A stretch of 64,000 nucleotides of DNA from assembly GCF_947496725.1 (NCBI RefSeq), contig NZ_CANMDS010000004.1, positions 124,001 to 188,000 of the forward strand, in the 5' to 3' direction. A program made the translations under genes and the position numbers. Shown here one piece after another: positions 1 to 64,000 of this stretch. The DNA is from an uncultured Dokdonia sp. (GTDB lineage: Bacteria; Bacteroidota; Bacteroidia; Flavobacteriales; Flavobacteriaceae). The notes under the pieces were generated by a model. It ran no database searches. It was not told where the DNA came from and saw only the letters and a program-made list of their open reading frames with translations. How positions within the stretch are numbered: position 1 is the first letter of the stretch; the number at the start of each line of letters is the position of its first letter.

Positions 1-31
1 AACGCTTTGTAAATCGTGTTAATCCCCTTAT

Positions 32-1723
32 TTAAAAGCGTACAGCGAGAATTAGGTGCAGTTTTGTGTTTGAGAAGTCGAACGAAGAATTGTTAAATTT
101 TCCATTTGCAATATTTATTTTAAGGACCCCTGCCTTGGTTTGTATTCCTGCTCCCGCACCTACACTAAGCAAGTAGTTGTTGTTATTGTCTAAGGCGTTT
201 TCAATATAGCCTCCATCCAGTACTGTGTTGATGTATAGGCTGTTGCCTACTTGTATGCGGTACTCTGTATTGACTGCAATGGCAAGATTTGCAAAGAGAC
301 TGTTTTCTTCAAACCCGCGTATCGATGTAATTCCGCCAAGTCTAAAAAGTTCATTTGTAAGGTAGGTTTTAGAAAATAAATTGTTAAAAATCCCAGAAAC
401 ATAGATTGAGTTTTTAGCATCAAAATTGAAAATCTTTTTAATATTTAATAAAATTTTCGTCTGAGGTGTTTTTGTCATATTCGCAATTCTTGATCCGTGG
501 TCTATGACTATTGTCGATTGCGTCGAAATTGGGAAAAATATACTCTTTTGGCGTTTTAGGTAGGTGTGTTCTAGTTGAAGGGAGGACGTTTTGTAGTTGT
601 TTAGGTTGTTTTGGTTCGTTATCGAGTTGAGTAAGTTGTCAGAAGTTGTAGAGTTGTATCCTGCTGCAATTTTGTGTTGAGTGCTTGGTTTATAAAATAC
701 CTGTAAGTTGGTTTGCGTAGTTGAGAATGTGCTGTCTTTTCTAAAGATGGATAAGGAGGCTTCTATGCCTACTGGTGTTTTAAAAAGATAAGGAAGTGCG
801 GTTCTGATTTTGAGTTGTGATTGATCCTCACCATCAGATTTGTAATTAAGTGATATCTCCTCGCCGTAGTTAAAGTTGTTTAAGAGTTGTAGATTGAGAT
901 AGCCATCTAGTCTAAGTGTGTTGTTGTTATTTGAGGCAAAACCTAAAAATCCGTCAAACTGGTTTTGGTTTGTCTTTTCTATGTAATAAAATATTGTGGT
1001 GCTGTCTTTTTTGAATAAAGCTTCTGGTGTTCTTGTTGTGTTGAGGAATCGTAAAGTGCTTATTTCATTGTTTACGGTTTCAACTCGCTCTTGGTTGTAA
1101 GGTTTGAGGAGTAGTTTTTTGCTTAGGCTTTGTAGATATGTTTTTGGGTATTTCTCATATCCTTTATATATAACGCTTGTTATGGCTCTTTCTTTTTCTG
1201 AAATTAATGTTAGTTCTCCGGTGAGCTGGTCGTTTGCTTTCTTAATGTTGGTTATTTGAAAAGTAGCAAATGGATTTCCGTTGTTTGATGCGATTGTCGT
1301 GAGCTGTTTGAGTAGCGCTTTCGCGAAAGCGGTTTCAATCTTTATTGAGTTGCTGGCTATTGTGTAGGATGTCTCCTTTATATATGTCTCTAGTTTTGTG
1401 TTATTGTCTTGAGGAATTGTTAAGAGAATGTGTTTGTATTTTTTGCCTAGGCTGATATATGCCGTCAGGTTGTTATTGTTGAATGTTGTTTTGGTTTTTA
1501 AATCAATGTACCCTTGGTTAGTGAGTTTTTTTTCTATCTGTTGTATTTCTAGGTAGGCTCTTGATGTTTCGTTAAAGGTTTTTAGGTGTTCAATAGATTT
1601 TAGAGTGAGTTTGTCTTGAGGGTTGTGGCTGGTGATGTTTAAAGTTATTTGCGATTTGTCTTTTTGGGCATTTGTGCAAATGCTGAAGATTAATGATAAT
1701 ATAAGGAGTAGATATGTCTTCAA
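32..1723 (-). CDS. Omp85/BamA-like outer-membrane protein (short form)
   Basis: The 563-residue protein starts with a cleavable signal peptide (residues 1-19, ending TNAQ) and ends in Phe (AVRF), as outer-membrane beta-barrels do. Residues 20-200 look like one or two POTRA-type domains. The rest is strand-rich with aromatic and polar alternation, and an IRGFEE motif near residue 466 matches the conserved (V/I)RGF of the Omp85 superfamily barrel. At 563 residues it is shorter than BamA (about 800) and closer to TamA-like or surface-antigen Omp85 proteins. A palindromic repeat copy (1316-1331) encodes AFAKA near residue 132. It is divergent from rpsL. The family is clear; the substrate is unknown. 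Confidence 0.8.
   Translation of the reverse strand: MKTYLLLILSLIFSICTNAQKDKSQITLNITSHNPQDKLTLKSIEHLKTFNETSRAYLEIQQIEKKLTNQGYIDLKTKTTFNNNNLTAYISLGKKYKHILLTIPQDNNTKLETYIKETSYTIASNSIKIETAFAKALLKQLTTIASNNGNPFATFQITNIKKANDQLTGELTLISEKERAITSVIYKGYEKYPKTYLQSLSKKLLLKPYNQERVETVNNEISTLRFLNTTRTPEALFKKDSTTIFYYIEKTNQNQFDGFLGFASNNNNTLRLDGYLNLQLLNNFNYGEEISLNYKSDGEDQSQLKIRTALPYLFKTPVGIEASLSIFRKDSTFSTTQTNLQVFYKPSTQHKIAAGYNSTTSDNLLNSITNQNNLNNYKTSSLQLEHTYLKRQKSIFFPISTQSTIVIDHGSRIANMTKTPQTKILLNIKKIFNFDAKNSIYVSGIFNNLFSKTYLTNELFRLGGITSIRGFEENSLFANLAIAVNTEYRIQVGNSLYINTVLDGGYIENALDNNNNYLLSVGAGAGIQTKAGVLKINIANGKFNNSSFDFSNTKLHLILAVRF
1316..1331. repeat. Palindromic repeat CGCTTTCGCGAAAGCG, intragenic copy
   Basis: This is a perfect 16-bp palindrome inside the Omp85-like gene. 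On the minus strand it reads as the residues AFAKA between the presumed POTRA region and the barrel. It is one of the 16 perfect-core copies in the window. Confidence 0.95.
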
Positions 1724-1826
1724 AGAAGCAATTTTTGTGGTGTGTTTTGTAACGTTGTTTTGTGGTGCTAAAGTATGTTAGTTTTTTGGCATTCAGAACT
1801 TTTTTGAAAAATTAGCAAGCTGCTAT

Positions 1827-1856
1827 TTGATGGCTTAGAAAAATTTCATACTTTTG
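1827..1856 (+). promoter_or_regulatory. Promoter of the ribosomal cluster (rpsL)
   Basis: TTG at 1827-1829, exactly 19 bp, then TACTTTTG at 1849-1856. This is a full match to the Bacteroidota housekeeping sigma consensus TTG-N19-TAnnTTTG. It lies 54 bp before the rpsL ATG and is the best promoter in the window, as expected for a strongly expressed operon. Confidence 0.8.
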
Positions 1857-1910
1857 CCAACCCTTAAAATGGGTATATTAAGTAAATTAACAATTAGGTA
1901 GAAAGAAATT

Positions 1911-2285
1911 ATGCCAACAATTTCACAATTAGTACGTAAAGGAAGAACCAAGATTACCAAGAAGAGTAAATCGGCGGCCCTTGAATCGTGCCCACAACGC
2001 CGCGGCGTATGTACTCGTGTTTACACGACTACACCTAAGAAACCAAACTCGGCTATGCGTAAAGTTGCGCGTGTTCGTTTAACAAATGGTAAAGAGGTGA
2101 ATGCATACATCGGAGGAGAAGGTCACAATTTACAAGAGCACTCGATAGTATTGGTAAGAGGTGGAAGGGTAAAAGATTTGCCAGGAGTTAGATATCATAT
2201 TGTACGTGGAGCCTTAGACACCGCAGGTGTTGCAGGAAGAACGCAATCGAGATCTAAATATGGTGCAAAACGCCCTAAGAAGTAA
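1911..2285 (+). CDS. rpsL: 30S ribosomal protein S12
   Basis: S12 sits at the decoding centre and helps monitor codon-anticodon pairing. The 124-residue sequence has the universal [10 protein letters not shown] segment and the [13 protein letters not shown] loop. The lysines equivalent to E. coli K43 and K88 are both present, so the allele looks streptomycin-sensitive (inference). It is the first gene of the cluster, 25 bp ahead of rpsG. Confidence 0.99.
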
Positions 2286-2310
2286 ATCAACAACACTTTA
2301 AGAAGAAGTA

Positions 2311-2787
2311 ATGAGAAAAAAACAGGCCAAGAAGAGACCTATTCTTCCAGATCCAAAATTTAACGATCAGTTAGTAACTCGTTTCGTTAATATGATGATG
2401 TGGAGTGGTAAGAAGTCTACAGCTTTTAAAGTATTTTATGATGCAATTGACATCGTAGAAGAAAAGAACACAAATGAAGAAAAAACAGCTCTAGAGCTGT
2501 GGAAAGATGCTTTATCTAACGTAATGCCTCACGTAGAAGTGCGTAGTCGTCGTGTAGGAGGAGCAACTTACCAGATACCAAACCAAATTCGTCCAGATCG
2601 TAAGATCTCTACTGCGATGAAGTGGTTAATTAGCTTTTCTCGTAAGAGAAATGAGAAGTCTATGGCTGCAAAGCTAGCTGCAGAGATTATGGCTGCTGCA
2701 AAAGAAGAAGGTGCTGCGGTTAAAAAGCGTGTTGATACACACAAAATGGCTGAAGCAAACAAAGCATTCTCACACTTTAGATTCTAA
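2311..2787 (+). CDS. rpsG: 30S ribosomal protein S7
   Basis: S7 nucleates assembly of the 30S head by binding the 3' major domain of 16S rRNA. The 158-residue protein begins MRKKQAKKR and carries the conserved [15 protein letters not shown] segment used in rRNA contact. It is followed after 3 bp by fusA, giving the usual str order rpsL-rpsG-fusA. Confidence 0.99.
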
Positions 2788-2790
2788 GAA

Positions 2791-4917
2791 ATGGCAAGAG
2801 ACTTAAAATTTACTAGAAACATTGGAATTGCAGCACACATTGATGCTGGAAAGACAACTACTACTGAGCGAGTATTATATTATACTGGAGTTTCTCACAA
2901 AATTGGAGAAGTACACGATGGTGCTGCTACAATGGACTGGATGGAGCAAGAGCAGGAGCGTGGTATTACAATTACCTCTGCTGCAACAACTTGTACTTGG
3001 AAGTTTCCATTAGAAAATGCAGAGCCTACTCCTGCGACTAAAGATTATCACTTTAACATTATTGATACTCCTGGTCACGTTGATTTTACTGTGGAGGTTA
3101 ACAGATCTTTACGTGTATTAGATGGTCTTGTATTTTTATTTAGTGCGGTAGATGGTGTTGAGCCACAATCTGAGACTAACTGGAGGCTTGCAGATAACTA
3201 TAAAGTACCTAGAATAGGTTTTGTAAACAAAATGGACCGTCAAGGTTCAGACTTTTTAGGTGTTTGTCAGCAGGTTAAGGATATGTTGAAGTCTAACGCC
3301 GTGCCTATCGTTCTAAACATAGGTGATGAAGAGGATTTTAAAGGTATTATTGATTTAGTAAAAAACCGTGCTATTGTGTGGCACGATGAAACTCAAGGGG
3401 CTACTTTCGATGTTATCGAGATTCCTGAGGATATGAAAGAAGAAGCTCGTAAGTATCGTGCACTCTTAATAGAAGAGGTTGCAAGTTATGATGAGAATCT
3501 TTTAGAAAAATTTATGGAGGATGAAGACTCTATTACAGAAGAAGAAGTGCACAAAGCACTAAGAGCTGCTGTAATGGATATGGCTATCATCCCTATGATT
3601 TGTGGTTCTGCTTTTAAGAACAAAGGTGTTCAGTTTCTTTTAGATGCTGTATGTCGTTACCTGCCTTCTCCAGTAGATAAGGAGGGTATTGAAGGTGTGA
3701 ATCCAGATACAGAAGAGAAAGAAATTCGTAAGCCAGATGTAAAGGAGCCTTTTGCTGCTCTAGCGTTTAAAATTGCTACAGATCCTTTTGTAGGTCGTTT
3801 AGCATTCTTTAGAGCATATTCTGGTCGTCTAGATGCTGGATCTTATGTCTTAAATAACCGTTCAGGTAAGAAAGAACGTATCTCACGTATCTATCAAATG
3901 CACGCTAACAAGCAGAATGCAATTGAGTATATAGAAGCTGGAGATATTGGAGCTGCTGTAGGATTTAAGTCTATTAAGACAGGAGATACACTTTCAGATC
4001 AAGCACACCCTATAGTACTGGAGTCTATGGACTTCCCAGATCCAGTAATTGGTATCGCAGTGGAGCCTAAGACTAAGGCAGACGTAGATAAGCTTGGTAT
4101 GGGTCTTGCAAAACTTGCAGAAGAGGATCCAACATTTACAGTTCGTTCTGACGAGGCTTCTGGTCAAACTATTATATCTGGTATGGGTGAGTTACACCTA
4201 GATGTAATTGTAGATCGTCTTAAGCGCGAGTTTAAGGTAGAGGTTAGTCAAGGTCAACCACAGGTTGAATATAAAGAAGCTATTACACAAGCTGCAGATC
4301 ACAGAGAGACTTATAAAAAGCAATCTGGTGGACGTGGTAAGTTTGCAGACATCGTATTTACTATTGAGCCAGCAGATGAGGGCGTGGTAGGATTACAGTT
4401 TGAATCTGTTATAAAAGGTGGTAACGTTCCTAAGGAATTTATCCCTTCTGTAGAGAAAGGATTCAAGATGGCTATGGTAAACGGGCCGCTAGCAGGTTAT
4501 GAAGTAGATGCTATAAAAGTTACTTTAAAAGATGGATCTTACCACGATGTGGATTCTGATCAATTATCTTTTGAACTTGCTGCAAAGTTAGGATTTAAGA
4601 ATTCTGCAAAAGCTGCAAAAGCTGTTATAATGGAGCCTATTATGAAGCTTGAGGTGATTACACCTGAAGAAAATATGGGTGATATCGTAGGAGATCTTAA
4701 CCGTCGTCGTGGTCAAGTTTCTGATATGGGAGACCGTGCAGGAGCAAAGACTGTAAAAGCAACGGTGCCACTTTCAGAAATGTTTGGATATGTAACAACG
4801 TTACGTACGCTTTCTTCTGGTCGTGCAACATCTACGATGGAATTTTCTCACTATGCAGAAACTCCTTCTAATATTGCTGCCGAAGTTATCGCAGCATCAA
4901 AAGGAACAAACGATTAA
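2791..4917 (+). CDS. fusA: Elongation factor G
   Basis: This translational GTPase moves tRNA and mRNA through the ribosome after peptide transfer. At 708 residues it has the normal five-domain length. The G-domain motifs are visible: [12 protein letters not shown] (P-loop), RGITITSAA (switch I), DTPGHVDF (switch II) and NKMD. Domain IV has the VEYKEAI entry and the C-terminal elongation fold follows. rpsJ starts 11 bp downstream with no tuf gene in between, unlike E. coli. Confidence 0.99.
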
Positions 4918-4928
4918 TTACTAAGGAA

Positions 4929-5234
4929 ATGAGTCAAAAAATTAGAATAAAACTAAAATCTTACGATCACAACTTAGTAGATAAGAGTGCTGAGAAAATC
5001 GTAAAGACTGTGAAGACGACAGGTGCTGTAGTAACTGGACCTATTCCGCTTCCAACACATAAAAAAATCTTTACTGTATTACGTTCTCCACACGTAAACA
5101 AGAAATCTCGTGAGCAGTTTGAGCTTAGCTCTTACAAGCGTTTACTTGATATCTATTCTTCTTCATCAAAGACTATTGATGCTTTAATGAAGTTAGAGTT
5201 ACCATCTGGAGTAGAGGTAGAGATAAAAGTGTGA
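4929..5234 (+). CDS. rpsJ: 30S ribosomal protein S10
   Basis: S10 is a 30S head protein, also known elsewhere as the NusE antitermination factor. The 101-residue sequence has the conserved GPIPLPT and [13 protein letters not shown] segments. It is attached to fusA in the upstream str unit. A palindromic repeat and a terminator-like hairpin separate it from rplC, so it may not be the transcriptional head of the S10 unit here. Confidence 0.99.
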
Positions 5235-5244
5235 TAGGTGTTTA

Positions 5245-5260
5245 CGCTTTCGCGAAAGCG
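5245..5260. repeat. Palindromic repeat CGCTTTCGCGAAAGCG after rpsJ
   Basis: A perfect copy starting 11 bp after the rpsJ stop codon. The symmetry extends to 24 bp (5241-5264) through flanking TTTA/TAAA, the longest symmetrical copy in the window. No T-tract follows on either side, so it is not a classical terminator. Confidence 0.97.
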
Positions 5261-5323
5261 TAAATAATCACCGCACTAACTTGTCCTGAGCCGCGCGCGA
5301 GGGAAAAACGGAAAACACACATT

Positions 5324-5354
5324 CAAGGTCGAACGTGTTCGGCCTTGTTTTTTG
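5324..5354 (+). terminator. Terminator or attenuator hairpin between rpsJ and rplC
   Basis: A 10-bp stem without bulges (5324-5333 with 5338-5347, including two G-U pairs) closes a CGTG loop and is followed by a run of T. It lies 32 bp before the rplC start. As ribosomal genes continue directly downstream, this is either a real end of the str unit with a new promoter for rplC, or a regulated attenuator. Confidence 0.75.
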
Positions 5355-5385
5355 AATTAAATTTTAATAATTAATATTTATAAAT

Positions 5386-5997
5386 ATGTCTGGGTTAATC
5401 GGAAAGAAAGTAGGTATGACTAGCATCTTTGACGAGAACGGGAAGAACATTCCTTGTACAGTTATTGAAGCAGGTCCCTGCGTTATCACCCAAGTCAGAA
5501 CCAAAGAAACTGACGGGTATGAAGCCCTTCAACTTGGTTTCGATGACGTTAAAAAGGCAAACAAAGCTGCTACTGGCCACGCCAAAAAAGCAGGAACTGT
5601 TGCTAAACGTAAAGTTGTCGAGTTTCAAGGATTTGAAGGAGAGTTTAAATTAGGAGATGCAATTACTGTAGATCATTTTGCTGAAGGAGAGTTTGTTGAT
5701 GTATCGGGAACTTCAAAAGGTAAAGGATTTCAAGGGGTTGTAAAGCGTCACGGTTTTGCCGGTGTAGGTCAAGCGACTCACGGTCAACATAACCGTCTTA
5801 GAGCTCCTGGTTCTATTGGAGCAGCATCTTACCCTGCACGTGTATTCAAAGGAATGCGTATGGCAGGACGTATGGGTGGTGACAAAATAAAAGTTCAAAA
5901 TCTTAAAGTATTGAAAGTAGTAGCTGAGAAGAACCTACTTGTAGTGAAAGGATGTGTTCCTGGTCACAAAAATGCTTATGTAATCATTCAGAAGTAA
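5386..5997 (+). CDS. rplC: 50S ribosomal protein L3
   Basis: L3 is an early 50S assembly protein whose loop reaches the peptidyl-transferase centre. The 203-residue protein has the conserved [11 protein letters not shown] and [16 protein letters not shown] segments. The stop overlaps the rplD start (TAATG), suggesting coupled translation. Confidence 0.99.
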
Positions 5998-6626
5998 TGA
6001 AGGTAGCAGTTGTAGATATCAAAGGAAAAGAAACAGGGAGAAAGGCAGACCTTTCTGATGCTGTTTTTGGAATTGAACCAAACAAGCACGCTGTTTACTT
6101 AGACGTTAAGCAATTTCTTGCAAACCAACGTCAAGGTACGCACAAGGCTAAAGAAAGAGCAGAGATCGCAGGATCTACTCGTAAGATTAAAAAACAAAAA
6201 GGAACAGGTACAGCTCGTGCGGGTAGTATCAAGTCTGGTGTTTTTAAAGGTGGAGGACGTATGTTCGGACCAAGACCGAGAAATTACTCTTTCAAATTAA
6301 ACAAAGGATTAAAGAGACTTGCACGTCGTTCTGCACTTACAATGAAGGCTAACGATAACGCAATCACTGTAATAGAAGACTTCAATTTTGACGCTCCAAA
6401 AACAAAAGATTTTGTGAACGTTTTGAAAGCCTTAGGCTTAGAAAATAAAAAGTCACTAATAGTGTTGGGAGAGTCAAATAATAATGTATATTTGTCGTCG
6501 CGCAATTTAAAGGCCTCAAAAGTCGTAAAAAGCTCAGAATTAAGCACTTACGGTATTATGAATGCAAACAATGTTGTATTCTTAGAGGGTTCTTTAGAAG
6601 GTGTTGAGGCAAACTTAGCAAAATAA
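5997..6626 (+). CDS. rplD: 50S ribosomal protein L4
   Basis: L4 lines the exit tunnel and in E. coli represses its own operon through the S10 leader. The start chosen is the ATG at 5997, which begins [10 protein letters not shown] and overlaps the rplC stop by one base. A longer reading from 5952 only adds residues out of frame with L3. The [19 protein letters not shown] loop is conserved. Length is 209 residues. Confidence 0.98.
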
Positions 6627-6632
6627 GACACG

Positions 6633-6923
6633 ATGAGTATTTTAATAAAACCTGTTATTACAGAAAAAGCGACAAAAGATAGTGAGGAAATGAATCGCTA
6701 TACTTTTGAAGTTAGTATGAGAACAAATAAGGTTGAAATTAAGAAAGCGGTAGAAGCTGCTTATGGTGTTTCAGTTGAAAAAGTTCGCACAATGAATGTC
6801 CGCCCGGATCGCAAGTCTCGTTATACGAAGTCTGGTGTTCTTTCTGGTAAAACAAATGCTATTAAGAAAGCAATTGTACAGCTGGCGGAAGGTGATACAA
6901 TAGATTTTTATAACAACATTTAA
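6633..6923 (+). CDS. rplW: 50S ribosomal protein L23
   Basis: L23 sits at the tunnel exit and is the docking point for trigger factor and SRP. The 96-residue sequence begins with the typical IKPVITEKATKDSE and has the GVSVEKVRTMNVRPDRK segment. It follows rplD by 6 bp and precedes rplB by 9 bp. Confidence 0.98.
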   Translation: MSILIKPVITEKATKDSEEMNRYTFEVSMRTNKVEIKKAVEAAYGVSVEKVRTMNVRPDRKSRYTKSGVLSGKTNAIKKAIVQLAEGDTIDFYNNI

Positions 6924-6932
6924 GACAACAAA

Positions 6933-7757
6933 ATGTCAGTAAGAAAATTAAAACCTATCACTCCTGGGCAGCGATTTAGAGTTGTAAATGGTTTCGACCA
7001 GATTACAACTGATAAGCCGGAAAAAAGCCTTTTGGCTCCGAAAAAACGCTCAGGTGGTAGAAACAATACGGGTAAAATGACAATCCGCCAAGTAGGTGGG
7101 GGTCACAAGAAGCGTTACCGTATTATCGATTTCAAACGTAACAAAGAGGGGGTTCCTGCAACTGTTGCGTCTATCCAGTATGATCCAAATAGAACTGCGT
7201 TCATCGCACTTCTTAATTATCAAGATGGAGAAAAGAGGTATATCATTGCTCAAAACGGTCTTCAAGTAGGTCAGAACTTAGTTTCTGGGTCTAATGTAGC
7301 GCCAGAGATTGGTAATGCAATGCCACTTTCAGATATTCCATTAGGTACTATAATCTCTTGTATAGAGTTACGTCCAGGTCAAGGAGCTGTTATGGCTCGT
7401 TCGGCTGGAGCATTTGCTCAGTTAATGGCTCGTGATGGTAAATTTGCAACTGTAAAGTTACCTTCAGGTGAGACAAGATTGATTCTTGCAACGTGTATGG
7501 CTACAATAGGAGCTGTGTCTAACAGTGATCACCAGTTACTTGTATCTGGTAAAGCTGGTAGAAGCCGTTGGTTAGGTCGTCGTCCGCGTGTACGTCCAGT
7601 AGTGATGAACCCTGTTGATCACCCTATGGGAGGTGGTGAAGGTAAGTCTTCTGGAGGTCACCCTAGAAACCGTAATGGTGTACCTGCTAAAGGTTTCAGA
7701 ACGCGTTCTAAGACGAAGTCGAGTAATAAGTATATTGTAGAACGTAGAAAGAAATAA
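6933..7757 (+). CDS. rplB: 50S ribosomal protein L2
   Basis: L2 binds 23S rRNA near the peptidyl-transferase centre and supports subunit association. The 274-residue protein has the conserved [20 protein letters not shown] segment, including the His long studied as important for peptidyl transfer, and ends in a basic tail. Confidence 0.99.
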
Positions 7758-7763
7758 TAAGAT

Positions 7764-8045
7764 ATGGCACGTTCATTAAAAAAAGGACCTTACGTTCACT
7801 ATAAGTTAGAAAAGAAAGTTGCTGCAAACGTAGAAGGCAATAAAAAGACTGTCATTAAGACTTGGTCTAGAGCTTCTATGATTACTCCAGATTTTGTGGG
7901 GCAAACTATTGCAGTGCATAATGGTCGCCAGTTTGTACCAGTATATGTTACTGAGAATATGGTAGGTCATAAGCTAGGAGAATTTTCACCTACGCGTTCT
8001 TACAGAGGACACGGAGCTGATAAGAAAAATAAAGGTAAAAGATAA
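7764..8045 (+). CDS. rpsS: 30S ribosomal protein S19
   Basis: S19 is a 30S head protein that contacts S13 and the A-site finger region. The 93-residue sequence begins [11 protein letters not shown] and contains the family signature [16 protein letters not shown]. It is 6 bp from rplV. Confidence 0.99.
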
Positions 8046-8051
8046 CAGGAG

Positions 8052-8462
8052 ATGGGAGTTCGTAAAAAAGAAGCGGCAAATCGTCGCAAAGAGGCTAACA
8101 AGTCTATCGCTTTCGCGAAATTGAATAACTGCCCTACCTCTCCACGTAAAATGCGTCTTGTAGCAGATATGGTACGAGGAACGCAAGTGGAAAGAGCACT
8201 TCAGTTATTGAAATTTAGTAATAAAGAAGCATCACGTAAAGTTGAGAAACTAGTTCTTTCTGCAGTTGCAAACTGGGAAGCAAAGAATGAAGACGCAAGT
8301 ATCGAAGATGCAAATCTTTTTATTAAAGAGATCAAAGTTGATTCTGGAACAATGTTAAAAAGACTACGTCCAGCACCACAAGGTCGCGCGCACCGAATAA
8401 GAAAACGTTCTAACCACGTAACAGTGGTTCTTGGAGCAAAAGATAACACACAAAGCAATTAA
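8052..8462 (+). CDS. rplV: 50S ribosomal protein L22
   Basis: L22 lines the exit tunnel through its beta-hairpin. The 136-residue protein has the core [14 protein letters not shown] and the [17 protein letters not shown] loop region (its local form is [17 protein letters not shown]). A partial palindromic repeat (8108-8120) encodes AFAKL in its N-terminal extension, outside the conserved core. Confidence 0.98.
8108..8120. repeat. Partial palindromic repeat inside rplV
   Basis: CGCTTTCGCGAAA matches 13 of the 16 bases of the repeat and then diverges. It encodes AFAK in the variable N-terminal stretch of L22. Confidence 0.6.
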
Positions 8463-8466
8463 TTAG

Positions 8467-9186
8467 ATGGGACAGAAGACAAATCCAATCGGAAATCGCC
8501 TTGGAATAATCAGAGGATGGGAATCTAACTGGTACGGAGGTAATGACTACGGTGATAAACTTGCCGAAGACGATAAGATTAGACGTTATATTCACGCTCG
8601 TTTAAGTAAAGCTAGTGTGTCAAGAGTTATCATTGAGCGTACGCTTAAACTTGTAACCGTTACTATTACTACTGCAAGACCTGGTATCATTATCGGGAAA
8701 GGTGGTCAGGAAGTAGACAAGTTAAAAGAAGAGCTTAAGAAACTCACAGGTAAAGAAGTACAAATTAATATCCACGAAATCAAACGTCCAGAACTAGATG
8801 CATTTCTAGTAGGTCAGAGTGTTGCTCGTCAGATTGAAGGAAGAATTTCTTTCCGTCGTGCAATAAAGATGGCAATTGCGGCTGCAATGCGTATGAATGC
8901 TGAGGGTATTAAGATCCAGATTTCTGGACGTCTGAATGGTGCAGAGATGGCACGTACAGAGTCTTATAAAGATGGGCGTATTCCTTTATCAACTTTTAGA
9001 GCCGACATAGATTATGCTTTAGTTGAAGCTCACACTACTTACGGTAGACTGGGTGTTAAAGTATGGATTATGAAAGGTGAAGTATATGGCAAGAGAGAGC
9101 TTTCTCCTTTAGTTGGACTTCAAAACAGTAAGTCTAAAGGTGGCGGAGGTCGTAAGGATAACCGAGGACCACGTCGTAGAAAGTAA
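8467..9186 (+). CDS. rpsC: 30S ribosomal protein S3
   Basis: S3 lies at the mRNA entry of the 30S subunit. The 239-residue protein begins [13 protein letters not shown] and has the KH domain with [14 protein letters not shown], then the conserved S3 C-terminal domain and a Gly/Lys/Arg-rich tail. The next gene, rplP, starts after 22 bp. Confidence 0.99.
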
Positions 9187-9208
9187 TTTTTTAAAAAGAC
9201 AGTAAAAA

Positions 9209-9631
9209 ATGTTACAGCCTAGAAAAACAAAATTCCGCAAGCAGCAGAAGGGTCGTATGAAAGGACTAGCGCAAAGAGGGCACACGCTTTCTAATGGCCA
9301 GTTCGGTATAAAATCATTAGACTCAGCTTTTGTAACTGCGAGACAAATAGAAGCAGCTCGTATTGCAGCAACACGTTATATGAAAAGGGAAGGAACTCTT
9401 TGGATTAAGATCTTCCCGGACAAGCCTATTACAAAGAAACCTCTTGAGGTACGTATGGGTAAAGGTAAGGGTGCTGTAGAATATTGGGCAGCAGTTGTAA
9501 AACCAGGACGCATTATGTTCGAATTAGGAGGTATTCCTGAGCCAGTTGCAAAAGAGGCATTACGTCTTGCAGCTCAGAAATTACCAGTGAGAACTAAGTA
9601 TGTCGTAGCTAGAGATTTTTCAGCTGAATAA
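9209..9631 (+). CDS. rplP: 50S ribosomal protein L16
   Basis: L16 positions A-site tRNA in the 50S subunit. The 140-residue protein begins [16 protein letters not shown] and has the [11 protein letters not shown] signature. Confidence 0.99.
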
Positions 9632-9642
9632 ATTTGAGTACT

Positions 9643-9831
9643 ATGAAACAATCAGAGGTAAAAGGATTATCTACAGCAGAATTGCAAGAAGAGCTTGGTA
9701 AAGCAAAGAGATCTTATATGGATCTTAAGATGGCTCACGCTATCTCTCCACTTGACAATCCTATTCAATTGCGTTCTATGAGACGTACAGTCGCTAGAAT
9801 TGCAACTGAATTAACTAAAAGAGAACAATAA
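9643..9831 (+). CDS. rpmC: 50S ribosomal protein L29
   Basis: L29 flanks the tunnel exit beside L23. The ATG at 9643 ([10 protein letters not shown]) is preferred over an in-frame TTG at 9634 that would add three residues. This gives 62 residues, normal for the family, with [17 protein letters not shown] conserved. Confidence 0.96.
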
Positions 9832-9842
9832 CGCTGCTTAAG

Positions 9843-10100
9843 ATGGAAAAAAGAAATTTAAGAAAAGAGCGTGTTGGTGTAGTAACTAGTAACAAGATGC
9901 AAAAATCTATCGTTGTTGCCGAAGTTAAAAAAGTAAAGCACCCTATGTATGGTAAGTTCGTTTTAAAAACGAAGAAGTATGTAGCACACGACGAAACAAA
10001 CGACTGCAACGAAGGAGATACAGTTAGGATAATGGAAACACGTCCTATGAGTAAATCTAAGACTTGGAGACTAGTAGAAATCATTGAAAGAGCGAAGTAA
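9843..10100 (+). CDS. rpsQ: 30S ribosomal protein S17
   Basis: S17 is an early-binding 30S body protein with an OB fold. The 85-residue sequence begins [19 protein letters not shown] and carries the MYGKFV and CNEGDTV segments. Its stop overlaps the rplN start (TAATG). Confidence 0.98.
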
Positions 10101-10468
10101 TGTTACAGCAAGAATCAAGATTAAAAGTAGCAGACAATACAGGAGCAAAAGAAGTTTTGACTATCCGTGTATTAGGAGGTACTAAGAGAAGATATGCTTC
10201 TGTAGGAGACAAGATTGTTGTATCTGTAAAGGATGCAACACCTAATGGCCAGGTTAAAAAAGGTGCCGTGTCTACAGCAGTAGTTGTGCGTACTAAGAAA
10301 GAAGTACGTCGTCCAGATGGATCTTATATCCGTTTTGATGATAATGCTTGTGTTCTTTTAACTGCTCAAGGTGAGATGCGCGGTACTCGTGTATTTGGAC
10401 CAGTAGCAAGAGAGCTTCGTGACAAACAGTTTATGAAGATTGTATCATTAGCACCAGAGGTGCTTTAA
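10100..10468 (+). CDS. rplN: 50S ribosomal protein L14
   Basis: L14 lies at the subunit interface and is contacted by the silencing factor RsfS in other bacteria. The 122-residue protein begins [18 protein letters not shown] and contains the family FDDNACVLL segment and [13 protein letters not shown]. Confidence 0.99.
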
Positions 10469-10481
10469 TACAGAGAAGAAG

Positions 10482-10793
10482 ATGACAAAGCTTAAAATAA
10501 AAACGGGAGATACTGTAAAGGTTATTGCTGGAGATCATAAAGGATCAGAAGGTAAAGTCGTTAAAGTATTTATCGAGAAGAACAAAGCAATCGTTGAGGG
10601 TGTTAATATGGTGAAGAAGCACGAAAAGCCTAGCGCCGCAAATCCTCAAGGTGGAATAAAAGAAAAAGAAGCGCCACTTCAAATATCTAACCTTTCCCTT
10701 TTAGATAAGGATGGTAAAACTACGAGAGTAGGTTACCGTATGGAAGATGGTAAGAAGGTACGCTTTGCAAAGTCTAACAACGAAATATTATAG
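10482..10793 (+). CDS. rplX: 50S ribosomal protein L24
   Basis: L24 is an assembly-initiating 50S protein. The 103-residue protein begins with a KOW motif ([17 protein letters not shown]) and has [12 protein letters not shown]. Its stop is 2 bp before the ATG of rplE. Confidence 0.98.
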
Positions 10794-10795
10794 TG

Positions 10796-11347
10796 ATGGG
10801 ATACGTACCAAGACTAAAACAAGAGTTTAATGACCGCGTGACGCCAGCTCTTCAAGAAGAGTTTGGATATAAGAACGTTATGCAGGTACCTCGTCTTAAT
10901 AAGATAGTAGTATCTCGTGGTGTTGGAGCTGCGGTTGCAGATAAGAAGTTAGTTGAAAATGCTGTAGAAGAGCTTACTCTTATTACAGGACAAAGAGCTA
11001 TCTCGACAATGTCTAAAAAAGACGTTGCAACATTTAAATTACGTAAAGGAATGCCTATTGGTGCAAAAGTAACTTTACGTGGGGAGCGTATGTATGAGTT
11101 TTTAGATAGACTTGTAACATCTGCATTACCACGTGTACGTGACTTTAACGGTATCAATGCAACAGGATTTGATGGACGTGGTAACTATAGTATGGGTATC
11201 ACTGAGCAAATCATTTTTCCAGAGATCAACATTGACAGAATTAAGAAAATAGATGGTATGAACATCACTTTTCAAACATCTGCTCAAACTGATAAGGAAG
11301 CAAAATCGTTGCTTAAAGAACTAGGTTTACCTTTTAAAAAGAACTAA
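10796..11347 (+). CDS. rplE: 50S ribosomal protein L5
   Basis: L5 binds 5S rRNA in the central protuberance. The ATG at 10796 ([11 protein letters not shown]) is chosen over the preceding in-frame GTG, giving 183 residues. [18 protein letters not shown] and the [14 protein letters not shown] region are conserved. Confidence 0.98.
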
Positions 11348-11350
11348 GAT

Positions 11351-11620
11351 ATGGCTAAAGAATCAATGAAAGCCCGTGAGGTAAAGCGTGCTAAAACTGT
11401 TGCAAAATATGCTGAAAAACGTAAAGCTTTAAAAGAAGCTGGAGATTACGAAGGATTGCAAAAGCTACCTAAGAACGCTTCACCTATACGTCAGCACAAT
11501 CGTTGCAAACTTACAGGTCGTCCTAAAGGTTATATGCGTCAGTTCGGTATATCACGTGTGATGTTCCGTCAGATGGCTAACCAAGGGTTGATACCAGGTG
11601 TTAAGAAAGCAAGCTGGTAG
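11351..11620 (+). CDS. rpsN: 30S ribosomal protein S14 (long, zinc-free form)
   Basis: S14 completes the 30S head. The 89-residue protein is the long form without the four-cysteine zinc site (only one Cys, in [10 protein letters not shown]) and ends with [10 protein letters not shown]. It is the last gene of this stretch before an 86-bp gap with a palindromic repeat. Confidence 0.98.
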
Positions 11621-11656
11621 ATTAAAGAGTATAAATTGGTAGAAGGTTCTTTTTAT

Positions 11657-11670
11657 GCTTTCGCGAAAGC
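11657..11670. repeat. Palindromic repeat between rpsN and rpsH
   Basis: A perfect 14-bp core GCTTTCGCGAAAGC, flanked by T on the left and G on the right. It lies 36 bp after the rpsN stop, inside the ribosomal cluster, where a transcription end would be unexpected. Confidence 0.95.
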
Positions 11671-11706
11671 GGAAATAGAGAAAACCACTACCGTAACTAT
11701 AATTAA

Positions 11707-12105
11707 ATGAATACAGATACTATTGCAGATTTTCTGACACGTGTGCGTAATGCATCGGCAGCAAATCACAGAGTGGTCGAGATTCCAGCATCAAACCTTA
11801 AGAAGGCGATGACTAAAATCTTATTTGACCAAGGTTACATCCTTAGCTACAAATTTGTAGAAGGTAAAGCGCAGGATACGATCAAGATTGCCTTGAAGTA
11901 TGATCGCATTACTAAAGAAGCAGTTATTAAGGATATCCAAAGAATCAGTAAGCCTGGTTTACGTAAATACTCTTCATCTACAGAGATACCTCGTATCTTA
12001 AACGGATTAGGTATTGCTATTGTTTCAACTTCAAAAGGAGTTATGACAGGTAAGCAAGCCGCTCAACATAACGTTGGAGGAGAAGTACTTTGTTACGTTT
12101 ACTAA
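11707..12105 (+). CDS. rpsH: 30S ribosomal protein S8
   Basis: S8 binds helix 21 of 16S rRNA and in E. coli represses the spc operon. The 132-residue protein has TDTIADFLTRVRNA and the GGEVLCYVY C-terminus. It follows the 86-bp gap that also holds a palindromic repeat. Confidence 0.99.
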   Translation: MNTDTIADFLTRVRNASAANHRVVEIPASNLKKAMTKILFDQGYILSYKFVEGKAQDTIKIALKYDRITKEAVIKDIQRISKPGLRKYSSSTEIPRILNGLGIAIVSTSKGVMTGKQAAQHNVGGEVLCYVY

Positions 12106-12125
12106 TCAGATAAAAAGACAAAGAC

Positions 12126-12668
12126 ATGTCAAGAATAGGTAAAAGTCCAATTACAGTGCCAGAAGGAGTTACAGTAACTCTTGCTGATAACATTGTAACA
12201 GTAAAAGGAAAATTAGGCGAGCTTACGCAAGAGTACTCTGGTATTGAGATCAAAATCGAAGAAGGGGTTATTACTTTAGAGCGCGCATCAGATAAAAAAG
12301 ACCTTCGTGCAAAGCACGGTCTTTATAGAGCTCTTATCGCAAATATGATAGAAGGAGTTTCTAAAGGTTTTGAAAAGCAACTTGAGTTTGTAGGAGTAGG
12401 ATACAGAGCAAGTAATCAAGGTAATAAACTTGATCTTGCTGTAGGTTTCTCTCACAACATCGTTTTAGATGTAGCTCCAGAAGTAAAAGTTGAGACAATC
12501 TCAGAAAAAGGTAAGAATCCTATAGTGAAGTTAACTTCACACGATAAGCAACTAGTAGGAGCTGTCGCTGCAAAGATTCGTGGTTTCCGTAAGCCTGAGC
12601 CTTACAAAGGAAAAGGAATCAGATTTGTAGGAGAGGTAATAAGAAGAAAAGCAGGTAAATCTGCATAA
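12126..12668 (+). CDS. rplF: 50S ribosomal protein L6
   Basis: L6 lies near the GTPase-associated centre. The 180-residue protein begins [15 protein letters not shown] and ends with the signature [14 protein letters not shown] followed by RRKAGKSA. Confidence 0.99.
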
Positions 12669-12679
12669 TACATAGAGAA

Positions 12680-13036
12680 ATGGCATTATCAAAAAGTGAA
12701 AAAAGAAATAGAATTCACCTTAGAATTCGTAAGACTATTTCTGGATCTGCGGAGAGACCAAGACTCTGTGTATTTAGAAGTAATAAAGAGATTTATGCAC
12801 AGTTAATAGACGACCTTAACGGGAAGACTATTACAGCTGCATCGTCACGTGATAAGGATATCGCTGCTGCGAAATCTAACAAATCTGAAACTGCAAAACT
12901 TGTAGGTAAGGCAATCGCCGAAAAAGCTACAAAATCTGGAGTTGAAGCTGTAGTATTTGATAGAGGAGGTTACCTTTACCACGGAAGAATTAAACAACTA
13001 GCAGAGGGCGCAAGAGAAGGCGGTCTTAAATTCTAA
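12680..13036 (+). CDS. rplR: 50S ribosomal protein L18
   Basis: L18 binds 5S rRNA together with L5. The 118-residue protein has [20 protein letters not shown] and ends [26 protein letters not shown] in pieces typical of the family. It is 7 bp from rpsE. Confidence 0.98.
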
Positions 13037-13043
13037 TAAAGTT

Positions 13044-13568
13044 ATGTATCAAGATTATAAAAACGTAGAGTTAGTAAAGCCAAGTGGCTTAGACTTAAAA
13101 GATCGTCTAGTAGGCGTTCAGCGTGTTACTAAGGTAACTAAAGGAGGTAGAGCTTTTGGATTTTCTGCTATAGTTGTAGTAGGTGATGAGAATGGTGTTG
13201 TAGGACACGGATTAGGAAAGTCAAAAGAAGTAGCATCTGCAATTGCAAAGGCTATGGAAGATGCTAAGAAAAATCTAGTGCGTATACCGCTTAACAAAGC
13301 GACTATCCCTCACGAACAGAAAGGTAAATTTGGAGGAGCTCGCGTATTACTTTTACCAGCAGCTGCCGGTACAGGAGTTATCGCAGGTGGTGCAATACGT
13401 GCCGTACTTGAATCAGTAGGTATACACGATGTACTTTCTAAGAATCAAGGATCTTCAAACCCACACAACGTAGTAAAAGCAACTTTTGATGCTTTATTAC
13501 AATTAAGAAGTGCAGAAACAGTTGCAAAGCAACGTGGTATCTCACTTGATAAAGTGTTTAAAGGATAA
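13044..13568 (+). CDS. rpsE: 30S ribosomal protein S5
   Basis: S5 affects decoding fidelity and mRNA unwinding. The 174-residue protein has the S5 signature [18 protein letters not shown] and the [15 protein letters not shown] segment. rpmD starts 11 bp downstream. Confidence 0.99.
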
Positions 13569-13579
13569 ATCAAGGAACA

Positions 13580-13759
13580 ATGGCAAAAATCAAAGTAACA
13601 AAGGTGAAGAGCGCGATTAATCGTACACAGAACCAGAAGAGAATTTTAGAATCTCTTGGATTGAGAAAAATAGGCCAGGTAAAGGTGCACGAAAACACAC
13701 CTAACATCCTTGGTATGGTAAATAAAGTAAGTCACTTAGTTTCTGTAGAAGAAGCTTAA
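13580..13759 (+). CDS. rpmD: 50S ribosomal protein L30
   Basis: A 59-residue gene between rpsE and rplO. It begins MAKIKVTKVKSAINRTQNQK, has the conserved LGLRKIGQV turn and ends LVSVEEA. Position and sequence both identify L30; some bacteria lack it. Confidence 0.96.
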   Translation: MAKIKVTKVKSAINRTQNQKRILESLGLRKIGQVKVHENTPNILGMVNKVSHLVSVEEA

Positions 13760-13771
13760 TATAAATAACAG

Positions 13772-14224
13772 ATGGAGTTAAATAACTTAAGACCTGCAAA
13801 AGGCGCTGTTAAGAAAAACGACGGTCGTAAAGGACGTGGCCAGGCAACTGGAAACGGTGGAACAGCTGGTCGTGGACACAAAGGACAGAAGTCACGTTCT
13901 GGGTATAGTAAGAAAATCGGTTTTGAAGGAGGTCAAATGCCACTTCAGCGTCGTGTACCTAAGTTTGGATTTACAAACATAAACCGTAAGGAGTATGCTG
14001 GTGTAAATCTTGACACGTTACAAGAATATGTAGACGCTGGTCGTCTTACAGAAGAGGTTTCTATAGATACACTTATTGAAGCTGGTCTTGTAGGTAAGAA
14101 CGATTTAGTAAAGATTTTAGGTAGAGGTGAGCTTAAAGCTAAAATCAAAGTAACTGCTCATAAATTTACTGCAACTGCAAAAGCTGCTGTTGAGGCTGCT
14201 GGTGGTGAAGCTGTAACTTTATAA
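13772..14224 (+). CDS. rplO: 50S ribosomal protein L15
   Basis: L15 is a late-binding 50S assembly protein. The 150-residue protein has the Gly-rich N-terminus GRGQATGNGGTAGRGHKG and the FEGGQMPLQRRVPKFGF segment. It is 13 bp from secY. Confidence 0.99.
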   Translation: MELNNLRPAKGAVKKNDGRKGRGQATGNGGTAGRGHKGQKSRSGYSKKIGFEGGQMPLQRRVPKFGFTNINRKEYAGVNLDTLQEYVDAGRLTEEVSIDTLIEAGLVGKNDLVKILGRGELKAKIKVTAHKFTATAKAAVEAAGGEAVTL

Positions 14225-14237
14225 TCGATATAAGAGG

Positions 14238-15590
14238 ATGAAATTTATAGATACAATAAAGAATATCTGGAAGATTGATGAGCTTAGGAATAGAATAATT
14301 CTTACGCTTACGCTTCTCCTCGTATATCGTTTTGGTGCACAAGTTGTACTTCCAGGTATAGATGCGTCACAATTAGGAGGTCTTCAAGATTCTACAGACC
14401 AAGGGCTTTTAGGCCTTTTGGCTGCGTTTACTGGAGGTGCTTTTTCTAACGCATCTGTATTTGCATTAGGTATTATGCCTTACATTTCTGCTTCTATTGT
14501 AGTGCAGTTAATGGGTATAGCAATACCTTATCTTCAAAAATTACAAAAAGAAGGGGAAAGTGGTCGCCGTAAGATCAATCAGATTACTAGATGGTTAACT
14601 ATCGCAATCTGTTTGTTACAAGCACCAGGTTATCTAGCTGCATTGCCTGCACTAGGTGTTCCTTCTACCGCTTTTGTAATGGGTCTTACACCTACATTCT
14701 ACATATCATCTGTACTTATACTAGTAACAGGATGTATATTTGCAATGTGGCTTGGTGAAAAGATTACAGATAAGGGAATAGGTAATGGTATCTCACTTTT
14801 AATTATGGTGGGTATTATTGCAACAATGCCTATATCATTTGTTCAAGAATGGGTTGCTCGTGTAACTGAATCTAACGGAGGATTAATTATGATCCTTATA
14901 GAATTAGTAATCTGGTTTGTAATTATTCTACTATGTATATTATTGGTAATGGCAGTACGTCAAGTACCCGTATCTTATGCAAGAAGAACTGCAACTGGAG
15001 AGTATGAGAAGAACGCTTTTGGAAGTCGTCAATTTTTACCATTAAAATTGAATGCTTCTGGGGTAATGCCTATTATCTTTGCACAAGCCATTATGTTTGT
15101 TCCTGGTCTTATAGGAGAGGCAAGTTTTCTTGCTGATACCACTGTAGGTACTTGGTTGCAAACTAATTTTGGAAATAATATTTTCGGATTTTGGTATAAT
15201 TTAGTTTTTGCATTATTGATTATTATCTTTACATACTTTTATACAGCGATTACGGTCCCTACCAATAAAATGGCAGATGATCTTAAGCGCAGTGGTGGCT
15301 TTATAGCTGGGATACGTCCAGGTTCTGAAACTGCAGAGTATTTAGATAAAATTATGTCTCAGATAACGTTACCTGGTTCAATTTTCCTTGCACTTATAGC
15401 TATATTTCCTGCAGTTGCAGTAAATGTACTAGGGATGCAACAAGGTTGGGCTTTATTTTATGGTGGTACTTCTCTACTTATTATGGTAGGTGTAGCTATC
15501 GATACGATGCAACAAGTGAATTCGTACCTTCTTAATAAGCACTATGATGGTCTTATGAAGTCTGGTAAAAACCGTAAAGCAGTAGCATAA
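14238..15590 (+). CDS. secY: Protein translocase subunit SecY
   Basis: SecY forms the membrane channel for secretion and membrane-protein insertion. The 450-residue sequence shows about ten membrane segments, begins with the usual [13 protein letters not shown] first helix region, and has [11 protein letters not shown] and the cytosolic loop PVSYARR. It shares one base with infA (TAATG). No adk or map lies between secY and infA. Confidence 0.99.
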
Positions 15591-15805
15591 TGGCAAAACA
15601 AGCAGCAATAGAACAAGACGGATCTATCATTGAAGCATTATCAAATGCAATGTTTCGTGTAGAATTAGAAAACGGTCACGTTGTGACAGCGCATATCTCA
15701 GGTAAGATGCGTATGCACTATATCAAATTATTACCTGGTGATAAAGTAAAATTAGAAATGAGTCCTTACGATTTATCAAAGGCTCGTATAACGTACCGCT
15801 ATTAA
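15590..15805 (+). CDS. infA: Translation initiation factor IF-1
   Basis: IF-1 occupies the A site during initiation. At 71 residues it has the usual S1/OB-fold length, with [15 protein letters not shown] and [15 protein letters not shown]. It is translationally coupled to secY by the overlapping stop/start. Confidence 0.98.
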
Positions 15806-15822
15806 GCGGAAAAAAGCTGGAT

Positions 15823-15939
15823 ATGAAAGTAAGAGCATCCATTAAGAAAAGAAGTGCCGATTGCAAGATCGTTCGTCGCAAAGGCAGATTATACGTAATA
15901 AACAAAAAGAACCCTAGGTTTAAACAAAGACAAGGTTAA
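15823..15939 (+). CDS. rpmJ: 50S ribosomal protein L36 (zinc-free form)
   Basis: A 38-residue gene beginning [15 protein letters not shown] and ending PRFKQRQG. Zinc-containing L36 has the ligands C11, C14, C27 and H32; here only C14 remains, so it is the C-minus type that does not need zinc. It sits in the usual place between infA and rpsM. Confidence 0.96.
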
Positions 15940-15944
15940 TAGTT

Positions 15945-16319
15945 ATGGCTAGAATTGCAGGGATAGATATCCCAAAACAAAAGAGAGGTGTAATTGCATT
16001 AACGTACATCTTTGGAATAGGAAAGAGCAGAGCACAAGAAATACTTGCAGCTGCAAATGTATCAGAAGATAAAAAAGTATCTGATTGGGATGATGACGAA
16101 ATAGGTCGTATTCGTGATGCTGTTGGTACATTTACTATCGAGGGGGAACTTCGTTCTGAAGTATCTTTGAACATTAAGCGTCTGATGGACATCGGTTGTT
16201 ACCGTGGTATCCGTCACCGTGTTGGTCTTCCATTAAGAGGACAGCGTACAAAGAATAACTCACGTACGAGAAAAGGAAAGCGTAAAACAGTTGCTAACAA
16301 GAAGAAAGCAACTAAATAA
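15945..16319 (+). CDS. rpsM: 30S ribosomal protein S13
   Basis: S13 contacts the P-site tRNA and the 50S bridge. The 124-residue protein begins [15 protein letters not shown] and contains [19 protein letters not shown]. It opens the alpha-operon part of the cluster. Confidence 0.99.
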
Positions 16320-16328
16320 TAAGGCATA

Positions 16329-16712
16329 ATGGCAAAGCAAACTGCAAAAAAACGTAAGGTTGTTGTAGAATCAGTAGGAGAGGCACACGTAACAGCTTCT
16401 TTTAACAACATCATTATTTCGTTAACAAACAAAAAAGGAGATGTAATCTCTTGGTCATCTGCTGGTAAAATGGGCTTCAGAGGTTCTAAAAAGAACACTC
16501 CTTATGCTGCTCAAACCGCTGCAGAAGATTGTGCTAAGGTTGCTCACGAGGCAGGCCTTCGTAAAGTAAAGGTGTATGTAAAAGGACCGGGTAACGGACG
16601 TGAGTCTGCGATACGTGCTGTACATAATAGTGGAATTGAAGTGACAGAAATCATTGATATTACTCCAATGCCACACAACGGGTGTCGTCCTCCAAAAAGA
16701 CGTCGCGTTTAA
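16329..16712 (+). CDS. rpsK: 30S ribosomal protein S11
   Basis: S11 forms part of the 30S platform near the mRNA exit. The 127-residue protein has [16 protein letters not shown] and ends [13 protein letters not shown]. An 89-bp AT-rich gap precedes rpsD. Confidence 0.99.
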
Positions 16713-16801
16713 TAAATAATTATTTAATTAATATCTCGAGGGAGAACGGTTTGCAAAGGATTGACCTTAATTTCTAACCACCCTCAAAACACACATTTAA
16801 A

Positions 16802-17407
16802 ATGGCAAGATATACTGGTCCCAAAACAAAGATCGCACGTAAATTTAGCGAGGCAATCTTCGGAGAAGACAAATCTTTTGAAAAAAGAAATTACCCTCCA
16901 GGGCAACACGGAAACAACAGACGTAGAGGAAAAAAATCTGAATACGCTGTACAACTAGCTGAAAAGCAAAAAGCAAAGTATACTTACGGTATACTTGAGC
17001 GTCAGTTTAGAAATATGTATGACAGAGCAAACCGTGCTCCTGGAATTACAGGTGAAGTTCTTTTACAATTATGTGAGTGTCGTCTAGACAACGTAGTTTA
17101 TAGAATGGGAATGTCTCCTTCTAGAAGTGGCGCACGTCAGTTAGTAGGACACCGTCATATTACTGTAAATGGTAACATTGTAAACATCCCTTCTTACCAA
17201 GTAAAAGCTGGTGATGTTATCGCTGTACGCGAAAAGTCTAAATCTTTAGAAGTAATTTCTAACTCTCTATCTAATGCAAGTCATGTTTTTGAGTGGATCA
17301 CTTGGAACAACGATAAGAAAGAGGGAACATTTGTGGCAGTACCACAACGTCTTCAGATACCTGAAAACATCAATACACAGTTCATCGTCGAGCTGTACTC
17401 TAAGTAA
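16802..17407 (+). CDS. rpsD: 30S ribosomal protein S4
   Basis: S4 starts 30S assembly and in E. coli represses the alpha operon. The 201-residue protein lacks the N-terminal zinc cysteines, has [20 protein letters not shown] and an S4 RNA-binding domain starting at [11 protein letters not shown]. Confidence 0.99.
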
Positions 17408-17432
17408 TAACCACTAAAGCTAGAAAACCGAT

Positions 17433-18425
17433 ATGGCAATATTAAATTTCCAGAAGCCCGATAAAGTCATTATGATTGACTCTACTGATTTTGAAGGTAA
17501 ATTTGAGTTTAGACCTTTAGAACCAGGTTATGGTTTAACAGTAGGAAACGCTTTACGTCGTGTATTACTATCTTCATTAGAAGGTTTTGCAATCACATCT
17601 GTACGTATAGAAGGTGTAGACCACGAGTTTTCTACACTGGCTGGAGTAGTTGAAGATGTTACAGAGATCATTCTTAATCTTAAGCAGGTACGTTTTAAAC
17701 GTCAGATTGAAGAGATAGATAATGAGACTGTAACAATATCTTTATCAGGTGTTGATCAATTAACAGCTGGAGATTTCCAAAAGTTTATTTCTGGATTCCA
17801 AGTGCTTAACCCAGATATGGTTATTGCAAATATGGATAAGAAAGTGAACCTTAATATGGAAATCACTATCGAAAAAGGACGTGGATATGTTCCTGCAGAG
17901 GAGAATAAGAAATCTAACGCTCCATTAGGAACTATATTTACAGATTCTATTTATACACCTATCCGTAATGTAAAATACAGTATTGAAAACTACCGTGTTG
18001 AGCAAAAAACTGATTATGAAAAATTAGTTTTTGAGATAATTACTGATGGTTCTATCCACCCTAAAGAAGCACTTACTGAAGCTGCAAAAACACTTATCCA
18101 CCACTTTATGTTATTCTCTGATGAGCGTATCACATTAGAGGCAGATGAGATTGCACAAACAGAAACATATGATGAGGAATCTCTTCATATGCGTCAGTTA
18201 CTTAAAACTAAGCTTATCGATATGGATCTTTCTGTACGTGCGCTTAACTGTTTAAAGGCTGCAGAGGTAGAAACTCTAGGGGATCTTGTTTCTTATAACA
18301 AGAATGATTTGATGAAGTTTAGAAACTTTGGTAAAAAATCACTTACTGAACTTGAAGAGTTAGTAAATGTAAAAGGACTAAGTTTCGGAATGGATCTAGC
18401 CAAATATAAATTAGATAAAGACTAG
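17433..18425 (+). CDS. rpoA: RNA polymerase alpha subunit
   Basis: Alpha dimerises to nucleate RNA polymerase assembly. The 330-residue protein has the N-terminal assembly domain ([23 protein letters not shown]) and, from about residue 250, the C-terminal domain ([20 protein letters not shown]) that binds UP elements and activators. A palindromic repeat follows the stop by 24 bp, before rplQ. Confidence 0.99.
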
Positions 18426-18449
18426 GTAGCTGTACTTTAAATAGAATAG

Positions 18450-18465
18450 CGCTTTCGCGAAAGCG
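18450..18465. repeat. Palindromic repeat between rpoA and rplQ
   Basis: A perfect 16-bp copy CGCTTTCGCGAAAGCG, 24 bp after the rpoA stop and 17 bp before the rplQ ATG. It is inside an operon that is normally co-transcribed, so a simple terminator role is unlikely. Confidence 0.96.
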
Positions 18466-18482
18466 GAAAAATAAATATTACA

Positions 18483-18950
18483 ATGAGACACGGAAAGAAA
18501 TTTAATCACTTAGGGAGAAAGACTGCACATAGAAAATCTATGCTTGCAAATATGGCTTGCTCTTTAATTGAACATAAGAGAATAAATACTACAGTTGCAA
18601 AGGCAAAAGCACTTAAGCAATTTGTAGAACCTATGATCACTAAATCAAAATCTGATACGACTCACAACCGTCGTATTGTATTTGCAAAACTTCGTCAGAA
18701 GGATGCAGTTACAGAATTATTTAGAGATGTAGCAGCAAAGGTAGGTGATCGTCCAGGAGGTTATACTCGTATCATCAAGTTGGGTAACCGTCTTGGGGAT
18801 AATGCAGATATGGCAATGATCGAACTTGTAGATTACAATGAGATTTACAACGCTGGTAAACCTGCTAAAAAGAAATCTACTCGTCGTGGGGGTAAGAAAA
18901 CTGAAGCTGCTCCTGTAGCTACAGAAACTGCTTCTAACGAGGAAGAATAG
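18483..18950 (+). CDS. rplQ: 50S ribosomal protein L17 with C-terminal extension
   Basis: L17 lies near the tunnel exit. The first 125 or so residues match the family ([32 protein letters not shown]). The protein runs to 155 residues with a Lys/Arg-rich then Ala/Glu-rich tail of about 30 residues. This ends the ribosomal cluster; a strong terminator follows. Confidence 0.98.
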
Positions 18951-18986
18951 AACGGTAAACCTTATGAAAATAGGTTAATTAGTATC

Positions 18987-19018
18987 GGGATTTACTGCAA
19001 GGTAAATCCCTTTTTTTA
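18987..19018 (+). terminator. Terminator after rplQ
   Basis: A 9-bp perfect stem (GGGATTTAC with GTAAATCCC), a 6-nt loop and seven T residues. It closes the long ribosomal unit. Confidence 0.92.
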
Positions 19019-19042
19019 TTTTTGGCAGTATAATTAAATGTT

Positions 19043-19059
19043 TGGCAAAGTGTTTGCCA
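19043..19059. promoter_or_regulatory. Inverted repeat resembling a sigma-54 promoter
   Basis: TGGCAAA-GTG-TTTGCCA is a perfect 7-bp inverted repeat 30 bp before the gene at 19089. Read as a promoter it places GG and GC exactly 12 bp apart, as in the sigma-54 consensus TGGCA-N-TTGC. A second TTTGGCA lies 20 bp upstream (19021-19027). It could be a sigma-54 promoter or an operator. Confidence 0.45.
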
Positions 19060-19088
19060 GTTAATTACTGAAATTAAAATATTAGAAA

Positions 19089-19793
19089 ATGAAAAAGATA
19101 GCTATAGTTGTAATGTGTGTTTTAGCAACATCACTTTATGCACAAAGAGATGATGCAGTAGATGCAAATAATAATGTATTAGGAGCATTAGCTTCATATG
19201 GGCCAGATGGAGCTGGTGTAGGTGGGTCTAGTGTAGTGTTTAATCCATCAAGACCTATAGATGGATCTGTGCACGTTTTTGATACTTGGCGTAATAATGC
19301 CATAATACAAACCACTGGGGGGATGACGCTGCGTTTACGCGATAACATTAACCTCAATGCAAAGAGGAATGTCTTTGAATCAAAAATAGGAAGAGACTCA
19401 GTGTTTACTTTTGATTTTACAAACATTGAAAAAATGGTTGTAAATAATAAGACATACAAGAATATCTTTTCTCCTGTAGAAGGAGGTTATCGTCTAGTCG
19501 AAGTTGTAGCAGAAACTGATGATTTTGCTATTTATAAAGATTATAAGATAGATATTAAAGAAGGAAACCCAAATCCAATGCTTGCTCAACAAAATGATAA
19601 GTATGTAATGAAGGATTCTTATTATGTAAAGAAAGGTAGAAGTTTCAAGAAGTTCAAATTGAAGAAATCTAATTTCTTAAAGTTAGCTGGTAAGAAGGCT
19701 GATCAACTAGAGGCTTATGCAGATAAAAATAATTTCAATTTTCGAGATGAGAAAGACCTTGAAAAGATAGCCAGTTACTATGGCACTTTATAA
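19089..19793 (+). CDS. Secreted protein of unknown function
   Basis: I do not recognise a family. The 234-residue protein has a clear signal peptide (residues 1-19, ending LYAQ) and no lipobox or membrane anchor. The middle part looks beta-rich (residues 55-150) and contains FDTWRNNAIIQTTGGM; the C-terminal quarter is Lys-rich and probably helical. It stands alone between two terminators. An inverted repeat 30 bp upstream may control it. A soluble periplasmic or surface protein is likely. Confidence 0.75.
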   Translation: MKKIAIVVMCVLATSLYAQRDDAVDANNNVLGALASYGPDGAGVGGSSVVFNPSRPIDGSVHVFDTWRNNAIIQTTGGMTLRLRDNINLNAKRNVFESKIGRDSVFTFDFTNIEKMVVNNKTYKNIFSPVEGGYRLVEVVAETDDFAIYKDYKIDIKEGNPNPMLAQQNDKYVMKDSYYVKKGRSFKKFKLKKSNFLKLAGKKADQLEAYADKNNFNFRDEKDLEKIASYYGTL

Positions 19794-19801
19794 TATTATT
19801 A

Positions 19802-19830
19802 ATGGGAGCTATTTGGCTCCCATTTTTTTT
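19802..19830 (+). terminator. Terminator after the secreted unknown gene
   Basis: An 8-bp stem (ATGGGAGC with GCTCCCAT), a TATTTG loop and eight T residues, ending just before the carA promoter region. Confidence 0.92.
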
Positions 19831-19876
19831 GTTCAGATATGGGATAAACTCTTTTTCTGAAAACCTTTTTTTAACC

Positions 19877-19884
19877 TATTTTTG
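19877..19884 (+). promoter_or_regulatory. Probable -7 element of the carA promoter
   Basis: TATTTTTG fits TAnnTTTG exactly and lies 25 bp before the carA ATG. The expected TTG about 19 bp upstream is only approximate (TTC at 19855-19857). Confidence 0.5.
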
Positions 19885-19908
19885 TAAAGTTTATAAAATA
19901 AATACTTA

Positions 19909-21021
19909 ATGAAATATCAATCTAGAAGACCTGCCTTACTTTTATTATCAGATGGAACCATCTTTCACGGTAAAGCTGTAGGAGATAAAGAAGCAACCTC
20001 TTATGGTGAGGTGTGTTTTAATACAGGGATGACCGGATATCAAGAGATCTTCACAGATCCTTCATATTTTGGGCAATTAATGGTTACTGCAAATGCACAC
20101 ATAGGTAACTATGGTGCTACAGATGTCGAGACAGAATCTGATAAAGTAAAGATTTCTGGTCTTATTTGTAGAAACTTTAGTTACACCTACTCACGTAAAG
20201 ACGCTCAAGAGTCGCTAGAACAATTTTTAGATAAGAGTAATTTATTTGCCATTTCTGATGTAGACACTAGAGCACTAGTAGCACATATACGAGATAATGG
20301 ATCTATGAATGCTGTAATTACTACAGATGTAGAAAATATAGAAGCTCTTAAGGCAAAGCTAGCAGAAGTTCCAGATATGAATGGCCTTGAACTAGCTTCA
20401 AAGGTTTCAACAAAAGAGCCATATTTCTTTGGAGAAGAAAATGCCGAAGTAAAGATTGCAGCTCTCGATATAGGTATCAAGCGTAACATCTTACGTAACC
20501 TTGCAAAACGAGGTGCTTATATAAAAGTATTCCCTTATGATACAACATATGCAGAGATGAAATCTTGGAACCCTGATGGATATTTTCTTTCAAACGGTCC
20601 TGGAGATCCAGAACCTCTTGAAAATGCAATACAAGTAGCAAAAGACATTATTGCAGATGATGAGCCACTATTCGGTATATGTCTTGGTCACCAGGTTATT
20701 GCTCTTGCAAATGGAATATCAACTTATAAAATGCATAATGGTCACCGTGGGATTAATCATCCTGTAAAGAATCTTATAACTGGTAAAGGTGAGATTACTT
20801 CTCAAAACCACGGCTTCTCTATAAATAGAGAAGAGACAGAAGCACATCCAGATGTTGAGATAACACACGTTCATCTCAATGATCATAGCGTAGCGGGTAT
20901 TAAAATGAAAAATAAAAATTGTTTCTCAGTTCAATATCACCCAGAGGCAAGTCCAGGACCTAATGATGCTACTTATCTATTTGATCAATTTATAGAAAAC
21001 ATAAAAAGCGTTACAGCATAA
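19909..21021 (+). CDS. carA: Carbamoyl-phosphate synthase small subunit
   Basis: CarA releases ammonia from glutamine for carbamoyl phosphate synthesis, feeding pyrimidine and arginine pathways. The 370-residue protein has the CPSase small N-terminal domain (FNTGMTGYQEIFTDPSY) and a class I glutamine amidotransferase domain with nucleophile FGICLGHQ and the catalytic His/Glu in QYHPEAS. carB is not adjacent, so the large subunit must be elsewhere. The gene stands between two terminators. Confidence 0.98.
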   Translation: MKYQSRRPALLLLSDGTIFHGKAVGDKEATSYGEVCFNTGMTGYQEIFTDPSYFGQLMVTANAHIGNYGATDVETESDKVKISGLICRNFSYTYSRKDAQESLEQFLDKSNLFAISDVDTRALVAHIRDNGSMNAVITTDVENIEALKAKLAEVPDMNGLELASKVSTKEPYFFGEENAEVKIAALDIGIKRNILRNLAKRGAYIKVFPYDTTYAEMKSWNPDGYFLSNGPGDPEPLENAIQVAKDIIADDEPLFGICLGHQVIALANGISTYKMHNGHRGINHPVKNLITGKGEITSQNHGFSINREETEAHPDVEITHVHLNDHSVAGIKMKNKNCFSVQYHPEASPGPNDATYLFDQFIENIKSVTA

Positions 21022-21028
21022 AAAATAT

Positions 21029-21056
21029 ATCCCTGCCTTACGGTGGGGATTTTTTT
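21029..21056 (+). terminator. Terminator after carA
   Basis: A hairpin 21029-21050 (ATCCC..GCC, loop TTAC, GG..GGGAT with wobble pairs) followed by six T residues. Confidence 0.85.
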
Positions 21057-21094
21057 ATATAACCGCTTACGCGAAAACGTTATCGCGACAATAG

Positions 21095-22450
<1,356 letters not shown>

Positions 22451-22470
22451 TAGTAGTTTACATACTATAT

Positions 22471-22499
22471 AAAACCCTCTCATAGAGAGGGTTTTTTTT
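22471..22499 (+). terminator. Terminator after eno
   Basis: A perfect 9-bp stem (AACCCTCTC with GAGAGGGTT), ATA loop and eight T residues. Confidence 0.93.
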
Positions 22500-22795
22500 G
22501 CTTCCATATATAATACTATATATATCTTAGTATTAGAGCAGACATAGCTAATTGATTATTAAGAGAATTTTTACAAGTAAACTTTTACAAAAATATAAAA
22601 GTAAGAATAATCTTACTACAAAATCATTGCACATCGTCAAAAAGTCCGTAAATTGCCGTCATAAAGATAAAGAGGTCGCTGTATTGCACTCGATATGTTT
22701 ATGATTAGGTAGTTAAAATTCAAGAAGTAACAACCTTAACAGTTTGCCCACATTGTTATAACCGCGTTAGTGAATAAACAGGTATATAATTTTTT
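22500..22795. other. AT-rich intergenic stretch, no gene seen
   Basis: I find no credible coding region, tRNA or long repeat here. The right end leads into a group of three hairpins (22796-22930). It may contain the promoter of a small RNA, but no clear TAnnTTTG element could be fixed. Confidence 0.5.
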
Positions 22796-22930
22796 AAGTT
22801 GGGTAAAGAGCGGGCAGTATGGCCCTTTAGCTGCACGCTCGCTCTTTTTAAGAAACTGGTTTTGATTAAATTCAAAACCTTTATTTTGAAGTTGGGTAAG
22901 GATATTTGCGATTGCAAGTATCCTTTTTTT
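22796..22930 (+). ncRNA. Candidate structured RNA with three hairpins and repeated AAGTTGGGTAA
   Basis: The 11-mer AAGTTGGGTAA occurs at 22796-22806 and 22889-22899. Each copy overlaps the left arm of a hairpin that ends in a T-run: 22805-22812 with 22840-22847, and 22899-22909 with 22914-22924. Between them is a perfect 8-bp inverted repeat, 22858-22865 with 22872-22879. The layout suggests one or two small RNAs or a leader with tandem terminators. I cannot assign it to a known RNA family. Confidence 0.4.
22899..22930 (+). terminator. Strong terminator upstream of gltA
   Basis: An 11-bp stem (one G-U pair) closes a GATT loop and ends in seven T residues. No protein gene ends just before it, so it probably terminates a non-coding transcript. 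Confidence 0.8.
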
Positions 22931-23123
22931 TATGTCTTATATGCAGATAATATTTACCAGATTCTATCAATAGTTAAGCTGTGGGCAATATAATGGTCAA
23001 AAGACCAATATTTTTACATTTTATTAACCATCTAGCGGCGTATTATGTTAAATAAAACGACTTCTTTTTTGTAATTTAGCTGTCCAAAATAAACTAAGTA
23101 AAAACAAATTTTTTCAGGCATAG

Positions 23124-24410
23124 ATGGCAGATAAAGCAACTTTAACAATAGACGGAAAGAGCTATGAGTTTCCTATCATTACAGGAACAGAGCAGGAGCA
23201 AGCAATAGATATTAAAGCATTAAGAGGTGCTACTGGAGGTATTACTACCATAGATCCAGGTTATAAAAATACGGGTTCTTGCCAGAGTGCTATTACCTTC
23301 CTTGATGGAGAAAAAGGTATCTTAAGATATAGAGGATACTCAATAGAAGAACTTGCCGAAAAAGCAGACTTTCTTGAAACTGCTTATCTTTTGATTTTTG
23401 GAGAATTACCAACAAAAGAACAACTTGCAAAATTTGATGCAGACATTAAGTCTGAGTCTCACGTAGATGAGGATATGAAGAAAATCTTAGATGGTTTTCC
23501 TAAGTCTGCTCACCCTATGGGAGTATTAAGTGCTCTTACATCTGCACTTATTGCATTTAACCCTTCTACCGTAAATGTAGATTCTGAAGAAGAAATGTAT
23601 AATGCAATTGTAAAGCTACTAGCAAAGTTTCCTGTGCTAGCTGCTTGGGCAATGCGTAAAAAGAAAAGTCAACCGTTAGATTACGGAGATAACTCACTAG
23701 GGTATGTAGAGAACTTCCATAAAATGATGTTCTCAAAACCTAATGAAGCTTATACCGTAGATAAAGAGATAATCGCTGCTATAGACAAGTTATTAATCTT
23801 ACACGCAGACCACGAGCAAAACTGTTCTACATCTACAGTACGTATTGTAGGTTCATCTCACGCTGGTCTATTTGCTTCTATCTCTGCAGGTATCTCTGCA
23901 TTATGGGGTCCTTTACACGGCGGAGCAAACCAAGCAGTTATAGAAATGCTTGAGGCAATAAAGAATGATGGTGGTGACACTAAAAAATATATGGCAAAGG
24001 CAAAGGATAAGCAAGATCCTTTCCGCCTTATGGGCTTTGGACATAGAGTTTATAAAAACTTCGATCCACGTGCAAAGATTATAAAAGTTGCTGCAGACGA
24101 GGTTCTTGGTCAACTAGGTATACAAGATCCTGTTCTTGATATTGCAAAAGGACTTGAAAAAGAAGCGCTAGAAGATCCATATTTTGTAGATCGTAAATTA
24201 TATCCTAATGTAGATTTTTACTCAGGTATTATTTACAGAGCTCTAGACATTCCAGTAGAAATGTTTACGGTTATGTTTGCTTTAGGTCGTCTTCCAGGAT
24301 GGATAGCACAATGGAGAGAAATGCGTCTTAACAAAGAACCTATAGGTCGTCCACGTCAGGTTTATACTGGTGAAAACTTAAGAGCTTTTAAAGAGGTTTC
24401 TGAGAGATAA
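23124..24410 (+). CDS. gltA: Citrate synthase
   Basis: This enzyme condenses oxaloacetate and acetyl-CoA at the entry to the TCA cycle. The 428-residue protein has the type II bacterial length and an N-terminal beta domain. The catalytic His are in GPLHGGANQAV and MGFGHRVYKNFDPRA, and the Asp/Arg-containing C-terminal region follows (FYSGIIYRALDIP). It has its own terminator. Confidence 0.99.
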   Translation: MADKATLTIDGKSYEFPIITGTEQEQAIDIKALRGATGGITTIDPGYKNTGSCQSAITFLDGEKGILRYRGYSIEELAEKADFLETAYLLIFGELPTKEQLAKFDADIKSESHVDEDMKKILDGFPKSAHPMGVLSALTSALIAFNPSTVNVDSEEEMYNAIVKLLAKFPVLAAWAMRKKKSQPLDYGDNSLGYVENFHKMMFSKPNEAYTVDKEIIAAIDKLLILHADHEQNCSTSTVRIVGSSHAGLFASISAGISALWGPLHGGANQAVIEMLEAIKNDGGDTKKYMAKAKDKQDPFRLMGFGHRVYKNFDPRAKIIKVAADEVLGQLGIQDPVLDIAKGLEKEALEDPYFVDRKLYPNVDFYSGIIYRALDIPVEMFTVMFALGRLPGWIAQWREMRLNKEPIGRPRQVYTGENLRAFKEVSER

Positions 24411-24430
24411 AAACTCAATAGTACAATATA

Positions 24431-24461
24431 AAAGAGCAAACGTTTAGTTTGCTCTTTTTTT
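24431..24461 (+). terminator. Terminator after gltA
   Basis: A perfect 11-bp stem (AAAGAGCAAAC with GTTTGCTCTTT), 5-nt loop and a T-run. Confidence 0.93.
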
Positions 24462-24506
24462 ATGCCTCAAAAGCAATAACGTAACTATTTAAAAAATTGT
24501 AAATTC

Positions 24507-24519
24507 ACTTTCGTGAAAG
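24507..24519. repeat. Degenerate palindromic repeat over a GTG start codon
   Basis: ACTTTCGTGAAAG differs from the repeat core by C to T in the central CGCG and by loss of the outer G. The GTG created by this change is the start codon of the gene at 24513. Confidence 0.5.
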
Positions 24520-25010
24520 ATACCAAACACCCATCTCCAGTTATCGTAGAGCAACCTGCACTTACTCTTGTAGGTTTACAGGCTACAATGTCTCTGTCTC
24601 ATAATACTACAATGCAGTTATGGCAAACCTTTGGACCGCTAAGGAAGACTATTCTTAATAAGTCTAATGGAGGGAGTTATAGTGTGCAATGCTATGCAGA
24701 TGATTTTATGACGACTCCATTTACACCAGTAACCAAGTTTGTAAAATGGGCCGCAGTAGCTTTAACAACCGAAAATGATATCCCAAATCAGTTAGAAGTA
24801 TTAAAAATCCCAAAAGGTAAATGGGCAGTTTTTCCATACAAAGGAACCACACGTGATTTTGGAGCATTTGCTCAATATATCTACAGTCAGTGGTTGCCAA
24901 ATTCTAGGTATCAATTAGATCATAGACCACATTATGAATTTATGCCAGAGGACTACTTAGGCCCAAATAATCCACAATCTGAAGAAGAAGTGTGGATACC
25001 TATTAAGTAA
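24513..25010 (+). CDS. GyrI-like small-molecule-binding domain protein
   Basis: The 165-residue protein resembles the stand-alone GyrI-like/AraC effector-binding domain (SHS2 fold): IVEQPALTLVGLQATM at the start, KWAAVALTTENDIPNQLEVLKIPKG in the middle, WAVFPYKGT and the C-terminal YEFMPEDY with acidic end. No DNA-binding domain is attached. Such proteins bind or process small hydrophobic or cationic compounds; the ligand is unknown. The start is GTG, set in a degenerate repeat. A perfect palindromic repeat begins on the base after its stop. Confidence 0.75.
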   Translation: MKDTKHPSPVIVEQPALTLVGLQATMSLSHNTTMQLWQTFGPLRKTILNKSNGGSYSVQCYADDFMTTPFTPVTKFVKWAAVALTTENDIPNQLEVLKIPKGKWAVFPYKGTTRDFGAFAQYIYSQWLPNSRYQLDHRPHYEFMPEDYLGPNNPQSEEEVWIPIK

Positions 25011-25025
25011 GCTTTCGCGAAAGCG
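25011..25025. repeat. Palindromic repeat abutting the stop of the GyrI-like gene
   Basis: GCTTTCGCGAAAGCG begins on the first base after the TAA (25008-25010). No T-tract follows. Confidence 0.96.
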
Positions 25026-25109
25026 TAAAAATCACAGTGCACTGCGTATATGATAAATTTCATATAGATTGGCATTCTTTTTTTAGCAAAACTGAGTTAT
25101 CTTTACCTT

Positions 25110-26024
25110 ATGCTTAAACTAAACGTAAAGAACGAAACTTCAAGGCTTAGAGCCGTAATCTTAGGTACTGCCGAAAGTAATGGGCCTACTCCAAAACTTG
25201 AGGATGCCTACGACCCAAAATCTGCGCTACATTTAAGAGAAGGAACATATCCTCTAGAGAAAGATATGGTTCCCGAAATGGAAGCTGTAGCAGCAGTTTT
25301 CAAAAAGTATGATGTAGAGGTTTATAGGCCAAAGCTTATTAAAGATCTTAATCAGATTTTTACACGTGACATTGGTTTTGTGATAGATGATAAGTTCTTT
25401 AAGGCAAATATTCTTCCTGATAGGGAAGAAGAGATAGACGCCATTGAGCACGTTATAAAACAAGTGCCGTCTACCCACGTTTTTAGATTACCAGAAGAGG
25501 CACATATAGAAGGAGGAGATGTGATGCTGGTAGATGATCATATTTTTATAGGTACCTATCGTGGTGATGATTATCCAGATTATATCATTGCGCGTACTAA
25601 TATGCTTGCGGTAGGTATGATTCAAGATTTATTTCCTCGCAAGAAGGTAATGTCTTTTGACCTTAGAAAGTCTAATACAGATCCTTATAATAATGCCTTA
25701 CATTTAGATTGCTGTTTTCAGCCAGTGGGGAATGGGAAAGCTATACTTCATAAAAATGGCTTTTTACAAGAAAGGGAATACGAGTGGCTGGTAAACTTTT
25801 ACGGAAAAGAAAATATCTTTGAAATCTCCTCTCAGGAGATGTTTAATATGAATTCAAACATCTTTAGTATATCTCCAGAAGTTGTTATATCTGAGCGTAA
25901 TTTTACCAGATTAAACACTTGGCTACGCGATCAAGATATCACTGTAGAGGAGGTTCCTTATGCAGAGATAGCAAAGCAAGAAGGCTTGCTGCGCTGTAGT
26001 ACATTGCCACTTATAAGAGACTAG
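25110..26024 (+). CDS. Arginine deiminase/dimethylargininase-like hydrolase
   Basis: The 304-residue protein belongs to the guanidino-group modifying (pentein) superfamily. The conserved segments are FTRDIGFVI, the HIEGGD catalytic motif at about residue 155, NNALHLDCCF containing the second His, and the nucleophilic Cys in RCSTLPL at residue 296. The substrate could be arginine, methylarginine or another guanidine; the sequence alone does not decide. It stands alone, ending at a terminator shared with the opposite gene. Confidence 0.82.
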   Translation: MLKLNVKNETSRLRAVILGTAESNGPTPKLEDAYDPKSALHLREGTYPLEKDMVPEMEAVAAVFKKYDVEVYRPKLIKDLNQIFTRDIGFVIDDKFFKANILPDREEEIDAIEHVIKQVPSTHVFRLPEEAHIEGGDVMLVDDHIFIGTYRGDDYPDYIIARTNMLAVGMIQDLFPRKKVMSFDLRKSNTDPYNNALHLDCCFQPVGNGKAILHKNGFLQEREYEWLVNFYGKENIFEISSQEMFNMNSNIFSISPEVVISERNFTRLNTWLRDQDITVEEVPYAEIAKQEGLLRCSTLPLIRD

Positions 26025-26030
26025 AAAAAT

Positions 26031-26065
26031 AAAAAGGCTGGAAGTTTTATCTTCCAGCCCTTTTT
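26031..26065. terminator. Bidirectional terminator between convergent genes
   Basis: A perfect 9-bp stem (GGCTGGAAG with CTTCCAGCC), TTTTAT loop, five A on the left and five T on the right. It serves the genes ending at 26024 and 26069. Confidence 0.92.
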
Positions 26066-26068
26066 ATA

Positions 26069-26476
26069 TTAATTAGTCCAGTAATCTATTACCATAACGT
26101 CTGCTACGTGTGGCTGTATAGAGGCTACAAAGTTTTGATGAGCTGTATGGGGTAGATACGTATCTAGACCATCTTGCGAATCAAACGTTAATAAAAATGC
26201 GTGGGTAAAGCCTTTGTTTAAATCTTCTGTACTTTTATGTAATCCCCATTCATAATCTTTTATGCTTTTAATTTGAGATGGTAAGGCCGAAAAATCTGTA
26301 ATAATTTTTTCGATTTCTTGTGGCGTACTCTCTTCATTAAATTTAAAGAGCACCATATGCCTTAGCTGTCTTGTATGTGTCATTTCTTGCTTGCTTATTT
26401 CACGAGTTTTTGTCGTGTTTTCTTGTGAGCACCCAAGGGTGATTATTAATATAAATAAGGTTACGACTAGTCTCAT
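26069..26476 (-). CDS. Lipoprotein with a Dabb (stress-responsive A/B barrel) domain
   Basis: The ATG at 26476 (MRLVVTLFILIITLGCSQ) gives a lipoprotein signal with Cys in LGCS. An in-frame GTG nine bases earlier is less likely. Residues 38-135 fit the Dabb fold: LRHMVLFKFNEESTPQEIE, GFTHAFLLTFDSQDGLDTYLPH and a final VIDYW. Dabb domains form dimeric barrels with varied and mostly unknown ligands. The protein probably sits in the outer leaflet side of a membrane facing the periplasm. Confidence 0.82.
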   Translation of the reverse strand: MRLVVTLFILIITLGCSQENTTKTREISKQEMTHTRQLRHMVLFKFNEESTPQEIEKIITDFSALPSQIKSIKDYEWGLHKSTEDLNKGFTHAFLLTFDSQDGLDTYLPHTAHQNFVASIQPHVADVMVIDYWTN

Positions 26477-26514
26477 ATGGTACACTTTAAATTAAACATT
26501 TTAAAAATCAAGCA

Positions 26515-27678
26515 TTAAGTAGTTTTAACCTTGGCAGCTAGCTCTTTTGCTCTCGATACAACCTCGGTAATATCTCCATCAAGGCTATCGTAGGTCACCA
26601 CAACTCCCATACGCCTGTATGGGCGAGAAGTAGGTTTTCCGAAGAGCCTGAAATCGCTTTTCGGCGCGGTGGCTAGTTCATTAATCCCTGTAAATCCTGG
26701 ATTTTCAGAATTCTCGGTTGCTAGAATAACAGCACTCGCACCTATACGTTCTTGAGTAATTTCTTTTATGGGAAGTCCTAAAACAGCTCTTAAGTGCAGT
26801 TCAAACTCATTATAATTTTGCGTGTTTGCAAGCGTTACCATACCTGTATCGTGTGGGCGTGGAGAAAGCTCAGAAAAGTACACACCGTCATCTCCTACAA
26901 AGAACTCAACACCCCATAATCCAGCTCCGCCTAATGCAGCGGTAACTTGAGCCGCCATTTCTTGAGCGGTTTTAAGATGGGCATCGTCCATAGTAGCGGG
27001 TTGCCAACTTTCTTGATAATCACCACGTTCTTGACGGTGACCTACAGGTGGGCAAAATAGTGTCTCACCATCTCTCTGCGTTACAGTAAGTAGTGTGATC
27101 TCATAATTAAAGTTTACAAAAGCTTCTACAATCACCTCTGCAACATCACCACGAGAGCCTTCTTGAGAGTAGTCCCACGCTCGTTGTATGTCGTCTGGTG
27201 TTTTGATAGTAGATTGTCCTTTTCCGCTAGAAGACATTAGGGGTTTTACCACACAAGGAATCCCTACTTCCTTCACCGCTTTTTGTAGCTCTTGAGCAGA
27301 GGTTGCATAGCGATAATTTGCAGTTTTTAAGCCCAAGTCTTTTGCAGCAAGATCGCGTATAGACTTGCGATTCATTGTGAAGTTTGCAGCTTTTGCACTT
27401 GGGATCACAGTGTATCCTTGCTTCTCATATTCATAAAAACGCTCGGTGCGTATGGCCTCTATTTCTGGAACGATGTAGTCTGGCTTATGCTTCTCTACAA
27501 GTTTATCTAGCGCCTCTCCATCAAGCATATTTATCACTTCGCGACCATCTGCTACTTGCATAGCAGGGGCATTATCATAACTATCTACAGCAATTACGGT
27601 CTGACCTAGTCGTTGTGCAGCTATTACAAATTCCTTTCCTAGTTCTCCTGAGCCTAGTAATACTATTTTTTTATTCAT
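26515..27678 (-). CDS. purT: Formate-dependent phosphoribosylglycinamide formyltransferase
   Basis: PurT makes formyl-GAR from GAR, ATP and formate in purine synthesis, an alternative to folate-dependent PurN. The start [16 protein letters not shown] at 27678 gives 387 residues, close to E. coli PurT; an upstream in-frame ATG (27696) adds six. ATP-grasp features include [15 protein letters not shown] and the metal-binding [26 protein letters not shown] region. A degenerate repeat-like sequence lies upstream. Confidence 0.95.
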
Positions 27679-27738
27679 AATGTTTTGCTTTCGCACTTCG
27701 GCAAGCTTAGTATAAACTTCACTTGCGTGAAAACGGTA

Positions 27739-29523
27739 TTATTTACTTTCTTCTATCCAACCATTAATTTTTTCCTCAAGTAGCGCAAGAGGAATACATC
27801 CTGTCTCAAGCACCTCTTTGTGAAAATTTCGTATGTCAAATTTATCACCTAGCTCCTGAGTTGCTTTTTCTCTAAGTTCTCTAATCTTAAGTTGGCCTAT
27901 TTTATAAGAAAGCGCTTGTCCTGGATTTGCCATATAGCGCTCAATTTCTGATGTAATACCTGCTTCACTTTCGGCTTCATTTTCTAGGCAATAAGCAATT
28001 GCTTTCTCACGGCTCCATCCTTTGGTGTGGATTCCTGTATCTACTACAAGCCTAACTGCTCGGTGCATTTCGGCTCCTAGTGTTCCAAAGTATTGGTATG
28101 GGTCTGTATAAAGTCCCAACTCTTTACCAAGCGATTCTGTATATAATGCCCAGCCCTCACCATAAGCACTGTACCATAAAGTTTTTCTAAACTGTGGTAG
28201 TGTCTCACTTTCTTGCGTAAGTGACACCTGGAAGTGGTGGCCTGGTATAGCCTCGTGTAAAAATAAAGACTCGTCTGAGTATACATTATAGGTAGTTGCG
28301 TCTGGTATAGGCGTGTAGAAAATACCTGGTCGAGTACCATCTAGTGATCCTGGGTTATACTCTGCACTTGCAGATTTCTCACGGAAAGCTTCTGTCTGTC
28401 TCACTTCAAAAGCTGTTTTAGGTTGTAGGCTAAAGAGCTGGTCTACCTGCGGCTTTATTGTCTCGTGCATTGCATTAAAGTTTGCAATAATCTCTTCTGG
28501 AGTACTGTACGGCATTAGCTTTTTGTTAGTACGTACATCGTCAAAAAATGCTTTTAGATCTCCTTTAAAACCTACTTGCTCCTTTACTTTTTCCATCTCC
28601 TTGCGTATACGGGCTACCTCACTTAGTCCAAGCTGGTGTATCTCGTCTGCGCTCATTGTAGTAGTGGTGTATAATTTTATGGCATAGTCATAATACTCGC
28701 TTCCTTGTGGTAAATCACTATAACCAGAGCTATCGCGCCCAGCCGCTAGGTATTCATTTTGTAAGAAGTCACGCATCTTTGCATAAGCAGGGATTACTTT
28801 ACCTTCTATCATATTTTTATAATCTGTGCGTATGATATTCTGGTCTTCTTCGGTTATTCCATCAGGAAAATTTGCGACAGGCTTGTAAAAAAGGTGATTC
28901 TCTATGGTAGGCTCTGTCATAGCATCCATTTGCGGGATGATTTTCTTAATAAGTGATTTAGGAAGTACATATCCTTCTGTCATACCCTTGCGCATATTTG
29001 TTTCTGAGCTGTTGAGCCAAACTAGGTACTCATCTACGCGTTGTTGCCAGTTGCGGTAATCTTCTACAGTGTTAAAAGGTTGCGCACTCGCTCCACTTGC
29101 AAGCTGGCCAAACATAAGATGAGGTGACCACATCTGGTCTATAGGCGTGAGGTCTTTTTTAAACTCCATACCCTCTAGATTGATAGCAATATCCCAGAGC
29201 AATACCTCCTTACTCATCTTCTCTGTGTCTGTAAGGTCACTGTCATTAAACTGCTGTATAGAGTCGCGGTAAGATGTATAATAAGTTTTTACTGCATCCT
29301 TATGAGATTGAGATAACGCATCTGGAAATTTATCATTATACCTATTATCACCAGACATTGTCGCATTAAGCGGGTTAAGCTTTAGGCCGTCTTCATAATA
29401 GTTATCTAGCACATTGTTAAATGCCAGCGATGTATCTGCTGTGCTAGTTGTTTCTGTGGTAGCGTCGTTTTTACAAGCTATAAGGCTTAGAGCCATCATT
29501 CCTGCAAGTAGCGTTTTTTTCAT
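27739..29523 (-). CDS. DUF885 family lipoprotein, putative metal-dependent peptidase
   Basis: The start at 29523 (MKKTLLAGMMALSLIACKN) gives a lipoprotein signal with Cys 19 of the 594-residue product. The DUF885 domain fills the rest. Near residue 426 the motif LHEAIPGHHFQ provides an HExxxH-type metal site, with a downstream Glu in ENEAESEAGI. Family members are thought to be zinc carboxypeptidase or aminopeptidase-like enzymes, but activity is rarely shown. It is next to purT on the same strand with a 60-bp gap and no functional link. Confidence 0.85.
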   Translation of the reverse strand: MKKTLLAGMMALSLIACKNDATTETTSTADTSLAFNNVLDNYYEDGLKLNPLNATMSGDNRYNDKFPDALSQSHKDAVKTYYTSYRDSIQQFNDSDLTDTEKMSKEVLLWDIAINLEGMEFKKDLTPIDQMWSPHLMFGQLASGASAQPFNTVEDYRNWQQRVDEYLVWLNSSETNMRKGMTEGYVLPKSLIKKIIPQMDAMTEPTIENHLFYKPVANFPDGITEEDQNIIRTDYKNMIEGKVIPAYAKMRDFLQNEYLAAGRDSSGYSDLPQGSEYYDYAIKLYTTTTMSADEIHQLGLSEVARIRKEMEKVKEQVGFKGDLKAFFDDVRTNKKLMPYSTPEEIIANFNAMHETIKPQVDQLFSLQPKTAFEVRQTEAFREKSASAEYNPGSLDGTRPGIFYTPIPDATTYNVYSDESLFLHEAIPGHHFQVSLTQESETLPQFRKTLWYSAYGEGWALYTESLGKELGLYTDPYQYFGTLGAEMHRAVRLVVDTGIHTKGWSREKAIAYCLENEAESEAGITSEIERYMANPGQALSYKIGQLKIRELREKATQELGDKFDIRNFHKEVLETGCIPLALLEEKINGWIEESK

Positions 29524-29585
29524 AAGTCGAGTCGTATTAATTCTCACAGTATTTTACTACTGATGGTGGTTTTTGTGGGTTTTTA

Positions 29586-29601
29586 CGCTTTCGCGAAAGC
29601 G
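29586..29601. repeat. Palindromic repeat in a divergent promoter region
   Basis: A perfect 16-bp copy, 63 bp upstream of the DUF885 start and 141 bp upstream of the Ntn hydrolase start. Here it lies before two genes rather than after one. Confidence 0.96.
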
Positions 29602-29671
29602 AGATTACTCATTTTAAAAATTACTCTACTAAGATACCTATAAGTACATAAATTATGAGGTAATAACTTGC

Positions 29672-29701
29672 TTGTTACATTTGGTGTGTATGTGATTTTT
29701 G
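29672..29701 (+). promoter_or_regulatory. Probable promoter of the Ntn-hydrolase gene
   Basis: TTG at 29672-29674, 19 bp, then GATTTTTG at 29694-29701. This is one mismatch from TAnnTTTG, with ideal spacing and 41 bp from the ATG. Confidence 0.5.
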
Positions 29702-29741
29702 TCGCATCTTTAAGGCAGTCAGGTTCTTAAAGCTGTAAATT

Positions 29742-30590
29742 ATGATTCATCTATTGACAAAGAAAGTGAGCAATACCTCTAGAAAGTGGTTATTAACGCT
29801 ATGTTTAATTGCTGCTTGTGCTAGTTCTATGTATGCGTGTTCTATTTTGTATTATGTAGATAAAGAAACGGGTGCTATTTATGCCGTAAATAATGAAGAC
29901 TTCTGGCTTGATACCGATGCTTATATACAGATAGAAAAAGCGACTTCAAAAAAGCTAGCTAGATTATGGTATGGCTGGGATAATTTTGCTCAGGGAGGTA
30001 TAAATAGCGCAGGATTATTTTTTGACGTAGCGGTGACGCCAGAACAAAAAATGCCAGAAGGGTATGGCTGGGCAAAAGGTAACATAGGAGATGATTTACT
30101 GGCAAACGCAAGTACAGTAGCGGAAGCGCTTGCCTGGATAGAGGAGCAAAAACTCGCCGTGCACCAGAGTCATTTTTTAATAGGTGATGCCACCGGTAAT
30201 GCAGTTATTGTAGAGTGGATAGACGGCAAGAAACATATCATACCTATGGAGGGCAACACGCTAGTAGCCACAAATTTTTTGATAAATGCTCCAGAAGAAG
30301 GCGGCTTCCCTTGCCACAGATATCAATCTATAAACTCACGCGTAGATGAGCTAGAACGCAGTGGAGAAGACATCACCTTAAAATCTGTGGGGCAAACGAT
30401 GGCTGGAGCAGTGCAACCAGCTGCAGACTGGGGTGAAGGTAGAATGGGAGGGACGCTCTACACTACCTTTTTTGATATTACAGCGATGCAAATGGTTATG
30501 GTGCCAAAACTAGATGGAAGTAAAATGAGGCGTATAGATCTCAAAAAAGAATTTGCACTTAATAAAAAACGAAAAATCGATATGGATTAA
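29742..30590 (+). CDS. Secreted Ntn hydrolase, choloylglycine hydrolase/penicillin V acylase-like
   Basis: The 282-residue protein has a basic N-terminus and a hydrophobic signal (residues 16-32). Cys33 in MYACSIL is followed by VNNEDFW and later GGINSAGLFFD and VATNFL. This order fits the linear amide C-N hydrolase group in which an N-terminal Cys, freed by processing, is the nucleophile. Cys33 could instead be a lipobox Cys, though the surrounding SMYAC is a poor lipobox. The substrate is not known; acyl-homoserine lactones or other N-acyl amides are possibilities only. Confidence 0.72.
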   Translation: MIHLLTKKVSNTSRKWLLTLCLIAACASSMYACSILYYVDKETGAIYAVNNEDFWLDTDAYIQIEKATSKKLARLWYGWDNFAQGGINSAGLFFDVAVTPEQKMPEGYGWAKGNIGDDLLANASTVAEALAWIEEQKLAVHQSHFLIGDATGNAVIVEWIDGKKHIIPMEGNTLVATNFLINAPEEGGFPCHRYQSINSRVDELERSGEDITLKSVGQTMAGAVQPAADWGEGRMGGTLYTTFFDITAMQMVMVPKLDGSKMRRIDLKKEFALNKKRKIDMD

Positions 30591-30606
30591 CTCCATTACA
30601 AATGAA

Positions 30607-30634
30607 AAAACCCGCTAAGAGATTAGCGGGTTTT
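30607..30634. terminator. Bidirectional terminator
   Basis: An 8-bp stem (CCCGCTAA with TTAGCGGG), GAGA loop, A-run on the left and TTTT on the right, between the convergent genes ending at 30590 and 30668. A palindromic repeat follows 6 bp later. Confidence 0.9.
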
Positions 30635-30639
30635 GTTTT

Positions 30640-30654
30640 GCTTTCGCGAAAGCG
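30640..30654. repeat. Palindromic repeat beside a terminator
   Basis: GCTTTCGCGAAAGCG lies directly right of a full terminator and 14 bp before the end of the convergent aminotransferase gene. As a terminator is already present, the repeat probably has another role. Confidence 0.95.
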
Positions 30655-30667
30655 TAATATATAAGGT

Positions 30668-31852
30668 CTATGAAACTGCAGATTTAATCTGCTTCATTGC
30701 GTCTTTAATGTTGTCTACACTTGCTGCATAAGATATACGTATACAATCTGGGTTTCCAAATGCTTCACCAGTAACCGTAGCAACATTTGCCGCTTCAAGA
30801 AGGTAAAGAGAAAAATCTGTTGCGTTTTCTATTTTTTGACCTCCTAGCGTTTTTCCAAAATAGTGTGAGATATTTGGAAATACGTAAAACGCACCTTCTG
30901 GCTCGTTACATTTAAAGCCTTCGATATCATTGAGTAAGTCCAGTATTAACGTACGACGACTTTTAAACTCATCAATCATATACTGTACTTTGCTTACTGG
31001 AGCCTCAAGAGCCGTAATTACTGCACGTTGTGCAATACAGTTTGTACCACTAGTAATCTGTCCTTGCATCTTGTTACAAGCGCGTGCAATATATTCTGGG
31101 CCTCCTATGTAACCTACACGCCATCCCGTCATTGCAAATGCTTTTGAAACACCATTTACAGTTACCGTACGGTCATACATATCTGGAAACTGTGCCATAC
31201 TTGCGTGATCTCCCACATAATTAATGTGCTCATAAATCTCGTCACTTACTACTATGATTTGTGGGTGCTTTGCAAGTACATCTGCCAGAGCGCGTAGCTC
31301 TTCTTTACTGTATATCGATCCAGATGGATTACAAGGAGAGCTATACCAAAGCATCTTTGTCTTAGGCGTGATAGCTGCTTCTAGCTGCTCTGGTGTCATT
31401 TTAAAATCTGTATCTATTGAGGTTTTTACCTCTACTGGTACACCTTCGGCTATTTTTACAATGTCTGAGTAGCTCACCCAGTAAGGGCAAGGTAATATCA
31501 CCTCGTCACCTGGGTCAAGGCATACAAGTGCAATATTTGCAAGTGACTGCTTTGCACCTGTAGAAACCACAATTTGTGGGAGGGTGTAATCCAGATTATT
31601 ATCTCTTTTAAATTTTGTGATAATCGCCTCTTTCAACTCTACATAACCATCTACCGGTGTGTATGAATTGTAATTATCATTTACTGCTTGAATTGCAGCA
31701 TCTTTAATAAAGTCTGGAGTATTAAAATCTGGTTCTCCTAGACTAAGACCTATGATGTCTTTTCCTTCTGCTCTTAATTCGCGAGCCTTTGCAGCCATTG
31801 CAAGAGTTGCAGAGGTTGCCATATTTGTAACGCGGGTAGATAAATTCTTCAT
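30668..31852 (-). CDS. Pyridoxal-phosphate aminotransferase, aspartate aminotransferase type
   Basis: The 394-residue class I/II fold-type I enzyme matches the subgroup Ib aspartate (or aspartate/prephenate) aminotransferases. It has GLSLGEPDFNTP at the start, the PYWVSY and SPCNPSG loops, VSDEIYEH with the PLP-binding Asp/Tyr, the Schiff-base Lys in NGVSKAFAMTGWR and the substrate Arg near the end (CIRISYA). Amino-acid preference cannot be read from the sequence. Confidence 0.93.
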   Translation of the reverse strand: MKNLSTRVTNMATSATLAMAAKARELRAEGKDIIGLSLGEPDFNTPDFIKDAAIQAVNDNYNSYTPVDGYVELKEAIITKFKRDNNLDYTLPQIVVSTGAKQSLANIALVCLDPGDEVILPCPYWVSYSDIVKIAEGVPVEVKTSIDTDFKMTPEQLEAAITPKTKMLWYSSPCNPSGSIYSKEELRALADVLAKHPQIIVVSDEIYEHINYVGDHASMAQFPDMYDRTVTVNGVSKAFAMTGWRVGYIGGPEYIARACNKMQGQITSGTNCIAQRAVITALEAPVSKVQYMIDEFKSRRTLILDLLNDIEGFKCNEPEGAFYVFPNISHYFGKTLGGQKIENATDFSLYLLEAANVATVTGEAFGNPDCIRISYAASVDNIKDAMKQIKSAVS

Positions 31853-31899
31853 ACGAGGCGCATTCTTTATTTAGTTGATAAAAGATTGTAATGCAAGGT

Positions 31900-31936
31900 A
31901 ACTAAAAACGCCAAATCCTTATGGGATTTGGCGTTT
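31900..31936 (-). terminator. Terminator of the desaturase gene
   Basis: A perfect 13-bp stem (31906-31918 with 31924-31936). On the minus strand it ends in a U-run from the A-run at 31904-31908. It separates the desaturase from the aminotransferase gene. Confidence 0.9.
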
Positions 31937-31963
31937 GATATTTTCTTAAAAATTTAACCACTT

Positions 31964-33061
31964 CTATGCAGAAATCGCAGGTTTCATTCCCATCTCACGT
32001 AAGTGACTAAAGTGAGCGATAAGTGCCTTTCTAGTAGTTTTATACTCGTGGTAAGGTAAATTAAACTCTTGTGCTGTCTCCTTTACAATTTTACTAATCT
32101 TAGTATAGTGTACGTGGCTTATGTGAGGAAAGATGTGGTGCTCCACCTGGTGGTTTAATCCTCCAGAAAACCAGTTCATCACCTTGTTTTTAGTGGAGAA
32201 GTTTACAGTAGTAAATAGCTGGTGTATTGCCCAAGTATTTTTCATAGTTCCTGTCTCATCTGGTAGCGGCATATGTGCATCTTCTACCATATGCGCAAGC
32301 TGGAAAATAATACTTAAAATAAGACCTGCCGTATAGTGCATAATAAAGAAGCCTATTAAAATTTTCCACCAAGCAAGATCAATAAATACCAGAGGTATAA
32401 CAATCCACATTGCGATGTATATCGCTTTTGTGATAAGTAGTGTGCTCCACTGCTTTGCAGGGCTCTGTAGTTTTCCGTAAGATAATTTACGTTTCATATA
32501 ACGTTTCATCTGGAAGAAATCTGTAGTAAGTGCCCAGTTAAAGGTAAGTAGACCATATAAAAACACCGAGTAGTAGTGCTGGAACTTATGTGCCCAGTGC
32601 CATTTTCCGTGTTTTGAAAAACGTAGCACGCGACCAGCCTCCATATCTTCATCGTGACCGTGTATGTTAGTATACGTATGGTGAAGCACGTTGTGTTGTA
32701 CTTGCCAGTTATAAACATTACCAGCTAGTATGTAAATACTGCTTCCCATTAATTTATTTACCCATTTTTTACTAGAAAATGAACCGTGATTACCATCGTG
32801 CATCACATTCATCCCTATACCAGCCATACCCACACCCATAACAACGGTAAGGACAATCTGAAGCCAGGTAGGCATATCTAGTGTTAAAAATAAAAAGTAA
32901 GGAACTAAGTAAATGGCAAACATAATGATTGCCTTTAGGTACAATTTCCAGTTACCTGTGCGTTTTATATTATTCTCTTTAAAGTAGTTGTTTACACGTT
33001 TATTTAAAGTTCTGAAGAACTTTGCAGAGTCCGTGCGAGAAAATTTTATAGTAGTCTCCAT
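31964..33061 (-). CDS. Membrane fatty-acid desaturase
   Basis: The 365-residue integral membrane di-iron enzyme has the three His boxes: HDGNHG (from residue 88), HNVLHH (about 126) and HQVEHH (about 309). Membrane segments lie at about 46-62, 68-90 and 200-250. It introduces double bonds into acyl chains, likely for membrane fluidity. HQVEHH resembles the front-end/linoleoyl-CoA type third box. No cytochrome b5 domain is fused. An inverted repeat upstream (33086-33108) may control it. Confidence 0.92.
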   Translation of the reverse strand: METTIKFSRTDSAKFFRTLNKRVNNYFKENNIKRTGNWKLYLKAIIMFAIYLVPYFLFLTLDMPTWLQIVLTVVMGVGMAGIGMNVMHDGNHGSFSSKKWVNKLMGSSIYILAGNVYNWQVQHNVLHHTYTNIHGHDEDMEAGRVLRFSKHGKWHWAHKFQHYYSVFLYGLLTFNWALTTDFFQMKRYMKRKLSYGKLQSPAKQWSTLLITKAIYIAMWIVIPLVFIDLAWWKILIGFFIMHYTAGLILSIIFQLAHMVEDAHMPLPDETGTMKNTWAIHQLFTTVNFSTKNKVMNWFSGGLNHQVEHHIFPHISHVHYTKISKIVKETAQEFNLPYHEYKTTRKALIAHFSHLREMGMKPAISA

Positions 33062-33085
33062 AATGTAATAATTACTCTCATAGCG

Positions 33086-33108
33086 CTACAATAGCCGTTT
33101 TATTGTAG
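33086..33108. promoter_or_regulatory. Inverted repeat upstream of the desaturase gene
   Basis: CTACAATA-N7-TATTGTAG, perfect 8-bp arms, 25 bp before the desaturase start. Position and symmetry suit an operator. The regulator is unknown. Confidence 0.45.
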
Positions 33109-33129
33109 TGTTGTTGAGGTTTTTGATTC

Positions 33130-33143
33130 CGCTTTCGCGAAAA
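33130..33143. repeat. Partial palindromic repeat between desaturase and rsmG
   Basis: CGCTTTCGCGAAAA keeps the left arm and centre and loses the right arm to an A-run. Confidence 0.6.
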
Positions 33144-33262
33144 AAAATAATCTTCTTTTAATAGCTTGGTAAAAGTAATGCATAATATAGGCTACATCTA
33201 TGAACCTGCGTTAAAATAATAGCGGGTATTATGGTACTTTTACACCGTTAATATACTAAATA

Positions 33263-33892
33263 ATGGATATCATATTAAAATATTTTCCAGATCTAACAGA
33301 TACTCAGATCGAGCAGTTCTCAAAACTGAAAGATTTATATCAAGATTGGAATCTCAAAATCAATGTAGTAAGCCGTAAAGATATAGATGAGATTTACTTA
33401 CGTCACGTACTGCATTCACTAGGTATAGCAAAAGTTCAAACCTTTAATCCAGGTGCCAGTATAATGGATGTAGGTACGGGAGGAGGCTTTCCTGGAGTAC
33501 CACTTGCCATACTACACCCAGAAGTAAATTTTCACCTTGTAGATAGTATAGGTAAAAAGATAAAAGTAGTAAACGAGGTGGTAGAGGGCCTAGGTATCAC
33601 AAATGTAAAAACTACAAACGACCGAGTAGAAAATGTACCTGGTCAGTATGATTTTATTGTGTCTAGAGCGGTAGCGCAAATGGAAACATTTGTAAGATGG
33701 GTGCGCGGGCACATTGCAAAAAAATCTAACCACGAACTCAAAAACGGAATTTTATACCTCAAAGGAGGAGACCTCACAGAAGAACTTAAAAAGTATACCA
33801 CGACTACTATTTATGATCTTCCCACATTCTTTGAAGAAGATTTCTTTGAAACAAAAAAGGTAGTTCACTTACCTATGAAGTATAAAGGATAA
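33263..33892 (+). CDS. rsmG: 16S rRNA (guanine527-N7)-methyltransferase
   Basis: RsmG methylates G527 of 16S rRNA with S-adenosylmethionine; its loss gives low-level streptomycin resistance in other bacteria. The 209-residue protein has WNLKINVVSRKD and the SAM motif MDVGTGGGFPGVPLAI, then VSRAVAQ. It is a single gene ended by a terminator. Confidence 0.96.
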   Translation: MDIILKYFPDLTDTQIEQFSKLKDLYQDWNLKINVVSRKDIDEIYLRHVLHSLGIAKVQTFNPGASIMDVGTGGGFPGVPLAILHPEVNFHLVDSIGKKIKVVNEVVEGLGITNVKTTNDRVENVPGQYDFIVSRAVAQMETFVRWVRGHIAKKSNHELKNGILYLKGGDLTEELKKYTTTTIYDLPTFFEEDFFETKKVVHLPMKYKG

Positions 33893-33918
33893 GCTAGAAA
33901 ACAGACCTTTATGTACAA

Positions 33919-33968
33919 ATCCAAATTTCTGATTACACTACAGTAAGAAGAAATTTGGATTTTTTTTG
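33919..33968 (+). terminator. Terminator after rsmG
   Basis: A 12-bp perfect stem (ATCCAAATTTCT with AGAAATTTGGAT), 18-nt loop and a T-run. Confidence 0.85.
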
Positions 33969-33978
33969 GCCTTGAAGC

Positions 33979-34003
33979 AACCTTTTTTAAAAACGATGCG
34001 TCT
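33979..34003 (+). promoter_or_regulatory. Possible ECF-type promoter of the sigma-factor gene
   Basis: AACC at 33979-33982, 16 bp, then CGTC at 33999-34002. AAC and CGTC with this spacing are the usual -35/-10 elements of ECF sigma factors. It lies 28 bp before the sigma gene, suggesting autoregulation. Confidence 0.45.
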
Positions 34004-34030
34004 TTATAAATAGAAACCCAAACATCAGGT

Positions 34031-34600
34031 ATGAAAGTCATACAATTTAATAACGAGCGACAACTCATAAAAAAAGCCATTAAAGGCAATAGAGATGCAC
34101 AGCGCAAACTCTATGATGAGCACTCGCCAAAAATGCTGAGCATCTGTCGTTATTATATAAAAGATGTACATCAAGCCGAAGAAGCAATGTGCAACGGTTT
34201 CTTAAAAGTATTTACAAAGCTAGACACCTATGGAGGTAATGGGAGTTTTGAAGGGTGGATACGTAAGATTATGGTGCGAGAAAGCATCTCATACCTAAGA
34301 GCAATAAAGAAGCTATATTTCTCAGAAGATGGTGTGGTAGAAAATAATGATGCTATAAATAACATACAGACAGATCTTGAAGTGGCACATATACAATCAC
34401 TCATAGACGACCTGCCAGAAGGATATCGAGTCGTATTTGTAATGTATGCCATAGAAGGGTATAAGCATAGAGAGATAGCAAAAGCACTTGGGATTAGTGA
34501 GAGCACTTCAAAAAGCCAATTGTTTAAAGCGAGAAAGCAGTTACAAGCAGCGGTAAAAAAAGAATTAATACATAACGGTACAGATGAACTTAGAGGATAA
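34031..34600 (+). CDS. RNA polymerase ECF-type sigma factor
   Basis: The 189-residue protein has region 2 (residues 20-90: LYDEHSPKMLSICRYYI, QAEEAMCNGFLKVF, FEGWIRKIM) and region 4 (residues 125-180: LPEGYRVVFVMYAIEGYKHREIAKALGISESTSKSQL-like, with helix-turn-helix). Regions 1 and 3 are absent, as in ECF factors. It overlaps the next gene by 17 bp. The pair with a membrane-anchored partner points to an envelope-signal response. Confidence 0.93.
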   Translation: MKVIQFNNERQLIKKAIKGNRDAQRKLYDEHSPKMLSICRYYIKDVHQAEEAMCNGFLKVFTKLDTYGGNGSFEGWIRKIMVRESISYLRAIKKLYFSEDGVVENNDAINNIQTDLEVAHIQSLIDDLPEGYRVVFVMYAIEGYKHREIAKALGISESTSKSQLFKARKQLQAAVKKELIHNGTDELRG

Positions 34601-35345
34601 TTTTAAAGATAAGCTAGAGAGACGCCGTCTCGAGCCTACCGCATCTGCCTGGGATCGTATAGAGGGCAAGCTAGATGCTAGTCAGGGCAAGAAAAAAAGT
34701 AAAATAGTTTTATGGATGGGTATCGCGGCAAGCTTTATTGCAGGCGTGTTCATCACAGCACTTATTTATAACACGAGTGCGGTAGATGAACAAACGCCTT
34801 ATGTAGAAAATCAACCAGAAGAGGTGATAGATGAGATAATACCAGAACAAATAAGTGATAAGCCTAGTGAAATCTTACTAACAGATGCAACAACAAATAA
34901 TGTGGAAGTACAAAAATCTGTTACGTCACCCCAAAACAATACTGCTACAAAGAAGAAAAAAACAAATCCTACTAAAAGTAAGTATCGCCCATACAGCAAT
35001 GCTAATACTATAAACTCACAAGTAAAAGAAGCTGTGGCCACTTCTATTATGAAAGAGGAAGTGATAAAATCTACTATAAATGCTGTTGTAGATGTAAATC
35101 CTGATGAAGTAAAAACGAGCGAAGAGTTGCTAGATGATGAGGTAGAAAACCTACTCAAAGCTGCCCAGCAAAATATCAATAAGCAACCAGTGTATGCACA
35201 GCCACAACGAGTGGTAGATGCAAACGAGTTATTACTAGACGCCGAAGCTGAGGTAGATCCAGACTCCTTTAAAGACAGAATGTTCCGCACGCTCAAAAAA
35301 GAGTTTAATAGAGCCGTAGAGGCAGTTGCAAATAAAGATAATTAA
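34584..35345 (+). CDS. Single-pass membrane protein, likely anti-sigma factor
   Basis: No named domain is recognised. The 253-residue protein has a cytosolic N-terminus of about 40 residues (LERRRLEPTASAWDRIEGKL), one membrane helix (about 44-63, VLWMGIAASFIAGVFITALIY) and a long acidic, low-complexity outer part with KKKKTNPTK. The 17-bp overlap with the sigma gene and the AxAWDRIExKL N-terminal type are typical of flavobacterial anti-sigma partners. Function is inferred from context. Confidence 0.7.
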   Translation: MNLEDNFKDKLERRRLEPTASAWDRIEGKLDASQGKKKSKIVLWMGIAASFIAGVFITALIYNTSAVDEQTPYVENQPEEVIDEIIPEQISDKPSEILLTDATTNNVEVQKSVTSPQNNTATKKKKTNPTKSKYRPYSNANTINSQVKEAVATSIMKEEVIKSTINAVVDVNPDEVKTSEELLDDEVENLLKAAQQNINKQPVYAQPQRVVDANELLLDAEAEVDPDSFKDRMFRTLKKEFNRAVEAVANKDN

Positions 35346-35396
35346 GAAAATTCATCAATAACGCGCCATCATCGAGCGCACAAAACACAAACTATT

Positions 35397-36485
35397 ATGA
35401 ACACAATTTTTAAAATTGCTCTAGCGGCAACAGTGGTAATCTTTGCCCAAAACGTAAATGCGCAAGAAGCGCAACAAGAGGTCTCTCAAAAAATTGTAGA
35501 CCAAGTATCAACCCTAGAAACTCGAAAAGAGAAAGTAAAAGAAAACTGGAAAAGCAATCTCAAACAGAGAATACAGTTTATAAATGCTCAAAGAGAAAAA
35601 CAAAACATTAGTGCCACCCAGGCAGAACAACAAAAAAAGGATGCCGCACAAGAAGTTGCTCTTAATATAGAAAACGAACTAGCCATTATAGATAATCAAA
35701 TCGCACTGGTAAAAAGAACCGGTCACATTGATCCTTCAAAAGGAAGCTCTGTAGAAATAGGTTTTGGTAGTGCAGATGAGAACGGCAATAGAGTATTAGG
35801 TATCGCTGTAAATACCAATAAGCCAAAAAAAGTTACCTATGACAGACGTACATATAGCGAGCTTGTATTTGCCTTTGGTCTCAACAACGGTATTGTAGAA
35901 AATGGAGCCGACTTTGGCGATGAGTTCTCCATAGGTAAATCGCGCTTTTTTGAACTAGGTTATGCCTGGAAAACGAGAGTATTTCAAAACTCTGGCGCAC
36001 TTCACCTCAAGTATGGAGTGTCATTGCAAACTAACAAGCTGTTTACAAAACAAAATGAGCGACTCGTAGTCACAGATGGTGTCGCTGCTTATGAGGAGTT
36101 CCCACAAGAGTTAGACAAGTCCCAGTTACGTTTCTCAAACCTAGTGGTGCCTGTGCACCTAGAATTTGGCGGGTGGAAAAAGGAGCAAGAAGAAGACTAT
36201 GTGCGCTACAGGCTGTCAGGTAAATTTAGAATGGGTATAGGAGGTTATGTAGGTGTGCGACTTGGGACACAACAAAAATTGAAGTATAAAGAAAATGGAG
36301 ACCGCATCAAGACAAAAGAGAAGCAAGACTTTGGTGGTGATAACTTTGTGTATGGGGTGAGTAGCTACATAAGACTCTCACAAGACCTTAGCCTGTACGG
36401 TAAGTATGACTTGAGCACCGCTTTCAGCACAAGTGATTTAGGTGATGTAAATAATGTCTCTCTAGGCTTACGTTGGGACTGGTAA
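35397..36485 (+). CDS. Predicted outer-membrane beta-barrel protein
   Basis: The 362-residue protein has a signal peptide (1-22, ending VNAQ), a Gln/Lys/Glu-rich coiled-coil-like section (25-110) and a beta-strand-rich section from about 150 that ends NVSLGLRWDW, with a terminal aromatic residue as in barrels. It follows the sigma and membrane partner by 51 bp and could be the effector or sensor of that system. The family is unknown to me. Confidence 0.68.
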   Translation: MNTIFKIALAATVVIFAQNVNAQEAQQEVSQKIVDQVSTLETRKEKVKENWKSNLKQRIQFINAQREKQNISATQAEQQKKDAAQEVALNIENELAIIDNQIALVKRTGHIDPSKGSSVEIGFGSADENGNRVLGIAVNTNKPKKVTYDRRTYSELVFAFGLNNGIVENGADFGDEFSIGKSRFFELGYAWKTRVFQNSGALHLKYGVSLQTNKLFTKQNERLVVTDGVAAYEEFPQELDKSQLRFSNLVVPVHLEFGGWKKEQEEDYVRYRLSGKFRMGIGGYVGVRLGTQQKLKYKENGDRIKTKEKQDFGGDNFVYGVSSYIRLSQDLSLYGKYDLSTAFSTSDLGDVNNVSLGLRWDW

Positions 36486-36532
36486 CATATAAAGTATAGC
36501 TAGTATTCCGTTTTTGTAAAAGTGTTTCATTA

Positions 36533-36548
36533 CGCTTTCGCGAAAGCG
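36533..36548. repeat. Palindromic repeat after the beta-barrel gene
   Basis: A perfect 16-bp copy, 47 bp after the stop at 36485 and well before the dnaG promoter. The symmetry extends through TTA/GGA only partly. Confidence 0.96.
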
Positions 36549-36643
36549 GAATTAAGAAAGAAGATAGCTCAGTTATGCAAAATGTCTGGGCTATTTCTAT
36601 TTATATGTGATTCTATTTTATAGAAACGCTCTTGTGTATTATA

Positions 36644-36674
36644 TTGAAAACTGTTGTAATTTGAAGTACTTTTG
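36644..36674 (+). promoter_or_regulatory. Promoter of dnaG
   Basis: TTG at 36644-36646, 20 bp, then TACTTTTG at 36667-36674, a full TAnnTTTG element 44 bp before the dnaG start. Confidence 0.7.
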
Positions 36675-36718
36675 CAGGCTACCAAAAGTTATTGTAACAT
36701 AATCACGCCAATCTAGAT

Positions 36719-38701
36719 TTGATATCAAAAGAAACCATAGACAAAGTTTTTGAAACCGCCCGTGTAGAGGAGGTGATAGGTGATTTTGTAAATCTTAAAA
36801 AATCTGGATCTAATTTTAAAGGCCTCTCTCCATTTTCTGATGAGCGTACGCCTAGTTTTATGGTGAGTCCTGTAAAGCAAATTTGGAAAGATTTTTCTAC
36901 TGGTAAAGGAGGCTCGGCGGTTTCATTTTTGATGGAACACGAGCATTTTAGCTATCCAGAAGCGATAAAATACCTAGCCAAAAAGTATAACATTGAGGTA
37001 GAAGAAACAGAGCGCACAGACGAGCAAAAGGAAGCTGCAAATGAGCGTGAGAGTATGTATCTCGTGAGTGAGTATGCTCGTGATTACTTCCATAAAACGA
37101 TGCTTAACTCTGAGCAGGGTAAGGCTATAGGTCTTTCATATTTTAAAGAACGCGGATTTACTGCAGCGACTATTGAAAAATTTCAGCTAGGGTATAATCC
37201 AGATCAATGGGATGCTTTTACGAGTGAGGCAATACGTCAAGGTTACAAACTAGATTACTTAGAAAAAACCGGACTCTCTATAGTTAAGGAGGAGAAGCAA
37301 TTTGACCGTTTTAAAGGGCGTGTGATGTTTCCTATACACTCTATGAGTGGTCGTGTACTAGGTTTTGGAGGTAGAATATTAGATAGTAGTAAGAAAGCAG
37401 CAAAGTATCTCAACTCGCCAGAGAGTGACATTTACCATAAGAGTAAAGTGCTGTATGGTATTTACTATGCAAAGCAAGCTATTGCAAAGGAGGATAACTG
37501 TTACCTAGTAGAAGGGTATACAGATGTGATACAGATGTTTCAGTCTGGTATTGAGAATGTAGTTTCATCTTCTGGAACGGCACTTACTCCAGAGCAAATA
37601 CGATTAATAAATAGACTTACTAAAAATATAACGGTTCTTTTTGATGGTGATGCTGCTGGACAGCGCGCTGCACTACGAGGGATTGATTTAATTCTCGAGC
37701 AGGGAATGAACGTGAGGGTTTGCTCTTTTCCTGAGGGGGAAGATCCAGACTCATTTTCGCGAAAGCATAGTAAAGAAGAAATCGTTGCTTTTTTTGATGA
37801 AAATGCAAAAGACTTTATACAGTACAAAGCAAACCTGCTTGTAGAAGAAGCGGCTGGTGATCCTGTAAAAAAAGCAGATACTGTGCGTGATATGGTAGAG
37901 AGTATTTCTAAAATACCTGACGCCATAAAGCAAGAAATTTATGTGCAAGAGTGTGCGCGCATAATGGAGGTCTCTGAGACTGTGTTGTATAATACACTTG
38001 CTCAAATACTCAAGAAAGATAAAAAGGAGGCTGTAAAACAAAATAGAGGTAATCAATCTCAATCACCACCACCAGAATATATGTCTGTGGTGCCAGACGA
38101 GATGCCTAATGCTGTCGAGAAAGTTAATGTGTTATATGAGCTTGAGCGCAAGCTTATAGAGTCACTACTCCTATACGGGCAGGTGGAAGAAGATTTTGAA
38201 GATCTGGTTCTTAAAGAAAATGAAGATGGCTCACTAGGCCTAGAGCCTGTGACTCATAAAATTAGAGTGTTTGAAAAAATCTATTTAGACCTTCAAGATG
38301 ATGAGGTGGAGTTTACAAACGACCTTTTTAAGGTTTTGTATGTGAGAATAGTGGAGCAAATGAATCTAAATGATAATTTTCAAATTCAAAACTTCATCAA
38401 TGAGCTCGCTCCAGAAGAAGCAAGCGAGATTTCTAACATCATTCTTAATGATGAGAAGTATGAGCTACACCGCTGGGATACAAGAGAGGTGTATGTGCGT
38501 AAAAAAGATACATCAATAGCTCAGTTTGTATCAGAAACTGTGCTTAGTTTACGTAAATACCTTATCACCCAGAAGATAAAAGAGCTTATGGATAAGACAC
38601 AAGGAAGCTCTAATAATCAGGAGATTATTAAAGACATTCTTGATTACCAATCGCTCAATACCTTGCTAGGTAATAAACTGGGCCGAGTGCTGTCGGTCTA
38701 G
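36719..38701 (+). CDS. dnaG: DNA primase without the canonical zinc ligands
   Basis: DnaG makes RNA primers for replication. The 660-residue protein starts at a TTG (MISKETIDKV), has the N-terminal CHC2-like domain, then the TOPRIM catalytic domain (LVEGYTDVI, LFDGDAAGQRAA) and a helicase-binding C-terminal part. In the N-terminal domain the expected Cys, His, Cys, Cys ligands are Ser37, Ser40, Asp58 and Thr61 (GLSPFSDERTPSF and WKDFSTGKGG), so no zinc site is visible although the fold residues remain. A partial palindromic repeat lies at 37755. The stop overlaps the convergent regulator gene. Confidence 0.96.
   Translation: MISKETIDKVFETARVEEVIGDFVNLKKSGSNFKGLSPFSDERTPSFMVSPVKQIWKDFSTGKGGSAVSFLMEHEHFSYPEAIKYLAKKYNIEVEETERTDEQKEAANERESMYLVSEYARDYFHKTMLNSEQGKAIGLSYFKERGFTAATIEKFQLGYNPDQWDAFTSEAIRQGYKLDYLEKTGLSIVKEEKQFDRFKGRVMFPIHSMSGRVLGFGGRILDSSKKAAKYLNSPESDIYHKSKVLYGIYYAKQAIAKEDNCYLVEGYTDVIQMFQSGIENVVSSSGTALTPEQIRLINRLTKNITVLFDGDAAGQRAALRGIDLILEQGMNVRVCSFPEGEDPDSFSRKHSKEEIVAFFDENAKDFIQYKANLLVEEAAGDPVKKADTVRDMVESISKIPDAIKQEIYVQECARIMEVSETVLYNTLAQILKKDKKEAVKQNRGNQSQSPPPEYMSVVPDEMPNAVEKVNVLYELERKLIESLLLYGQVEEDFEDLVLKENEDGSLGLEPVTHKIRVFEKIYLDLQDDEVEFTNDLFKVLYVRIVEQMNLNDNFQIQNFINELAPEEASEISNIILNDEKYELHRWDTREVYVRKKDTSIAQFVSETVLSLRKYLITQKIKELMDKTQGSSNNQEIIKDILDYQSLNTLLGNKLGRVLSV
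37755..37766. repeat. Partial palindromic repeat inside dnaG
   Basis: TTTCGCGAAAGC keeps the centre and right arm. It is read in the frame giving FSRK, the third frame relative to AFAKA and RFRES copies. Confidence 0.55.
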
Positions 38702-39336
38702 ATATGACTACTCTGCAATAAACGTGCGTGCTTTATGAGCTCTGCCACATTTTGTGCTTCTAGTTTTTTGAGTAATCGCATCTTATAAGTACTTACAGTT
38801 TTCTCGTTAATATCTAAGTCTGCAGCAATTTCTTTGTTGCGCTTACCATTAGATAAGAGGTTGAGAACTTCTATCTCTCTACTTGAGAGTTTTTTATACT
38901 TATATGCTAACCCTTGCGTAGCGTTACCGTCATTTACAAGTCGCTCACTGAGAGCCTCATTAAGGTATATGCCACCTTTTTGAACTTGGTTTACGGCGTT
39001 TAGTACGCGTTGTATATCTGCTGTTTTTGCAACATATCCAGAGGCTCCATATTTGATAGCGCTTAAAGCGTACATCTCCTCGGGATGACAGCTTAAAACG
39101 AGTATCTTAATATGGGGAAACTCTCTTTTTATAGCTTTTAGGGCAGTAATACTGTTTAGATTAGGGATATCGATTTCGAGAATCAGAATATCCACCTCGG
39201 TTGTAGTCAAGGTGTTCAGGAGGTTATTTCCATCTTTTACATAGCCTATGATGTCATAATGACCTTCGGCTTGCAAAATAGAGGAAATACCCTTTCGTGT
39301 GATCGGGTGATGATCTGCTATTAGTACTTTGTTCAT
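38698..39336 (-). CDS. LuxR/NarL-type response regulator with altered receiver
   Basis: The 212-residue protein has a receiver domain (1-120) and a LuxR helix-turn-helix domain (145-208, KLSSREIEVLNLLSNGKRNKEIA in pieces). At the phosphorylation position, LILEIDIP has Glu54 where Asp is usual, and the acidic pair at the start is Asp8-His9. The conserved Lys in YVAKTA is present. It may act without phosphorylation. No histidine kinase is adjacent. It overlaps dnaG tail to tail by 4 bp. Confidence 0.9.
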   Translation of the reverse strand: MNKVLIADHHPITRKGISSILQAEGHYDIIGYVKDGNNLLNTLTTTEVDILILEIDIPNLNSITALKAIKREFPHIKILVLSCHPEEMYALSAIKYGASGYVAKTADIQRVLNAVNQVQKGGIYLNEALSERLVNDGNATQGLAYKYKKLSSREIEVLNLLSNGKRNKEIAADLDINEKTVSTYKMRLLKKLEAQNVAELIKHARLLQSSHI

Positions 39337-39461
39337 TAGTTATTGTTTAACAAATAATGAAACAAGAAATTGAGGGGTTTACTTGTTTGTTTGCTGCACT
39401 AATGTAAGCTATATTGATAAAGTTATTAACGTTTTTGTTAAAAAATTCGCTAAAACACCCT

Positions 39462-40250
39462 TTATTTAAGACTAACGGGTATTTCACACACCGGTATCGG
39501 GTTCATTTTATGAAGATTTGCCGTATTTAATTTTTTGTATAAGGTGTACACTCTATGTTGCTCATCTGTCCAGTTGTCAGATTTTTCGCCATTTTCATCT
39601 TGTTCCATTGCCCATTCTAGTTGGTCATAAGATGCGCCTATCTGGTCTTCATCTGTACGGTCATCTCCCCATAGTCCATCTGTAGGAGCGGCTTTTTGTA
39701 TACTCTCTGGCACACCTACTTGTGCAGCACACGCATACACTTCAGATTTCATTAAATCTGCAATAGGGCTCAAGTCTACACCTCCATCACCATACTTAGT
39801 ATAAAAACCTACGCCAAAGTCTTCTACTTTGTTACCTGTGCCAGCTACAAGGTATTTGTGTAACCCTGCAAAGTAATACAAAGTACTCATACGCAATCTA
39901 GCTCTCGTATTTGCTAGGCTTAGATTAAGCTGCTCGCTCATCTCTACCTCAGGCACAGCCTTTTTCATTTGCTCAAAGGTGTCAGTAAGGTTAACCTCCA
40001 CGTCTGTGACGTTTGCAAATCGTTCCTTAAGTTGTTTAATGTGTTCTTTTGCACGTGTTACTTGACGCTCATCTTGATGTATAGGCATCTCTACACAAAG
40101 TACTCTTAGTCCGGTTTTTGCACATAATGTTGAGGTAAGTGCACTATCTATACCACCACTTATACCTACCACAAAGCCGTTCATTCTCGCATTAGTTGCA
40201 TATTCTTTTAACCAGTTTACGATGTGATCTACTACTTTTTCGGTTTGCAT
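39462..40250 (-). CDS. nadE: NAD synthetase
   Basis: NadE makes NAD from deamido-NAD and ATP. The 262-residue enzyme has the PP-loop GISGGIDSALTS and the GTGNKVEDFGVGFYTKYGDGGVD region, and lacks the glutaminase domain, so it uses ammonia. It is divergent from gldB, an arrangement also seen around gldB-gldC in other flavobacteria (from memory). Confidence 0.97.
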   Translation of the reverse strand: MQTEKVVDHIVNWLKEYATNARMNGFVVGISGGIDSALTSTLCAKTGLRVLCVEMPIHQDERQVTRAKEHIKQLKERFANVTDVEVNLTDTFEQMKKAVPEVEMSEQLNLSLANTRARLRMSTLYYFAGLHKYLVAGTGNKVEDFGVGFYTKYGDGGVDLSPIADLMKSEVYACAAQVGVPESIQKAAPTDGLWGDDRTDEDQIGASYDQLEWAMEQDENGEKSDNWTDEQHRVYTLYKKLNTANLHKMNPIPVCEIPVSLK

Positions 40251-40286
40251 TTGTGATTATTTTAGAGTGTATAAAATTGGTACTTT

Positions 40287-40294
40287 TACCTTTG
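40287..40294 (+). promoter_or_regulatory. Probable -7 element of the gldB promoter
   Basis: TACCTTTG fits TAnnTTTG and lies 64 bp before the preferred gldB ATG, in the divergent region with nadE. The upstream TTG element is not clear. Confidence 0.45.
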
Positions 40295-40357
40295 TAAACG
40301 CTATACAATACAACTTTTTGTATTACCTGCGTTATGAATTATAAAGATACAAACTCT

Positions 40358-41311
40358 ATGAATAAAATGCTTGTGCTTTTAGTAATGCTAGGTCTAGTGA
40401 CCGGCTGCGCTGAAATTTCAAAAGAAGAGGCCGCTATAGATGCTATTGAGTTAGATATGGAGGTGCGACGCTTTGACCAGTTGTTTGCAAAGTCTACAAT
40501 AAATGAGCTAGATAATTTAAAAGGGGAGTTTCCTTATTTGTTTTCAAAAAAGTATCCAGATGAGTACTGGGCGCAGCGCTTTAAAGATACCATCCAGATT
40601 GAAATTAATGAAGAGCTGGCAAAGGTATATCCAGATTTTAGTCAAGAAGAGGAGCAGTTAGAAAATCTATTTCGTTATATAGTTTATTACTTTCCAGAGA
40701 CTACTGTGCCTAAGGTAGTAACGCTAGCTTCTGAGGTTGATTATAGAAATAAAGTTGTTCTGGCAGATAGTCTTTTACTTATAGGTCTAGACACTTACCT
40801 AGGGACAGACCACCATTTTTATATAGGTATTCCTAAATTTCAAAGTAAAAACTTCAGGAAAGAGCAAATAGCGGTAGATGTTGCCGCAGCATTTGCAAAT
40901 CAAAAAGTAAGTAAGCCTCGCACCCAAGATTTTCTTTCAGAAATGATTTATGAGGGTAAGAAACTGTATTTAATGAAAACCTTATTAGGAGAAACCCCGC
41001 TCCAAGAGGTGTTTGGATATACAGAAAGTGAGCTCACTTTTGCACAAGAAAACCAGGTGAATATCTGGGAGTTCTTTATTAAAAACGAACTGCTATATGA
41101 CACAGATAAAAAATTGCTTAGTCGTTTTATAGATCCCGCTCCTTTCTCAAAGTTTTATCTATCCTTTGATAATGAAACGCCTGGGCGTATAGGGAGATTT
41201 ATAGGTTATGAGATTGTTGCATCATATATGTCTAAAAATGATATATCGCTTAAAGCGCTATTGAATCAAGATGCAACTACTATCTTTGCAAACGCAAAAT
41301 ATAAACCCTAA
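40358..41311 (+). CDS. gldB: Gliding motility lipoprotein GldB
   Basis: GldB is a lipoprotein required for gliding and for adhesin secretion in Flavobacterium johnsoniae. The ATG at 40358 gives MNKMLVLLVMLGLVTGC, a good lipoprotein signal; an in-frame ATG at 40334 would add eight polar residues. The body matches the family (FPYLFSKKYPDEYW, YYFPETTVPKVVT, GRIGRFIGYEIVASYM). gldC follows after 3 bp. Its presence suggests, but does not prove, gliding or a related type IX secretion trait. Confidence 0.93.
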   Translation: MNKMLVLLVMLGLVTGCAEISKEEAAIDAIELDMEVRRFDQLFAKSTINELDNLKGEFPYLFSKKYPDEYWAQRFKDTIQIEINEELAKVYPDFSQEEEQLENLFRYIVYYFPETTVPKVVTLASEVDYRNKVVLADSLLLIGLDTYLGTDHHFYIGIPKFQSKNFRKEQIAVDVAAAFANQKVSKPRTQDFLSEMIYEGKKLYLMKTLLGETPLQEVFGYTESELTFAQENQVNIWEFFIKNELLYDTDKKLLSRFIDPAPFSKFYLSFDNETPGRIGRFIGYEIVASYMSKNDISLKALLNQDATTIFANAKYKP

Positions 41312-41314
41312 GTA

Positions 41315-41653
41315 ATGGCAAAAAACATAAAATCTGATATAAAAATTTCTATTGAGCTTGATGAAAATCGTGTGCCAGAAAAAATGGCGTGGACAGCTCG
41401 TGATGGAGGAGTGGCAAATGAGGAGGCAAAAGCGATGCTACTCTCTCTGTGGGATCCTAACCAGAAAGAAACTGTACGTATAGATTTATGGACCAAGGAT
41501 ATGCCAGTAGATGAGATGCAGCAGTTTTTTCATCAAGTGCTTGTCGGGATGACAGACTCTTTTAAACGTGCTACAAATGATGAGAAAATGGCAGATACGA
41601 TGAAAGACTTTACAGATTACTTTGCAGAGCACCTTAACTTAAAGGAGAAGTAA
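41315..41653 (+). CDS. gldC: Gliding motility protein GldC
   Basis: The 112-residue cytosolic protein matches GldC (DIKISIELDENRVPEKMAW, LWDPNQKETVRIDLWTKDMPVDEM). GldC improves gliding and stabilises GldB in F. johnsoniae. It is 3 bp after gldB and 2 bp before the next gene, so all three probably form one transcript. Confidence 0.95.
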   Translation: MAKNIKSDIKISIELDENRVPEKMAWTARDGGVANEEAKAMLLSLWDPNQKETVRIDLWTKDMPVDEMQQFFHQVLVGMTDSFKRATNDEKMADTMKDFTDYFAEHLNLKEK

Positions 41654-41655
41654 AA

Positions 41656-42030
41656 ATGATGGGTTTGCTATTTGTGTATAATGCAAACTCTGGCACCTTA
41701 AATGGTCTTTTAGATACGGCTCATAAGCTGGTGAGTCCAGAAACTTACCAGTGTGAGCTTTGTGATCTTACCCACGGAGCTTTTACAGAAAAAAAAGAGT
41801 GGTTACGCTTTCGCGAAAGCGTAAAAACCCCAATGCAGTTTTTGCATAAAGATGAGTTCTTAAAGCGTTACAAGTCTAAGTGGTTACCGCAATATGATTT
41901 TCCTGTGGTGCTAGCTGCTACAGATAGCGGTCTGGAGGTAGCTATCTCAAAAGAGCGACTTACTGAGTTGAAAACGCCCGAAGCTTTAATAGAAGAAGTG
42001 CAAGAAGTGTTGCGTCTTTTTAATTTTTAA
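41656..42030 (+). CDS. Conserved protein of unknown function downstream of gldC
   Basis: The 124-residue protein has no family I can name. It begins GLLFVYNANSGTLNG, has a CELCDLTHGAF motif near residue 35 (CxxC type, possible metal or thiol site), and a palindromic repeat encodes RFRES at residues 51-55. It is tightly linked to gldC (2 bp), and overlaps engB tail to tail by 11 bp. The start could be either of two adjacent ATGs. No role can be assigned. Confidence 0.8.
   Translation: MMGLLFVYNANSGTLNGLLDTAHKLVSPETYQCELCDLTHGAFTEKKEWLRFRESVKTPMQFLHKDEFLKRYKSKWLPQYDFPVVLAATDSGLEVAISKERLTELKTPEALIEEVQEVLRLFNF
41806..41821. repeat. Palindromic repeat inside the gene after gldC
   Basis: A perfect 16-bp copy read as RFRES within WLRFRESVK. 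Symmetry continues for two further bases each side (TA/TA: 41804-41823 in TTACG...CGTAA). Confidence 0.96.
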
Positions 42031-42625
42031 GATTACTGTTAATCTCCTCTATATAGTTTAAGATATCGTCCTGACCTCTACCGTTAGTTGAACTGCTTAC
42101 AAAGTAGTTAGGAAACTCCCACCATACACCCTCAAGCATAATACGTTTATATTCTTCTATATTGCGCTCTAGTACTTGTGGTCGCAGCTTATCTGCCTTA
42201 GTAAATATGATTGAAAAAGGGATTTCCTTCTCACCCATATACTCCATAAACTCCATATCTATTTTTTGAGGCTCGTGGCGGCAATCTACCAGCACAAATG
42301 CAGAGATCATTTGCTCGCGTTGCTCAAAATAGTCTGTAATAAATTTTTGAAAATACTTTTTATCCTTTTTTGATACGCGAGCATAACCATAACCAGGTAA
42401 ATCTACTAGGTGCCAGTTTTCGTTTATTAAAAAGTGATTAATAAGCTGGGTTTTACCAGGTCTTCCAGAAGTTTTGGCAAGACTCTTACGGTTAGTAAGC
42501 ATATTTATAAGTGAAGACTTACCTACATTAGAGCGGCCTATAAAGGCATATTCTGGTATGCGCGTGTTAGGGCATTTTGATACCTCAGAATTACTTACTA
42601 CAAATGTGGCAGACTTTATTTTCAT
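42020..42625 (-). CDS. engB: Ribosome biogenesis GTPase EngB (YsxC/YihA)
   Basis: EngB is an essential GTPase for 50S assembly in many bacteria. The 201-residue protein has G1 GRSNVGKSSLIN, switch region GKTQLINHF, G3 DLPGYG, G4 TKAD and the C-terminal SSSTNGRG. The gene is convergent with the unknown gene at 41656. Confidence 0.96.
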   Translation of the reverse strand: MKIKSATFVVSNSEVSKCPNTRIPEYAFIGRSNVGKSSLINMLTNRKSLAKTSGRPGKTQLINHFLINENWHLVDLPGYGYARVSKKDKKYFQKFITDYFEQREQMISAFVLVDCRHEPQKIDMEFMEYMGEKEIPFSIIFTKADKLRPQVLERNIEEYKRIMLEGVWWEFPNYFVSSSTNGRGQDDILNYIEEINSNLKN

Positions 42626-42757
42626 AATGCAAAAGTAACAATGTAATCCCTCATTAAAGAATTACAATACAATAAAGTGCAAAGCGATTACCGTGTAGAG
42701 ATAATTGCAAATAGCTGAGAGTATAAATTTAAACTGTTTAGGCTGTAGGGTAGGTTA

Positions 42758-43522
42758 TTAAAAGCCTCTTTCTTTGAGCCACTTAAGTAGTATGTCGTTA
42801 AACTCGTTAGGCTTTTCCATCATTGCTGCGTGACCACACTCATCTATCCAAAAAAGATCTGAGTCTGGAAGGAGTTTATTAAAATCCTCTGCAACTTCTG
42901 GTGGTGTTACACCATCTTGCTTTCCCCAGATAATACACGTAGGAGTGTTCATTTCTGGTAAGTCTTGTGCCATATTGTGACGTATAGCACTTTTTGCAAT
43001 CGCAAGTGTTTTAAGTAATTTGTTACGATCATTTACAGTGTCATAAACTTCATCTACAATCTCTTTTGTAGCACACTCTGGGTTATAAAAAACACCCTGA
43101 GCCTTCTGTTTAATGTACTCATAATCACCACGCTTAGGGTAGCTTTCTCCCATTGCGCTTTCATAAAGTCCAGAGCTTCCAGTAATTACCAGCGCTTTTA
43201 CTGTATCTGGAGCCATCTTTGTATGATAAAGACCCACGTGACCACCCATAGAGTTACCTAAGAGAATTACTTCTTTATACCCTTTCATCTTTATAAAATC
43301 ATTAAGGTATGAAGCAAAAGACTTTACGCCCGTTTTAAGAAGCGGCATTGTATATACAGGTAATTCTGGTATTACCACTTTATACCCATTTTCTGAAAAA
43401 TGAGAAGTCACCGCATCAAAGTTGCTCAAGCCGCCCATTAATCCGTGTAAGATAATAATCGGTGTGCCTTCGCCTTTCTCTAAATAGGTAAAATCTCCTT
43501 CAGTAATTAAGTCGTGTGTCAT
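42758..43522 (-). CDS. Alpha/beta-hydrolase
   Basis: The 254-residue protein has the alpha/beta-hydrolase fold: oxyanion motif ILHGLMGG, nucleophile elbow GNSMGGHVGL (Ser at about 92), acid in GKQDGVTPP and His in DECGHAAMMEKP. It is probably a cytosolic esterase or related hydrolase; the substrate is not known. It is divergent from the dcw cluster. Confidence 0.88.
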   Translation of the reverse strand: MTHDLITEGDFTYLEKGEGTPIIILHGLMGGLSNFDAVTSHFSENGYKVVIPELPVYTMPLLKTGVKSFASYLNDFIKMKGYKEVILLGNSMGGHVGLYHTKMAPDTVKALVITGSSGLYESAMGESYPKRGDYEYIKQKAQGVFYNPECATKEIVDEVYDTVNDRNKLLKTLAIAKSAIRHNMAQDLPEMNTPTCIIWGKQDGVTPPEVAEDFNKLLPDSDLFWIDECGHAAMMEKPNEFNDILLKWLKERGF

Positions 43523-43547
43523 AAATGTGGTTAGTCTTCAATCAAAG

Positions 43548-43555
43548 CAAATATA
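43548..43555 (-). promoter_or_regulatory. Probable -7 element for the alpha/beta-hydrolase gene
   Basis: On the minus strand TATATTTG, a full TAnnTTTG match, 26 bp before the start codon. No good TTG lies upstream. Confidence 0.45.
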
Positions 43556-43647
43556 GCTATTTCGGTTTTGATTAGTAACCATTTTTTGAGTTTGCTTTAT
43601 TGCTTTTATATGAGGTTATATCATATTCATTATGAGGGTTTTTGGTG

Positions 43648-43663
43648 CGCTTTCGCGAAAGCG
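43648..43663. repeat. Palindromic repeat between the hydrolase gene and mraZ
   Basis: A perfect 16-bp copy within the 315-bp divergent region, 80 bp from the first MraZ-type box and 125 bp from the hydrolase start. Confidence 0.96.
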
Positions 43664-43742
43664 GACTCTCATTATCTTAAGATTTTTTTATCTGTATGAA
43701 TTCATTTTAAAGTAATCAACCATTGTTAACAAGTGTAGGGCG

Positions 43743-43789
43743 GTGGTACAACTTATCAACAAAGTGGTAGAAAGTGGTAAAAAGTGGTA
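43743..43789 (+). promoter_or_regulatory. MraZ-type operator boxes
   Basis: GTGGTA occurs at 43743, 43764, 43774 and 43784; the last three have an exact 10-bp period. MraZ in E. coli and Mycoplasma binds direct repeats with GTGG or TGGG cores at 10-bp steps before its own gene. Position just before the mraZ promoter element supports autoregulation. Confidence 0.75.
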
Positions 43790-43799
43790 ATATTTGCGC

Positions 43800-43807
43800 T
43801 ATATTTG
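43800..43807 (+). promoter_or_regulatory. Probable -7 element of the dcw cluster promoter
   Basis: TATATTTG fits TAnnTTTG exactly, 30 bp before the mraZ GTG. The -33 position overlaps the last operator boxes instead of a TTG, which suits control by a bound protein. Confidence 0.5.
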
Positions 43808-43837
43808 AGTTAATAGATAAAAACTAACCCATTTCGA

Positions 43838-44308
43838 GTGCTTAATCTCATAGGAACATACGAATGTAAAATAGACGCCAAGGGCCGCCTTATGCTGCCT
43901 CAAGCGTTTAAAAAGCAGCTAGCACCTATCCTTCAGGATGGCTTTGTGCTTAAGCGTGCTGTGTTTCAAAAGTGTCTTGAGTTGTACCCTATTGCAGAGT
44001 GGAATGTGCTGAGTGCAAAGGTGAATAAGCTTAATCGTTTTAATAAAAAGAACGATGAGTTTATACGTCGTTTTAATGCAGGTGTAAAGCCTGTCGAGGT
44101 AGATGGTACTGGGAGAATTCTTGTGTCTAAGGATTTGGGAAGTTTTGCAAAGCTTGAGAAGTCTATCGTGGTAAATGCCGCGTTTAATATTCTTGAGATT
44201 TGGGATAAAGATTTATATGAAAAAGCCATTGACGAGGCGGCAGTAGACTTTGCAGATCTAGCCGAGGAGGTAATGGGAGATAGCGATATACCAGATGGAT
44301 TATCATAA
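43838..44308 (+). CDS. mraZ: Transcriptional regulator MraZ
   Basis: MraZ is a DNA-binding repressor of its own division/cell wall operon in E. coli. The 156-residue protein starts at a GTG (MLNLIGTYECKIDAKGRLMLP) and has two SpoVT/AbrB-like halves, the second around GTGRILVSKDL. It overlaps rsmH by 14 bp. Confidence 0.95.
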   Translation: MLNLIGTYECKIDAKGRLMLPQAFKKQLAPILQDGFVLKRAVFQKCLELYPIAEWNVLSAKVNKLNRFNKKNDEFIRRFNAGVKPVEVDGTGRILVSKDLGSFAKLEKSIVVNAAFNILEIWDKDLYEKAIDEAAVDFADLAEEVMGDSDIPDGLS

Positions 44309-45191
44309 CCCAGTTTTATTAAATGAGACCGTAGATGGTCTTGACATAAAGCCAGATGGTGTTTATGTAGATGTCACATTTGGCGGTGGAGGTCACTCTA
44401 GGGAGATTTTGAGCAGGCTAGGTGAGAATGGTAAGTTATATGGTTTTGATCAAGATCCAGATGCAGCGCAAAATGTGCCAGATGATAGCAGATTTGTGCT
44501 TATACCAGAAAACTTTAGGTTCATAAAGCGCTTCTTGCGTTTTCACGGTCATAAAAAGGTAGATGGTATTCTGGGAGATTTTGGTGTGAGTTCACATCAG
44601 TTTGATGTTGCAGAACGAGGTTTTTCTACGCGTTTTGAAAGTGATCTTGATATGCGTATGAATCAGAAGGATGATCTCTCTGCTTATAACGTGGTAAATG
44701 ATTATGCAGAGGAGGACCTAAGGCAAGTGTTCTGGCAGTATGGTGAGTTGCGTAATGCGCCTAAGCTTGCTAGTGCAATTGTTGCGGCAAGAAGTAATGC
44801 GCCTATAAAAACAAGCGAGCAACTTAAAAAAGTACTTGCGGCCTTTTTACCAAAACATAGAGAGCATAAAATACTCGCACAGATTTATCAAGCAATACGC
44901 ATAGAGGTAAATCAAGAGATAGAGGTTCTTAAGGAGTTTTTGCTTCAGACAGAGCAGCTGCTTGAGCCGGGTGGGAGAATAAGTCTTATAAGTTATCACT
45001 CTCTTGAAGATAGACTGGTAAAGCGTTACATACGCAATGGTCTTTTTGAAGGAGAGCCAGAAAAAGATATGTACGGGAATTTTGACGTTCCGTTTAAAAA
45101 AGTAGGGCGATTAATTGTGCCTAGCAAAGAAGAAATAAAGAGTAATAATAGAGCTCGTAGTGCAAAGCTTAGAATAGCTGCAAAAGTGTAG
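44295..45191 (+). CDS. rsmH: 16S rRNA (cytosine1402-N4)-methyltransferase
   Basis: RsmH methylates C1402 in the ribosomal P site. The 298-residue protein begins MDYHNPVLLNETVDGL and has the SAM-binding VDVTFGGGGHSREIL, DFGVSSHQFD and SYHSLEDRLVK segments. It lies in its usual place second in the dcw cluster. Confidence 0.98.
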   Translation: MDYHNPVLLNETVDGLDIKPDGVYVDVTFGGGGHSREILSRLGENGKLYGFDQDPDAAQNVPDDSRFVLIPENFRFIKRFLRFHGHKKVDGILGDFGVSSHQFDVAERGFSTRFESDLDMRMNQKDDLSAYNVVNDYAEEDLRQVFWQYGELRNAPKLASAIVAARSNAPIKTSEQLKKVLAAFLPKHREHKILAQIYQAIRIEVNQEIEVLKEFLLQTEQLLEPGGRISLISYHSLEDRLVKRYIRNGLFEGEPEKDMYGNFDVPFKKVGRLIVPSKEEIKSNNRARSAKLRIAAKV

Positions 45192-45198
45192 TGCGTTT

Positions 45199-45519
45199 AT
45201 GGGTAAAGTAAATAACATACTCAAGGGTAAGTTTCTAGTAGACGAAGATGCTTTTAAAAACTGGAGAATGATCATTTTTCTCTCGGCACTGGCGCTCATT
45301 ATGATTGCTAGTTCGCATAGGGCAGATGAGAAGGTTCACGAGATAGCAGATCTTAAAGATGAGGTTGCAGAGTTGCGTAGTGAGTCTGTGGATTCTAGAG
45401 TAAATCTTTGGAAATTAAAAACAAGTAGTAGTGTCGCAAAGGCGCTTGAGGCAAGAGGAGTTAAGCCTTCAAATATTCCTCCAAAAAAAATTAAAGTAAA
45501 AACAGCAGAAAGAGATTAA
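45199..45519 (+). CDS. ftsL: Cell division protein FtsL-like
   Basis: The 106-residue protein has a short cytosolic N-terminus, one membrane helix (about 24-42) and a coiled coil (EIADLKDEVAELRSE), the normal FtsL shape. Identification rests on topology and position between rsmH and ftsI, because FtsL sequences diverge. In other bacteria FtsL, with FtsB and FtsQ, activates the septal FtsW-FtsI enzyme pair. Confidence 0.85.
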   Translation: MGKVNNILKGKFLVDEDAFKNWRMIIFLSALALIMIASSHRADEKVHEIADLKDEVAELRSESVDSRVNLWKLKTSSSVAKALEARGVKPSNIPPKKIKVKTAERD

Positions 45520-45521
45520 GA

Positions 45522-47513
45522 GTGGCTACATCAGAAAAAAACATATTAAACCGCCTTTATTTCGTCGCTGGATGTATGTTTCTTCTAGCGCTTATTATTG
45601 CATATAAACTTGTAGCGATACAGGTTTTTCAAGGTGCGGCATATCGAGAGCTTGCTGTTACTAGTACCGAGAAGATGGTTACCATACCAGCCACGCGTGG
45701 TAATCTTTATGCAGAGGATGGTAGTCTACTTGCTACGTCTCAAATTAAGTATGATATACGCTGGGATGCTATAGCACCGTCTAAGGATAACTTTAATGAA
45801 AATATAGTAGAACTTTCTAAGGGTCTTTCTGAAGTGCTCGGTAAGCCTCAATCATATTATGAGAATAGACTGCGCAAAGCACGTAGTACAAAAAATCGCT
45901 ACTTATTTATAGCTCGTAAACTAGGTTATGCAGATTATGTAAAAATCAAGTCGTTGCCATTGTTTAATAAAGGCCAGTTTAGAGGAGGGATCATTGTAGA
46001 AGAGCATACAGAGCGTGAGCATCCATTAGAGAAAATGGCAGAGCGCACAGTAGGATACGAGCGTCAAGATGATAGTGGGTATTATACTCGCGTAGGTCTA
46101 GAAGGAGCATATGGTTATTATCTAAGAGGTAAAGAAGGACGCCGTCTTAAGCAAAAGATTGCAAAAGGCGAGTGGAAACCTTTAGGGATAGGTAATGTAG
46201 TGGAGCCTCGCGATGGGTATGATGTAATATCTACCATAGATGTAAATATTCAAGATGTTGCACACAACGCCTTGCTTACGAGTCTCGAAAAATACCAGGC
46301 AGATCACGGTTGTGTGGTTGTTATGGAAACTAAGACTGGCGAGATTAAAGCAATCTCAAATTTAGGTCGTACTAAAGAAGGAAAATATTACGAGCGTCTC
46401 AATTATGCGGTAGGAGAGGCACACGAGCCTGGGTCTACTTTTAAGTTGATGTCTATGGTGGCTGCACTAGAAGACAAGGTGATTGACTCAAGTACAGTGT
46501 TTGATACAGAAAATGGACGAGTAAAATTTTATGACCGTACGGCTATAGATTCTAAGCGTGGTGGTTATGGTAAAATCACTGCGGCAAAAGCGTTTGAGTT
46601 GAGTAGTAATACCGCTTTCGCGAAAATGATAAACGATAACTATGCCTCAGATCCAGAAAAGTTTGTAAAACGACTTTTTAATATGGGTCTCAACGATCAG
46701 TTAGGTCTAGAGATAAAAGGAGAAGGAAAACCTAATTTTCCGTACCCAGGAGATAAAAACTGGTATGGAACTACCTTGCCTTGGATGGCCTTTGGTTATG
46801 GTGTAGAGCTTACTCCATTACAAACACTCACATTTTATAACGCCATTGCAAATGATGGTGAGATGGTAAAACCTCGTTTTATAAAAGAGGTAAAGGAGTG
46901 GGATCAAACTATAGAGACTTTTGATAAAGAGGTGATAAACTCACGCATCGCATCTCAAGAAACAATTAATGTTGTTAAGGAGATGATGAAGAAAACAGTA
47001 GAGCGTGGTACAGCAAGAAATATTTATAGCAAGGAATTCTCTATGGCTGGAAAGACGGGTACTTGTCAAACAGAATACTGGATAGAAGCGGGCAGGTACA
47101 TATCCTCTTTTGCAGGGTACTTTCCTGCAGATGAGCCTAAGTACTCGTGCATTGTGGTAGTTAATAAGCCTAAAAAATCTATAGGGTTTTATGGTAACGT
47201 CGTTGCAGCTCCAGTTTTTAAAGAAATTGCTCAAAAAATCTACTCAGACACTCCAGTGATAGATGAGATAGCATTACCGGCAGATAATGCTTCTAGCATT
47301 ACAAATGATTTTCAGAAGTATTATGCAAACGTAAATAAGAGCCATAAGACTATCCCAAATGTAAAAGGTATGCCAGGTATGGATGCTGTGGCATTGCTAG
47401 AAAACTTAGGGTTGAAAGTAAACTTTCGCGGAAGCGGAAAAGTAAAGAGCCAGTCTATTAAGGCTGGTGATAAAATAGAAAAGAATAAAACCATTACGCT
47501 ACAATTATCGTGA
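45522..47513 (+). CDS. ftsI: Septal transpeptidase FtsI (class B PBP) with PASTA domain
   Basis: The 663-residue protein starts at a GTG, has one N-terminal membrane helix (about 12-32), the PBP dimerisation domain (50-230) and a transpeptidase domain with active-site Ser in EPGSTFKL, the SSN motif (SSNTAF) and KTGT. A single PASTA domain fills the last 60 residues (IPNVKGMPGMDAVALLENLG). It cross-links septal peptidoglycan. A partial palindromic repeat overlaps the SSNTAFAK stretch (46613-46625). Its stop overlaps the murE start. Confidence 0.96.
   Translation: MATSEKNILNRLYFVAGCMFLLALIIAYKLVAIQVFQGAAYRELAVTSTEKMVTIPATRGNLYAEDGSLLATSQIKYDIRWDAIAPSKDNFNENIVELSKGLSEVLGKPQSYYENRLRKARSTKNRYLFIARKLGYADYVKIKSLPLFNKGQFRGGIIVEEHTEREHPLEKMAERTVGYERQDDSGYYTRVGLEGAYGYYLRGKEGRRLKQKIAKGEWKPLGIGNVVEPRDGYDVISTIDVNIQDVAHNALLTSLEKYQADHGCVVVMETKTGEIKAISNLGRTKEGKYYERLNYAVGEAHEPGSTFKLMSMVAALEDKVIDSSTVFDTENGRVKFYDRTAIDSKRGGYGKITAAKAFELSSNTAFAKMINDNYASDPEKFVKRLFNMGLNDQLGLEIKGEGKPNFPYPGDKNWYGTTLPWMAFGYGVELTPLQTLTFYNAIANDGEMVKPRFIKEVKEWDQTIETFDKEVINSRIASQETINVVKEMMKKTVERGTARNIYSKEFSMAGKTGTCQTEYWIEAGRYISSFAGYFPADEPKYSCIVVVNKPKKSIGFYGNVVAAPVFKEIAQKIYSDTPVIDEIALPADNASSITNDFQKYYANVNKSHKTIPNVKGMPGMDAVALLENLGLKVNFRGSGKVKSQSIKAGDKIEKNKTITLQLS
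46613..46625. repeat. Partial palindromic repeat inside ftsI
   Basis: CGCTTTCGCGAAA keeps the left arm and centre. It encodes AFAK immediately after the conserved SSN motif. Confidence 0.55.
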
Positions 47514-48973
47514 TTTTACTTAAAGACATATTATATAGAGTAACCCTGGAGTCTGTAGTGGGTAATACTGCTATTGCTATCACAGATGTGCATTTTGACT
47601 CGCGTAAAGCGTCTCTTAATGATGTGTTTGTGGCGATACGTGGTACCCAGAGTGACGGCCACGACTATATAGAAAAAGCGGTGGCGCAAGGAGCACTAGC
47701 TATTATTTGTGAGGAGATGCCGCAGCAAATTGTAAATGGTATCACTTACGTGAAAGTAGCAGACACCTCTAGTGCGCTCGCTACAATAGCAAGTAATTAC
47801 TACGGAAACCCATCTGCAAATCTGAAGCTTATCGGGATTACTGGTACTAATGGTAAGACTACTATCGCCAGCCTGTTATATCAACTTTTTAAGAAGGCTG
47901 GGTATAAGACTGGGTTGTTATCTACTGTGAAGATTATGGTAGATGCAACAGAGCATAAGGCAACGCATACTACACCAGATAGTCTTACTATTAATAAGTA
48001 TCTCGCAGAGATGAGTGCTGCCGGGGTTGAGTATTGTTTTATGGAGGTGAGCTCTCACGGTATTCACCAAAAGCGCACAGAAGGTTTACATTTTGAGGGG
48101 GGGATTTTTACAAATTTATCTCACGACCATCTGGACTACCACGAGACATTTGCAGAGTACAGAGATGTTAAGAAAAAGTTTTTTGACGAGTTGCCTAAAA
48201 CGGCTTTTGCGCTTGTAAATAACGATGATAAAAATGGACCTGTTATGGTTCAGAATACAAAAGCAAAAAAAGTAACCTACGCTTTAAAATCATATGCAGA
48301 TTATAGAGCGCAAATTCTAGAAAATCAATTATCGGGATTATTGCTCAAGGTGCAAGATCAAGAAGTTTGGGTAAAGCTTATTGGTTCTTTTAACGCATAT
48401 AACCTCTTAGCCATTTTTGCAACAGCAGAACTTTTGGGACTGGATCAAATGGAAGCATTACAGCTTTTAAGTGAGCTAGAGAGTGTATCTGGACGTTTTC
48501 AATATTTTATTTCTGAAGGTAATGTGACTGCAATAGTAGATTATGCGCATACACCAGATGCCCTTAAAAATGTGCTAGAAACCATAAATGACATTCGTAC
48601 TAAAAATGAAGAGCTTATTACGGTTGTAGGAGCTGGAGGTGATCGTGATACTACAAAGCGACCAAAAATGGGAAACATCGCTAGTGCACTTAGTACAAAG
48701 GCCATTATCACAAGTGATAATCCTAGGTCAGAAAACCCAGAGGCTATTATTGAGCAAATAGAAGCAGGGGTAGAGCCTATACATTATAAAAGAATTCTGT
48801 CTATTACAGATAGAAAACAAGCTATCAAAACTGCTTGCCAACTGGCAAATGCCGGGGACATAATATTAATAGCAGGTAAAGGTCACGAGACCTATCAAGA
48901 GATAAATGGAGAGCGTTTTGATTTTGATGATTATAAAATAGTACAAGAAACTCTTAAACAACTTAACAAGTAA
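47510..48973 (+). CDS. murE: UDP-MurNAc-tripeptide synthetase MurE
   Basis: MurE adds the third amino acid to the UDP-MurNAc peptide. The 487-residue ligase starts at a GTG overlapping ftsI by 4 bp, has [10 protein letters not shown] (P-loop), [12 protein letters not shown] and the DNPRSENP motif, where DNPR is associated with meso-diaminopimelate as substrate. It overlaps mraY by one base. Confidence 0.97.
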
Positions 48974-50211
48974 TGCTGTATCATCTTTTTCAATGGTTAG
49001 ACGAAGCTTATAACTTGCCAGGTGCAGGCTTGTTTCAGTTCAGTACGTTTAGAGCTGCGCTTGCTGTGTTGCTTTCATTAATACTATCTACGGTATATGG
49101 AGAGCGTGTGATTAAGTTTTTGCAACGCAAGCAAATGGGTGAGCAAATACGTGATCTAGGCCTAGAAGGACAAGCAGAAAAAGCAGGAACACCTACTATG
49201 GGAGGACTCATAATTATAGGTGCTACGCTTATACCTGTGCTGCTTCTAGGTGACTTGCAAAATATCTATATCATTCTTTTGATAGTAACCACTGTGTGGA
49301 TGGGAATCATAGGTTTCTTAGATGACTATAAAAAGAAAATGCAAAAAAATAAAGACGGTCTAGCTGGTAAGTATAAAGTTATTGGCCAGGTAGGGCTGGG
49401 TATCATTGTAGGGGCAACAATGTTCTTTCATAGTGACATTACCATACGTGAAGAAATCAAGCAAACAGCAGGGACAGAGCAGGTAGAAATCACTACGCTT
49501 AGAGGTAATGATAAGTTTGACGTAGCTCATAAGAGTCTCAAGACTACTATTCCTTTTGTAAAGTATAACGAGATAGATTATAGCACGATACTCACTAGTA
49601 TTAATGAAGACTGGAAAGACTATGCGTGGATCATATTTATCCCTATCGTGATTTTTATAATCACTGCAGTGTCTAATGGAGCAAACCTTACAGATGGTAT
49701 AGATGGCCTAGCGGCGGGTACGAGTGCGATTGTTGTGCTTACGCTAGGGATTTTTGCTTTTATATCTGGTAACATCATCTTTAGTGATTATCTCAATGTG
49801 ATGTATATCCCAGGTACGGGAGAGATGCTCATTTTTATAGCAGCCTTTGTGGGTTCTCTCATTGGCTTCTTATGGTATAACGCTTACCCAGCACAAGTGT
49901 TTATGGGAGATACTGGTAGTCTCACTATAGGTGGTATTATAGCTGTACTTGCTATTGCTACTAGAAAAGAATGGCTCATTCCTATTTTATGCGGGATTTT
50001 CTTAATGGAGAATCTCTCTGTGGTAATGCAAGTTGGATATTTTAAATACACAAAAAAGAAATTTGGAGAAGGTAAGCGCATCTTCTTGATGTCACCATTA
50101 CACCATCATTATCAAAAGAAAGGCATACACGAGAGTAAGATAGTTTCTCGCTTTTGGATTGTGGGGATATTGCTCGCGGTACTTTCTATCATAACATTAA
50201 AAATTAGATAA
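48973..50211 (+). CDS. mraY: Phospho-N-acetylmuramoyl-pentapeptide transferase MraY
   Basis: MraY makes lipid I from UDP-MurNAc-pentapeptide and undecaprenyl phosphate. The 412-residue membrane protein has GTPTMGG, the FLDDYKK catalytic Asp pair, [12 protein letters not shown] and the [10 protein letters not shown] loop. A hydrophilic insert of about 50 residues (150-205) makes it longer than the E. coli protein (360), apparently a Bacteroidota feature. No murF precedes it. Confidence 0.97.
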
Positions 50212-50214
50212 TCA

Positions 50215-50230
50215 CGCTTTCGCGAAAGCG
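50215..50230. repeat. Palindromic repeat between mraY and murD
   Basis: A perfect 16-bp copy 3 bp after the mraY stop and 41 bp before the murD start, inside the dcw cluster. Confidence 0.97.
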
Positions 50231-50271
50231 AAGTCAACACTAAACCTGTCAAAGTTAGAGGGTATAAAAAA

Positions 50272-51609
50272 ATGAAGAAACGATTAGTCATATTAGGAGC
50301 TGGAGAGTCTGGCGTAGGCACTGCCATTTTAGGCAAGGCCAAAGGCTATGACGTGTTCTTATCTGATTTTGGAAAGATAAAGAATCACTACAAAGAGATA
50401 CTCATTGCTGAGGATTTTGCTTGGGAAGAAGAAGGGCATACAGAAGCACTTATTCTCAATGCAGATGTAGTGATGAAGAGTCCTGGAATACCAGATAAAG
50501 CACCTATTGTGCAAAAGCTGATAGAAAAAAGAATCTCTGTAATATCTGAGATAGAATTTGCATCTCAATATACAGATGCCACAATTGTGGGGATTACCGG
50601 AAGCAATGGGAAAACCACAACCACGATGCTTACTGGATTTATTTTAGAACAAGCAGGTATTAATCTAGGTGTTGCGGGAAACATAGGAGACAGCTATGCA
50701 AAGATGGTGGCACAAAAGGAGATTGACACCTATGTGCTTGAAATAAGCAGTTTCCAGTTAGACGGAATCGCAGATTTTGCACCTCATATCGCGGTGGTGC
50801 TCAATGTGACACCAGATCACTTGGATAGATACGATTATAAGTTTGAAAATTACATCGCATCAAAATTTAGAATAGCGTTGAACCAAAAAGAAACAGATTA
50901 TCTCATCTATGATGCAGATGATCCCGTGAGTGTAAACTGGCTTAATAAACACCCGGTGCGCTCAAAACTATTGCCCTTTTCACTCACACAAGAATTTGAA
51001 AATGGCGCTTTTATAAAAGACAATAACCTAGTAGTACAAATAGATAATAACACCTTTACAATGACCACAAACAATCTCGCTCTTAAAGGGCAACACAACA
51101 AGAAAAACGCAATGGCTGCCTCTACGGTAGCAAATTTATTAAACATCCGTAAGGCAACGATACGTGAGAGTTTAGAAGGTTTTCAAGGGGTGGAGCATAG
51201 GTTAGAGCAGGTGCTTAAGATTAACAACGTGCAGTATATAAATGACAGTAAGGCGACTAATGTAAACGCTACATTTTATGCGCTAGATAGTATGAACGAC
51301 CCTACGGTATGGATAGTAGGTGGAGTAGATAAGGGTAATGATTATCGTGACTTATATCCTCTTATTAATGAGAAGGTAAAAGCAATTATCTGTCTAGGTG
51401 TAGATAATCAAAAAATTATGAGTCATTTTGAAAATATGGTGGATATTATTGTGGAAACACCATCTATGACAGAGGCTGTAAAGATAGCTTACAAGGTGGC
51501 AGAGCGTGGTGATAATGTATTGCTTTCTCCAGCGTGTGCAAGCTTTGATTTATTTGAAAACTATGAGGATAGGGGTCGCCAGTTTAAGGCTGCCGTACGT
51601 AACCTTTAA
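50272..51609 (+). CDS. murD: UDP-MurNAc-L-alanine:D-glutamate ligase MurD
   Basis: MurD adds D-Glu to the muropeptide precursor. The 445-residue ligase has the N-terminal Rossmann part (RLVILGAGESGVG), GITGSNGKTTTT, LNVTPDHLDRY and the C-terminal NDSKATNVNAT and LLSPACASFDLFENYEDRG motifs. Confidence 0.98.
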   Translation: MKKRLVILGAGESGVGTAILGKAKGYDVFLSDFGKIKNHYKEILIAEDFAWEEEGHTEALILNADVVMKSPGIPDKAPIVQKLIEKRISVISEIEFASQYTDATIVGITGSNGKTTTTMLTGFILEQAGINLGVAGNIGDSYAKMVAQKEIDTYVLEISSFQLDGIADFAPHIAVVLNVTPDHLDRYDYKFENYIASKFRIALNQKETDYLIYDADDPVSVNWLNKHPVRSKLLPFSLTQEFENGAFIKDNNLVVQIDNNTFTMTTNNLALKGQHNKKNAMAASTVANLLNIRKATIRESLEGFQGVEHRLEQVLKINNVQYINDSKATNVNATFYALDSMNDPTVWIVGGVDKGNDYRDLYPLINEKVKAIICLGVDNQKIMSHFENMVDIIVETPSMTEAVKIAYKVAERGDNVLLSPACASFDLFENYEDRGRQFKAAVRNL

Positions 51610-51610
51610 T

Positions 51611-51667
51611 TCTGACTATACAACCGGCTGCAAGCTGCAATCCCCCGTGAGTAGCCGGTGTATCAGA
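51611..51667. other. Hairpin-forming element between murD and ftsW
   Basis: TCTGA..ATACA.CCGGCT (51611-51629) can pair with AGCCGGTGTATCAGA (51653-51667), an imperfect stem of about 15 bp around a 23-nt loop. No T-run follows, so it is not a plain terminator. It lies 24 bp before a palindromic repeat copy. Confidence 0.45.
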
Positions 51668-51691
51668 GTTTATAAAAAAAAAGGAAAATTA

Positions 51692-51706
51692 CGCTTTCGC
51701 GAAAGC
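51692..51706. repeat. Palindromic repeat before ftsW
   Basis: CGCTTTCGCGAAAGC, perfect 14-bp core, 24 bp before the ftsW GTG. Confidence 0.95.
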
Positions 51707-51730
51707 ACAACAAAAACAATTAGATAGTAA

Positions 51731-52939
51731 GTGAGTACTAGTTTTAAAGACATATTTGCAGGTTTACAAGGCGACAAAGCTATATGGGCAATTGTTGCTC
51801 TACTGGCATTGTTTTCATTTTTGCCAGTATATAGTGCTGCGAGTAACCTTGCTTATATAAAGGGCGACGGTAATACGGTGCGTTTTTTAATTAAGCACGG
51901 GATGCACTTAGTGCTCGGTTTTGCGATGCTATATGGCGTGCATAAAATACCACATCATTATTTTAAAGGGCTCTCATTTATAGCATTACCCTTTGTGATT
52001 ATACTACTTATAGTAACGCTAGCCCAGGGTACCACGATGGGAGGTGCAAATGCAAGTAGATGGATTAAGATACCTATACTGGGTGTTGGTTTTCAGACAT
52101 CAACCTTTGCAGGAGTTGTGCTTATGGTCTATGTAGCGCGTTATCTGGCAAAAATTAAGGATAAAGCTGTGACTTTTAAAGAAACGCTTGTTCCTCTATG
52201 GTTGCCTGTGGCGGTAGTTCTGGGACTCATATTGCCAGCCAATTTTTCGACTACGGCAATCATTGCTGCTATGGTGGTTGCACTGGTGTTTTTAGGTGGG
52301 TACCCGCTTAAGTATTTGGGTATTGTAATAGCAACAGGTATTGTGGCGCTGTTATTTTTTGTGCTTATGGCTAAAGCTTTTCCGGGGATGTTCCCAAACA
52401 GGGTAGACACCTGGATAAGTCGTGTAGAAAACTTTGCAAACGATGAGGTAGATGCAGATGCAGATTACCAAATTGAAAAAGCAAAAATCGCAATTGCCTC
52501 AGGTGGTTTATTGGGTCAAGGTCCTGGTAAAAGTGTACAGAAAAACTTCTTGCCACAGTCATCTTCAGATTTTATATACGCCATCATTGTAGAAGAGTTT
52601 GGTCTTGCTGGAGCAGGTTTTCTATTGTTCTTGTATATGTTATTGCTATTTAGAATAACAGTGATAGCTCATAAAGCCGAAACTATTTTTGCAAAGCTCG
52701 TGGTAGTGGGAGTAGGGTTGCCTATAGTTTTTCAAGCCCTTATTAATATGGCAGTTGCTGTAGAGTTGTTTCCTGTAACTGGGCAAACATTACCACTAGT
52801 GAGTAGTGGAGGTACATCTATATGGATGACCTGTCTCGCTGTAGGAATTGTGTTAAGTGTAAGTGCAAAGCGTAAACCTACACCGGTAAAAGAAGAGAGT
52901 GAGTTAAACCCATTAGATGTTTTAAGTGAAGCCTTATAA
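51731..52939 (+). CDS. ftsW: Peptidoglycan polymerase FtsW
   Basis: FtsW is the SEDS-family glycosyltransferase of the septum, acting with FtsI. The 402-residue protein starts at a GTG, shows about ten membrane segments and has [10 protein letters not shown], the [14 protein letters not shown] loop with the catalytic-region Glu pair, and [10 protein letters not shown]. It overlaps murG by 14 bp. Confidence 0.96.
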
Positions 52940-54023
52940 AGTCATAGTATCTGGAGGAGGAACAGGTGGTCACATCTATCCTGCTATAGCCATCGCAAAC
53001 GAGATAAAGCGGCGTCATCCTGACGCACAATTTCTCTTTGTAGGTGCGAGCGACCGTATGGAGATGGACAAGGTGCCACAAGCAGGTTTTGATATAGAGG
53101 GATTATGGATAGCAGGTATACAGCGAAAGCTCACGGTAGATAATCTTATGTTTCCATTTAAGCTCATAAGTAGTTTGTGGAAATCTCGTAAGATTATAAA
53201 AAAGTTTCAGCCAGACGTGGTCATAGGTACGGGTGGTTTTGCTAGTGGCCCTTTACTTAAAATGGCAACTGTAGCTGGCATACCAGCATTAATACAAGAG
53301 CAAAACAGCTATGCCGGCATCACAAATAAACTATTAGGAAAACACGTAAGTAAAGTATGTGTAGCATATGATGAGATGCATCGATTTTTTCCTAAAGAAA
53401 AGATTGTAAAAACAGGAAATCCAGTGCGCTCAGATTTACTTGATATATCAGGTAAAAGCGAGCAAGCAATGGCAAAATATGAGCTAGATGCGAGTAAAAA
53501 AGTGGTGCTTGTGATAGGAGGAAGTCTTGGTGCAAAAGCTGTTAATGAGCTTATGTATGAGAAGCTACCTTTTTTTAAAGAACAAGGGGCACAGGTTTTA
53601 TGGCAAACAGGTAAATTATATTATGACACCTATAAGCATCTAGATAGTGAAGATGTTAAAGTGATGGCATACATAGACCAGATGGATATGGCTTATGCTG
53701 CTGCAGATATTATTGTATCCCGCGCAGGAGCAAGCTCTGTATCTGAGTTATGTATCGTGGGGAAGGCAACCATTTTTATACCGTCGCCTAATGTAGCAGA
53801 AGATCACCAAACCAAAAATGCAAAAGCCATAGAGAAAGAAGGTGGTGCTATACTCATTGCTCAAAAAGACCTCGACAAGAAGTTTGAACTTATGTTTAAG
53901 GCATTAATAGATGATGAGCCATCTAGACTTGCTTTGGGTAATAAAATAAATGCACTCGCTTTACCTAATGCGACTAGTGATATAGTAGATGAGGTAGAAA
54001 AATTATTAAAAGATAAAAAGTAG
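52926..54023 (+). CDS. murG: Lipid II synthase MurG
   Basis: MurG transfers GlcNAc to lipid I on the cytosolic membrane face. The 365-residue GT28 protein starts at a GTG, has [22 protein letters not shown] and the C-terminal [13 protein letters not shown] motif. It lies between ftsW and murC. Confidence 0.98.
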
Positions 54024-54054
54024 CAACTTTACAGCATACTGTGAAGAGTAATAT

Positions 54055-55407
54055 ATGAAAGCACTTAAGGACATACAGAACTTTTACTTTATAGGCATAG
54101 GCGGTATAGGGATGAGTGCGCTTGCTTTTTATTTTCAAAGTGAAGGTAAAAATGTAGCAGGTTATGATAAGACGCCTTCAGATGTGACAAGAAAGTTGCA
54201 AGAGGCTGGCGTTGCTGTTCATTTTCAAGATAAGGGAGATGCGATAGATGAGACCTTTGCAGATAAGGAAAACACGCTCGTTATATATACACCTGCAGTG
54301 CCAAATACAATGGGAGAGTTAGTACGCTTTCGCGAAAGCGGGCATATCCTCAAAAAACGCGCAGAAGTGTTAGGTCTTATTGCAAACCAGTCGTTCTCGC
54401 TTGCCGTTGCTGGCACCCACGGAAAAACAACTACCTCAAGTATATTAGGTCACTTACTCGCTGCTACGGGAGCACCAGTAACGGCTTTTGTAGGAGGAAT
54501 AACAAATAATTACAACGGTAACCTTATTCAGAACGGAAGTGATATTACTGTTGTAGAAGCAGATGAGTTTGATAGGTCATTCTTACAGCTCACTCCAGAT
54601 ATATTGTGCATCACCTCTATGGATGCAGATCATCTCGATATTTATGAAGACGAGGCAGATCTTGTGGCGACTTTTCAAGAGTTTGGATCTCTTGTAGCTC
54701 CAGAAAAGAGATTTGTGAAAAATGGTTTGCCACTTGCGGGTAATACCGTGGGTATAGAAGATGATGCAACATACTTAGCACAAAATGTGCGCATTGTGGA
54801 TGGTGCTTATCATTTTGATTTTAAGTATCCAGAAGGTGTGCTTAAAGATTTGAAATTTACATTACCAGGGAGGCACAATCTATTTAATGCTACCACGGCA
54901 CTTAGTATGGCGGTGGCTTATGGTACTCCAGTAGCAAAGTTGCCAGATGCGTTAGCTAGTTATGCGGGTGTAAATCGCAGGTTTACCTATCGCTATCAGT
55001 CTCAGGAGAAGGTGCTCATAGATGATTATGCACATCACCCTACAGAGATTGCGGCGGTGTATCAAAGTATAAAAGAGATGTATCCGGGCGAGGAGGTGCT
55101 GGCTATTTTTCAGCCACATTTGTTTAGTAGAACAAAGGATTTTATGGCAGATTTTGCTACAGAATTATCTCGTTTTGATGAGGTGGCACTGCTAGATATT
55201 TATCCAGCTAGAGAGTTGCCCATAGATGGTGTTACAAGTCAAGCATTATTAGATAAAATGACGCTTTCAAATAAAGAAATTGTCACAAAAAATCGCTTGC
55301 CTGAGATTGTGACAGCTTCAAATAAGAAAATTATAGTAATGATGGGTGCCGGAGATATAGGTGTAGAAATATTAAAAGTTACAAAAATATTGCAGAGTGA
55401 AGGTTAA
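54055..55407 (+). CDS. murC: UDP-MurNAc:L-alanine ligase MurC
   Basis: MurC adds L-Ala, the first peptide residue. The 450-residue ligase has the N-terminal GIGGIGMSALA, GTHGKTTTSS and the DDYAHHPTEI and FQPHLFSRT motifs. A perfect palindromic repeat (54325-54340) encodes RFRES at residues 91-95, between the first Rossmann domain and the ATP-binding domain. It overlaps ftsQ by 11 bp. Confidence 0.98.
   Translation: MKALKDIQNFYFIGIGGIGMSALAFYFQSEGKNVAGYDKTPSDVTRKLQEAGVAVHFQDKGDAIDETFADKENTLVIYTPAVPNTMGELVRFRESGHILKKRAEVLGLIANQSFSLAVAGTHGKTTTSSILGHLLAATGAPVTAFVGGITNNYNGNLIQNGSDITVVEADEFDRSFLQLTPDILCITSMDADHLDIYEDEADLVATFQEFGSLVAPEKRFVKNGLPLAGNTVGIEDDATYLAQNVRIVDGAYHFDFKYPEGVLKDLKFTLPGRHNLFNATTALSMAVAYGTPVAKLPDALASYAGVNRRFTYRYQSQEKVLIDDYAHHPTEIAAVYQSIKEMYPGEEVLAIFQPHLFSRTKDFMADFATELSRFDEVALLDIYPARELPIDGVTSQALLDKMTLSNKEIVTKNRLPEIVTASNKKIIVMMGAGDIGVEILKVTKILQSEG
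54325..54340. repeat. Palindromic repeat inside murC
   Basis: A perfect 16-bp copy read as RFRES (VRFRESGH), the same frame as the copy in the gene after gldC although the proteins are unrelated. Confidence 0.97.
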
Positions 55408-56113
55408 TTGGTTTTACATAAAGATGCTGGTTTTACTGGGGTTCACAGTGTTTCTGTTTGGGTTTTCTGTACAGAGAAACGATGCTCGTCTTGTAGAAGA
55501 AATTGCTATTTCTTTTGATGATGAGAGCGCTCCTTTTGTCACTCGTGAAGCCGTTAATAAATTGTTGATAGTAAGTGGAAAAAAGGTGACGGAAACGTCT
55601 AAAGAAAATTTAGCTTTGAGTATAATGGAAAAGCGTGTCAAGGCGCATCCAATTATCAAGAACGCAGATGTTTATGTATCGATGAGTGGTGAGATAGGTG
55701 TTGCAATTGAGCAACGCAAGCCTATTGCACGACTTAACGGTGCTACGTCTTTTTATATAGACCAGAGTGGTGAGGTAATGCCACTCTCAGAAAATCACGC
55801 TGCACACGTCCCTCTCGTAACTGGAGCGACAGATAAGAATATAGACGAAGTATTTGAACTGGTAGATTTTATCAATAAAGATACATTTCTCTCAAAGCAC
55901 ATCATAGGTATATCACGCACCCGCAGTGGTGAGTATATGCTCAAAGCAAGAAAACTAGCGTACACAATCTCGCTAGGTAAAGTAGAACAGCTTAATAAAC
56001 GTTTCAGCAATTATAAAGCGTTTTATCAAAAGGCACAAAAAGATAAAAGCTTAGGCAATTATAAAACGATAGTGCTTAAGTATGACGGGCAAGTAGTTTG
56101 TGAGAAAAAGTAA
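55397..56113 (+). CDS. ftsQ: Cell division protein FtsQ
   Basis: FtsQ links early and late division proteins. The 238-residue protein starts at a GTG, has one N-terminal membrane helix (about 8-24) and a periplasmic POTRA-like and beta domain (IMEKRVKAHPIIKNADVYVSM, IEQRKPIARLNG). Identification uses these and its place between murC and ftsA. Confidence 0.9.
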   Translation: MKVNWFYIKMLVLLGFTVFLFGFSVQRNDARLVEEIAISFDDESAPFVTREAVNKLLIVSGKKVTETSKENLALSIMEKRVKAHPIIKNADVYVSMSGEIGVAIEQRKPIARLNGATSFYIDQSGEVMPLSENHAAHVPLVTGATDKNIDEVFELVDFINKDTFLSKHIIGISRTRSGEYMLKARKLAYTISLGKVEQLNKRFSNYKAFYQKAQKDKSLGNYKTIVLKYDGQVVCEKK

Positions 56114-56131
56114 TAGAAGGTAAGATGAGTA

Positions 56132-56147
56132 CGCTTTCGCGAAAGCG
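56132..56147. repeat. Palindromic repeat between ftsQ and ftsA
   Basis: A perfect copy 18 bp after the ftsQ stop and 27 bp before ftsA; symmetry extends to 20 bp (56130-56149). Confidence 0.97.
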
Positions 56148-56174
56148 TAAACATAAACTTTCAAAATTAGAAGT

Positions 56175-57524
56175 ATGGAAAATCAAAATATCGCAGTAGG
56201 ACTGGACATAGGGACCACGAAGATCGTGGCAATGATAGGGCGGTACAATGAGTACAACAAGGTAGAGATTCTAGGTATAGGGAAGTCTAAAAGTCTTGGT
56301 GTGCATCGTGGTGTAGTTAATAATATTACCCAGACCATACAGTCTGTACAACAAGCAGTACAAGAGGCCGAAGATGTCTCAGGGATTAAAATAAAAGATG
56401 TTGTAGTAGGCATAGCTGGACAACACATACGCTCATTACAACACAGCGATTACATCACTAGAAATAACTCTGAAGAGGTTATAGACGCCCAAGATATAGA
56501 AGCATTATGTGATCAAGTACATAAACTAGTAATGCTACCTGGTGAAGAGATTATACACGTGTTACCACAAGAGTATAAGGTAGATGGGCAGAGTGAGATA
56601 AAGGAACCTATAGGGATGTATGGTGGTCGCGTTGAAGCAAATTTTCACGTGGTTGTAGGTCAAGTAGCATCTATAAGAAACATAGGTCGTTGTGTAAAAA
56701 GTGCTGGTCTTAAACTAGATCGCATCACACTAGAGCCACTAGCCTCTGCAAATGCAGTGCTAAGTCAAGAAGAAAAAGAAGCAGGTGTCGCTCTTATTGA
56801 TATAGGTGGCGGTACAACAGATCTTGCCATTTTTAAAGATGGGATAATTAGACATACGGCTGTAATACCCTTTGGCGGTAACATCATCACAGATGATATT
56901 AAAGAAGGTTGCTCAATCATTGAGAAACAAGCAGAGCTGCTTAAAATAAAATTTGGATCTGCGTGGCCAGGTGAGAATAAAGATAATGAGATTGTTTCCA
57001 TTCCTGGATTGCGTGGTCGTGAGCCTAAGGAGATAACACTAAAAAACTTGTCAAAAATCATTCACGCAAGAGTAGTGGAGATTGTAGAACAAGTATATCT
57101 AGAAATTAAGAATTACGGACACGAGGAGCAAAAGAAAAAACTTATAGCAGGTATAGTGCTCACAGGTGGTGGTAGCCAACTTAAACACTTAAAACAGCTA
57201 GTAGAATATATCACTGGTATGGATACTCGTATAGGATATCCTAATGAGCATCTCGCCGGAGATAGCGATGCAGAGACCACAAGCCCGCTTTATGCAACGG
57301 CAGTGGGACTTGTGATGAACAGTCTTGAGCACGGGCTATACAACTCTCACCTAGAGGCAGAAGAAGAGGTGATTGCAAAGGAAGAAGAGGTGTTTACAGA
57401 TACCATAAATGAAGTACAAGAAACAGACATTGAAGCTAGGCAAACTAAGCCTCAAGCGCCTAAGCGCAGCATCTTTGATAGATGGGCAGATAAGTTTAAA
57501 GACTTTCTTGATAATGCAGAGTAG
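56175..57524 (+). CDS. ftsA: Cell division protein FtsA
   Basis: FtsA is an actin-like ATPase that tethers FtsZ to the membrane. The 449-residue protein has GLDIGTTKIVAMIG (phosphate 1), the 1C domain region GRVEANFHVVVGQ, IDIGGGTTDLAIF (phosphate 2) and VLTGGGSQL (adenosine). The end (SIFDRWADKFKDFLDN) is an amphipathic helix suited to membrane binding. Confidence 0.98.
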   Translation: MENQNIAVGLDIGTTKIVAMIGRYNEYNKVEILGIGKSKSLGVHRGVVNNITQTIQSVQQAVQEAEDVSGIKIKDVVVGIAGQHIRSLQHSDYITRNNSEEVIDAQDIEALCDQVHKLVMLPGEEIIHVLPQEYKVDGQSEIKEPIGMYGGRVEANFHVVVGQVASIRNIGRCVKSAGLKLDRITLEPLASANAVLSQEEKEAGVALIDIGGGTTDLAIFKDGIIRHTAVIPFGGNIITDDIKEGCSIIEKQAELLKIKFGSAWPGENKDNEIVSIPGLRGREPKEITLKNLSKIIHARVVEIVEQVYLEIKNYGHEEQKKKLIAGIVLTGGGSQLKHLKQLVEYITGMDTRIGYPNEHLAGDSDAETTSPLYATAVGLVMNSLEHGLYNSHLEAEEEVIAKEEEVFTDTINEVQETDIEARQTKPQAPKRSIFDRWADKFKDFLDNAE

Positions 57525-57622
57525 TGCAATAGCACTGCAGTAATTAAAGAATTAGAATAAGAATCAAATCGGCGTATGGGCGTCGATCTAGTAGAATACA
57601 ACGGGGCAAAAAAATAAATCAT

Positions 57623-59644
57623 ATGAGTACGACACAATTTAATAACATCACATTTGATCTACCTAAAAACCAAAGCAATGTCATAAAAGTGATAGGTGTA
57701 GGTGGAGGAGGTAGCAATGCTATTAACCATATGTTCCAGCAGGGCATAAAAGGTGTAGATTTTGTAATCTGTAACACAGATGCACAGGCACTTGAGAATA
57801 GTACAGTGCCTATTAAGATACAACTAGGTGTAGGTCTTACAGAAGGTCTTGGTGCAGGAGCAAATCCAGAAGTGGGTGAGCAAGCTGCCATAGAGAGTGA
57901 GATGGATATTAAACAAATGTTAGGTACTAACACAAAGATGATCTTTATTACTGCCGGGATGGGTGGTGGTACAGGTACTGGTGCCGCTCCTGTAATTGCA
58001 AAGATGGCTCGTGAGCTTGATATCCTAGTCGTAGGGATTGTCACGATTCCTTTCCAGTTTGAAGGAAAAATGCGTAACGAACAAGCCCAAAAAGGAGTAG
58101 ATAGACTACGTGCTCAGGTAGACTCACTCATTGTAATAAATAATAATAAGCTACGTGAGGTTTATGGAAACCTAGGCTTCAAAGCTGGTTTTAGTAAAGC
58201 AGATGAGGTTCTTGCCACAGCCTCAAGAGGTATAGCAGAGGTAATAACACACCACTACACACAAAACATTGACTTGCGTGATGCAAAGACAGTGTTGAGT
58301 AAATCTGGTACAGCTATAATGGGTAGCGCTACTGCTAGTGGTACAAGTCGTGCAAACGAGGCAATATCAAAAGCACTAGACTCGCCATTACTTAATGATA
58401 ACAAGATTACAGGTGCAAAGAATGTGCTACTCCTTATTGTTTCTGGAGGTGATGAGATTACTATAGATGAGATAGGTGAGATAAATGATCACATACAAGC
58501 AGAGGCTGGTCACAGTGCAAACATCATTATGGGTGTAGGTGAAGATGACTCTCTAGGAGATGCGATTTCTGTAACAATAATAGCAACGGGTTTTAATGCA
58601 GAGCAGCAAAACGATATTGTAAACGTTGAGACAAAAAAAATCATACACACGCTAGAGGAGGAGCAAAAAGCACAACAAGACCTTATGCCAGAGGCTACAG
58701 TAGAGATACCACCTGCAGCACCGGTGGAGCCTCAAAAACCAGTAGCACCTACTAAGATTGTACACACTTTAGACCTAGATGAACTAGAAGATACTACAAA
58801 CGCTTTCGCGAAAGCGCCTGTAAAAGAAGTTCCACAAGAAAAAGCTCCAGAAGCACCAAAGGCTCAGGCAAGCCCAGAAGCTCCAGCAAGCCAGCAATAT
58901 AAAATGGACATTGTGCCTACAACAGATATTATAAAAAATATCAATGTAGTGTATGATGAAATTCTAGCCGAAAATGATGCAGATTTTGAAATCATAGACA
59001 CAACTGTACGTCAAGAAAGTCCAGTAGTCGAAAATAAAGAGCCGGAAGGAAATGGAATGCTCTTTTTTGATATGCCGCTCAATGCAGAAACTGCAGTAGA
59101 AGAAGAGAAAGAATCTCCAATACTTTTTGATCTAGATGAAAGCACAGCATCAATAGAAGTAAACGAGCCTATAGAAATTATTCCTGTAACAGAGCATACT
59201 AATGAGGGAGAGACTCGCTATAGCCTTGAAGACTATATGGAACTTGAAGAAACACTCTCAAGTGCATCTATAGTAAAGGAAGAAGCAGATCAGGAAGAGG
59301 AAGAAACTATAGTTTTTGAAACCAAAACTGTAGTTCCAGAAGAAAAGGAAGAAGAAGTTCCAGAGGCAGAAGTAGACCCTATGAATAGCCCTATTTCAAA
59401 ATTACTTATAGATAGAGCATCAGAGCGTAAACGTAAGATGAAGGAGTTTAACTATAAGTTTAGAAATAATCAGTCACGCATAGAGGAGATAGAAAAGCAG
59501 CCTGCTTACAAGCGTATGGGAATAGATCTAGAAGAGACTCCTAAAAAAGATGGTAATCTATCTAGAACATCACTCTCTACAGATGATAATGACGAAGTAC
59601 AACTACGTAAGAACAACTCATTTCTACACGATAATGTAGATTAG
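57623..59644 (+). CDS. ftsZ: Cell division protein FtsZ with long C-terminal extension
   Basis: FtsZ is the tubulin-like GTPase forming the division ring. Residues 1-330 form the core, with GVGGGGSNAINHM, the GGGTGTGAAPVIA signature and FNAEQQ region. The total of 673 residues exceeds typical FtsZ (about 350-450) because of a roughly 290-residue acidic, Pro/Glu-rich linker and a conserved-looking PAYKRMGIDLEE segment near residue 625, followed by about 40 further residues. A perfect palindromic repeat encodes AFAKA at about 393 in the linker. Confidence 0.98.
   Translation: MSTTQFNNITFDLPKNQSNVIKVIGVGGGGSNAINHMFQQGIKGVDFVICNTDAQALENSTVPIKIQLGVGLTEGLGAGANPEVGEQAAIESEMDIKQMLGTNTKMIFITAGMGGGTGTGAAPVIAKMARELDILVVGIVTIPFQFEGKMRNEQAQKGVDRLRAQVDSLIVINNNKLREVYGNLGFKAGFSKADEVLATASRGIAEVITHHYTQNIDLRDAKTVLSKSGTAIMGSATASGTSRANEAISKALDSPLLNDNKITGAKNVLLLIVSGGDEITIDEIGEINDHIQAEAGHSANIIMGVGEDDSLGDAISVTIIATGFNAEQQNDIVNVETKKIIHTLEEEQKAQQDLMPEATVEIPPAAPVEPQKPVAPTKIVHTLDLDELEDTTNAFAKAPVKEVPQEKAPEAPKAQASPEAPASQQYKMDIVPTTDIIKNINVVYDEILAENDADFEIIDTTVRQESPVVENKEPEGNGMLFFDMPLNAETAVEEEKESPILFDLDESTASIEVNEPIEIIPVTEHTNEGETRYSLEDYMELEETLSSASIVKEEADQEEEETIVFETKTVVPEEKEEEVPEAEVDPMNSPISKLLIDRASERKRKMKEFNYKFRNNQSRIEEIEKQPAYKRMGIDLEETPKKDGNLSRTSLSTDDNDEVQLRKNNSFLHDNVD
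58801..58816. repeat. Palindromic repeat inside the ftsZ linker
   Basis: A perfect 16-bp copy read as AFAKA (NAFAKAPV) in the disordered linker of FtsZ. Confidence 0.97.
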
Positions 59645-59665
59645 AACAATTATTATTAGTGCTTT

Positions 59666-59707
59666 GTAGCCCAATAATCTTACCCAAGATTGTTGGGCTA
59701 CTTTTTT
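59666..59707 (+). terminator. Terminator after ftsZ
   Basis: A long stem (GTAGCCCAA with TTGGGCTAC, plus inner AATCTT with AAGATT), ACCC loop and six T residues. It closes the dcw cluster. Confidence 0.93.
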
Positions 59708-59780
59708 ATGCAGTGTTATCTATAAGAAACGTTCATACGGCTCAAACTCCGTATCTTTGATACTCTAAAATTATAAAACT

Positions 59781-60230
59781 ATGAGTTTATCTAAAGATGT
59801 GATGACGGCTATGAAAGAGGCAATGAAGGCCAAAGATCAAAATGCCCTTACATCACTACGCGCTATAAAATCTGCTATATTACTTGCACAAACAGAGAGT
59901 GGTGTAAAAGAAGAAATAACAGAAGAGCAAGAGCTAAAATTACTCCAGAAGCTAGTAAAACAACGCAAAGACAGCGCTGCTATTTTTAATGAGCAAGGTC
60001 GTGCAGATCTAGCAGATCCGGAGATTGCTCAAGCAGAGGTGATTGCTCAGTTTTTACCAGAACAACTAGGAGAAGATGATATAGCAAAGGTTGTAGATGA
60101 GGTTATCGCTGCAACAGGTGCTCAAGGAATGAAAGATATGGGTAAAGTAATGGGGCAGGTCAATGGTAAGCTAGCTGGTAAAGCAGATGGTAAGACTATA
60201 AGTACGATCGTAAAATCAAGACTGAGCTAG
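59781..60230 (+). CDS. GatB/YqeY domain protein
   Basis: The 149-residue protein matches the YqeY family, a stand-alone domain like the C-terminal tail of the amidotransferase subunit GatB that contacts tRNA. It has LTSLRAIKSAILLAQTESG-type helices, QRKDSAAIFNEQGRADLA and the final KDMGKVMGQVNGKLAGKADGK. Its own function is unclear. It is a single-gene unit after the ftsZ terminator. Confidence 0.93.
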   Translation: MSLSKDVMTAMKEAMKAKDQNALTSLRAIKSAILLAQTESGVKEEITEEQELKLLQKLVKQRKDSAAIFNEQGRADLADPEIAQAEVIAQFLPEQLGEDDIAKVVDEVIAATGAQGMKDMGKVMGQVNGKLAGKADGKTISTIVKSRLS

Positions 60231-60256
60231 TATATATTCATATATAGTACAACTTT

Positions 60257-60285
60257 GAGAGACACAGTAATGTGTCTCTTTTTTT
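60257..60285 (+). terminator. Terminator after the YqeY-like gene
   Basis: An 8-bp stem (GAGACACA with TGTGTCTC), GTAA loop and seven T residues. Confidence 0.92.
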
Positions 60286-60440
60286 ATGAATAAAAGAAAG
60301 CAATAGCCGTAAAGTTATTTTTCTGCATATAATTAACTTAAAATGGCTTTCATTTCTTAATGATTAATAGTGGCGGTTAATTGGTTTTGCTATTTAAGAG
60401 CCTAGTTTTCAGTAGTTAGAGTTAGTGTCTTTCATAATTT
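60286..60440. other. AT-rich intergenic stretch, nothing recognised
   Basis: No coding region, repeat copy or RNA gene is seen between the YqeY terminator and the promoter element at 60445. It may hold regulatory sites for the OmpA-family gene. Confidence 0.4.
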
Positions 60441-60444
60441 TTAG

Positions 60445-60452
60445 TATGTTTG
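60445..60452 (+). promoter_or_regulatory. Probable -7 element for the OmpA-family gene
   Basis: TATGTTTG fits TAnnTTTG exactly, 87 bp before the ATG. TTA rather than TTG lies about 20 bp upstream. Confidence 0.5.
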
Positions 60453-60539
60453 CGCTCTCCCCTTTTTTGTAGTAAAATTCTATCCTCAACTTATCTTTTT
60501 TTTGAATTAGATAATAAAATACTTAATAGTAAAAGTTAA

Positions 60540-62492
60540 ATGAAGAAGTTTTTACGTGTTATCACGTTATTAGTATGTGTCTTATGTTATGTCACGGGAG
60601 CGGCTCAAGATGCAAAACTTGCTAGAGCAAATAAAAAATTTAATCAACTTGCATATATAGATGCAATAGAAATCTACAAAGACCTCGTAGCAGAGGGTTT
60701 TAAGTCTTATGATGTTTTCAAAAAAATAGCAGAAGCTTATTACTATAACGGTAAGTACTCACAAGCTCAAGAATGGTATAAAAAGATTACAGAAAATTAT
60801 GCAGACTCGGTAAGTGCAGAGCATTATTTTAGGTATGCACAAACTTTACGTGCAACAAAGGAGTATGACGAGTCTGATGATATGATGCAGATTTTTACCT
60901 CCTTGAGCGGTAATGATTTTAGAGCAAGGCTATTTAAAGAGAATCCAGACTACGTAGCAGTAGAGGGTTATAAGGAGAGTCTTTATGAAATTAATATGTT
61001 GCGCACGCTTAACTCGAGATATTCAGATTTTGGACCAGCATATTATAAAGGACAAATTGTTTTTGCCTCTGCGAGAGATACGGGTATTGTAAGCAGGCGT
61101 ATACATAAATGGACTAATCAACCTTTTTTAGATTTGTATAAATCTACAATTAAAGAAGGTGGTACAATGTCACCACCTTCACGATTTAGTAATAAACTCA
61201 ATACAAAATACCACGAGAGCTCTCCTACATTTTCCAAGGATGGTAAAACGATTTATTTTACCCGTAACAATTATACCAAAGACAAGTATAAAGCCTCAAA
61301 AGATGGGATTAATAAGCTAAAGATTTATAAATCTACTTATCTCCCTTCTTCAAAAAACTGGACCATTGCAGAAGAAGTTCCCTTTAATAGTGATGATTTT
61401 TCAAATGCGCATCCGGCATTAAGTAGTGATGGTAAGTATCTCTACTTCTCTTCAGATAGGCCTGGAGGTGTGGGACGTTCAGACATCTGGAGGGTCGCTA
61501 TAAATGAAGATGGGACCTATGGAGAACCGGAAAATATGGGCAAACCTATAAATACCGAAGGTAGAGAGGCGTTTCCTTTTATGAGTGATACAGGTAATTT
61601 ATATTATGCTTCAGACGGTTACCCAGGCCTAGGTGGTCTAGATATTTATGTTACAAACCCCTCTTCAGAAGAGATTGCTGTTGTTGGTGTGGGGGCGCCT
61701 ATTAATAGCTCTAGCGATGATTTTGGTTTTATAGTTAATGACAGTGAGAAGACAGGTTTTTTCTCATCTAGCCGTAAACGAGGTATGGGTAGTGATGACA
61801 TCTATCATTTTAAACAGACAGAAAAACCACCTCGTAAATGTGATATCCCTATAAGTGGTTATGTAACAGATAAAAACACAAAAACACCTATTACAGATGC
61901 AAAAGTGCAACTTCTAGATCCTGATAATAAGGTTTTACAAGAAGTACAGGTCTCGCCTAAGGGTAAGTATAAATTTGATCTTGTTTGCTCTCAGAATTAT
62001 ATCATACGCGCTTCCTCAAAAACGTATTACTCAAACGAAGTTTTTGTGATGACACCAGCAACAGAGCAAAGCTTAGAAAGAGATATAGAGTTAGAGCTTA
62101 GACTTACAGAAGTAGGTGTAGGAGACGACCTTGCAAAGCTTCTCAATTTGAACCCTATATATTTTGACTACAACAAGTCAGATATAAGACCAGATGCAGC
62201 CCTTGAGCTCACTAAAGTCATCTCTGCTATGAAGCAAGTGCCGGCAATGGTTATTAACGTGCGCTCACATACAGATAGTAGAGGTAAAGATTCTTATAAC
62301 TTGTCATTATCAGATAGACGAGCAAAGTCTACAGTGGCATACATAATCTCAAGAGGTATAAATGCAGAGCGTATAAGTGGTAATGGTTACGGAGAGACAC
62401 AACTTGTAAATGGCTGTGGTAATAATAGTGATTGTACCGAGGAGCAGCACCAGTTAAACAGACGCTCAGAGTTTATTGTTGTTAATCAGTAA
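60540..62492 (+). CDS. OmpA-family protein with TPR and WD40-like (PD40) repeats
   Basis: The 650-residue envelope protein has a signal peptide (1-22, ending GAAQ), TPR-like helices (25-130), PD40 propeller-type repeats (about 200-420, such as SPTFSKDGKTIYFTR and HPALSSDGKYLYFSSDRPGG), a carboxypeptidase-regulatory-like beta domain (435-510) and a C-terminal OmpA domain (530-650) with peptidoglycan-binding NVRSHTDSRG and the LSDRRAKS motif. This layout is common in Bacteroidota and often linked to SprE/PorE-like anchoring in type IX secretion, but no porP/sprF gene is adjacent. Role: likely attaches a surface complex to peptidoglycan. Confidence 0.88.
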   Translation: MKKFLRVITLLVCVLCYVTGAAQDAKLARANKKFNQLAYIDAIEIYKDLVAEGFKSYDVFKKIAEAYYYNGKYSQAQEWYKKITENYADSVSAEHYFRYAQTLRATKEYDESDDMMQIFTSLSGNDFRARLFKENPDYVAVEGYKESLYEINMLRTLNSRYSDFGPAYYKGQIVFASARDTGIVSRRIHKWTNQPFLDLYKSTIKEGGTMSPPSRFSNKLNTKYHESSPTFSKDGKTIYFTRNNYTKDKYKASKDGINKLKIYKSTYLPSSKNWTIAEEVPFNSDDFSNAHPALSSDGKYLYFSSDRPGGVGRSDIWRVAINEDGTYGEPENMGKPINTEGREAFPFMSDTGNLYYASDGYPGLGGLDIYVTNPSSEEIAVVGVGAPINSSSDDFGFIVNDSEKTGFFSSSRKRGMGSDDIYHFKQTEKPPRKCDIPISGYVTDKNTKTPITDAKVQLLDPDNKVLQEVQVSPKGKYKFDLVCSQNYIIRASSKTYYSNEVFVMTPATEQSLERDIELELRLTEVGVGDDLAKLLNLNPIYFDYNKSDIRPDAALELTKVISAMKQVPAMVINVRSHTDSRGKDSYNLSLSDRRAKSTVAYIISRGINAERISGNGYGETQLVNGCGNNSDCTEEQHQLNRRSEFIVVNQ

Positions 62493-62505
62493 TGGAGTAA
62501 ATTTG

Positions 62506-62521
62506 CGCTTTCGCGAAAGCG
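62506..62521. repeat. Palindromic repeat between the OmpA gene and tRNA-Arg
   Basis: A perfect 16-bp copy 13 bp after the stop and 7 bp before the tRNA 5' end. Confidence 0.97.
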
Positions 62522-62527
62522 TAAAAA

Positions 62528-62601
62528 GGCTGCGTAGTTCAACTGGATAGAATATCAGATTTCGGCTCTGAGGGTTGGAGGTTCGAATCCTCTCGCGGTC
62601 A
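62528..62601 (+). tRNA. tRNA-Arg(UCG)
   Basis: A 74-nt cloverleaf. Acceptor 62528-62534 pairs with 62594-62600 (GGCTGCG with CGCGGTC, two G-U pairs). The D arm is GTTC/GAAT, the anticodon stem is TCAGA/TCTGA with loop TTTCGGC (anticodon TCG), and the T arm is GGAGG-TTCGAAT-CCTCT. A20 in the D loop suits Arg identity. CCA is not encoded. A long terminator follows. Confidence 0.93.
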
Positions 62602-62606
62602 CGAAT

Positions 62607-62669
62607 AAATAGAAAAGGAGGAAATAATTTGAGCTTGCTCAGAAATTATTTTTCTCCTTTTCTATTTTC
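62607..62669 (+). terminator. Terminator after tRNA-Arg
   Basis: A long stem: AATAGAAAAGGAG (62608-62620) with CTCCTTTTCTATT (62654-62666) and inner AAATAATTT with AAATTATTT, ending in TTTTC. It is a strong hairpin. Confidence 0.8.
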
Positions 62670-62702
62670 AAAGCGGAGCTTTATGGAATCACCGAAGCGC
62701 AG

Positions 62703-62726
62703 CGGAGATAATCTTCTCGCGGTCAC
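62703..62726 (+). pseudogene. Degenerate copy of the tRNA-Arg 3' end
   Basis: TCTCGCGGTCAC at 62715-62726 exactly repeats the tRNA 3' end (62591-62602), 124 bp apart. The preceding GGAGATAATCT resembles the T arm with a deletion. No full second tRNA is present. It may be a relic of a tandem tRNA or of an integration site. Confidence 0.45.
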
Positions 62727-62735
62727 TTACAGTAT

Positions 62736-62786
62736 ACACCAAAAGCAAGGTTGAGGTTCTTCTCATTTGTTTTTGGTGTTTTTTTG
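62736..62786 (+). terminator. Hairpin with T-run downstream of the tRNA-end repeat
   Basis: ACACCAAAA (62736-62744) pairs with TTTTGGTGT (62771-62779), followed by T residues. It could end read-through from the tRNA unit. Confidence 0.65.
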
Positions 62787-62860
62787 TTTTACGGTTTACT
62801 AGTGATATCGTTTTCTTTACTAAGAGATAGAATTTAATAAATGCTTATGGTGATGAGTAT

Positions 62861-62873
62861 GCTTTCGCGAAAG
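62861..62873. repeat. Near-perfect palindromic repeat before the CELC protein gene
   Basis: GCTTTCGCGAAAG then G instead of C, one mismatch from the 14-bp core, 71 bp before the start at 62944. Confidence 0.7.
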
Positions 62874-62943
62874 GGTAATTTATCTATGTAAGGGGGCTAT
62901 TTTGGGTTTAATTGATTAGTTTTATACATTATTCAAAGTTTTA

Positions 62944-63255
62944 ATGCAACGAGCAGTTTTTAAACATATCACCACACTACTTTTTCTAGTAGCATTTCTT
63001 GTGCCTAGGGTTGTAGAGTTGCACGCTTTTGAACATATATCTGATAATGAGGATCAAGTAACCTGTGAGCTTTGTGATATTACCACACAAGTGCAAGAGC
63101 AAGAACTAACATTTGGACAGGTGTCTCATACCTACCAGATATTATCACCTAGTCCCAGCGACTATGTGATTACTTCATCTTACAGTAGTCCAGTGGCATA
63201 CATAGTCACGCCTACAGTAGTCTACAATAAGCCTCCTCCTTTTCTTTTAGGATAA
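62944..63255 (+). CDS. Small secreted or membrane protein with CELC motif
   Basis: The 103-residue protein has an N-terminal hydrophobic segment (about 8-25, signal or anchor), a His/Glu/Asp patch (ELHAFEHISDNEDQ) followed by CELCDITTQ, and a Pro-rich end (NKPPPFLLG). No named family is recognised. A CxxC and His pair near the membrane suggest metal binding, and the next gene encodes a CobW-type GTPase, so a role in metal handling is possible (inference). Confidence 0.65.
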   Translation: MQRAVFKHITTLLFLVAFLVPRVVELHAFEHISDNEDQVTCELCDITTQVQEQELTFGQVSHTYQILSPSPSDYVITSSYSSPVAYIVTPTVVYNKPPPFLLG

Positions 63256-63282
63256 TTTTGGATTTTATATACGCTTAAATCT

Positions 63283-63299
63283 CACGATAATACATCGTG
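63283..63299. promoter_or_regulatory. Inverted repeat before the CobW-type gene
   Basis: CACGAT-AATAC-ATCGTG, perfect 6-bp arms, 158 bp before the start at 63457. No T-run follows, so an operator is more likely than a terminator. A metal-responsive regulator is a possibility only. Confidence 0.35.
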
Positions 63300-63456
63300 T
63301 ATATGTTGTTGCACTCATACTAGTTATGATGTGTACTCAATATAAAAACTTTTAGTCTCTATTTTTAGGAGTATTATATCCAGTCTTATTTGTCTCGCAC
63401 TATTTGAGGAATCATTATTTCTCTAAAAATCTAGTATCTCATATTTAAATTTAAAA

Positions 63457-64000
63457 ATGAAAAAATTACCAGTTACCGTGCTTAGCGGTTTTTTGGGTGC
63501 AGGTAAAACTACCTTGCTCAATCACATATTACATAATAAACAAGGTCTTAAAGTCGCTGTAATCGTAAATGATATGAGCGAGGTAAACATAGATGCTCAG
63601 CTTGTAGAAAATGAAAACATACTCTCTCGCACAGAAGAGAGGCTTGTTGAAATGTCTAACGGTTGTATATGTTGTACACTGCGAGAAGACTTAATGGTTG
63701 AAGTTGAAAAGCTAGCCAAAGAAAATAGATTTGATTACCTCCTCATAGAAAGTACCGGTATTTCTGAGCCCATACCAGTAGCACAAACTTTTAGTTTTGA
63801 AAGTGAAGATGGCAGTATTGACCTTAGCCGTTTTAGTTATGTAGATACGATGGTTACGGTAGTAGATGGTTTTAATTTTTTAAAGGATTTTTCTAGTCCT
63901 GATTACTTAACATCTCGTGATCTAACCGATATAGAAGGAGATACACGTACTATTGTAAACCTTCTAACAGATCAAGTAGAGTTTGCAAATATTATTCTTC
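63457..64000 (+). CDS. CobW/COG0523-family GTPase, cut by the window end
   Basis: The first 181 residues are visible. They show the P-loop [14 protein letters not shown], the metal-binding CxCC motif in [11 protein letters not shown], the switch segment [15 protein letters not shown] and VTVVDGFNF. The CxCC motif and this arrangement define COG0523 GTPases, which deliver zinc or other metals to target proteins, often under low-metal control. The C-terminal CobW domain lies beyond the window. Confidence 0.93.

Follow-up and report, generated by a model that had tools for sequence, protein, structure and literature searches.

parS and the NBS of Noc are palindromes of about 16 bp with TTTC/GAAA arms, and the DNA uptake sequences of Neisseria and the Pasteurellaceae are lineage-specific dense words with a strong core and weak flanks. 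The pore in the outer membrane through which sequence-specific uptake is known to proceed is a secretin; we know of no uptake word that is a long palindrome. Chi of Escherichia coli occurs about once per 4.6 kb. The cyanobacterial HIP1 (GCGATCGC) has been linked to two orphan methylases, as described in PMC4390886, a paper in which the words Dokdonia, Krokinobacter, Bacteroidetes and Flavobact do not occur.

The element described here, GCTTTCGCGAAAGC, is an exact 14-bp palindrome with 905 copies in the 3.29-Mb genome of a Dokdonia-type flavobacterium (about one per 3.5–3.6 kb of chromosome), where base composition alone predicts 0.005 copies and the reversed control gives 0. Like HIP1 (PMC4390886, available part), it is a short perfect palindrome at high genome frequency, but it is 14 bp long, has biased flanks of about 20–25 bp, is evenly spaced and lacks a conserved methylase in two families. 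The DNA uptake sequences resemble it as lineage-specific dense words of strong core and weak flanks and differ in that the present word is palindromic, has few one-mismatch copies in G000 and occurs in 11 motif-rich genomes of which six lack a secretin. Chi is likewise found once per few kb with an adjoining G/T-rich strand; it differs in length and symmetry, and for the present word no clear orientation bias was seen and AddB-like residues do not track it in a test of low power. From parS and the NBS, which it resembles in length and arms, the element is distinguished by its hundreds of spread copies and by having no dedicated or altered ParB. Text searches of the open-licence literature found no paper containing the 14-mer or three 12-mers and, for the 10-mer, no title on such a chromosomal palindrome; these searches gave no printed report of the element, and no known repeat family with an established function was found to include the copies.

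Copy number, conservation and spacing

The window, by which is meant the whole 64,000-nucleotide stretch analysed, contains 16 exact 14-mers, all at the starts listed in the earlier note, and the gaps between them, put there at about 1 to 6.9 kb, measure 1053–6794 bp. The 16-bp form in the heading of that note is present at full length at 12 of the 16 copies and not at 11657, 25011, 30640 and 51693. With up to two mismatches allowed, the window yields 23 matches, whereas 100 shuffled versions average 0.12. Six of the seven near-copies listed before were recovered with one or two mismatches, some of them one or two bases away (8109, 33131, 37753, 46614, 47422 and 62861); the seventh, at 24507, has three mismatches, and an additional near-copy absent from that list lies at 21065. 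The genome-wide count, proposed earlier as a check, is not close to expectation, and the observation is confirmed as real and larger in extent than first stated. In 464 kb of G000 there are 130 exact and 4 one-mismatch copies, together with 176 TCGCGA and 148 TTTCGCGAAA words.

The positions of the sites are conserved across species. G000 and G016, two species with 94% identity, have 69 of 71 assessable sites in common. Substitutions affect 3 of 1218 core positions compared with 5.7–6.9% of positions in flanks 13–100 bp away, a roughly 25-fold lower rate for the core, and the core rate is similar in coding and intergenic sites. Fewer sites are kept in further relatives (12/16, 10/16, 7/14, 7/14, 2/7 and 3/8 of those assessable, where the first number includes any copy within the matching segment), compared with 0.9–26% for any aligned 14-mer. 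These comparisons argue strongly for purifying selection on the 14-bp core, although a drive process such as biased uptake or conversion could mimic such selection.

Spacing is more even than by chance, with CVs of 0.47 and 0.56 compared with 1.07 and 1.15 in simulation (0 of 2000 simulations were as low); it is less even in G281 (CV 0.68). Sampling of 40 20-kb regions round the G016 chromosome gave 2–9 sites in every region (dispersion 0.41) with no visible trend, and on this distribution a terminus-confined element such as matS and a clustering in one part of the chromosome, as for parS or NBS, were both rejected. Among the 130 sites in 464 kb, 54 lie in genes and 76 in intergenic DNA, where they are enriched, with 20 in divergent gaps; some sites lie between ribosomal-protein genes.

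All 17 genus relatives searched have 369–903 copies each, and two further genera have 408–664, giving an occurrence in three genera; the remaining genomes drawn from the family have at most 19. The 25-genome comparison set comprises the 11 motif-rich genomes and 14 others. A screen for repeated words in locus sets of at least 9 kb detected a 10-bp palindrome as a repeat in G000, G017 and G027 alone, with the word present below threshold in L009. Mismatched copies are common in G230 (28 exact, 10 one-mismatch and 12 two-mismatch), and the exactness of the site is thus unequal between genera. The site is also present in one shared island and in phage contigs, the latter suggesting that foreign DNA adapts to the word; the flank bias described below is seen at the island sites and is weaker at the phage sites.

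One-sided versions and flanks

One-sided versions, defined as 12-bp forms with GC on one side only, account for 83 of the 636 TTTCGCGAAA words, which come from six sets and are in part orthologous; GC stands on both sides in 553 and on neither side in 0. A dimer able to withstand the weakening of one half-site would be expected to give this split. The one-sided sites keep the same spacing, lying at a median of 2300 bp from two-sided sites compared with 1099 bp at random. Their orientation relative to replication (15 versus 10) is not significant, with 25 of 26 sites used, one left out and the arms taken from GC skew.

Over about 20–25 bp on each side, the sequence 5′ of the core, read on either strand, is poor in C and rich in G and T, with T-rich DNA ahead of the core and A-rich DNA after it. 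The bias recurs in g11 and is weaker in G230. A T-K-N phasing of the flanks gives period-3 permutation p-values of 0.003 (G000 and G016), 0.0009 (g11), 0.10 (distant genus members) and 0.37 (G230). Past about 4 bp from the core the flanks lack base-by-base conservation despite their strong composition skew, and neither covariation nor excess pairing was found between them, giving no sign of hairpin selection. An intrinsic terminator was rejected on the basis of the 54 of 130 sites in genes, the 20 sites in divergent gaps and the T-rich to A-rich order across the core.

A candidate chromosome landmark and competing readings

We tentatively favour a reading in which each site is a chromosome landmark bound symmetrically by a predicted homodimeric protein whose task would most likely be chromosome organisation or maintenance, a serious candidate that falls short of being probable. 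We infer all of its parts, namely the protein, the dimeric binding, the turnover of sites and the task. The landmark would comprise the palindrome of about 14 bp with about 20–25 bp of composition-biased flank per side, its function would need a site every few kilobases of DNA living in the cell, and organisation or maintenance here would mean loop anchoring or self-DNA marking. Sites would arise by chance substitutions, would be kept where no neighbour is near and would be lost where redundant, and this retention of isolated sites and loss of redundant ones is proposed to underlie the even spacing. The suggestion of the earlier note that a chromosome protein binds the word agrees with the palindrome and its apparent purifying selection, and with sites that are evenly spaced and conserved in position, but the analogies named with it mostly fail. 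Several points count against the landmark reading: ParB, two methylase families, secretin and AddB-like candidates yielded no binding protein; flanks with strand asymmetry and a 3-bp phase would be unusual at a simple dimer site; a tightly bound protein between ribosomal-protein genes could block transcription; and the flanks are skewed yet unconserved by base, with inexact copies in G230 and less even spacing in G281. A self-DNA landmark system is possible if somewhat doubtful: a clade-specific protein would read the palindrome with its 3-bp-phased flanks (a footprint of about 60 bp) every 3–6 kb or so along the entire chromosome, and mobile DNA, that of phages included, would adapt by gaining the site.

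Strong selection appears to hold one exact word at even distances, and none of the readers tested accounts for the word. Sharp, testable limits on the reader protein come from the even spacing, from the one-half-site rule and from the flank bias, and a natural loss experiment is available in the close genera that are devoid of the word. The reader, if found, could reveal a new bacterial way to organise or recognise its own DNA.

The analogy with ParB and Noc sites does not hold. A single ParB of about 300 residues is present in each of the 25 genomes, motif-bearing or not, an alignment from 14 genomes has 0 columns that separate motif-bearing from motif-less genomes, and the sites are unclustered in the 40 G016 regions. 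Proteins of about 600 residues with a ParB domain are present in 1 of the 11 motif-rich genomes and in 6 of the 14 others. ParB and ParB paralogs were rejected as the reader, as no dedicated or altered ParB tracks the motif. The canonical parS (consensus, up to two mismatches) has 0 matches in about 4.95 Mb of loci, so that these loci cannot serve as a positive control for ParB sites.

A DNA-uptake signal for self-recognition, in which word-bearing DNA would be taken up preferentially and recombination would spread and repair the word, was also suggested earlier and is rather unlikely. It would accommodate the abundance in only some genera, the even spacing, the presence in genes and gaps, the strong core with weak flanks and the sites in island and phage DNA, several of which are also traits of known uptake signals. 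For the secretin route, however, it is opposed by the absence of PF00263 from G000, G016, G005, G230, G027 and G433 (it is present in the other five motif-rich genomes), and the few one-mismatch copies in G000 (4 versus 130) and the long palindrome are also unlike an uptake word.

About as unlikely is a Chi-like recombination landmark. At such a site the palindrome would stop an end-processing helicase-nuclease whichever side it came from, and RecA would be received by the adjoining G/T-rich strand. The density of about one site per 3.6 kb, the C-poor, T-K-N-phased flanks, the phage sites and an AddB-sized PF12705 protein in all 25 genomes (identified by domain and size) are consistent with it, as is the preference of RecA for TGG repeats reported in the available part of PMC3763553. 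That same part, however, reports no rise in RecA nucleation on TTG repeats or Chi, the 14-bp palindrome far exceeds the five-base Chi of Bacillus subtilis AddAB (PMC4824097, available part), the enzyme is also present in motif-less genera, and the one-sided sites have no clear replication orientation. A second, AddA-sized PF12705 protein, again identified by domain and size, lies nearby in 20 of the 25 genomes, with the three g11 genomes all lacking such a neighbour, and this absence weighs against the reading. None of 867 ungapped AddB-like columns separates eight motif-bearing from six motif-less genomes, a test of low power since control proteins give 0/410 (mraY), 0/477 (murE) and 1/441 (murD).

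A HIP1-like methylation-linked palindrome, with an orphan methylase targeting TCGCGA or CGCG, is very unlikely. The earlier note had raised a methylation-linked site, and a highly iterated palindrome with the TCGCGA and TTTCGCGAAA counts given above would agree with it, but PF00145 is missing from 7 of the 11 motif-rich genomes and PF01555 is above the cut-off in only 2, and these two families were rejected as conserved readers; a methylase alone would moreover leave a 14-bp word with flanks unexplained. Least credible is a REP- or MITE-like palindrome (mobile, extragenic and hairpin-forming) spread by a transposase, which would suit the many copies and the intergenic enrichment (76/130) but not the 54/130 sites within genes, the lack of flank covariation or excess pairing, the in-frame substitutions at the murC site or the positions conserved across species.

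Individual sites in the window

The exact copy at 1317–1330 lies within an ORF on the minus strand (32–1723), and the matching segment has a copy in all five assessable relatives. Three copies adjoin ribosomal-protein genes: in the rpsJ/rplC gap (5246–5259; kept in G005, G013 and G010, with one mismatch in G016 and G003), immediately upstream of rpsH (11657–11670; kept in four of five assessable relatives) and in the rpoA/rplQ gap (18451–18464), where all five aligned relatives have the site. In G003 the flanks of this last site are replaced and the site is present on alignment, the segment comparison having scored a loss. Intergenic copies lie at 25011–25024 (kept in one of five assessable relatives, G016), 29587–29600, 30640–30653, 36534–36547 (kept in three of three) and 43649–43662, and the copy at 41807–41820 falls within an ORF (41656–42030) at a relative place similar to that in G230 (0.44 versus 0.42).

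Among the mur and fts genes, copies are found 4 bp past the mraY ORF and ahead of murD (50216–50229; kept in five of seven assessable relatives), between murD and the next ORF (51693–51706; three of seven) and immediately upstream of ftsA (56133–56146; two of seven). The copy within murC (54326–54339) is at 0.20–0.21 of the gene in G000, G010, G017, G230, G281 and G027, which represent three genera, and is altered by in-frame substitutions in G005, G003 and G013. That in ftsZ (58802–58815; kept in two of seven assessable relatives) is outside the family-model match (residues 15–344), and in G027 a site occupies a comparable relative position (0.56 versus 0.59). The copy at 62507–62520, kept in two of three assessable relatives, is 7 bp ahead of a tRNA-Arg gene (62528–62602).

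Five near-copies are one-sided versions. GCTTTCGCGAAAGG (62861–62874) and GCTTTCGCGAAAAA (33131–33144) are intergenic, and ATTTTCGCGAAAGC (37753–37766) and GCTTTCGCGAAAAT (46614–46627) are coding. Both GCTTTCGCGAAAAA and ATTTTCGCGAAAGC are one-sided in G016 and G005 and changed in G003, and GCTTTCGCGAAAAT is one-sided in G016 and changed in G005 and G003. The fifth, GCTTTCGCGAAATT (8109–8122), lies within rplV and is identical in G016, G005 and G003.

Copy number and anatomy of the palindrome

An exact 14-mer is present at all 16 starts reported in the earlier note, and 12 of these 16 copies extend to the 16-mer. Six of the seven near-copies claimed there were recovered within two bases; the one at 24507 has three mismatches, and a further near-copy at 21065 had not been listed. 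The suspected excess over chance is borne out genome-wide, with 905 copies in 3.29 Mb, no copy of a reversed control word and a base-composition expectation of 0.005.

A 464-kb sample of the genome (14% of its length) contains 130 exact, four one-mismatch and 22 two-mismatch copies. Searching this sample for TTCGCGAA returned 148 words, every one of them TTTCGCGAAA and each with GC on at least one side. Six pooled sets, some of which include orthologous sites, comprise 553 two-sided sites (the 10-bp core with GC on both sides), 83 one-sided sites (the 12-bp version) and none with GC on neither side. The one-sided sites look functional and not decayed, because they are mostly kept one-sided in relatives and lie distant from two-sided sites. 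In 16 comparisons with the genomes G016, G005 and G003, 11 were one-sided too, one was two-sided and four lacked the 10-bp core; the median distance to a two-sided site was 2300 bp versus 1099 bp at random (0 of 5000 simulations as large, for 40 sites with orthologous ones among them). The word is less exact in G230, where over 220 kb 28 copies are exact, ten have one mismatch and 12 have two; the corresponding counts in three genomes of g11, another motif-rich genus of the family, are 34/4/2, 19/3/2 and 23/2/0.

Conservation and distribution

Across 235 kb that are 94.3% identical to G016, 69 of 71 assessable sites (97 in total) are kept in that genome, as are 69 of 70 assessable sites (89 in total) in the reverse direction. 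Substitutions affect three of 1218 core bases, compared with 5.7–6.9% of flanking bases 13–100 bp out. For the window region 29 sites were considered, the assessable subset differing by relative, and the following values give sites kept (a copy at any position of the matching segment counts), DNA identity and, as a different measure, the fraction of random aligned 14-mers that are identical: G016, 15/16, 92.5% and 0.53–0.56; G005, 12/16, 83% and 0.15–0.26; G003, 10/16, 79% and 0.10–0.17; G013, 7/14, 76% and 0.06–0.12; G010, 7/14, 77% and 0.06–0.12; the Dokdonia-named record L009, 2/7, 73% and 0.01–0.02; and G017, 3/8, 73% and 0.02–0.07. Site 18451 is counted as lost in G003 by this score, yet it is present in the alignment. 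The alignments also show some sites persisting despite replacement of their intergenic surroundings, and a site in murC at which relatives differ by in-frame substitutions.

L009, whose mraY matches that of the window at 80%, also carries the word and is placed inside the same genus by an mraY tree. Each of the 17 genus relatives searched has 369–903 copies, with a weak rise with genome size among 13 members (r = 0.34). In a family sample of 397 genomes, more than 100 copies occur only in this genus, g11 (578, 664 and 609) and a third genus, g210 (408); the rest have at most 19 each, with intermediate counts of 16–19 in G116, G326 and G091. A match was found in 22 of 395 genomes sampled across the phylum, eight of them outside the family with one copy each. 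The mraY tree places g210 as sister to the genus (support 99/89) and groups g11 with G127 and G024; G024 has no copies, and the five in G127 all lie in one 22-kb stretch homologous to the island described below. All three genera have a site in murC about 0.2 of the way along the gene, so that one ancestral origin followed by losses is likely, although not proven.

The stretches around the few copies in 11 genomes of other genera were compared. Blocks at 72–97% identity are common to G118, G127, G141, G254, G376, G386 and G029, and no common block over 300 bp was found in G389, G133, G390 or G067. Two motif copies stand exactly 933 bp apart in each of G118, G127, G141, G254 and G200. This shared island is presumably mobile; it (L190–L198, L202, L141, L142 and L200) brings the motif into genera that otherwise have few copies or none. 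A viral-contig scan found the 16-mer in 41 stretches, and site-bearing viral contigs include L186, L169, L165 and L314–L316. Among the proteins of such contigs, eight of ten scanned match phage families, including terminase, portal, major head, baseplate hub, tape measure and integrase. One site in L169 lies within the portal ORF and another within the terminase ORF; two relatives whose terminase is 74% identical contain one and three copies, and one at 34% contains none.

Spacing and flanking sequence

The coefficient of variation of spacing is 0.47 in a 320-kb stretch and 0.56 in a 124-kb stretch, versus 1.07 and 1.15 in simulations that held the coding/intergenic split as observed, none of 2000 being as even. 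Values elsewhere are 0.56 (G016), 0.57 (other genus members pooled), 0.68 (G281), 0.57 (G433), 0.39 (G027) and 0.58 (G230). Forty 20-kb regions of G016 hold 2–9 sites each (dispersion 0.41), with no origin/terminus trend visible. A simple codon-usage gene caller made for this analysis puts 76 of 130 sites between genes, in gaps of every gene orientation, and sites are found even between ribosomal-protein genes.

On both sides, in the 5′ to 3′ direction leading into the core, positions −3 to −25 contain 1–16% C (mostly below 13%, versus about 19%) and are T-rich, and G-rich as well from about −6. This bias is alike at coding and intergenic sites, is also present in g11 and is weaker in G230; it is clear at island sites and weaker at phage sites. 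Information minima fall at −8, −11, −14, −17 and −20 in both the intergenic and the coding halves (pooled without G230). Permutation tests for period 3 gave p = 0.003 for this genome with G016 and 0.0009 for g11, against 0.10 for more distant genus members and 0.37 for G230, so that two of the four sets support 3-bp phasing. Base-by-base flank conservation beyond about 4 bp was not found between this genome and G016, which disfavours a strict reading of each flank base. No covariation of left with right flanks was found, which opposes a hairpin.

Candidate readers

The symmetry of the word, its exactness, its footprint and the tolerated loss of one GC arm but never both suggest that a putative dimeric DNA-binding protein binds it. 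From the even spacing and the sites in island and phage DNA we infer a task that would need one site every few kb.

A Chi-like role is attractive because the G/T-rich flanks fit the preference of RecA for TGG repeats, as given in PMC3763553; that paper also describes RecA nucleation as no better on TTG repeats or Chi, which counts against this role. Among the 25 genomes used to examine readers, 11 of them motif-rich, a PF12705 protein of AddB size is present in all; 20 of them also have an AddA-sized partner close by, which all three from g11 lack. Across 14 genomes no AddB-like column tracked the motif, though the power of this comparison was low.

Each of the 25 genomes has one ordinary ParB of about 300 residues, and no residue tracked the motif among 14 aligned. 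Canonical parS (up to two mismatches) was not found in about 4.95 Mb of loci including parB loci; the parS of these flavobacteria may have a different sequence or another location. Extra ParB-domain proteins of about 600–616 residues occur in G010, G029, G061, G113, G141, G184 and G254. The 25 genomes showed no conserved methylase of PF00145 or PF01555, and a secretin is absent from six of the 11 motif-rich genomes.

Loci of two other Bacteroidota show repeated words of their own: a Sphingobacteriales MAG (L074) carries the 12-mer TCAGGATGACAA and Belliella alkalica (L083) the 12-mer ATTTGCAATTCC, each in four copies in 21 kb.
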